Source: Lineolata rhizophorae (lineage: Eukaryota; Ascomycota; Dothideomycetes; Lineolatales; Lineolataceae). Taken from it: DNA of 38,613 nt. The DNA lies in assembly GCA_010093515.1 (NCBI GenBank), contig MU001696.1:1-38613 (forward strand), read 5' to 3'. Of the stretch, positions 1 to 38,613 are shown in pieces. The notes below the pieces were generated by a model, which did no database searches, had not been told where the DNA came from, and saw only the letters and a list, made by a program, of their open reading frames with translations. Position 1 is the first letter of the stretch, and every line of letters starts with the position of its first letter. Both the position numbers and the translations under genes were made by a program.

Positions 1-2872
1 CCTCCACGCAAAAATGGGGTGTCTTTTTCTCGAATACACTCTGTGACGCTCGACAACCGTTCATGCAGGGTCGCCACCTCATGCAGGATCGCCACGCTCA
101 TTAAGGGAGAGTCTTCGGAGAGTTTGGCTCATCAAAGGGATTCGTACTTACCTACTCCGTAGTATTCTGCAAATTGCTAGGTAGACCTTGTGGGCTTTTG
201 GCTCACCGTTGGCTTCCAGTGAGTCACACCGATTCGCGAGACATGGCTGTTGACCGGTAGATATCATTCGTTCTACCATGATGTCTGTATCCTAGATACA
301 TCTAGGCAAGGCTTTGACCGATGTGCGGTACCATCGAGTTGGGCGGTACCGGTGCCATCCAAAATCAAGGTGCAAGCTCTCTTTGCTGCATAATGTCGCA
401 AATTTGGCCGTTCGCAACCCAAGTTCCTCGCTATACGTGCAGCCGTCTGATTAAGGTTTCGCGGGGACCATTAAAGTGGTTGCTTCTACTTCGTAAGGGC
501 TTGGAGATGGACCGTGGAGCGCGTGGCGGAACTCGCAAAGGACCGTAAAGGAGGGATGAATTTTATCGGTCTGTCCGACAACCGCTAAGTACGTTCCGGC
601 CAATTGAAGACAACAGTTCAGAGAAGAGAATGATGGGGGTGTTATCACAATTCTCCCGCGCTCGGCCCCTTGCTGTACCGTAATGGAGAAAAGTTCTTCG
701 TGGGCCGAATTATCCAAACTAGGCTTATTGGTGGCGACTCAGCAGCCTGCTTCAGACGGCCGCCTTGGACGGGCTTCAAAGCCTTGGCAGCTTTGTGCCA
801 ACTACAGTTGAGGTTGTTGGTGAGTCGCGTCTTCGGTCTATAGATGGTCTACACCCAACTAGCACTTTCCGCTCTCGCAACCGAACGTCTACGGGCACGA
901 TTCAACCTGATAGCCGTCTAAGTTGCCTCTCCATTGGGCCTACCCCATGGTGCCATCTCGGCCGCCAACAGCAAAATTCGTCGTCTTCACCTACAACTGC
1001 CGGCAGCATGGCCTGGTGAGGCTGGCTTTCACGACAATACGCACTTAGCACTCTCCTCTGACTCCCTGGTTTCTACGACGGCTGCCTAGTAGGACGGACT
1101 CACTGGACTAGATAAATTACACTTTCTCATTCGCCTAGACAAGCAACGCCACTTGAGGCACGCGGCAGACCGCGTGCTTGGACGCAGGAGGGTCAGCTCA
1201 GACTGATGTAACTGGAGTATGCATGAAGTAGTTTTCTGCGAGCCTCGTCTGATCGAGAGTTGCATTGTGGGATCGTTCCGCCGCAAAGCTGTGCTCGAGT
1301 TCAAAAATGTGTAGGGCCAGCCTGGAATAATTGGTCGGTGACTCGAACAAGCAGAGTTTTGGGGTCTGGAAACTCACGGCGAAGGACTATTTTAGTGTGA
1401 TGAATTTTGTTACGTACAGGGCAGTTCACAAGCAATGACGATCTTCGTCGAGGCGATATTTCTAGCTTAGCTCTAACGAAAACCCATAATTCAAGACAGA
1501 AGGACGTGGGCAATTCAGATGTCTCGCTATTTAACCAATGGAGAAATAATTCGCTAGTTGGAGACGGACAACCTACAACGACAAGTCAGTCTCTGTGTCA
1601 TTCAAAGTAGTCCTCTGTTTGGCCTTCTTCCGAAGCGGCCAGCCGCCACAAACAAAATCCGTTAGGCATCCATTCCCAGACTTGCAGAAGTATTTGGCAA
1701 CATGTGTCGAACCGGGTTCGGCGCCTAGTTCGGTCATGCATGCTTCGACAACGAACACCGTGTGATGTCGTAACTTGGTTGGAGGACTCTGTCGTGACGG
1801 TCTCGAAGAGCAGGCAGCCACCTGCCCTATTAGAGACGTCTTAATATGTCGTTGAAGCAGCGGTGAGACCCATTCGTAAAGTGGCTCTTGCAATAAACCC
1901 CTTCCAAAATTGCTGCGTTGGTTGACAATACCTAATTAGCTTCGTTCCTTGTCGGCGAGGGCCATCTAACATTGTCCGAGTACCCAACGTGTTTCCTTGT
2001 CCGTCCGAATTCAACTAGACGAATTTCATGCTATTTACCGGTCCAGAGTAGAACGTACTATATCTACGGTGCTTCGGGAAATGTTCCGAGGTGCTAATGC
2101 GCGAGGCTCGGAAGAAAGCCCGCCGCCTGGCCAAGTCGTAGGTCTTCCGGTTGCACGTGGGTGCTTTTAGTCGTTTGCAAAGGCTAATGTTGTCGTGGCA
2201 TAGATCGCATGTCGCAGACCTCCAACCAGCGAATGATTTCTCCGGCGGATCAACCGACAGACGGCTACATACGCCGGTAGCAAATAGTAGGAGGCCAGAC
2301 ACCTCCCCGTATTTTCGTTGAACTTACCGCGTGTGGAGGGAGCACAACGACTATAAGATTTTGAGGTATATTGTTGTTGAAAGAAGCTAAGGTAAGGAGT
2401 GAGAGTATATAGACTAACTGACAGATTCCGGTGCAGATCTGGAATAGGTAGGCCAAGTCCATTGATATTGGAAAATGGTGCTATCTGAGGCTGCACAAAT
2501 ACACACGCGGGACCCCTGTCAGGGGGTGGCAGACTAACCCTAAATAAGAGACCTCATACAAATATCAAGATCTTATTGTGATAGCTGTCGGTGATACGTT
2601 GCTCTGCAAGACTAGCGATATTGCGAGATGCACAACCTACATGTAATATGCGAATTCCGAAGTCTGCGGCTGTACGACGGGCCGAATTTGTTACTATGTA
2701 TCTAACAATTGAAAACGGCCTTTCAAGAAACGTGGCCGTCTCGGCTATCGATGACGCCCGCCGTAGTGTATACATAAAAAAACTCCGAATCCACGGACCA
2801 GGGACTCACCCATACCTAGTAGTGGCAGGCCGAGCTAGATTTGCGCTCCCTTGGACCAATTGACGACGTGAA
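1..2872. other. gene-poor region, no supported gene
   Basis: Only short open frames (under about 110 codons) occur on either strand. None shows a recognisable domain, a convincing chain of splice sites or the codon pattern of the neighbouring genes. I saw no transposase or reverse transcriptase signature and no tRNA-like T-arm. An 18-bp tandem duplication lies near the left edge. Composition is mixed and changes sharply near 2876 to a very GC-rich stretch (about 2876-2965) that probably belongs to the promoter or leader of the regulator gene to the right. Confidence 0.6.
61..96. repeat. 18-bp tandem direct repeat, two copies
   Basis: Two adjacent 18-bp units (61-78 and 79-96) read TCATGCAGGRTCGCCACS and differ at two positions. 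They lie in the gene-poor left edge, and no function is evident. Confidence 0.7.
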
Positions 2873-3070
2873 ATGATGACGCCCCGCGGGCGACGGGCCC
2901 TCGGACCCCGCGTGCCTTGGGCGAGGGGCCCCGCATCCCCAGACTTCCAAGGGCCCGGGTCTGCACAGTCCCCGGCGCTTTCCGCGGCGGCTCATCATCA
3001 CTTGGCAGCGTCTTTCCAGCGAACTCCATCCCAACCTTGGGTCTTGCTATGTTTCGGAAGACCACCACAC

Positions 3071-5788
3071 ATGTCTCTGCCAACATTGCTCTCACCACGC
3101 GACCCTCCTCCGGCATCAATCCCCCAAGCACAGAGCGCTGAAGCCGGACCGCAGCCGTCCTTGTCCAGAGGTTCACACTCTGCGGACGAGCTGCCACGAG
3201 CAACAGAGGGCGATGTCACCGTCTCCGAAAGCAACTCGTCGCCTAAAACGGTAGAAAACACTGCCCGAGGGGCTCGGCGGCGTCTACGGTGTTCAATATG
3301 CAAGCAATCCTTTTCACGGTTAGAACATTTGACCAGGCATGAACGGTCTCGTAAGTCATTCTTGTCGCCGCCTTCGCAATTGTGAGGACTTCTAATCGGG
3401 ACTACCAGATCGCAATGAGAGGCCGTTCTCCTGCAACTATTGCGACGCTCGGTTTACGCGCAAAGACTTAATCAAGACCCACAACAAACGACACCACAAA
3501 GACGTGATGCAACCGTGGCAACGCGACAACCCCGCCCATCCTGGCGAAACATCTTCCATCTCCATTTTGGACCACAGGAGTGCTCCGCCTGACGACAGCA
3601 GCTCTAGGCGCGACGGTGCAACTGAGGGTTACGGGAATGTACACCACAACCCTGGACATGTCTCCGACTGGAACTCAGCCTTTCCCTCTTCAAACAACAT
3701 CCCGCCGGCGGAGCCTGTTATCCAGCAAAACTTGTATAATGACTGGAACATGTCCTCGCTTATGGAGCCTTGCCACTCGGCGATCGACTTTGATGGTTTC
3801 CTTGCCGAAATGGAATCGAGTCACCTATCCCACGGCCCACAAGGCAACGCACCTAACCCCGTAGGCGTCCCTGTTCTGGGCCAATTACAAACCCAGATTG
3901 ATGCTCCAATGTCCCACTCTGCAGTTCCCACACCGTCCACGCCATTTGCGCGATCTTCTCCTTCGCAACCCCCAATTCAGCCTCCGCCGCCAATTTCCCG
4001 GCAAACTTCCCTCGAAATCTCACAACCCAAGCGAGTAGAGATTGGCCGGGAACTAATGAAGGTATTCTCTTCGGCGATTTCTGCAGGAATTTTTTTTTTT
4101 GAAACATGCTGATATGTATTCTCTCTAGATGGCGCCCGAGCACAGCAAATCACTTCCATCATGTCTCGCTTTCGAAGGTTATCTCACAACTTTCTTCGAT
4201 TTGGTCCTTCCCAACATTCCTTTCATTCACACTACAACGTGGCAAGCGGAACAAGCGCATCCGTCTCTTTTACTAGCAATGGCCGCTCTGGGCGCTGCCC
4301 TATGCGGCAAAGATGATATCAGTCTTAGCCTCCACCGTGTTGCCCGGCTCTCCGTTCTAAACCATGTGAGTCGTGGATTGCGGGCCGTTGTCGTTTATTT
4401 TTTTTTCGCTAATACTCGTAAGATTAAATCGTATAATTTTGGCTCGAAAGATCAACCAACATGGGTCATTCAGTCCCTCTTCTTGTCTATGTCATTCGGA
4501 ACTTGGAGCGGAAATCTCGCTCTTGCTCAGCAAGCTTTGGCATGCCAGTCCATTCTCGCTCAGGTTTGTTTCTGGCTTTTGCCTCCGTCAAGAGTTAAGC
4601 ATATTGACTAGTATCAAGCTTGTTGGATATGTCAAGAATCCCGACGACAGCTGGGCAAAACATAAGGATGATCCAGACCTGAGCTGGGAGGAATGGGTGT
4701 CCACTGAAACAATCATTAGGTGGGTTGCCCGAGCACCGGTTCCCTCCCCCTCCGTTGTAGAGGATCTAACGGCACTAGGACAAAACTAGTTGTGTACGTC
4801 TTCTTCGGCAACCTAAATGTGGCTTGTAACGTCCCTCCTGCGTTGCTGAATTCGGAGGTGAATATATCACTTCCTTCCAGCGAATGCGAGTGGCTGGCGC
4901 CAACCCCAGAGGCGTGGATTCAAAAGCGAAAGTATCCAGAGGGACGCTCAACCTCATTTAGTGATGCACTAGAAAGTCACATGTCTCACAACGAGGATCG
5001 AGTGGTCAAGTGCAGCGCTTTCGGATCCTTGGTCATGCTCCACGCAATCCTACAACAGATATGGCATATCAGACAGCATAACCCTACTCGAAACAGTCCC
5101 GAACAGATCCTATCCTTCGAACTTGCGCTAGGGAAATGGAAGATTGCATTTGAGAACAATCCGGAATCATCACTCTCTGCAGCCAATCCTCATTTCTGGC
5201 TTGCCTTAAGCTCGCACGTTCTGCTAGCTTCCGCATACACCAGGGTGTATACGATCATTGGCCGGATCAGGCTATCGACGATCATTCATGACGCTGATGT
5301 CGTAGCTGGAGTCATGCGTACCTCCATCAAAGAAATTCCGAGGTCACCAGGCAGTGTGAATGCGGCGCTACACGCCGTTTATGCACTTTTCCTTCCCATC
5401 AGGCTCGGCAGAATCTGGACAAATCAGAGCGACTCTGGAGCTTGCAGCTTGCACCCTTACACTTTCTGTTCCATGCAGCTATGTAGGTGAGGCCTAATAT
5501 AGTACCTCACCTGTGTTGGCTAATCATATCACAGGCGTGTTTGTCAGCAACTGGCTCGAATTGCTCAATTTGACAGAGAAGTCCAGCTGGACGCACGATG
5601 AACAACAAATCGTTGCTCTTGCAGAATCGCTCACTGAAGAGGTTACTCTGAGCGCTGCGGATTCCGAAAAGCCATTGCATGTAAAGCTTTTTTATGCATG
5701 GGCGGATTTATTTAGAAGCTCGCGCGACTGGGGAATTACTCCCATTCTTAGGGATGCGATGATACAGTGCGGAGACAGTTCTAAGTGA
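3071..5788 (+). CDS. C2H2 zinc-finger transcription factor with fungal-specific regulatory domain
   Basis: Probable nuclear pathway regulator of about 789 residues. The seven exons I infer are 3071-3350, 3409-4061, 4129-4365, 4423-4563, 4619-4719, 4779-5482 and 5535-5788, with introns of 52-67 bp. Two CX2CX12HX3H fingers are visible: C74/C77/H90/H94 and C102/C105/H118/H122. The first intron splits the codon of H94. A Ser/Pro-rich linker follows. From about residue 312 comes a fungal_trans-type region (LAFEGYLTTFFD, PTWVIQSLFLSM, LNSEVNISLPSSECEWLA, RDWGITPIL near the end). The start at 3071 is the last in-frame ATG before the fingers. An in-frame ATG at 2873 would add 66 residues. The reading frame through about 5405-5482 looks unlike the family (see findings). 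The 4366-4422 and 4564-4618 introns were chosen for phase and are the least certain. Its position beside metabolic genes suggests it controls them; that is inference. Confidence 0.85.
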
Positions 5789-6763
5789 CATGAACAGCAC
5801 TCAATTCATCGACCAACTTCGGCGAGATGTACTGCTTTAGCATACCCAAAAAAAAGGTGGTGTGACACTACCGTAGCTGGTGTGCAAGGGACACTGCAGC
5901 GGCTAGCCTCGTTGCCAAATTCACGACGCAGAGATTTGGTTACGCTCCATTGGCCTATCCACGACGCTGATGCCTTTTGGTTTGGCAATCTTTAACGACA
6001 TTTACGAATCGCGATTCCTACGTCAACTAGACCAGGTCATACTACAAGGGACAGGCCAACCTGATCTCTCAATGGTACTATTAGGTCAAAAAGAATGACC
6101 ATGGGCCAGACGATTATACTGGTATTTAAATCGGTAGATTGGGTTTGGAAGATTCGATCTGGGCCAATTAGATTCATCTCTACGTTCTAATCTAGCGGCT
6201 CAGAGGTCCGAATTTTTGGTAGAGGAAAGGGGAAGGGGAAAGGAGGAAGATGGAGGGTGCGAGAGGGGAAATGCCATTAAGAGTGATATTAATGACACTA
6301 ATTCTCATCAACAACCTACTTATTGATAAATTTAGGTATGTTGTTAGTTAGGTTACGTCAATGGCTTGCGGTCACCAACTTCAGGTTTGCCTCATGGCGG
6401 AGCATCAATACTTATGACTTGACCATGATTATATGGCGAAACTGACATCTTGGTAGGTTTGATTGATATCTATCAATTTGGCTCGTCTAGATAGGTTTCC
6501 AAATCAAGTCCATGATCCGATCGATCTTATCTCTGGAAAACTTTGAAATAGCGAGCATGACAAACCTGGGGACGTTCCGATTGGTCAATGCCAACTTCAT
6601 GTCATAGTGAGCTTGTCGGACCTAGATAACGCTCTCAGGGACATACTAGAAATACTGCATACGTACGTTGGACATCGCCACTAATCAATGCTTCGCCTAT
6701 CACCTTTCATTGTCTCATCAGATATTCCGCCCCTGCCAAGCCACGAAACTGCGTGACCATCAC
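5789..6763. other. intergenic, convergent gene ends
   Basis: This lies between the regulator (+) and the hydrolase (-), which converge here. No gene is supported. A purine-rich tract lies at about 6225-6275. The stretch 6290-6500 is AT-richer, with GATAGAT/GATATC-like words. It probably holds the 3' untranslated regions of both neighbours. Confidence 0.6.
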
Positions 6764-7651
6764 TTACAGTGACGCCTTTGGCGAGTCCCCAACATTAGTG
6801 TCTTCCAAGAAGCACTGCACGAACCGATTGTACGCGGGTATATTTTGTATGAATTGAAGATGGCCAGCGCTGGGCATCTTGAGGTAGCTCGAGTTTCGAA
6901 TGAATGTGGCCATGCGGTCGTGGGTTTCTGGCGGTATCCAGTCGTCATGGTCGCCAGTGACAATCCAGACGATCGGCGCGTCCTTGCTCTCGCCCCTTAC
7001 TGGGAGATGCTTGAAGGTCTCGGCTGTCCAGATCGGCTCACGCGTCCACATCGTCATCCACGCGCCCAGGAAATCGTCCCAGGACTGTCGCGGGTGTGTT
7101 TCCTCCCACTCCTTTTGCGCGCGCGCGAAGAACTCCCCGACCATGGGAATGCCCATCACCCTCTCCGCATCGGCGTTCCTGTAATCGTCCAGCGCCGAAT
7201 AGAGAAATGCGCGTTCCACCCGATCGTGGTGACCATACGCCAGCAAGGACCAGCCCATCATAGTCCCTTCTGACCAAGACACGATCGAAACCTTGGGTAT
7301 CGACAACGCGTCGAGGAAACCCGCGATGTCGCCAGCAACCTTCGGGTAAGTGAGCTCTCTGTCGTCGAACGGAGATCGGCCATGGCCCGGGAGGTCGAGC
7401 ACGATGACGGTATAATCTTTTTCTAAGAACTCCACCTGCGGGGCGTTCCATTCGGAGCTGCTAACGCCGCCGTGGAGCAGCAGGACCGGCGCTTTGCCCG
7501 CTCGCAGACTTCGCTCAAGGGGCACGCCGAAGATGGCATGCCACAACCTGACACCGCGTGCGTTCTTCACCAGCCCTTGCTGCAGCGCCTTGGACAGGTC
7601 CAGCTTTGGGGTAGGCGGAAAGACGAGCCATGGGAGGACTTCTTTCGGCAT
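6764..7651 (-). CDS. alpha/beta hydrolase
   Basis: Single-exon gene of 295 residues. The fold is clear: an oxyanion segment LLLHGG (H60), a strand/turn LDLPGHGRS (about 85-93), the nucleophile elbow SWSEG with S127, an acid in TGDHDDWIP (D236 or D237) and a catalytic histidine in SAGHLQF (H264). These form the Ser-Asp-His triad of alpha/beta hydrolases acting on esters, lactones or C-C bonds. The substrate cannot be read from sequence. I chose the ATG at 7651; the frame is open a little upstream but without an ATG. There is no signal peptide, so the enzyme is probably cytosolic. The stop codon overlaps a perfect splice-donor word (GTAAGT), but no good downstream exon was found. It is transcribed in the same direction as FMO1, and a tandem GATGGGG array lies about 240-360 bp upstream of its start. 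Confidence 0.9.
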   Translation of the reverse strand: MPKEVLPWLVFPPTPKLDLSKALQQGLVKNARGVRLWHAIFGVPLERSLRAGKAPVLLLHGGVSSSEWNAPQVEFLEKDYTVIVLDLPGHGRSPFDDRELTYPKVAGDIAGFLDALSIPKVSIVSWSEGTMMGWSLLAYGHHDRVERAFLYSALDDYRNADAERVMGIPMVGEFFARAQKEWEETHPRQSWDDFLGAWMTMWTREPIWTAETFKHLPVRGESKDAPIVWIVTGDHDDWIPPETHDRMATFIRNSSYLKMPSAGHLQFIQNIPAYNRFVQCFLEDTNVGDSPKASL

Positions 7652-9085
7652 GTTGGCTGGCAAGCAGATGCGAATTAAGGAACTAGTCAACTTCCACCAG
7701 GTCCAAACCAGGTCCAAAATAAAAACAAAAAAAACAAAAGGTTTGATTAAACTCTAGGGCGCAGTGGTCCTTGGAGTCGAGGCCTCGAGGTCGACCTATA
7801 ACGTACAGAGTCATCCTTTTCATTTCCAAAGTCATGTGGGTGGTAGTCGCATTCCGCTCTAGAACCGATCCCTAGTGACGGCTAATGCCGATGGGGCCGG
7901 ACAAGACCGATGGGGTTTGACAGGGCCGATGGGGTTGGGCAGGGGTTAACTGGGTTCGACAAGGGTCGGTGGGGTTGATGGGGTTGGACAGATTCGATGG
8001 GGTCGATGGGGGATCGCCGGACGCGCAGCGGGCGCTATGCCTGATACGGCAAAAATGGCTTCCGAATCCCGGTCGCGGTGGCCAAGTCCCCTGTGCAACT
8101 TTTTCTCCACTCACTAGGTACAGTGCGGAGTACATCGTTGGTGGATTTGACAAAATGCTCTTCCCATGTGAACTTGGTGGATCTTAGCGGGGAAATCCCC
8201 TCACGCACTTTGTGGGGCCTTTCCTGTATTGATGTGGGGTCGAGGTTCTGGATCGGCTTCATTTGCAGATCTGGTTGCTGGCGGCTTTTTCAAATGGAAT
8301 AGAAAATTCGTGAAAAAAAAGAAAAAATGGGAAAGGAAATTCCTCTATTGTGTTTCTAAAGTTTAGTCTCTAGTTAGGCTAGCTAGCATAGCTCGGGAGC
8401 GCAACCATTGCCGTCGACTGTTCAGGGAGCTGTAGTTCAATCTTTTCAAAATCACGTCTCTCACATTGCAGAGTGCAATTTCCTCAATTCATTGCTTCAA
8501 TTGAGCCATATGAAGACGTGTAGATGAGCGGAAAAAAATGATTGTGGACTCTCAAAGCTGCTGTAGCCCAGGTTGATTTGGTCTTGGAGTTGCGGGACAC
8601 TTCTGTTCTGCTGTGTGGCGGGGAGATAGTTCCTTCAGTATACTTGCGCCTCCTGAGATTATCACATGTTGCAAGATGGAGGAACTATCCTGTAAAACAT
8701 CTTAGGCATGTGCGAGCGAAGAAAACCAATTGCAGTTGTCTAACATACAGAAATCTCAATTTGTACATTGTTGTTCGCCCAACTGTAGGCCATTGTAGCA
8801 GAAAGGCGCGGCAGTAAGTAGTCTATGAGCTCGTCTAATTCCATTCCAGAGATTTGAAATGTTGTGACTCGAAAGCTTCTCACCTTCCACGTTCGCATCG
8901 TTACTGATGCTTCATACACACTTGGGAATTAACGCATTGAGAATAACGAACTATTTAATTTCCGCTCGTCAGCCTTTAAAGCCGGCCTTTATAAATAAAT
9001 TGAACCTCCCGCCTGCCACTTCTGTGTCCGAAATAAGACTCCATGGACCGAGGTATAACAGTTGGCAATGACACTGGACCGACAT
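7652..9085. other. intergenic / upstream region of the hydrolase gene
   Basis: No supported gene. Contents: an A-rich tract (about 7715-7742), the GATGGGG minisatellite (7888-8011), an A-rich tract near 8310-8340 and some short open frames without recognisable domains (for example 8035-8262 on the minus strand). The right part is the 3' side of FMO1. Confidence 0.6.
7888..8011. repeat. 19-bp imperfect minisatellite containing GATGGGG
   Basis: Three clean 19-bp units start at 7888, 7907 and 7926 (consensus CCGATGGGGNNNGRCARGR). They are followed by more degenerate copies to about 8011. The exact word GATGGGG occurs six times, at 7890, 7909, 7928, 7977, 7996 and 8005. The array sits about 237-360 bp upstream of the hydrolase start codon, so it may be regulatory or a simple repeat expansion. 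Confidence 0.8.
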
Positions 9086-10623
9086 CTAGAGCTTCGCTTG
9101 CAGGGAGGCATTCCCGTTGAACAACTTCTTTGCGTCTTCATCCTTGAAGTCGTTGATCCGATGGTTCACTTCCGGCGGGGGTACATTGGTTGCAATGTAC
9201 TCCGAGCCAGTTTCGATGGCCTCCGCAGCGATGTCAAACTCCTCGTATGCGTATTTTTGTGGGCTATGGGAAAACAGCCAGCCTGGAATTGGCATCGACA
9301 CGGTTTCAGGCTGTCGCTTGACAAGGTCCCAATCCGTTTTGTGCCAGATGTCTCGCGTTTCAAGCCCCATTCGCTGAGCCAAGGAAGCTCGGGCATGTCT
9401 AAATAAAGACGTTAGTGTGAGTTAAAAAACAAACGACTTGACGAGAATAGGTTTGCGCCACTTGCTCACCTCAGCTTTTCGCACACTTGCAGTCCTAGCG
9501 GCACCCTCTGCTTTCCGGCCAATTCCAAACAGACGGCAATTGTCGCACCGTCTTCAATTGCCTGACCAGCCCCTTGACCAGATGTGGGAACGAAGGGGTG
9601 CGCGGCATCGCCAAGGACAATCATTCGGTGGTGTTTTGATGTCCAGGTGGGAAGCGCATCTCGCCAAGCTAGTTTATGATCGAAAATCTGATCTGAAGGG
9701 GTATACTTAATGACTTCATGGATCCTTGAATCCCAACCTTTTGTGTAGTTGAGAGCATCTTCAACTTTCCCCGGTTGTGTCCATGACTCGTTCACGTCAA
9801 ATGTGTCTTTGTGAGTGACCGTCCACATGACGATCTTCTTTTGAGAGCACGTTCCGTAAATGGCATGCATGTTGGGCCCGATAAAAGTTTCCATTTTGTC
9901 GTGATCGCCTTCCAGGAGGAATTGAAGCTTTGGATTGTCCTTGATCAGGTCCGCGTTATACCAAGCCCGAAAAGCGGCGTATCCCGTGGGATACGGGCGA
10001 TCCTTCAAGCCAGTAATAGTGCCGCGCGCCTTTGAATGTACTCCATCGCAAGCAAGGATGCAGTCGGCAGTGATTTTGCGGCCATTGGCAATGATGCCTG
10101 CCTCGTTCTCGTTTTCGAAGACGTCGGTTACACGGACGCCGAAGTGAATTGGAATTCCAAGCGTTCGACAGTAATCCGCAAACAATCTCATCAGTAACGG
10201 TCGCGGGGCGAGGTAGCCGGAGTAGCTGGTATAGCCATCCATAGGCTGACGGAAGAGGACCTCGCCGCTATCGTGTCTGTGGATGACGTTCACGACGTAT
10301 TGGCCAGCGTGGGGTATAATTTGCTCTTGGATTCTGCCATTGTCCCATCCCGCAACAACCTGCGCCGCGTTCGGGGAAAGCCCGATCATATCGCCTACAT
10401 TTAATGTCAGTCAAGAGCTAGATTTGTTGCTGTCACTTGGAGTCTAACCCAACGTTGATACATCAGCGTTCTGCTCGTAGATTACAACCTGGTGCCCTTT
10501 TCGGTGGCACTCTATCGCTGCCACGGCGCCAGCGTAACCTAGGCCAATGATTATGACCTTGATTCCGCTGGAGCCCGGATAGGCTTTGCCCTGAGGCCCG
10601 CTCCCTTTCGTTGTAGTCTTCAT
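9086..10623 (-). CDS. FAD-dependent monooxygenase (group A, salicylate hydroxylase-like), FMO1
   Basis: Flavoprotein aromatic hydroxylase-type enzyme of 470 residues. Exons on the minus strand are 10623-10449, 10394-9470 and 9398-9086, with introns of 54 and 71 bp. The FAD Rossmann motif GLGYAG is at residues 27-32, with E50 ending the second strand (ribose binding). The DG motif CDGVHS (D175-G176) contacts FAD and NADPH in this class. The GD motif LGDAAHP (G320-D321) precedes a typical [13 protein letters not shown] stretch. Such enzymes hydroxylate aromatic or other small substrates with NAD(P)H and O2; the true substrate is unknown. The first exon supplies only the first strand of the FAD fold. 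The gene shares its promoter region with the divergent MFS transporter and is a paralogue of the gene at 18776-20410, sharing two intron positions. Confidence 0.93.
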
Positions 10624-11492
10624 CTTCCGAGGGCTCGTCGATTGGTCTCTCGCATTGAGTTCTTTCGGGACTTCGGCTCAATCGAGTTTTCAGAACAAGT
10701 TTCAATGGGCAGTTGAATCACGGACAGAGCAACATACAAGCGCTTAAAAAAGAGCAAGCTAACCGAGCGGGTACATATAAACAGAGAAAATGCTACAGAA
10801 TTCGGAACCGGAGATGCTTGGGCGCCGACGACAGGGGTGGTCCCTTGAGTACGGCATCCTGAATGCAATACAAACCGACTCCCAGGTCGACGACGAAGGT
10901 GTCGGGGTCATGGGGCATTGTGGGGCCACGGGCTTGACGGGTCACATTTTGGAGAAGTGGACTATGGTTGCGCTCTGGCCACCAGCGACTACGTGCTGCA
11001 ATTACTTCCGTGTGGCTCTCTCAATCAAGGGATGGGGGTGAAAGGGGGGGCGTGAGGTTCGCTGGGGTTTGCGCTGACCCGACGGTCACGTGATAGATAG
11101 GCACTGTCTACGCGGCCTAGTGCCCCAGCCACCGAAGCCCGGTGGGGACAAGCTAGCCACTCAAACCTGGACCACGCACGAGCTGCTCAAATCTGCATAG
11201 CAAAAGCCACCTCATGGTGGCAAGAACTGGGACCACGGTGCGGGGCCCCGCACTGGGGTTTGGGGAGCGGGTCCCCGAACTCAGACCTGGCCGGTCGGGG
11301 TCATGGGACTAGCCCGATAGAACGGAATGTCGCACACCAGGAGTAGCTGCATAGAACGCCCATAAGGTATCCTCGGGACTCATTAGAATCGGCGCATCCC
11401 CAGAACCCTTGTCAGCCGTTCTTGTCCTCTACCGCTCTTCACTTTCTATTTTCTCTGCTCCCACTCTAGAGCACTTGCTTGTTTCAGTCAAC
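10624..11492. promoter_or_regulatory. divergent promoter between FMO1 and MFS transporter
   Basis: About 870 bp separates two divergently transcribed start codons, so it probably drives both. Visible candidate sites are the E-box-type palindrome TCACGTGA at 11086-11093 and the perfect 16-bp palindrome GTGCGGGGCCCCGCAC at 11238-11253. TGGGGTTT words lie at about 11064 and 11254. The stretch just before the transporter ATG is pyrimidine-rich, as is common in fungal leaders. The sites are seen in the sequence; their function is inferred. Confidence 0.65.
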
Positions 11493-13133
11493 ATGGCAAC
11501 TGAACGACCCTCGAAAGACGAGGCGGCTTCGCCCGTGAAGCCAGAGCAGAAGAGCTCGGAGCACATTGAAATGGTCCCCGTCGCTGGATCAGACGCCGGT
11601 CAGGACGATGTGAAGCTGGCGAGAGGCTCTTGGTATCACTACAAGAAGGATGTCATCGTCTCTGTTATCATCATGTTTTCGGCCTTTGAGTATGGTCTGG
11701 ATATCGGCATGGTCTCGGGCTTTCAGGCCATGGCGGGGTTTTTGGAGGTCTTTGGCTATGAGGACCCTACTCAGCCCGGCGGCTACGGCCTCAAGACCAT
11801 CGTGCAAACGCTCATGACCAGCCTCATGGTTATGGGTGGTTTCCTCGGTGCCTTCGCTGCCGGAGCCATCATGGATTTCCTTGGCCGTCGGTCTGGCCTC
11901 TGGGTAGGGAGCGGTCTCACCTTGCTCGGTGCCATCTTGCAGATGACCGTCACCTCGTATGCCGGGCTTTACGTCTGCCGCATCATCCTGGGCCTAGGGA
12001 ACGGCGTCTTGCTCGTGTCGGGTCAGGTCTTCATGCAGGAAGTTGCCAACCCCCAGCTCCGGACAGCCAGCTTTGGCACGAACCAGTTCTGGATGGCCTT
12101 CGGTCAGCTGATAGGAGCTATCATCAACAACGCCACAAAGACGCACGCCGGGCGCTCCGCCTATCAGACCCCCATGGGCATCCTCTGTGTGATGCCGGTT
12201 CTCATGTCCGTCGCCCTGATATTCATTCCCGAGACGCCACGATACCTCCAAATGCGCGGGAAACACGAGGCTGCTCGGAGGTCCCTGCGCTGGCACCGTG
12301 ACCGCTTCGTCAGCGACGCGGAAGTGGAAGCCGAGTATTCCGAAATCGCCCATCCCGTCGAATCTGAGCGCGACGCAGCTGGCAAATCTAACGCCTTGGA
12401 GATCTTCCACCCCCGGAACCTCAAGCGTACGCTCACGAGTATGGGCCTTGTTCTGTTTCCTGCTGCCACCGGGGTCTCATTTATGGGTACATACGGCGTC
12501 TACTTCTTCGAGGTTTCCGGAAGCAGCGATCCCTTTGTCGACGGTGTCATTGTCTTGGCCTGCAACCTGGCCGGTGCCATCTGCACCATCGCCGTCGGCC
12601 GGCGAATGAGGAAGAGGATTAGCCTTCTTGTTGCTGCGGCGGTGCAGGCTCTCTGCATGCTGGGAATGGGTGTCTCATACGTTGTCCATGGCCTAAGCCC
12701 CTTTAGCGGCAGAGTCATTCTCTCGATGGCGTGTATTTTCTGCTATATCTCGACTTTCATTTCGATTCCTTTCTCCTGGCAGATTGGAAGCGAGATTCCC
12801 AACCCACGGTTCCGAGCTCCTACGTATGGGATTGGCACGGGCGTTGCCTTCGTCGTTGGTTGGGCCCAGGCCTACTCTCTCCCTTACTTTATCAACACGA
12901 CCGCGCTCAACTGGGGAGGCAAAGTGGGGTTCCTCTTCCTCGCAGGTAACGTGGTCGTCGTGGGCTTCGTCTTTTTGTGTGTACCCGAGACCAAGGGACG
13001 CACTCTGGAGGAGATTAATGAATGCTACGTGCTCCGGGTGCCAGTCAGGAAGTGGGATTCGTATGAAGCCCAGGGTGCGAAGAACGCCCGACGCGAAGGT
13101 TTTGAACGCGGCCTTAAAGATCAGGGAAAATAG
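11493..13133 (+). CDS. MFS sugar-porter-family transporter
   Basis: Intronless gene for a 546-residue integral membrane protein of the major facilitator superfamily. A hydrophilic N-terminus (about 55 residues) precedes a set of hydrophobic segments consistent with 12 TM helices. Family signatures are GAIMDFLGRRSG in the TM2-3 loop, CRIILGLGNG, PETPRYL after TM6 and the C-terminal PETKGRTLEEI. These are typical of the fungal sugar/quinate/glucoside-type porters at the plasma membrane. The conserved glutamine-containing TM7 motif of hexose carriers is absent (residues 321-327 read LFPAATG), so the cargo may not be a simple hexose. I took the first ATG in frame; the frame is open upstream only through a non-ATG codon. 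Divergent from FMO1, it could import the substrate of, or export a product from, the neighbouring enzymes. Confidence 0.92.
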   Translation: MATERPSKDEAASPVKPEQKSSEHIEMVPVAGSDAGQDDVKLARGSWYHYKKDVIVSVIIMFSAFEYGLDIGMVSGFQAMAGFLEVFGYEDPTQPGGYGLKTIVQTLMTSLMVMGGFLGAFAAGAIMDFLGRRSGLWVGSGLTLLGAILQMTVTSYAGLYVCRIILGLGNGVLLVSGQVFMQEVANPQLRTASFGTNQFWMAFGQLIGAIINNATKTHAGRSAYQTPMGILCVMPVLMSVALIFIPETPRYLQMRGKHEAARRSLRWHRDRFVSDAEVEAEYSEIAHPVESERDAAGKSNALEIFHPRNLKRTLTSMGLVLFPAATGVSFMGTYGVYFFEVSGSSDPFVDGVIVLACNLAGAICTIAVGRRMRKRISLLVAAAVQALCMLGMGVSYVVHGLSPFSGRVILSMACIFCYISTFISIPFSWQIGSEIPNPRFRAPTYGIGTGVAFVVGWAQAYSLPYFINTTALNWGGKVGFLFLAGNVVVVGFVFLCVPETKGRTLEEINECYVLRVPVRKWDSYEAQGAKNARREGFERGLKDQGK

Positions 13134-15733
13134 GCGGGACGACATGAGAATTCGTATCCGGAGGTTCTTAGTTGGGCAAACACGCTGAAGAAATTGTTGG
13201 GAACGGGAAGAGGTGTTGTGAGCTAGCAACTCTAGGAATGTTCGACTTTAAAGCAGGTGTACATGAGAATAAATGACCTGATGAGCTCTTATGCTTCTGT
13301 TCCACTTCAAGACTGACGGATATCCGTGAAAGATTCCACCCATTGCCAGCCACTGGTTATTCTATCACCACCGCATTTCTTGTTTGAGCCTTTCTTTCCC
13401 TCATCTTTAGCCCCACCAAATGCAACTGCAGCTCAATCGCGATGAGAATATGCCTCTTATTTTGGTCGCTATCACTCGCTGTGATTCGAGCTTTCGGATT
13501 GCTCGGAGGAACCCTTCAACTTCCTCTGAGAATCTTCAAATGTATTGCGAGGATTGGCTTGTGGGTTCAACCCAAAAGATGATAAATGCCGAAGGATGTG
13601 AGGTAACTTGATCTTCTCGTCATGCATGGGCAAGGTGGGAGTCTTAAGCCGGAGAGCGTTCGTTGGTGGAGGCCGCCAATTGCACAAATGAATGTAACAA
13701 TGGTAATCTCTCCTGTGCTCGTTTCCGTTATCATGATGGACTGTCCCATTGCCCCATATAAATGTTGGGCGTCGAGTGGTAATTCTCTCTAGCAAGTCAC
13801 ACAGAGGGGCGGAGACCGAGCCCTGGTCCCATCGATATGCTTACCCTGTAGTTGTCGGTACCGAGTGTTTGGCTCGTTCTGAAGGATTTCTCCCTTGGCG
13901 TCAGATCTAGTCAGGAGCCATTGGAGGTCATGCAGAACAATCTGCTCGGCGCCCGCATAATGATCCGTTGCCCATAAACGAGCCAACGATGCATTAGAAG
14001 CGATGCGGCTATTTGGATCGTTCATATCTCAAGGCAGGCAACTTGAAGCAGCACGTACATCTTGGCGAGGAGGCGAGCCTTTTCTGTACAGATTCGGCCA
14101 CGGTGACTGATCCGAACGCCCAGAACCTTGTATTTCACTGTGACATGCACCAGGGCTTTCTCAAAAGGGTCTATTCGTTTTCTATTCGCTTCTAACGGAC
14201 GACATTAGGCGAAAACGGACAACAACTTATACAGTAGCGACCTCTATCGGCGTCTGAAGGCTTAGGGGGCCTGAGAATGTAAATCGTAAGCCGTATCAGT
14301 GCTCTGGCGGTTCTAGCTAGCCCATGAAATTGCCATGACTTCAAGTATGCTGCCCGTGCCAGTGCTTACTATTTAGAGATCTCTCGCAGCTTAGGAGGCT
14401 TGGTGAAGTTCCATCTAGTTTAGTGGAACAGGACGACAGCTCTGGTGCTGGAAAATGTGTTTGAAAATGTTATGTTGGAGAAGCATTTTGCTGCTATCCA
14501 CTGTTATTGGAAGACGCCTTCACGAGAAACAATTATTCATTTCTAATCTTTGGCATGATTTGGGAGCTCTCTCAAAGCAATCAACTTCAATCGGCCTGTG
14601 GAAGGCCATAGCGAAACATTAAAGCAGTACTAAGTAGCTAGCTCGAGCCAAAGGAGACTTTACTTTGAATTTAGGTGCCCCAGCTGCCGCTGATTACCCT
14701 TTCTTCCCTTGAAGGACCACAGCTTATGGTGTTCACGAAATCATCCTCTCGTCTACTCACGCACGAGAGACGCCTATCCACGCTAGCTAGTTAACGCTAG
14801 CGTCGACCTAATTAGTGGATGTGTCTATCCAATAAGAGTGGATACGTTTCGCGTGCCTTGCATTCAGGCGTTCCCCATTGCCAAACACAACAGAATCCAT
14901 CTTTCCCAGACAAGATCCTCCAACACGACTACCGCGTACCCCGCAGAGTGGATTCCAGCGTCCCAGCTCCACGGAACGCGTGTTCTAGTGGCATGAGTCT
15001 TGCGGGGTGCGGAGAACTGCATTAGTCTCCACGTACTTCTCCAGGAATTCGGGACGCTAGGTGTGGCGGGATGGTTAGAAGCGCCGCCACGACGATCCTT
15101 GCTTTCCGCTGGGGTCGGGCGCAAACCCCATCGCAGACCCCATCACAACCCCACCGAGACGGTCCCCCCAGCAAAAGGACTCCGCCAACCGGTTTGAATT
15201 TTGGAGTACTAGGCATGGGCTTGGAGACGATTGAAAGAGCCTTTGAAGAGTGAGCTAGCTGGAGTGAGCGCTTTCAACACGAAACGTGCCTTGCTAAGTC
15301 AAGCGTGGTTGGATCTCTAGGCCCAAGGGCTAGGGGCTAGGGATAGAGCTAGCTGCCCAGGTTACCTTTTCTAGGAGCGTTCAAAATCTTGTCTCCCCGA
15401 TGCCACAGATATTGTTCCCAAGGCAGATAGCAAGTCAGCCTACTAGACGTTTGTCAGAGTCGAATTTTGGTGTTCAAGTTCGCATTTAGCGTCTCTGTTG
15501 ACGGACGAGCCATATCGTCTGTATATATATCGGTTAGGCAAAACAGCTACTACGTAGTAAGGGCTACTAAATTGGGAGCAGTCGTTTTCGAGTCTCAGAA
15601 GCCAAGCTGACCTCCTTCTCCAGAACTCCATGTTCTGATGGTCCCATGTGCATTGGAAAGAATCGAGAAAGGATCACGTTATACGAACCGGCAGTATTTG
15701 TGTGATCAAACTTTAGTCTCGCGTACAAATGGT
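13134..15733. other. long intergenic region, possible gene remnant near 13790-14190
   Basis: About 2.6 kb between convergent genes. No family is recognised. The minus strand at about 14190-13790 reads open in pieces: an ATG frame from 14025 beginning MNDPNSRIASNASLARLW ends close to a donor-like GGTAAGC near 13845. This could be part of an unrecognised or decayed gene. An 8-bp-arm inverted repeat lies at 14780-14803. At 15126-15144 two CCCCATC words mirror the GATGGGG repeats found elsewhere. The remainder shows nothing I can support. Confidence 0.45.
14780..14803. repeat. perfect inverted repeat (8-bp arms, 8-bp spacer)
   Basis: The arms ACGCTAGC (14780-14787) and GCTAGCGT (14796-14803) are exact reverse complements around an 8-bp spacer. 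It lies in the gene-poor region and could be a protein-binding site or chance. Confidence 0.6.
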
Positions 15734-16454
15734 CTAGATCGTAGGTTTGCCAGTGGTGCCTGTTTGGCAAGTCAAATCGCCAACTGCAGTGTTCAAGTCG
15801 ACCGGAAACGAAACGTGCTCGTGAATCCATTTCCACTTGCCATCCACCTTCCTCAGCAAGCTGGTCATTCGATATGTGAAGGAAAACTCTCGTCCATCAG
15901 TGCCGGTGCCCCAAAATCTCTGGATGAGAGTTGCGTATCCGGTTACTTTGGAGGTTGCCACGATCTCCAGGTCTTTACAGGCGAGATGCGAGTCGTCGTA
16001 GTACGGATCGACGCTGTCGAAATGTGCGCCGAATTTCGGACGAGGGATCTGGGTCGAGAAATCGAAGAAGATGACGTCTGGAAGGTCGTAAAATTCCTTC
16101 CCTTTGGTCCTGTTGGTCCCGAACTCGTTGTGGTTGAAGCGGAGCCATTCCTTGTAATGCTGGAGTATCTCGTCCTCTTCTTGGACAAGCTCGGGATCAT
16201 GATGCTGGCGGACCACGGTTCCAAATTAGCTCCTTAACTCGGCTGTATCCATAGCCTCCTCTTTCGCCTTCTCTTGAACCATCGAGGCAAATGGGGTCCG
16301 GCTGCAGTCACTTACACGGCTCAACGGCATCCCCAACTTTTCTCGCAACGCTTTGACCGTAGTGAGGTTTGTCTGCGATTTCAAGGTGAGGCTTTGGACC
16401 TTAAAAGATTAAGGTCTGCGCACTCACCTCGTCCATCCATTGCGATTCGGCCAT
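15734..16454 (-). CDS. SnoaL-like (NTF2-fold) small protein
   Basis: Predicted 184-residue protein. Exons on the minus strand are 16454-16428 (9 codons), 16372-16316 (19 codons) and 16204-15734, all joined in phase 0; introns are 55 and 111 bp. The main exon has the look of SnoaL/ketosteroid-isomerase-like cone-fold proteins: an acidic helix-like start (HHDPELVQEEDEILQHYKEW), IFFDFSTQ, repeated beta-strand segments and the conserved ending YRMTSLLRKVDGKWKWIHEHVS, where the 'DGKWKWIHEH' strand is typical. Such proteins act as cyclases, isomerases or dehydratases, or only bind ligands. The main exon has no ATG of its own at a fitting place, which is why I sought the two small upstream exons (starting MAESQWMDE). 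It stands in tandem with the NmrA-like gene. The family call is fairly firm; the reaction is unknown. Confidence 0.75.
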
Positions 16455-16961
16455 TATCGTGATATTTTCGTCCCTGTAGAATGTGATGATAGGGCTGAAG
16501 TAAAGTCTTCTGCGGAAACTGTTCGCTTGCAAAATATGTTGGCCAAAGTATATGCGTATGGGCTTCGGGAAGTGGAAAATATTTATTTGTTCGCAGATGC
16601 GCCTTCCCAGGCCCACAGCTGTCGTTGGACCGAAAACACAAGCTCCACCCCGCACTTCCACATGCGACCGTCATTGATGGTGGGGCACATGAAGCAGGGT
16701 CCTGGGGCGGGGTCACACCCCAAGGGAGCCTGAAACGTCAGGGCGGCATTACATGGAATATATCTGCAGATTTCGTGTGCCTCCATCGCTGCTCTGCAAC
16801 ACGCCACGAACGCCTACGTACGTCTGGGAGCCATGCTAGTCACGCCAACGTCCCCCCCGCCGCTTTACAAACCTCGATATACGTGTTTTCCTAAAATGAC
16901 CCTTTTTTATCCTCTAAATACATGGGGAGCTATCCATTGCTCTTTGACACAATCATAAAAT
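16455..16961. promoter_or_regulatory. upstream region of the SnoaL-like gene
   Basis: About 500 bp between the SnoaL-like start and the end of the NmrA-like gene, both on the minus strand. G-rich words (GGTGGGG near 16678, GGGGCGGGGTC near 16703) lie about 230-260 bp upstream of the SnoaL-like start. No gene is supported here. Confidence 0.45.
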
Positions 16962-18104
16962 TCAAGCATTCAACACAGGTGACCAATCTTGCCCCTTGAT
17001 CCATCCTTCCACAGTTCCTAGCCTTGGTGGAAATTTAAGCTGGAGAAGAGTCAACGTCAGCTCGGATCTGTTAAGAATCTTGGTTGAAGATCCGACTTAC
17101 CTCGGAGGGCTGCGTCAGCTCCTCATGTAGCTTGTAACCAAACTCTGTGAGGTTAGCCATGCCTTTCGCCAGCATCTCCCTCACATCAGGAGCCATGTCG
17201 CCGGGCATAGCGTCTAAGATGTCGTTGATAGGGAGAGTGGTTATCTTCGCTTCAACATTAAGGACTCTGCCCCACGTGTCGACGAACTTGCCCACTGTCA
17301 TCCACTCTCGATAGCCCATGAGCTTGGTGCCAGGCGGTTCTTTCAATAGCGCTGCCACAAGCGGCCCGGTGTCTTCGTCAGTAGCAATCAGGGGAAGCGG
17401 CGTCTCGGCGTGGAACTGAGTGACAAAATTGAATGACCCGTCTGCTTCCTGCGTAAACAACTTTAGTTACAGCCTGAGAGTCTTATGGGCATGCAAAATA
17501 CGCCAAGAACATTTTCGGATATGCCTACCTTCTTCGGCATCTCGGAAGGCAGCTCTTTAAAATTCGACAAGTAAACGCCAACTTGGATTGTGCTCGTCTT
17601 TCCGTATAAGTCGGGATACGTGTTCTTCCCGTACATCTCCGCGTGGGCCTTTGTATCAGCGTGATAGGCGCCGACGTACTTCCCATTGCTAGCCTCTGCC
17701 ACGTCCTGAATAGTCGAAAAGATCAAGCGGTCCAAAGTGCCAATCGAGGCCGCCGCATCGAATATGTTCCTGCCCTGCTGCAGCTCGTACTCGTACGCCC
17801 ACCGCGCGAGCCGGCCCGGCTCGGCCGTCCTCGTGAGCTCCGGGTCCGCGAGCGGCTTCCAGAAGTCGGTGACCCCGAAGACGACAGCCGCGCCTTGGAA
17901 GGCGCGGCGCAGAGAGTCGGCGTCGTTGAGGTCGGCCGCCACCATCTCCACGCCCCGAGCGGACAGCTCCCGGGCCTTGCTCGAGTCCGCGTCGCGCGTT
18001 ATGCCCCGCAGCCTCCACTCGGGATCGCGCAGGAACGAATTCACGACGGAGCCTCCCTGGGTGCCGGTGGCGCCGATCACCACGAGCAGCTTCGCTTCGC
18101 CCAT
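16962..18104 (-). CDS. NmrA-like family NAD(P)-binding protein
   Basis: Predicted 333-residue protein. Exons on the minus strand are 18104-17529, 17448-17101 and 17039-16962; introns are 80 and 61 bp. The N-terminal Rossmann motif GATGTQGGSVV (from residue 11) and an Arg after the second strand (GITRDAD) suggest NADP(H) binding. The pattern FSTIQDVAEASNGKY...HADTKAHAEMY is the usual NmrA-like core. The short last exon gives the common family ending TVEGWIKGQDWSPVL, which supports this splice model over the shorter frame that stops just inside intron 2. Members are either redox-sensing regulators (NmrA) or atypical SDR reductases acting on small molecules. Within this block an enzyme role in the pathway is plausible but not shown. 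It is divergent from FMO2. Confidence 0.9.
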
Positions 18105-18775
18105 GAGTGCTGCCGCGCGAACGAGACGGGCCGCGAATCTTGCACGTGTCCGATCTGGATCTCGGCCGTCGAGGAAGCGCGAATGCAAAGCTGGCTATGT
18201 GTCTGGTGCGATCATTTAGACATGGCACTATGAGTCGGTACGTGACGATGAGCGACGCCGACGCCCAGTCGAATTATGCCAGCCCAGGGCGACGCGGCAT
18301 TGATTCCTAAAGTGGGGCATCGCATGGCTAGGCTCGTCGGGATGGATGGCGGGCGTGCCCGGCGTGAGGGATTGACGATGGACTGGCCGGCCGTCAAACA
18401 GTGGCTGACAAGGCCGTCGGTTCACCCCACCACCACCTGTCACATGTCACATGTCGATGGGGTCGCGTCCCCCCCACATCGACCTGCTAGTTGCTCTCCG
18501 CTTCAGCGTCACCGAAGTTACCCCTCACGATTCCGGACACCGTTGCTCTGATGCCCGTGACCATGCCCTGCCTCCAATGCATGTGGCATACCAGCTCCGC
18601 GTCGGGGCCGACCCGCCATGCATCCCCAGACCCGTTAGGTCCGGCCGACGAGGTCTAGCCCGGTATTAGTCGGGTGTACGTTAAAGAGCCTCTCCGACGC
18701 CGTTGCATGTTGACTGCTCTTGTTTATTTTTCGTCGTCGCCAGTAGATAGCGTTTTGCCCCTCGATCTGATCGCA
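18105..18775. promoter_or_regulatory. divergent promoter between NmrA-like gene and FMO2
   Basis: About 670 bp between two divergent start codons. It contains the tandem CACATGT repeat (18441-18447 and 18448-18454), followed at once by a GATGGGG word (18456-18462). That word is the core of the array at 7888-8011. A shared control site for the pathway is possible but unproven. Confidence 0.55.
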
Positions 18776-20410
18776 ATGAGCAACCTCGAAGGCGTCAGCG
18801 TGATTGTGGTGGGCGCCGGTTTCGGCGGTCTTACTGCCGCCATCGAGCTGCGGAGAAAGGGAGCGACTGTGCAGGTGTTTGAGAGCACCAAGCAGCTCAC
18901 CGAGCAAGGTCTGTCAATGCTTTGTTTGTCCGCCACCGCCCATCTATGGCTTGTTAGTAGTGGTGGTGGTGGTGGTGGTGGTGGTGCTCCTGGCCGACGA
19001 TGACCCGCTAACTGCCGCTCCGCGCAGGCGACACCATTCAACTCGCGTCAAATGCGACCAAAACGGTGGCGAAATGGGGAGACGTGCTGCAGAAAATTGC
19101 CGAGGACTCGGCGAGGCCTCGTTCGCTGGAGTGCCAGAATTCGCAAGGGCAATTGCTCTACAACCAGCCGCTGCCTCTTGATTTCGACGGCTTTCCGGTC
19201 CTCTATCCGAGCCGGGGCAAGGCGCACAAGGCCATCTACGACCACGCCGCGTCGATAGGGGTCCAATTTCGATTCGGAACGCGCGTGACGGGCTTTTTTG
19301 AAACCGAGACCCAGGCGGGTGTTGAGATTGGCAACGAGAGAGTCGTGGCCGATGCCGTCATAGCGGCGAACGGAGTCCACAGCAAAGCGAGGGCCCTAGT
19401 CGCAGGGTCACCCCAAAACCCTAGTTCGAGCGGCTTTGCGGCCTATCGATGCTGGTTCCCGGTCGAAGCGCTGAATCGGGACGATCCATTTTTGGACGAA
19501 ATCATCAACGCGAAGGAGGATCGGTATTGGGTTTGGATTGGTCCGGATGTGCATGCGCTCGTCATGACCAACATCAAAATGCAATGGTTGGCATGTTTCT
19601 GCACCCATAAGGTACGAACGAGGTCCTCATATACTCTCCGACGTCGCCTGTGGCTACGCGCGGCGCTGGAAGGCTTGTTGACGAACAGTCGTCTAGGATA
19701 TATACACCGCGGCGGAGTCGTGGAGCTCTCCAGGTAAAAAGGAGGACCTGCTCAAGGTGGTCGACGGCTGGGATGAAAGGCTGAGAGCCGTCTTCAACAG
19801 CATCCCGCCCGAAAAGCTGATTGACTGGAAATTGCTATGGCGAGACCCCCTCTCACGCTGGCTCTCGCAGCATGGCAGGATTGCTCTCCTAGGCGACGCC
19901 GCGCATCCCCACCTTCCGAGCTCTGGTCAAGGTGCGGCTCAAGCGATCGAGGATGGCGCCACGATGGGAGCTACGCTTGATAGGGCCGGAAAGGACGTGC
20001 CGCTTGGGTTCCGCGCCTACGAAAAGATACGGTAAGAACCTTCGATTGCCATTTGTCAATCGTCCAGATTCCATGTGATGTGACGAATGAATCGCTAACT
20101 CCAAGATTCTAGTTACTGGCGCACAAATTTGACTCAGCGCATGGGTTGGGAGTTACGTCACCTTTGGCACAACACAGACTGGGAAAAGGTGAAGCAAGAC
20201 CCAAAGGTTCTTGAATTTAGACAGCCGTACTGGCTTTTCGGCGCGGATCCTGAGGGTTACGCGTACGAGGCGTATGATGAAGTTGTGGATTGCCTGAAGA
20301 ACAAGAAGGAGTTCATCCCGAAGAATGTCCCTCAAGGCTATCGACACGAGGAGTGGACCATGGAGGATATGCTTAAACAAGATGGCACCAAATTCGTAGT
20401 GTATGATTGA
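18776..20410 (+). CDS. FAD-dependent monooxygenase (group A), FMO2
   Basis: Predicted 449-residue paralogue of FMO1. The four exons are 18776-18908, 19028-19611, 19697-20031 and 20113-20410; introns are 119, 85 and 81 bp. The FAD motif GAGFGG is at residues 13-18, with E36 closing strand 2. GD motif LGDAAHP (G305-D306) precedes SGQGAAQAIEDGA. The usual DG motif reads AANGVHS, with Asn159 in place of Asp. The C-terminal region QRMGWELRHLWHNTDWEKVK closely matches FMO1. The middle intron (after HK239) is absent from FMO1, while the first and last introns sit at the same codons and phases in both genes. The first intron uses a weak donor (GTCTGT) and carries a GGT microsatellite. The chosen acceptors restore alignment with FMO1. 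Reaction class: NAD(P)H-dependent hydroxylation; the substrate is unknown. Confidence 0.92.
18955..18986 (+). repeat. (TGG)n microsatellite inside FMO2 intron 1
   Basis: About nine uninterrupted TGG triplets (18961-18986) follow a TAGTAG run. They lie within the first intron, so length change would not alter the protein unless splicing is affected. Confidence 0.85.
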
Positions 20411-21118
20411 GCGGTGCGGAGTCGATCTTCCAAGACCTCTTCCAACATTGTATGGAGCTTCTCGCAGGCGTTCTCACGCCAGTCGTATCTGTGAACACGG
20501 TATTCTCATATTGTCGCCCTGAAGTATTCAAAACTGTATTAGCCTGAACATCTTCATTCTTGGAGCATTTCAGAGAGCGAGAACTCGCAAACCGAGAACT
20601 CTGTTGCTCTCGGCTTCGATGCCTCCCAAGCTACCCGTCGGGAGTGCCTAAAGACCGATAAAGTGGTGACCCTGGAACTTACAGAACCAGCCAAAGCTAA
20701 GTGCTGTGTGGTAGCGCGGTCTTTAGCGTAGCACGAAGACCGAACGGAGGTCACAGACGGTGCAGAAGCGTGAAAAAGCGACTGGTTCGGAAATGTACAT
20801 TATGATGCGTTGTCTGCGGGCACGCCTATCTACAGGACAGCTCTAATCGTATTTTCCAACCATCAACCATCTAGAACCATGCCACGTGGGCCTCGACATG
20901 ATTCCAATTCAACCCCGTCCTGCCATGGCACCGGGCGTAGAACCGGGGCCTAACTCGTGTCAATTTTTTTTTTTTAAAAAAAAAGATCTCTCCCGGCGGT
21001 AGTAAACTGCAGCAGCCCCACCCCGTGCCGGAGGTTGATTAATCCGTGGCCTCTAAAATATTCCAAGAATCGCGGATTTTGCCATCGATCAAGGCACAAA
21101 GCGACCGCCCCCGGCCCA
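20411..21118. other. intergenic, convergent gene ends
   Basis: The 3' flanks of FMO2 (+) and the alcohol dehydrogenase (-). No gene is supported. A T12A9 run (20964-20984) is a self-complementary homopolymer pair that could mark a terminator or poly(A)-related zone. Confidence 0.6.
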
Positions 21119-22243
21119 TCATTCCTCGACGGAGAGGTCAAGGACCAACTTGCCCGCCGCGCCCTCGTGGTAGTCCTTGACCAGCTCGTTCAGGCGGGAG
21201 AAGGGATAGGTGCGCGTCTCGGCCCTGACGGAATGGGCGACGCAAAAGTCGAGCATCTCTCGCATGGCCACGTTGGACCCGATCAGGCTGCCCTCGATGC
21301 GCAGGCGGCGGAAGACGACGTCGTAGGCGGAGAGGCGGAAGCCGGCCTCGGGGAAGGAGACGAGGACGAGGAGGCCGCCGTCCTTGAGCAGGGCGGCGGC
21401 GTAGTCGAACGCCGCCTGGCTCTCGGGCAGCACCAGGACGGCGTCCAGGCCCATGGCCGGCGCGTCCTCGGCCCCGTCCTCGGCCCCGACCGCCGCCCGC
21501 ACGTCCTCGGCGCGCTGCTCCGACGCGTCCACCACGGCCGCCGCCGTCCCCAGCCCGCGCGCCAGCGCCAGGCCCCGCGCCGACACGTCGACGCCCACCA
21601 CCTTGAGCCCCATCTTGGCGGCGAACTGGAGGCCCAGGTGGCCGAGGCCGCCGCCGCAGCCGACGACGCCGAGGCGGGCGCCGGGCGCGAGGCGGCAGCG
21701 GCGCAGCGCGGCCCAGACGGTGAGGCCGGCGCACATGAGGGGGGCGGCGTCGCGGGCGGACAGGGCGGGGGGGATGGGCTCGGCCTGGCGGGCGTCGACG
21801 AGGGCGAACTCCTGGAAGCCGCCGGGGCGGCTGAGCCCGAGGCCGGACGAGCGCGGGCAGTAGGCCGAGAAGCCCGGGGCGTCCGGGTCGGGCCCCGACG
21901 GGCGGCGGCACTCGGCGCAGCGGCCGCAGGCGTGGTAGCCGCGCCCGGACACGGCGACCCGGTCCCCGACCTGGAAGCGCGGGCGCGGGTTCTGCGGCGC
22001 GACGGCGGCGACGGTGCCGGCGAACTCGTGGCAGCCGACGTGCGGGAACGAGGGCGGGAACGGCCGCATCGAGCCGGACGCGAGCACGGCGTCGGTGTGG
22101 CAGTACGACGCCGCATCGACGCGGACGAGGACGTCGTCCGGATGGGTGATGGCGGGGACGGGGATCTCGCGGAGGACGTAGTCGGTGTTGTACTGCTCGA
22201 GCAGATGCGCTCTCATCGATTGCGGGAGAGAGGTGGACGGCAT
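21119..22243 (-). CDS. zinc-dependent alcohol dehydrogenase (MDR family)
   Basis: Intronless, very GC-rich gene for a 374-residue medium-chain dehydrogenase. Catalytic zinc ligands are visible as C48 (SYCHTD), H72-E73 (GCHEFAG) and C171 (PLMCAG). The structural zinc cysteines are C106, C109, C112 and C129, with a longer than usual gap before the last. The cofactor site VVGCGGGLGHLG (from 194) and the acid in VVGVDV (D219) at the end of the second strand suggest NAD rather than NADP. The ending matches the class I-type ADH fold. It would interconvert an alcohol and an aldehyde or ketone in the cytosol. I chose the ATG at 22243, giving a normal-length protein. The frame stays open far upstream only because of high GC. 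It is the last gene of the metabolic block before the housekeeping genes. Confidence 0.93.
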   Translation of the reverse strand: MPSTSLPQSMRAHLLEQYNTDYVLREIPVPAITHPDDVLVRVDAASYCHTDAVLASGSMRPFPPSFPHVGCHEFAGTVAAVAPQNPRPRFQVGDRVAVSGRGYHACGRCAECRRPSGPDPDAPGFSAYCPRSSGLGLSRPGGFQEFALVDARQAEPIPPALSARDAAPLMCAGLTVWAALRRCRLAPGARLGVVGCGGGLGHLGLQFAAKMGLKVVGVDVSARGLALARGLGTAAAVVDASEQRAEDVRAAVGAEDGAEDAPAMGLDAVLVLPESQAAFDYAAALLKDGGLLVLVSFPEAGFRLSAYDVVFRRLRIEGSLIGSNVAMREMLDFCVAHSVRAETRTYPFSRLNELVKDYHEGAAGKLVLDLSVEE

Positions 22244-23640
22244 GTTGACCGCTGTGTGCGCCGACAACGAAGGCCGGCCTCCCTGACAGTCGGCGGAAGA
22301 GCCACGCAAAGTTGCTCGGAGGATTCGACGGGAGAGGCCTTGTCTGCTTCTTCTGGTCTGCCGGCGACGAGGGCGCAGGCGTGGGGCTGGCGACGATCCG
22401 GAACATCGTCCGGACTGCCACCCTTGCCTGCCGCGGCAAAGGACGCGGCTGGGAGGTTCCGTCCGGGGCTGGAGGCTTGCGGGGGCCGTGGAGTTGGTGG
22501 GGCTCAAGCGGCTGCGCGTCGGGGTAAGGCGGCCGGGGTCGTGCGGAGTCTCGTCTCCCCGCACTGCGAGCGCTGCCCAGACCTGCCAGGGGAGTTTTAG
22601 ATGGCTCTGGAATGTGGCGCCGGGTGAGGCTCTCGAAAGCGACGACGCAACGGGACTTTGGCGTCCAGCCTCTTGATGGCACCCTCTCGACCGGAAGCTC
22701 CGCAGTCGGCTGCGCCGCTGCGGACCCTGCGCCGCACACGGAAAGCATCTTCTGCGGAGAAGCGACAATCGCGATTTGACGCCGGGGGCTTAGCTCGCGC
22801 GCAGAGCCGCCCGGGGCCCGGCCGACGGATCGCGGGTATGTACATATGTGCTAGGTTGTTTCAAAGATGGCTTTGGTGGGCTGCGGAAGGCCATTGAGGT
22901 GGCGTCTGCAAGGCGACACGGGGGTACTGCATATACGCATGCTACGTACGTATGTACCGGCAGGACGGAGCACAGTACGGAGTATACGGAGCAAGCGCAG
23001 CGGATGTGGCTGTGCAGCGCTGCGCCGCGCTCGCAAGCAAACAGCCACGCGGGCGGCGCCACCCGGCCAACCCCGCTGCAAGGAACCGCACTAGCCACAT
23101 CCACGATCCTCCCGCGCTTCTCCAACATGCAGCTAGCAAGGACTTCTAGACTAGAAATGCAGGGAAGAAAACAAAAGAGAAAGAAACTCACTCGTCTACA
23201 TACCCCTGCACGGACGTACGCGGATGGTGGTAGTACTAGCGCCTCGACCTGAGCGCAGAGAAAGTATCCCCTAGCCTCCAGGACCACAAAAGCTAGCCGC
23301 ACACTCCAGCCTGGCAACCTGTATCAATACTCCATCAACAAATGAAACCACAAACAAAAGAAAACCCTGCGTGGTCGCAAGAACGAGGGCATTTGGAGGT
23401 AGTACAGCCTAGCCTGGAAAGGGGAAGGGGGAAAAGAAAACAAAATAAAGATGTATTCGCCAGCCCTGATGCATCATCGTCGCTCTCGTGTCCGGTCATG
23501 CAAAAGTCCCTCGCCTTCCATTATTACCCATCTCATCTCACTCACCCCGTCTCTCCCCACGCACGCACACCTCGTTCACAAGCCACCGCATTACCATTTG
23601 CTCGCGCCCCCAGTCGGACCCACGGCGCCGCCACGCCGCA
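22244..23640. other. intergenic, boundary between metabolic and conserved blocks
   Basis: About 1.4 kb upstream of the dehydrogenase and downstream of the GTPase gene. The left half is GC-rich and keeps long open frames by composition alone. TACGTACGTA and TACGGAGTATACGGAG words lie near 22943-22995. The right half (23150-23450) is A-rich on the plus strand. No gene is supported. Confidence 0.55.
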
Positions 23641-25425
23641 TCAACCGACCGACTGATAGATCAGCAGCGGCTCGCCGATCTCCTGGATCTCGGGGATCGT
23701 GCAGCGCAGATCGAACGCCTTGGAGAGGACGATTTTGAAGATCTAGGACAGCGAGACCGATCAGTGCAATCCCAGCGACAAGAGCAAGAGTGGGATGCAA
23801 AAATAAATATAAAAAAAATAAAGAGGGACACCACGCACCTTTTGGACGTTGATGCTGTGACTGGTGCTGCTGAAGATGAGGCTCGCCTTCATCGCCTTCG
23901 CGAACCGCTTGGCCTACGGGGTTTCGCATTAGCCCAACCATGCCGTCCAGCCTGCGCCTGGCGCGCGCCCGAGGTGAACCGACGGCGCGGGCTGCCACTC
24001 ACCTGGTTCGAAATCTCCTCCTGCTCATGCATGGGGAAGTTGACGAAGCTGTCGTACTTGGTGCCGACGAGGAAGGGGATGGCCGTCTTGTTGAAGCCGC
24101 GCCCCTGGCGGTACCACTCCTTGATCGAGTTGAGCGTGCTCTTGCGCGTCAGGTCGAACATGAAGAGGATGGCCACGGCGTCGTTGCAGACGAGCGGCAG
24201 CATGTTGACAAACTCGCGCTGGCCGCCCAGGTCCCAGATCGAGAAGGTGATTTCCGTGTTGCGGATCGAGATTGTCTTCTCCATGAAGTTCACGCCTGGC
24301 ATTCGCGCGGGAAGGCCGACGACGGCGACGTTTTCTTGTTAGCCGTGAACCAGCGCCCTTTTTCTTCGGCAGAAGGGGGCCAACTCTGTAGCCCCGGCCC
24401 CCCAATGTCTCAAATGATCAAAAAAAAAAAAAGGTTAAAACAAACTCACCAAGCGTCTGGATATAATCCTCATCCCACGCCCCCTCCACATACTTAACCA
24501 TCAAGCTCGTCTTCCCAATCTGCGCATCCCCCACCATCCCCACCTTAATCACCACCGACGTATTCTTCCCCCCTCCAACACCCCCTCCCGCGCCCCCCTG
24601 ATCCTGATACCCACCACCACCACCACCACCCCCACCCCCTCCCCCTCCCCACTGCCCCGCCCCTTGCTCCGCATAGACCCCCAGCCCGCTCCCCGGCCGA
24701 CTCCGCACCTGGCCCTGACCCTGACCCTGGCCCTGGCCCTGCGGCCCCCCCCGAAAGAATCCCGCGTCCCCGTACGCGCCGCCCGCGCCCCGCGAGAAGC
24801 CCGTGTCCGAATAGCTCGTCTGCGGGCGCGACGCCGGCACCGGCGAGTCCGCGCTGCTGCTGTCGCCGGCGCCGCCGGCGGACATGCCGTTGCTGGCGTA
24901 CGCGTAGCCCTGCGGCGGAGGCGGCGGGTGCCAGCCGTTGCTCTCGCAGGCGGGCGGCTCGCCGGCGTCGGGCGGCGTGGGCGCCGCGACGACGGTGGCG
25001 CCGGCGGGCGCGGCGTGCATGCTAGTCGCGGTAATGGTGCGCATGGATTCGTCGCCGAGGGAGGAGTGGTCGTGGAGGGTGCCGGCGGGGCCGGGGGCGG
25101 CGGAGGGCTCGCTTGGCGGAGGCGGCGGCGGCGGCGGCGGCGGCGTGGCGGCTGTGAAGGGCGGCGTGGCGGGTGGCTGCTGGGGCGGCGAGGGCGGCGG
25201 CGGCCGGGTGTACTCGTCGGGCTGGGAGGCGGGGTCGTGTTGTTGCTGTTGCTGTTCGGAGTATTGGTAGGGGTGGGTGGGCAGGTCGAAGACGTCCTGG
25301 TCGTGGGCGGGCGGCGGGGCGAATATGGTGGATGAGGAAGCGGAGGGGTCGGAGATGGAGGTCGAGATGCTGGATTGGTGGTCGAAGCTGGTGCCGCTGG
25401 GTTCGTGCGGCGGTTGGGGGTCCAT
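23641..25425 (-). CDS. spg1: Spg1/Tem1-type septation GTPase with long low-complexity N-terminus
   Basis: Ras-superfamily GTPase of the septation initiation / mitotic exit network, normally at spindle pole bodies. Predicted 481 residues. Exons on the minus strand are 25425-24450, 24295-24003, 23913-23839 and 23742-23641; introns are 154, 89 and 96 bp. Visible motifs are the P-loop GDAQIGKT (residues 299-306), the switch region [11 protein letters not shown], switch [15 protein letters not shown] in place of NKxD, and [12 protein letters not shown]. The run [17 protein letters not shown] is what I remember from fission yeast Spg1. The first ~290 residues are unlike yeast Spg1 (about 200 residues in all). 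They are Ser/Pro/Gln/Gly-rich with poly-Q, poly-P, GQ repeats and a run of about 13 glycines. The start is the only ATG near the head of the frame. It is divergent from Rrb1. Confidence 0.95.
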
Positions 25426-26518
25426 TTTCGGGGATCAACCGGTCGGAGCGGTTATGGGTACTGAGATTGTGGGAGATTGGAGGTCCCAGTGGGGATCTTG
25501 GCTGCGGGATGAATGAGCAGCTCCCGATGTGTGACTATGCGCGCGTGTGCGTGTGCGTGCGTGTGTGCGTATGTGAGTGTATGCGTGTGTGCGTTTGGGT
25601 CAAGGGTTTCGGTGTGCGGTGCGGTGCGTGCTGCTCGATGACAGATAGACACTGCAGGCAGGCGGATGCACGTGCCTACGGCGCTCCCCTGTGGGCAATA
25701 CGCGCCACGAGACCGCGACACGTGACAATTGCGGCCTGCGGAGCGGCCTGGTTGAGATGCGAACAGCTTCGCTGTGGCTGCTGAGCGTCGGTGGTGCAGG
25801 CTACGGCACCGCTGGGACGCGCCACCGCCCGCCCAGACGCCGCAGAAGTGGAAACGGGAAAAGACAAGAGAAGGCTCGGGCAGGCCGCGGAGGATAGAAG
25901 AATGAAGCAGTCAATTGAAGCCGAGAGCGCCGTGGGCGAGATGGCAGCGGCGGCGGCGGCGGGTCGCGGGTGTTGTTTCGTCCGCGGGCCTCGTTTGTGC
26001 TGGAGGAGGCCGTCGGCCCCTTGCCGGGCGGGACTCGACGTGTTCGCGGCGCTTAGTCAGGCGGGCCAAACACCCGGCCGCCCGTGGCCGCTTGACCTCG
26101 CCTTCTTGAACACCGGCGACGCGTGTTTGCGGCGGCGGCAATGCGGCCTCGTCGCATCGGACGCACGCGATGCGCCTGCAGCCTCGCGGGGCCCTTTTGC
26201 TTTTCCGCGCGGGCTTTGTTGACAGCGGGAGGCGTTCGCATGCAGCGTCGCCGCAGGGAACAGGCCTGGAGGCGGCGCTGAGCGGTCGGACCGCGGGGGC
26301 AGGCGCCAAGCCTGCGCGCACATCGGCTGCCGGCGATTTCACGCCCCGCGCCGAAAAGTTCACCACCATCACGACCAGCTCCACAACAGCACTCCACGAC
26401 CGCACGAGCTGATTCCCCGGACACCCAGATATCCACCTGCCTGTGGGATTGCACGCCGAACGACGTGGCCTAAAACTCCCGCGCCCTCCGAAAGAACAGT
26501 CGCAAACGGGTGCCCGCA
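25426..26518. promoter_or_regulatory. divergent promoter between Spg1 and Rrb1 genes
   Basis: About 1.1 kb between divergent start codons. A GT/GC-type microsatellite (GTGTGC-rich, about 25540-25595) lies about 115-170 bp upstream of the GTPase start. The right half is GC-rich. Its long open frame on the minus strand (25911-26519) has no ATG at its head and no domain. Confidence 0.6.
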
Positions 26519-28410
26519 ATGGCCAAGCGGGCGGCGGAGCCTGCGGGCCCGGCCGAAGGCACGCCGCTCAAGGGCGGAGACCGGCCCATGAAGGACGACG
26601 AGCCCGGTGGCGCTGTAGACGGCGGCTTCGAGGACGAGTTCGAAGACGAGTTCGAGAGCGAGGACGAGATAATCGAGGCGGGCGTCGATGGGCGGCCGGA
26701 CGACGAGCGGGAAGCCGAGGAAGCAGAGATGCGAGATGGTATGTTGAACTTCGGACGCCTACTCTCCTCGATGTTCTTGCTTTCAGCCATTATTCCGTAT
26801 CGTATGCCCAATTTTTGCATCCGTGCATTTGCTCTCAAAAGACATCCACGCCCTGGAGTCTCTTCTCTAACCTCCATTCTCCAGCCATGGACGTCGACCA
26901 AGACACCTTCATCCCCGGCCGCCACAAGCTCTCCGCCGGCGAGACCCTCTCCCCGGACTCGTCCGCCTACGAAATGCTCCACAACCTCTCCGCAACGTGG
27001 CCGTGCCTCTCCCTGGACGTGCTGCGCGACCACCTCGGCGACAACCGGACCTTCTACCCCGCGACCCTGTACGCCGTGGCCGGCACCCAGGCGGCGCGCG
27101 GCCGCGAGTCCGAGAACGAGCTCCTCGTCATGAAGCTGAGCAACCTGTCGCGCACGGAACGCGACGACGAGGACGACGAGGACGACAACGACGACGAGAG
27201 CAGCGACGCCGACGAGGCCGCCGAGCCCGTCCTCGAGACCAAAAGCATCCCGCTGACCACGACGACCAACCGGATCCGCGCGCACCAAGTCCCACCGGAC
27301 AGCAGCAGCAACAGCAGCAGCGACGCGCCGCCGCCGACCCTCACAGCCTCCATGACCGAGGCCGGCTCCGTCCTCATCCACGACGTCACGCCGCATCTCC
27401 GGTCCCTCTCCGTCCCCGGGGCCACGGTCTCGCCCGCGCACAACAAGCCGCTGTGCACGGTGCGCGCGCACAAGGGCGTCGAAGGGTACGCGCTCGACTG
27501 GGCGCCGCCATCGCTGCACGCGCCCGGCCGCCTCCTGACGGGCGACGGCCGCGGCCTCATCTACGGCACCACGCGCACGCCCGGCGGCGGCTTCGTGACG
27601 GACACGACGCCCTTCGCCGGGCACGAGGCCTCGGTCGAGGAGATACAGTGGAGCCCCAACGAGGCGAGCGTGTTCGCGAGCGGGGGCGCCGACGGCACCG
27701 TGCGCGTGTGGGACGCGCGCGCCAAGGGCCGCCGCCCCGCCCTCTCCGTCCGCGCCAGCGCCGACGACGTCAACGTCCTGAGCTGGAGCCGGCTGACGAC
27801 GCACCTGCTGGCGAGCGGGCACGACGACGGCGAGTGGGCGGTGTGGGACCTGCGGCAGTGGAAGCCCTCGTCGGCGGCGGCGCCGCCGCCGCCGCCGTCC
27901 AGGCCTTCCCCCGTCGCTAGCTTCCGCTTCCATCGCGACCAGATCACCGCGCTCGAGTGGCACCCCCTCGACGATAGCATCGTGCTCGTGGCGGCTGGCG
28001 ATAGCACGCTGACGCTGTGGGATTTGGCCGTCGAGCTGGACGACGACGAGAGCAGGGATACCGCCGGCGTGAGGGACGTGCCGCCGCAGCTGCTGTTCGT
28101 GCATTACATGGAGGGCGTCAAGGAGGGGCATTGGCATCCGCAGGTTCCGGGGGCGGTGGTTGCGACTGGGGGGAGCGGGTTTGGGTGAGTTTTGCTTTTG
28201 TGATTTGGGGTTTGTTTGTTGACATGGTTTTTTTTCCTCGCTAATTTTTTGGGGTCTTAATTTACCCTTATTTTTTCGCTTTTACGTTCCCATTGAATTA
28301 TGTCTAGTTCCTGTTGCTAATTTCGGCGTTTGGTTGCATTTTGGTTCTTGTTATTACCGTGACAACGCTAACGTTAAAGATGCAGGGTCTTCAAAACAAT
28401 CAGCGTTTAG
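26519..28410 (+). CDS. rrb1: WD40 ribosome-assembly protein Rrb1/GRWD1
   Basis: Nuclear chaperone-like WD40 protein needed for ribosomal protein L3 handling and 60S assembly. Predicted 514 residues. Exons are 26519-26738, 26885-28184 and 28386-28410; introns are 146 and 201 bp. An acidic N-terminus (FEDEFEDEFESEDE) is followed by a CAF1C/H4-binding-type segment (about 95-122, SSAYEMLHNLSATWPCLSLDVL). An acidic and Ser-rich linker comes next, then WD repeats with clear endings (VRVWDAR, WAVWDLR, LTLWDLA). The last 25-nt exon supplies VFKTISV, the C-terminus I remember for Rrb1/GRWD1 proteins. This supports the long, AT-rich final intron; without it the frame would stop at GFG. The start was chosen at the first ATG of the acidic N-terminus. 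Confidence 0.94.
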
Positions 28411-29908
28411 ATACCATGCGTTGGTAGGAAAATACGACCAAGGTACTGTACTAGTACGAAGTCTCGAAATTCGGTCCATATTGCGTGCAGCCGCTATGAT
28501 GTTGAGCAACCGGTCTGGTCCTACGAGAGTTTTTGTAGGTTTAACCGTCTCTAGAGTTCTATGGTAGTATTCTACTTCTAGGAAATTCCTCAGTACGAGC
28601 GAGGGTTTCCAGTATTAGACCTTCTTTTTAAATTCACATTGTGGGGTCATTTCATGAGCAATCTGGTCAAACTCCAACATGTTGGCTGGTTTCTTCGCGC
28701 TGTGATCACGGCAGTTTTATGAAAGCTACTGCCGAATCTGTGGACGGATGACTGTCTGTTATGGATCTTTTAACAAAGTCCTACTACGACAAGGCCCAGA
28801 CGCAGCACTGTACCTATCCTGGCTATTTTATAATCCGGTTGTGGTAGTTTGTCAACAACTACTATTAATTCCATGGAATTGGAACATTCTATTTCGCATA
28901 TTCTGGTAAGATGTCGTCGTTGCAGGACTCAACCACACTCTCCTTGTAATTCCGACTACACTACGGTGTGGTTAGGGCAGTCTTGTGATAAGAAATGTCC
29001 AAGCCGTGAAAAGTATTTGTTTCAATTATGCGTATCTTTGCCTACCACTGGAACTACAAGGTTCCAATATGGTCTTTTCCTGACTCTGGCCATTTGAAAT
29101 CATAGTCAGAGCTGTTATCTGATGACCACTGTTAAAGTTATGAACGTCATTTCTTTCATTATATACATTCTTATGATCCTAGCGAACATAATCCCCAAGC
29201 GCACTGTTCTTCGTACTTTAATTGTCTTACACCATTAGCAAGATAGCCGTATTCTAATTACTCTCAAACACGTGAAAAATCAAGGAGTTGGTTTTCGTGT
29301 TTCTATAAGAATTCACACCTACACAGCTACAATGTATCAAGTTCTGGCTTCTAATTGTTTAACACCATAGTCACGATAGTTCATTCGCTGGTTCTACCAA
29401 GCCTATGAGAGAATGAAATTGCATTCTGCATTTTCTTGTGGCAGATCGAAATTTTCTCCATTCTAGCCGTTTTACTTCACGACCAGAGTGCATTGTTCAC
29501 ATTGTTATCGAATCATAACAAAAACACTTTTCTTTTTATGGCGGGTGTTCGTCCAGGCTTCTGGTTTACAAGCCCTGTACCGCACCCTTTCCTTGTTCTA
29601 ATCATTCATTACAAGCTTCTGCTCACAAGCTGGGCAACTACTTCTCTTCCTCAATGAACGCCGTGTCCCTGATTCGGACAACTACTACTGGTGCTTCCAA
29701 CCAAGCCAGGTTCAAACACGCATCTGTCCACGCAGTAATCACAACCGGAACCCCCTTCATCTTCCCGTCCGCAACTCACCACCATCTTCCAATCTCGAAA
29801 TCCCTTCAACCACCCACCAACTTCTCAACCTTCCTTCGTCAACTTCAAACCCCGACAACAACCCAGAGTATCCACCCCAATCGACCTCTCCACCGATTCT
29901 CCTTCCCC
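28411..29908. other. AT-richer intergenic region
   Basis: About 1.5 kb between two convergent genes, visibly richer in A and T than the flanking genes. Only short frames without domains occur. The last 250 bp (from about 29655) is C-rich on the plus strand and is probably the 3' flank of the low-complexity gene. No transposon ends were recognised. Confidence 0.55.
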
Positions 29909-32365
29909 TCACATCACCGTACAACAGTATACCACTCTCACCCCGTCTTCTTCCCCCTGCGGCCCCCTCTCCCGCTCCTCTTGCATCCTCCTGCTCCGCC
30001 TCCTACTCGGCGTCGCCGTCATCGTCCCCATCTCCCTCATCTCCCGCCACTCGTCCGCCGTCGGCGCCGTCCGCCGGCCCCTCCCGCTCACCACGTACCA
30101 CATCCAGGCGGGCACGCGCCACTGCCAGCGGCGCCGCTGTCCGTGGTCGTCGGCGGCGGCGGCGGGAGCGGGCGCCGCGGCGGCGGCGGACTCGACGGCG
30201 CGAAGGGGGCTGCGCGGAGGCGGCGTCGTGGGGCCGGCCTCGGCGTCATGCGTCGGCACCGGCGCGTAGCGGCGAGACCGGTGGTGGCCGCCCCCCGGAG
30301 ACGAACCAGCCGGAGTGCGCGGCGAAGGGCGCGCGGGCGAGGAACGAGCGGGAGCGCGCGGGGCAGAGCGCACCGGGGTAGTGGGGCCCCGCGGCGAGGC
30401 GACGGCGGCAGCGGGCGAAGGGCGCGCCGGCGAGGGACGCGCGGGTGACTGGCGGACGGGCGAGACGCGCGTGGGAGACTCGGACCCCTGCACCGCGCGC
30501 ACGCTCGTCGCGGCCTCGCCGCATCTGAACTCGTCCAGCGGCCTCAGCGGTAGCGCCGGCGGCGACTCCGCACGGCGGTCGGAGCGGCGGCGGCGGCGCT
30601 GGCGGCGCTCGTGCCGGCGGTCGTCGTGCCGGCGGCGGGGCGTCGCCGGCTCCGGCATAGGCGACCCCTGCGAAGTCGTCGATGGCCCGGCCTGCTCCTC
30701 GTCGCTGTCGTCGACGGCGCCGGCCAGCCAGCGGCGCACGTTGGCCTCGGCCTGAGGGCTGCCGGAGGCGCCGCCGCGCAGGCGCAGCTGGGGTTGCGAT
30801 GCGCCATTGGCGCCGCGGGAGGCGATGGCCGGCGAGCGCCAGACCGGGCGCGGGATGCGCGAGGGGGGCTGGGCGCGAGGAGGAGGAGGCGGCAGCGGCG
30901 ACGGGACCGGCGGGAACGCGAAGGCGAAGTTGAGGGAGGTGCGGTTCCCAGGAGTGGCGGCGGCAGAGACGAAGGCGGAGGCCGAGCGCGGAGGCGGGGC
31001 CCGAGGCGCGAAGACGTCGTCGTCTTCGTCGGCCCCTTCGACGACAGGGCCCGAGCCCCCAGACGACGAGGACGAGCTCGCGGGCCTCGAGACGCGGTTC
31101 GACGACGGGTCTCTGATGCGCACGCACGTCTCGGATTGGCTGCGGAGCGTGCGCGCGGCGTCGTCGGGGCGACGGAGGATGGAGATCGGGTTCGGGACCC
31201 GCGCGCGCGGGTCCACGTTGACCGTCGCCGTGGACGCGTTCGGGTCTGTGTCGCCAGCCCAGTTGTCGGACGAGGAGGAGGAGGCGTCGCCGCCGCGAGG
31301 AGAGGAGAATCGACGCTCGGCTTCTGCCGCCGCCAGCGCCGCAGCCGCCGCCGGCGCCGCCGAGCGCGTCCGGAACATGCTGCTCATGAAGCGGCGCATG
31401 TTGCCGCCCCGGGCCCGGGAGCTGTTGGTGGTGGCAGGAGGGCGCTCGGCGGTGCAGGAGACGGTGTAGGTGGGCTCGGCGTGCGCGTCGCCCGGGACCC
31501 CGAACAGGAAGTCGAGGTCAGGATAGTTTCGCGTAGCGGGCTCCGGGGCGGAGGAACGAGAGCGCGCCGTCGAGGCGGGCGCGGACGGAGGAGCTGGCCC
31601 TGAGCGGACTGTAAATGAGACGGTCTTGAGGATGACGGTGGTGGGAATGGTGGAAGGAGAGAGGGGAGGAGAGGGAAGGGAAGAGGGGCCTTGCATTCTG
31701 CGGGGGGCTTGGTTATCAATGCCCCCATTGGCCGCGCCGGCGTGGTCATGCGGCTGCTGTAGCTCCGGTCCCTGCTGTTGTTGTTGTTGCTGCTGATCTA
31801 TGCCAGCAGCGAGTGAATTTCCGCCGGGATTCACTTCCGTCTCCGCCTTCCTGCTCTTCTTTCGCAGCTTCTTGCGCTGCTTCTTGGCCTCCTTGCCCGC
31901 CGATGGCGGGCCACCTTCACCTTCCTCTTTGGCCCCTTCGGGGTACCACTGCTGTTGAAGCAGTGATTCCGGGAGCGAAACTTCGCTCGAGTATTCGTGC
32001 CCGTCCAGTTCATCCTCGGGCTCCGTCCCCGTCCGGTCCGCCTTCTTCTTGCGCCCGAACAGCCGCTTGAAGAAGCCCTTGCGGCGGGCTTGCGGCTCCA
32101 CCAGCGAGTGCGGCGGAGGCTGGTACGCCGCCGCCGGGAGGGGAGGCAATGGGCTAGCCTGAAGGTCGGTCCCGCCCGGGTGAGGCAGCGCGGGCATGGA
32201 ACGCGAGGCCGCGACGTGTAAGAGGTTGTCTGGGTCGTGGTTCGCGTGGTGGCGGACGTGACGCATGCCGCGGCGGTGGGTCGGGGTCCAAGGGCGGTGA
32301 GGAGAGGAGGAGCGCCGGGAGAGAGTAGGAAGGGGGGGGAGAGGCTTGTTGATGAAAGAAGCCAT
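29909..32365 (-). CDS. low-complexity Ser/Pro/Arg-rich protein with C-terminal CaaX-like box
   Basis: Single-exon gene of 818 residues with no family I recognise. The protein begins MASFINKPLPPLP, a PxxP motif that could bind SH3 domains. A basic patch (KRLFGRKKK, about 99-107) and a poly-Q run follow. Long Ser/Arg/Pro/Ala-rich disorder comes next, with many SP/TP sites including a run of SPARPSP-like repeats in the last third. It ends YCCTVM: C-T-V-M fits a CaaX prenylation box, and the preceding Cys could be palmitoylated. Membrane attachment of a disordered scaffold is thus conceivable, but inferred. The ATG at 32365 is the first in the frame; upstream the frame is open only from a non-ATG codon. 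Codon choice is GC-rich, like the neighbouring genes. Confidence 0.75.
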   Translation of the reverse strand: MASFINKPLPPLPTLSRRSSSPHRPWTPTHRRGMRHVRHHANHDPDNLLHVAASRSMPALPHPGGTDLQASPLPPLPAAAYQPPPHSLVEPQARRKGFFKRLFGRKKKADRTGTEPEDELDGHEYSSEVSLPESLLQQQWYPEGAKEEGEGGPPSAGKEAKKQRKKLRKKSRKAETEVNPGGNSLAAGIDQQQQQQQQGPELQQPHDHAGAANGGIDNQAPRRMQGPSSLPSPPLSPSTIPTTVILKTVSFTVRSGPAPPSAPASTARSRSSAPEPATRNYPDLDFLFGVPGDAHAEPTYTVSCTAERPPATTNSSRARGGNMRRFMSSMFRTRSAAPAAAAALAAAEAERRFSSPRGGDASSSSSDNWAGDTDPNASTATVNVDPRARVPNPISILRRPDDAARTLRSQSETCVRIRDPSSNRVSRPASSSSSSGGSGPVVEGADEDDDVFAPRAPPPRSASAFVSAAATPGNRTSLNFAFAFPPVPSPLPPPPPRAQPPSRIPRPVWRSPAIASRGANGASQPQLRLRGGASGSPQAEANVRRWLAGAVDDSDEEQAGPSTTSQGSPMPEPATPRRRHDDRRHERRQRRRRRSDRRAESPPALPLRPLDEFRCGEAATSVRAVQGSESPTRVSPVRQSPARPSPARPSPAAAVASPRGPTTPVRSAPRAPARSSPARPSPRTPAGSSPGGGHHRSRRYAPVPTHDAEAGPTTPPPRSPLRAVESAAAAAPAPAAAADDHGQRRRWQWRVPAWMWYVVSGRGRRTAPTADEWREMREMGTMTATPSRRRSRRMQEERERGPQGEEDGVRVVYCCTVM

Positions 32366-34938
32366 GGTGAGGTTGTTGTGGAAGAGGCGGAAGGAGAAGT
32401 GGTGTCTGTGGGTATGAGAAGAGAGAGAAGAGAAAGGTGAGGTGTGGTCGGTCGTGCAGAAGCGCACGAAAAGGTCGAAGCTAGCTCGCGATGCGAGACG
32501 ATGTCAGAAGCCTAGAAAGTGTCCTGGCGTCTGCACAATCGACAAAATAAGCCGGAAGGTCGCGGAAGGTGTCGACTCTTAGGGGACCAAACAGAGACAG
32601 GCAATCCAATCCGAAGTGGGAAGTGGCCGTGGCAACAACCGATCTTCGAAAGACGCGAGAGCTAGAGATCGCACCAGTCTGTTGAAAGAGGCAGGCAAAC
32701 TCGCTCTCTAGGTCTCGGAAGAAGCGAAGAAAGGTGGTCGATCGAGGCTGGAAGAGAGAAGAGGTCCAATGAGGACGCGTGCTCCGCGCAACGTGAGGTA
32801 CCAGAACGGTCGCAGGAGGCGAGAAACAGAGAGACCAAGCCGGCAGGAAGGTCAAGCGCGTCTCAAGAGAAAAGGACGGGAAGAAGACGCTCGGATCCTT
32901 AGCTCGAAGAGGTGCGAGCGAGGCGAAGCCTGAAGGCCGACCGTGGCACGCGTCTGCAAAGAGGAGAAGCAAGCAAGACGACGGCGCAAGACGACGGTGC
33001 AGCTCGAGAGAGAAAAGAGGAACGAGGTTCTGCGGGTCTAAAGAGCAAGGAAGGAAGAAAGGTGGCGTGAGTCTTCGGCGGCAGACAAGCAAGGCTTTGG
33101 CACGTCTCGTCTCTCGTGCACGATGATGCGAAACTGCACGCGCCTGCAAAGAGACGAAGCTGGCAGGTCGTGCAGGCCTCGAGAGAGACCGTAGACGGGC
33201 GAAAGTCGTGCGAGTCTAGCGACAGAAGACAAGAGCCGGTTGTGCTTGAGAGAAGTGCAGAAGATACAAGCTTGTACGCGTCGTGAGAGCGAAGCTGGAA
33301 GCTGTGTGGGTTCTGCAACGTGGGGGAAGAAAGATCACAAGCGGCAGAAGCTCCGCGGCAGACAAGACCTTACGGCGGCGACCTTTGTGGGCTCGGCAGG
33401 ACTCGGTGCCGCCGTGCCGAGTCGATTGTTTGTCTATTGACACTTTGCTCCATTGGCGTGCCCGGCTACCGAAGAGGAAGGGGTGCCTAGTTGGGAAGGC
33501 GCGACCAGGAGTCTGCCAACTACGCTGTCTACTCTTCCACGACAGAAGAATCTCAGTGCACAGGAGCCTGTGGGATTTGGTTCGACGCAATGGCACATGA
33601 AACAGCCGTTTCGAACCCTTCTCAAGACGCAGGTGGATGTTGTGACGGGCTACAGTCTGGATATACGTCCTGGCACGCTAACTCAAAAGGGAAACTTGGA
33701 TGAACCCATCACTCATTTGCTGCGCAGAATGGCCATCGGTTCGAGAGTTGCGAGCATCTCCAATGAGCGACTCGGCTTCAACTGGATGCGACGGGCATCT
33801 CCCAAGAGCGCAAAGATTATGCTCATTTTAGCTAGCTAAGACGTCGGAATCGGGCACTTGTGACGCTATCGTCGAACATCCAAAGCAAGTGGTTTGGGGT
33901 TTGGCCGAGCTATTTGCGGGGCGGGCCGACCTTTCTCCGATTCGAGTGGCCATGCCGCTTTGGTATTGGGCGTATTCCAGGTTGAGCTCAGCTTGGCGGA
34001 AGATGCGTAAATCCGTGGTCAATCCCTGGAAAGTAGCGGGTTGGACTCGATGTTGTAAGTTTGGGTGTCTTTGCTAACTTGTGCCGTGCACAGGTTCTTT
34101 ACATTCTGAGCTTATAGCTTTGCCATTCGAAATCGGAATAGGACTAAATTGTGCTAGAAAACGCTCGAGAACAGGCTAGATCTCTCTTCCAATCGAGTCA
34201 GCCGCCTGGACGCTAAGCAGATTGCAATGTACAAATACGCAGGTTAAAATGTGGCGCATAGTGTTTCTATCACAAATACAGGCTTACAGCACGAGCTCCT
34301 ACGCCAGAGAATATATCAAAGTCATGATTCGTTCATGTCTACACCAGATCATTCGAAACTATTCAAAACCCGAGGCCTGTTACCTGGTATGCTGATTTAT
34401 AGACAAAATTCGTCTCGAAGTAAAAAGGAAGGATTCGCTGCAGCCCAAAATAATGTCCTCGATGAAGCTTTGCTCTTTCTGTGGTACAACCAGCAGGCCT
34501 GCGCCACAAAGCGTCTCTCAAATATGCGTCGTACATTCGGTACCTCTAATTAATATTTTATTGACTTCCTCTTTAATTTATCTAATCCACGCGATCCATT
34601 GCGAAAAGTCATTATTTTGAGGTCCTGCGACATTGTCGACCATGGTAGCCAACCCGCACGGCGCCGTTGCCCCGCGCCGCGCCCAAGCGACCCCGATGAC
34701 GCGCCTTTGTTTTCGGCTGTTGACGTTTTGCCCAAAGCAGCAACGCCGCGCCCGGAACAACCTTGCGCCGCGCGCAACTCGACCACATCCGCCTGAGCTC
34801 TGCGCGCCGCAGCGCAAATACCGCCTGCCACATATCGTGCGCTCTCGCACCGACTCAATTCGGTCTCTTCGTCTCTCCCTACCACCTTCTCCGATTCAGG
34901 CTGCAGCCACGAAGGCCGGACTACAAACTGCAGCCGCA
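32366..34938. promoter_or_regulatory. long divergent upstream region of the CaaX-like gene and the kinesin
   Basis: About 2.6 kb between divergent start codons. From about 32640 to 33340 the plus strand is strongly purine-rich, so the transcript of the minus-strand gene would have a pyrimidine-rich leader. This part contains diverged internal repeats. From about 33450 to 34560 no gene or motif is recognised. The stretch just before the kinesin ATG (about 34855-34900) is pyrimidine-rich. An upstream in-frame ATG at 34642 in a strong context could extend the kinesin by 99 residues. Confidence 0.5.
32946..33188. repeat. diverged direct repeats in the upstream region
   Basis: A 25-bp word at 32946-32970 recurs at 33136-33160 with three mismatches. 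Each copy is followed by TGCAG..CTCGAGAGAGA (32998-33013 and 33171-33188). Inside the first copy a 13-bp unit AAGACGACGGYGC is tandemly doubled (32975-32987, 32988-33000). This suggests an old tandem duplication with a period of about 175-190 bp. Confidence 0.6.
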
Positions 34939-37279
34939 ATGGACCCCCGCTTGTTTAGAAGTCTCACCCCGGACCTGCGCTTTCCGGCGTCGCCATACGG
35001 CTTCGAGTCCAGTGCGAGCATGCCGTCGCTGCGCGGATTCGAGCCCGAACCCGTCATGACATCGCCAATTGTGGACGACGGCATGAATGGCGGGATGATG
35101 GCGCACCATCCAGGTGCCCCCTGGATGAATGGCGCCGCCCAACAACCAGACCAGGAGGCCGCAAATGTCAAGGTGGTAGTGCGGTGTCGCAAGTTTCTAC
35201 AGAGAGGTGAGTGGCCTTACCTTCTTGTTAATTCTCATCCATGTCATTTTTGGCCACGATGCTGGAGTAAGATGAGAAATTAGCGAGCGATCTAATCACC
35301 GAAAGGGCTCTCCAGAACTCGACCGAAACGCACAATGCCTAATCAAAATGAATCCCAACACGCAACAAACCACTCTCATCCCGCCTGCTGCCGGTGAGGT
35401 GTCATCCTCCGGTGCACACGGCAAAGGCCGCCGGCCCCTCGACGAGAAGAGCTTCACCTTCGACCATTCCTTCTGGTCCCACAACGAGACCGACCCGCAC
35501 TACGCCACGCAAGAAGACATCTACCACTCCTTCGGCGTGGAGTTCCTCGACCACAACTTCGAAGGCTACCACACGTGCATATTCGCCTACGGCCAGACGG
35601 GTTCCGGCAAGAGCTACACCATGATGGGCACGCCGGAGCAACCGGGCCTAATACCTCGTACGTGCGGAGAGCTCTTCGACCGCATCAACAACCACCCGGA
35701 GCCCAACACCACGTACAATGTGTATGTGTCGTACTTTGAGGTGTATAATGAACATGTCAGGGATCTTCTTGTTCCAAGAACGAGCCCACCTAGCTACCTC
35801 AAGATCCGCGAGTCGCCGGCAGATGGCGTCTACGTGCAAGGTCTCACAGATGTACAAGTCAAGAACTACGATGATGTCGCACGCCTCATGAAGGCAGGTG
35901 ATACAGTAAGATTTCCCCCTTCCCATTGACCTCTTCTGCTTCCCTTCGTTCACTCTTCCACTAACGTACTTCTCCACCAGAATCGCACCACCGCCTCCAC
36001 TAAGATGAACGATACCTCCTCACGATCCCACGCCGTCTTCACCATCGTGCTCAAGCAGATCGCGCACGACATGGACACGGACGAGACTGTGGAGCGCACG
36101 GCGCGCATGCGCCTCGTCGACCTGGCCGGCTCGGAACGCGCCAAAGCCACCGAGGCCAAAGGTCAACGCCTAGTCGAGGGCGGCAAGATCAACCAGTCCC
36201 TCACAACGCTCGGCCGAGTCATCGCCGCTCTAGCCGACCAAGCCGCAGCCGGTGGAGGCGGCGGATCCGGCACGCCAACGCGGCCCGGCACGCCTCGGGG
36301 CGGCGGCGGCGGCGGCGTGAGCGGCAGCCCACGCAAACACAGCGCACCTGCCAAAGTGCCCTACCGCGACTCTGTGCTGACGTACCTGCTCAAGGACAGC
36401 CTTGGGGGCAACAGCAAGACGGCCATGGTGGCGTGCATCGCGCCGTCCGACTACGACGAGACGCTGTCGACGCTGCGGTACGCGGACCGGGCGAAGCGGA
36501 TCCGGACGCGGGCGACGGTGAACCGGGACGCGCTGAGCGCGGCGCAGCGCGACGCGCAGATCGCGGCCATGGCCGAGACGATACGCGCGCTGCAGCTCAA
36601 CCTCAACAGTGCGACGGCGCGCAACCGCGAGCGCGCCCTCTCGGAGCAGGAGGCGGCCGCCAACGCCGTCGAGGACTACCAGAAGCAGGTGGTCAAGATG
36701 CAGCGCCTCATGGACGAGAAGCGCCAGCTGGCCGAGCGCAAGATCGACCTGCTGGCCAGGGAGTGCGACGAGTTGCGGAGGGAGAACGCCAAGTTGAGGG
36801 GCGAGATCGAGCCGGTCAGGCGGCACTTGGGGCTCGCGCTCGGGGAGCTCAAGAACCCCATCGTTGTGCCGGGGACGGCGTCACCGACGAAGGCGGCGAC
36901 TGCTGTAGCGGGCACGAATAGGCAGTTGGCTAAGTGGGCGGGCGCCAAGGCGCGCGGCGTAGACGACGCGGAAGACAAGGAGAACGCGGGCGCGCGGGGG
37001 ATTACGGGCGATAATGGAGCAAAGGACGGCGGCGTTTTCGAAGATCGGGGATTTCATGGCGACGATGACGACAGCGGGCTCGACGAGGACGACGAGAGCG
37101 GGTACGAGGACTCGGGCAATGACGAGGAGGCCCTGGCGATCCAGAGAGACGCCGAGGAGCTCATGAAGGAGTTGGGGCTATGGCGCAAGAGACACGCGGA
37201 GGATGTGGCGCGGTTTGCGGAGCCGGGGGGGAGGTGCGGAAGTGGGCCGCTGATGGAGTTGGCCGCTTTCAATGGGTGA
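34939..37279 (+). CDS. short kinesin-3 (Unc104/KIF1-related) motor
   Basis: Microtubule motor, predicted 718 residues. Exons are 34939-35206, 35316-35905 and 35981-37279; introns are 109 and 75 bp. The motor starts near residue 77 ([10 protein letters not shown]). The P-loop GQTGSGKS is at 182-189, switch I NDTSSRSH at 296-303 and switch II DLAGSE at 333-338. The run [22 protein letters not shown] followed by [18 protein letters not shown] marks kinesin-3. Loop 12, Lys-rich in KIF1A, is here a Gly/Pro-rich insert (about 373-411). After the motor comes one coiled-coil stretch (about 490-580), then an acidic, low-complexity tail. I see no FHA or PH domain. This resembles the truncated fungal kinesin-3 type (Neurospora Nkin3), from memory. 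The 34939 start follows a pyrimidine-rich leader. The stop lies in a donor-like GTGAGG context, so a further exon cannot be excluded. Confidence 0.92.
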
Positions 37280-38189
37280 GGTTGCGAGGGCGCGTTGGTA
37301 GTTCCGTTTGGCCGGAGTCGGGAGCTATGATGTGAGGTTTGGCTTTGCTGACTGGCGTGTGGGATGTTCTGGACGCATTATTATTATGATAGAGTGCCTT
37401 CTATAAGCGACGGGACCTCGGTAGCGAAAGACTGCTTTTGATGATAAAAGAAATTATTTTATATGGCCGCGCAAATTACATTGGGACGACTTTCAGACCA
37501 TGCAGAGGTAACACCTGTCGTCTTTTTATGTTTCAGATAAAAAAGTGCTAGAGAACACTATTGGTCCTGGCGGTTCCTTAAGATACCCCATCAACTAACC
37601 TATCACCAAGTGAAGCAACCTATCCTGCTTACAGTTCGAATACACACTTGAGTCGAGCACGAAGGAGCAATTAGATGGGATCATTTACATAGCTTGACGA
37701 GGCCAATTTCTCGAGGAATCAGGCCTAGTAAATGCTTATACTGCCTGGATGTGGTAGCAGATAATAGTGAAACCTATTATCCATGTACAGACACTATTCG
37801 AGCAATCAGGATTGACCTTTCGTACATTTCCGACCCGACCAGACATCTCTCAAGGGCCTTGCTGCACATAATAACAATCTTATAGATTTAGAGACTCAGG
37901 AGCAGCAACTCCTTCCAGCCTACCTTGAAACTTCGACCCGGATCTAATCCGGATAAATGTACTCGAAACAAGCGGAACCGCTTAAACTAGGTAGTCATAT
38001 CAAACAAGACTTTCCACCTCAAACGCATATTGCGGTGACCTGCCGGAGTCTGCCTTCGTAATATTAAACATGAGCAACTGACTATCGCATGGGAGCTGGT
38101 GAGAGAATCGACCTGGCTACACAGCTATGACTTGCCGGTATATAATGAACTGCTTCTGACCGGTCATGGCCAGGGTTGGCGATGATACC
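37280..38189. other. intergenic downstream of the kinesin gene
   Basis: The 3' flank of the kinesin, with AT-rich words (TTATTATTATGATAG at 37379, AAATTATTTTATATGG at 37450) that could serve 3'-end formation. No gene is supported. Confidence 0.6.
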
Positions 38190-38526
38190 AATAGTATTAC
38201 ATAAACCGATAGATAGCCGACCGATAAGTTGGACCGATAGATATCAATACTATTGATTAGCTAGCCAATACTTATCAATACCCCGCTTCGCTGAAGAAAA
38301 TTTCTATAGAGAGCAAGAACAGCCCTAGATTAGAGAGAATATATAAATTGAGCTATCTGCTAGCCCGCTACGCGTAGGAAAGGAATTCCTTCCTCGCTCC
38401 TACGGAACCTAGGGTTAACAATAGCCTTGTAGTTAGCTGTATTAGCGGTAGCTAAGGGAGGAGGAGTATATATATTAGCCATTTTAAGAGAATAAATTTG
38501 AGGTTTATTTAGTATAGGTAACGTGT
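38190..38526. repeat. TpA-rich, RIP-like degenerate sequence
   Basis: By eye TpA is very frequent and CpA/TpG scarce here, as left by repeat-induced point mutation of old repeats in ascomycetes. Short words recur (CCGATAGATAG, ACCGATAGATATC). A hairpin-like stretch lies at 38374-38405 (CGTAGGA ... TCCTACG) around the 12-bp palindrome AAGGAATTCCTT (38380-38391). It is probably a repeat remnant; its family is not recognised. Confidence 0.5.
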
Positions 38527-38613
38527 AGTACCCCCTGGTCGGTCAGACCCCCTAGTCGGTCAGCTTCGCGTCTAGACGCGTCCATCAACTTTACACCTCA
38601 ATTCCTCCACCAC
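38527..38613. mobile_element. possible terminus of a Fot/pogo-type DNA transposon, cut by window end
   Basis: After a TA dinucleotide, two tandem 17-bp units CCCCCTRGTCGGTCAGM (38531-38547 and 38548-38564) are followed by the palindrome CGCGTCTAGACGCG (38567-38580). A pyrimidine-rich, CA-rich leader-like stretch follows. Doubled subterminal motifs next to a TA target are a feature of Tc1/mariner-pogo ends. No transposase is visible because the window ends. Confidence 0.35.

Follow-up and report, generated by a model that had tools for sequence, protein, structure and literature searches.

Backbone-free clusters for the degradation or detoxification of aromatic compounds are, as a general kind, already known in filamentous ascomycetes, and a 2018 ISME J paper is said to be the founding survey of fungal degradative gene clusters. 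Among those considered here is FVEG_08287-08296 of Fusarium verticillioides, which we take to be FDB1. Statements on published systems below refer to excerpts of the papers cited. The Fusarium cluster is induced by benzoxazolinone and includes NmrA-like, FAD-binding and fungal transcription factor genes (PMC10512309); other fungal degradative gene clusters have a pterocarpan hydroxylase, salicylate hydroxylase or vanillyl-alcohol oxidase core (PMC10735191). The hxn nicotinate cluster of Aspergillus nidulans has a C2H2 regulator, HxnR, which is an exception in its class, whose members mostly act broadly (PMC5746545). The fungal 3-hydroxyanthranilate catabolic cluster occurs as two similar copies in some aspergilli (PMC7842363).

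Here we describe a group of linked genes that, on balance, we read as a backbone-free cluster degrading or detoxifying an aromatic (phenolic or indolic) compound, present in two diverged copies and with a looser relative on a third contig, C1.

Gene content of the locus

The window, that is the whole stretch of 38,613 nucleotides of Lineolata rhizophorae DNA that was analysed, lies at the left end of C27, a contig of 462 kb in a 31-Mb genome. Gene models were built by in-frame splicing and gave, with the flanks and promoters, the following map.

1 to 2860, no strand: end of the contig, lacking open frames of 150 codons or longer
1 to 96: repeated segment
About 2413 to 2561: dispersed repeat of ~145 bp
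3071 to 5788, + strand: g1, two-finger C2H2 and Fungal_trans regulator, 7 exons, 789 aa
6764 to 7651, - strand: g2, alpha/beta hydrolase, single exon, 295 aa
7904 to 8010, + strand: array of GATGGGGT-like boxes upstream of g2
9086 to 10623, - strand: g3 (FMO-A), group A FAD monooxygenase, 470 aa
10624 to 11492, no strand: divergent promoter g3/g4, from the gene models
11493 to 13133, + strand: g4, MFS transporter of probable sugar-porter type, 546 aa
15734 to 16454, - strand: g5, SnoaL_3 (NTF2-like) protein, 184 aa
17071 to 18104, - strand: g6, NmrA-family NAD(P)-binding protein, about 317 aa, 3' end uncertain
18105 to 18775, no strand: divergent promoter g6/g7, from the gene models
18776 to 20410, + strand: g7 (FMO-B), group A FAD monooxygenase, 449 aa
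21119 to 22243, - strand: g8, zinc alcohol dehydrogenase, 374 aa (match 21122 to 22243, stop codon added)
23640 to 37279, no strand: right flank of apparent core genes, comprising a Tem1/Spg1-like GTPase (assigned by eye alone), a WD40 protein, an 864-aa frame unmatched in Pfam and a kinesin

All eight genes passed the Pfam gathering cut-off (score/cut-off: g1, Fungal_trans 60.2/23 and zf-C2H2 29/25.2; g2, Abhydrolase_1 69.3/25.8; g3 and g7, FAD_binding_3 60.2 and 75.2, cut-off 22; g4, Sugar_tr 251.2/22.3; g5, SnoaL_3 30.9/22; g6, NmrA 126.5/27; g8, ADH_N 73/23.5). The original prediction had placed eight genes of these families here, with two divergent promoters, and the spliced models and domain scores bear it out on both counts. 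Two open models were obtained for g1, of which the better-spliced one was chosen, four for g5 and several for g6. A frame shift in g1 was rejected, because the intron at 4564–4618 keeps the frame open.

The apparent core genes on the right mark the right border of the block. On the left, 2.9 kb without a long frame and with dispersed repeats could suggest that the contig ends in the remains of a cluster that is decaying or silent; however, all eight frames are open, their introns are GT-AG and the Asp and two Arg residues of the flavin monooxygenases (FMOs) are conserved, and we regard decay or silencing as very improbable.

A genome search found no ketosynthase (KS), condensation or DMATS match on C27, on C3, the contig that carries the second copy, or within 90 kb of any contig end, and Pfam revealed no terpene synthase among the eight modelled genes. 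The claim that the window lacks PKS, NRPS and DMATS genes was therefore correct. Such a gene is what identifies a backbone-driven secondary-metabolite cluster, and none was found on C27 or C3; in the genome as a whole, a single DMATS match was located on C2 and a single NRPS locus on C10. Because of these negative results, the proposal that the genes form the tailoring arm of a cluster extending to the left appears unlikely, the more so as the C3 copy, which is contig-internal, is likewise without a KS, condensation or DMATS match.

Related loci and the extent of the unit

A rearranged second copy of four window genes (SnoaL, NmrA and both FMOs) lies at 1,416–1,429 kb of C3. The SnoaL protein encoded there, the single other relative of g5 found in the genome, is 71% identical to it; identities are 61–68% for the NmrA protein, 57–65% by piece (60% overall) for FMO-A and 65–76% by piece (74% overall) for FMO-B. 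Thus four of the eight genes have close partners in this copy, and g4 has a clade-mate at its edge, a sugar porter 34% identical to it. Under random placement, the chance that the best other relatives of NmrA and FMO-A both come to lie no more than 20 kb from the SnoaL relative is about 2e-6. The rearranged copy supports the view that the core genes are a genuine accessory unit, one that includes no PKS, NRPS or DMATS gene.

In the FMO tree, where C1_b and C25 enter as partial sequences and C1_a includes intron residue, the proteins form one-to-one pairs, g3 with C3_A (support 100/99) and g7 with C3_B (100/100), indicating that both FMOs have been kept in both copies; the comparison of g7 covered nine genomic regions, mostly picked from the g3 search. 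A group on C1 contains, within 26 kb, two FMOs, a porter, a P450, an SDR-like gene scoring below its own Pfam cut-off and a vanillyl-alcohol oxidase gene (match E 1.8e-129), and is a looser sister of the window and C3 clusters.

The C3 copy, annotated in part, further carries aldehyde dehydrogenase, O-methyltransferase, SDR and Fungal_trans genes, the last being different from g1. The regulator g1, the hydrolase g2 and the dehydrogenase g8 had no match in the C3 region, which counts against our main reading and would suit an arrangement in which the unit consists solely of the four-gene core, the porter included or not, and g1, g2 and g8 are all bystanders; this arrangement is compatible with either reading of the core. 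In its favour too, g2 has no other match in the genome, GC3 is 0.97 in g8 as compared with 0.54–0.75 in g1–g7, and the closest relative of g8 (56%) lies on C30. Nevertheless, GC3 is alike across g1–g7, a GGGGT box array precedes g2, and the C30 relative of g8 is itself in a catabolic-looking group, near CMD and hydroxyisobutyrate-dehydrogenase-like genes. We think it rather unlikely that all three genes are bystanders, while g8 alone is reasonably likely to be one and probably belongs to the flank, outside the unit. Eight genes is too wide for the predicted block, whose core consists of four enzymes and, probably, a porter.

The GATGGGGT-like array upstream of g2 could possibly, on an exploratory view, be what is left of a minisatellite or a set of sites for a regulator. 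Of the 15 promoters of both blocks, 11 contain the word CCCCGAC and seven contain ACCCCGAC (50 crude shuffles gave at most 9 and 6, respectively), in exploratory counts where overlapping promoters of divergent pairs enter twice and the words were chosen on the same data. GGGGT is found at 4.5–10.8 per kb in the promoters of g1, g2, g3/g4, g5 and g6/g7, at 3.3 in that of g8, at 2.5 in block coding sequence and at 0–3.5 in the four C3 promoters checked. Over the whole block it averages 2.44 per kb, no more than in the right flank (2.51). The shared promoter words were not used as evidence.

Breakdown or biosynthesis

Both FMOs have the same three nearest solved relatives. CtdE is closest to g3, followed by PhqK (6pvf) and the MAK1-like protein 7cp6; the closest to g7 is 7cp6. 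A MAK1 core of a degradative cluster is defined by a bitscore of at least 50, 30% identity and 50–150% of the length, with at most six intervening genes and action on pterocarpans or other phenylpropanoids; with 7cp6 as stand-in for MAK1, phmmer aligned the greater part of each FMO, at 288.9 and 295.1 bits, and g3 and g7 are 8 kb apart with three modelled genes between them (6.5 kb for the C3 pair). The ‘MAK1-like’ label may mislead, because AbMak1, loss of which changed melanin, was judged non-orthologous to MAK1. The conserved Asp and two Arg of PhqK/CtdE-type group A flavin monooxygenases, a type defined also by indole 2,3-epoxidation, are present in both proteins, the equivalents of CtdE D60/R122/R200 in the alignments being D60, R123 and R201 in g3 and D46, R107 and R185 in g7. 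The roles of these residues are described for CtdE, and both CtdE and PhqK are biosynthetic indole oxygenases (PMC8260726).

Judged by its sequence, g4 is a transporter of the sugar-porter kind, although its TIGR00879 score (222.1 bits) falls slightly below the cut-off of 237.8. The porters of C27, C3, C1 and C28 form one clade against those of C12 and C15 (support 100/98); those on C1 and C3 have MAK1-like FMOs no more than 11 kb away, and g4 would be a member of the cluster. The idea that the C1 and C3 porters are the sole close relatives of g4 was rejected, the C28 porter falling in the same clade. The C1 porter is most closely related to the product of this three-piece gene (61%), yet a search with g3 found no FMO match on C28, which weakens the link between porter and FMO, slightly lowering the degradative reading and slightly raising a biosynthetic one.

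For g2 a likely triad, Ser127/Asp234/His264, was assigned by motif. A limited search with six patterns found no relative of g2 in bacterial and archaeal genomes, and its fold prediction (mean pLDDT 35.4) was not used for fold search. The suggestion of a lactone-type substrate finds no support beyond a weak similarity of g2 to TIGR02427 (68.9 bits, cut-off 255.85). A profile search of the PDB with the SnoaL pair gave weak matches alone, the best being an NTF2-like protein (E 0.026), and two peptide patterns, in a limited search, found no relative in bacterial and archaeal genomes; the fold prediction for the g5 exon (mean pLDDT 49.8) was likewise left out of fold search. The NmrA protein g6 matches CtdP (E 3.9e-18), which we take to be a protein of the ctd cluster, presumably the same citrinadin cluster that encodes CtdE.

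These relatives suit a biosynthetic or tailoring module, in which the FMOs, NmrA and SnoaL proteins would oxidise and rearrange an indole or other product whose backbone gene lies elsewhere in the genome, as the DMATS match on C2 and the NRPS locus on C10 would allow; the O-methyltransferase of the C3 copy points the same way. Set against this are the absence of KS, condensation and DMATS matches from C27, C3 and the 90 kb next to contig ends, the sugar-porter family of the C27, C3 and C1 transporters, and the vanillyl-alcohol oxidase gene bordering the C1 group. We consider such a module doubtful.

Of the two readings originally offered, the one in which an aromatic compound is broken down or detoxified fares better and gives the most likely direction, on circumstantial support: the sugar-porter transporter, the C1 locus beside a vanillyl-alcohol oxidase gene and the benzoxazolinone-induced precedent (PMC10512309). 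This direction is contested, because the closest solved relatives of the FMOs include biosynthetic indole oxygenases and because no match to such an FMO was found near the C28 porter. Also counting against degradation are the match of g6 to CtdP, the exceptional position of HxnR among C2H2 factors (PMC5746545), and the finding that the genes annotated in the two copies, C3 in part, include no ring-cleavage dioxygenase.

We infer a substrate class, an order of steps and a mode of regulation as follows. In the degradative reading, the sugar-porter type transporter would import the compound, one MAK1/CtdE-type FMO would hydroxylate or epoxidise, and so dearomatise, the ring, and the second would oxygenate a later intermediate. 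The NmrA protein may be an NAD(P)H reductase or a redox-sensing partner, and the SnoaL protein may carry out isomerisation, dehydration or decarboxylation. The hydrolase of the window copy would then cut an ester, lactone or beta-diketone bond, with aldehyde dehydrogenase and O-methyltransferase taking its place in the C3 copy, and g1 would be the local activator.

A bolder proposal, which we hold to be unlikely, is that the SnoaL-NmrA-FMO-FMO core and its sugar-type porter form an undescribed catabolic module, in substrate-specialised copies, by which an aromatic ring is opened with no ring-cleavage dioxygenase taking part. If so, two successive flavin oxygenations, NmrA reduction and SnoaL rearrangement would ready the ring for the hydrolase in the window or the aldehyde dehydrogenase on C3, and the copies would share a fixed core but have swapped the regulator, the porter and the finishing enzymes.

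The occurrence of the four-enzyme core in two diverged copies with differing regulators and finishing enzymes suggests selection for the module. The pair invites comparison, the common part representing core chemistry and the differences pointing to substrate choice. Backbone-free metabolic clusters are easily missed in synthase-based genome mining, and, if breakdown is confirmed, the set of fungal aromatic pathways defined at gene level would gain a route based on flavin oxygenases.

Comparison with described clusters

In the open-licence literature we found no title describing the SnoaL-NmrA-two-FMO combination. The ctd citrinadin cluster of Penicillium citrinum supplies CtdE, the closest solved relative of g3, but has two NRPSs and two prenyltransferases, of which none was found at the window cluster (PMC8260726). 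The hxn cluster, like ours, includes a C2H2 regulator, g1 being likened to HxnR by C2H2 class alone; its enzymes differ and include a molybdenum-cofactor hydroxylase (PMC5746545). Likened by gene families, the FVEG_08287-08296 cluster likewise brings NmrA-like, FAD-binding and transcription factor genes together, with no backbone gene in the table of that report, whereas its metallo-beta-lactamase and amidases are absent from the window (PMC10512309). The SnoaL, NmrA and two-FMO core does not appear in the excerpt on pterocarpan hydroxylase, salicylate hydroxylase and vanillyl-alcohol oxidase clusters; nevertheless, as in those clusters, an oxygenase, a transporter, a regulator and accessory enzymes are linked without a backbone synthase, the FMOs are MAK1-like and the C1 group holds a vanillyl-alcohol oxidase (PMC10735191).

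Gene models and borders of the block

Models for all eight genes were built by in-frame splicing; all are intact, and each of the eight products passes its Pfam gathering score.

Genes of the block in the window (models from in-frame splicing)
3071-5788, plus strand: g1, C2H2/Fungal_trans regulator
6764-7651, minus strand: g2, alpha/beta hydrolase
9086-10623, minus strand: g3, group A FAD monooxygenase (FMO-A)
11493-13133, plus strand: g4, transporter
15734-16454, minus strand: g5, SnoaL-like protein
17071-18104, minus strand: g6, NmrA-like protein
18776-20410, plus strand: g7, group A FAD monooxygenase (FMO-B)
21119-22243, minus strand: g8, zinc ADH

Together with the divergent pairs g3/g4 and g6/g7, these models bear out the eight genes and two divergent promoters of the original prediction. 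The right border is sharp, because the block is flanked there by a Tem1/Spg1-like GTPase (recognized by eye only) and, beyond it, a WD40 protein and a kinesin. An AT-rich stretch at 28200-29900 separates the WD40 gene from an 864-aa minus-strand frame that has no Pfam match. The left end of the window is the end of contig C27 (461,870 bases, in a genome of 30.97 Mb in 48 contigs). The left 2.9 kb contains no frame of 150 codons and holds dispersed repeats; one of ∼145 bases at 2413-2561, probably a short mobile element, accounts for 37 of the 39 non-self matches among those listed (78–92% identity). Positions 1-96 recur at C1:1,948,202 (98% over 60 bases) and C3:286,155 (85%), and this repeat may be where the contig breaks. 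Upstream of g2, a degenerate array of GATGGGGT-like boxes occupies 7904-8010; the g3/g4, g5 and g6/g7 promoters are likewise rich in GGGGT.

The related block on contig C3

The unity of the block was tested inside its own genome by searching for second copies of the window genes. A search with the SnoaL gene g5 brought up a single further such gene, on C3 (71% identity), and the sole strong relative of g6 is also there (65 and 68% over two pieces), with a weak one on C17. Among 27 matches to g3, including the window's own, the best relative again lies on C3 (60, 60 and 56% over three pieces), as does the gene nearest to g7 when compared with nine fetched regions (65–76% over three pieces). These four relatives span ∼10.2 kb; with randomly placed best relatives, the probability that those of NmrA and FMO-A would both lie no more than 20 kb from the SnoaL gene is p ∼2e-6. 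Their order is changed, to SnoaL, FMO-B, NmrA, FMO-A; a sugar porter 34% identical to g4 lies on their outer flank. A tree of seven FMO rows joins g3 to one C3 enzyme (100/99) and g7 to the other (100/100), with identities of 60% and 74% within these pairs and 37–40% between them. This one-to-one pairing indicates that the FMOs diverged before the blocks did, and that both were retained in both blocks.

No match to g1, g2 or g8 was found in the C3 region, which, as far as it is annotated, instead carries a different Fungal_trans gene, an aldehyde dehydrogenase, an O-methyltransferase and a short-chain dehydrogenase. The predicted unit is thus supported for g3, g5, g6 and g7, which we take as the core, rather than for all eight genes. 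The regulator, hydrolase and porter are likely members of the window copy; the genome search gave no other match to g2. The ADH gene g8 (GC3 of 0.97, against 0.54–0.75 for g1–g7) is a probable neighbour of the block; its nearest relative (56% identity) is a C30 gene with CMD and hydroxyisobutyrate-dehydrogenase-like genes in its vicinity. That region, C30:132,363-143,394, is another, catabolic-looking group, in which CMD, the g8 relative and two hydroxyisobutyrate-dehydrogenase-like genes (one tested by Pfam, the other judged by eye) lie close together, along with a metallo-beta-lactamase-fold match that is weak and falls short of its cut-offs.

The porter clade and the C1 group

The 36 genome matches to g4 are headed by C1:1,546 kb (36%) and C3:1,416 kb (34%), then C12 (28%); the search split one C28 gene into three pieces (32–42%). 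Porter trees took C12 and C15 as outgroup sequences and were made with and without C28; in the one with C28, g4 and the C3, C1 and C28 porters form one clade (100/98), in which g4 branches first and C28 is nearest C1.

Related loci elsewhere in the genome
C28:238,639-239,996: sugar porter of the g4 clade, 61% to the C1 porter
C1:1,536,410-1,562,115: C1 group, two MAK1-like FMOs, sugar porter, P450, SDR-like gene, vanillyl-alcohol oxidase (VAO)

MAK1-like FMO genes lie within 11 kb of both the C3 and C1 porters, and neighbour three of the four clade members tested. The exception is C28, a contig with no g3-type FMO match among the g3 genome-search matches listed. That g4 belongs to the unit is likely but not proven.

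The C1 group, whose VAO match is strong (1.8e-129) and whose SDR-like gene falls below the Pfam cut-off, is a candidate separate aromatic-degradation group. It is a looser relative of the block, because its FMOs pair with neither g3 nor g7 in the tree and region comparison gave no SnoaL or NmrA match. Elsewhere, C5:1,350,390-1,357,572 holds three FAD_binding_3 matches within 8 kb.

Breakdown or synthesis

Genome-wide searches found six ketosynthase matches (on C5, C6, C10, C14 and C24), six condensation-domain matches (all on C10) and one DMATS match (on C2), with none on C27 or C3, upholding the predicted absence of PKS, NRPS and DMATS genes from the block. The suggestion that it is the tailoring arm of a cluster extending leftward fares poorly in the assembled DNA: the match nearest any contig end is at C10:94 kb, so that no assembled contig supplies the other half of a PKS, NRPS or DMATS cluster for the lost left flank. 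Nor is there a gene of these three kinds at the C3 copy, where the DNA on either side is visible.

Among solved structures, g3 and g7 best match CtdE, PhqK (6pvf) and the MAK1-like 7cp6, and both keep the Asp and two Arg described as lining the CtdE active site (PMC8260726). CtdE and PhqK are described there as indole epoxidases, and MAK1 as hydroxylating the pterocarpan maackiain (PMC8120277). Enzymes of this type would, we infer, dearomatise electron-rich rings. For the NmrA protein g6 the top match is NMRAL1/HSCARG, and CtdP is matched at 3.9e-18; g6 may thus be either an enzyme or a redox sensor. Proteins with a SnoaL fold include isomerases, hydratases, cyclases and decarboxylases. The hydrolase g2 has an apparent Ser-Asp-His triad; among curated families it comes closest to 3-oxoadipate enol-lactonase, with a score well short of the cut-off, and we therefore claim no substrate for it. 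The order in which these enzymes would act in the pathway is one that we infer.

We lean, by a little, towards a breakdown or detoxification module, as originally predicted for an aromatic compound; the sugar-porter type of the transporter and the VAO gene neighbouring the C1 group argue for it. A biosynthetic module, which we consider rather improbable, would accord with the part that CtdE and PhqK play in biosynthesis, the match of g6 to CtdP and the O-methyltransferase in the C3 copy; a further warning is that loss of the MAK1-like protein AbMak1 altered melanin. The C28 porter, with no FMO link, is neutral or against breakdown, as is the description of C2H2 factors as mostly broad regulators (PMC5746545). 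In favour of breakdown, the same source describes a C2H2 regulator, as g1 is, in the catabolic hxn cluster, and the NmrA, FAD and transcription factor content is shared with a benzoxazolinone-induced cluster, as described in PMC10512309. Degradative clusters built on a pterocarpan hydroxylase (MAK1), salicylate hydroxylase or vanillyl-alcohol oxidase core form a recognised fungal class in the account of PMC10735191; among the papers listed by literature searches for the gene combination, none was seen to describe a SnoaL-NmrA-FMO-FMO core.
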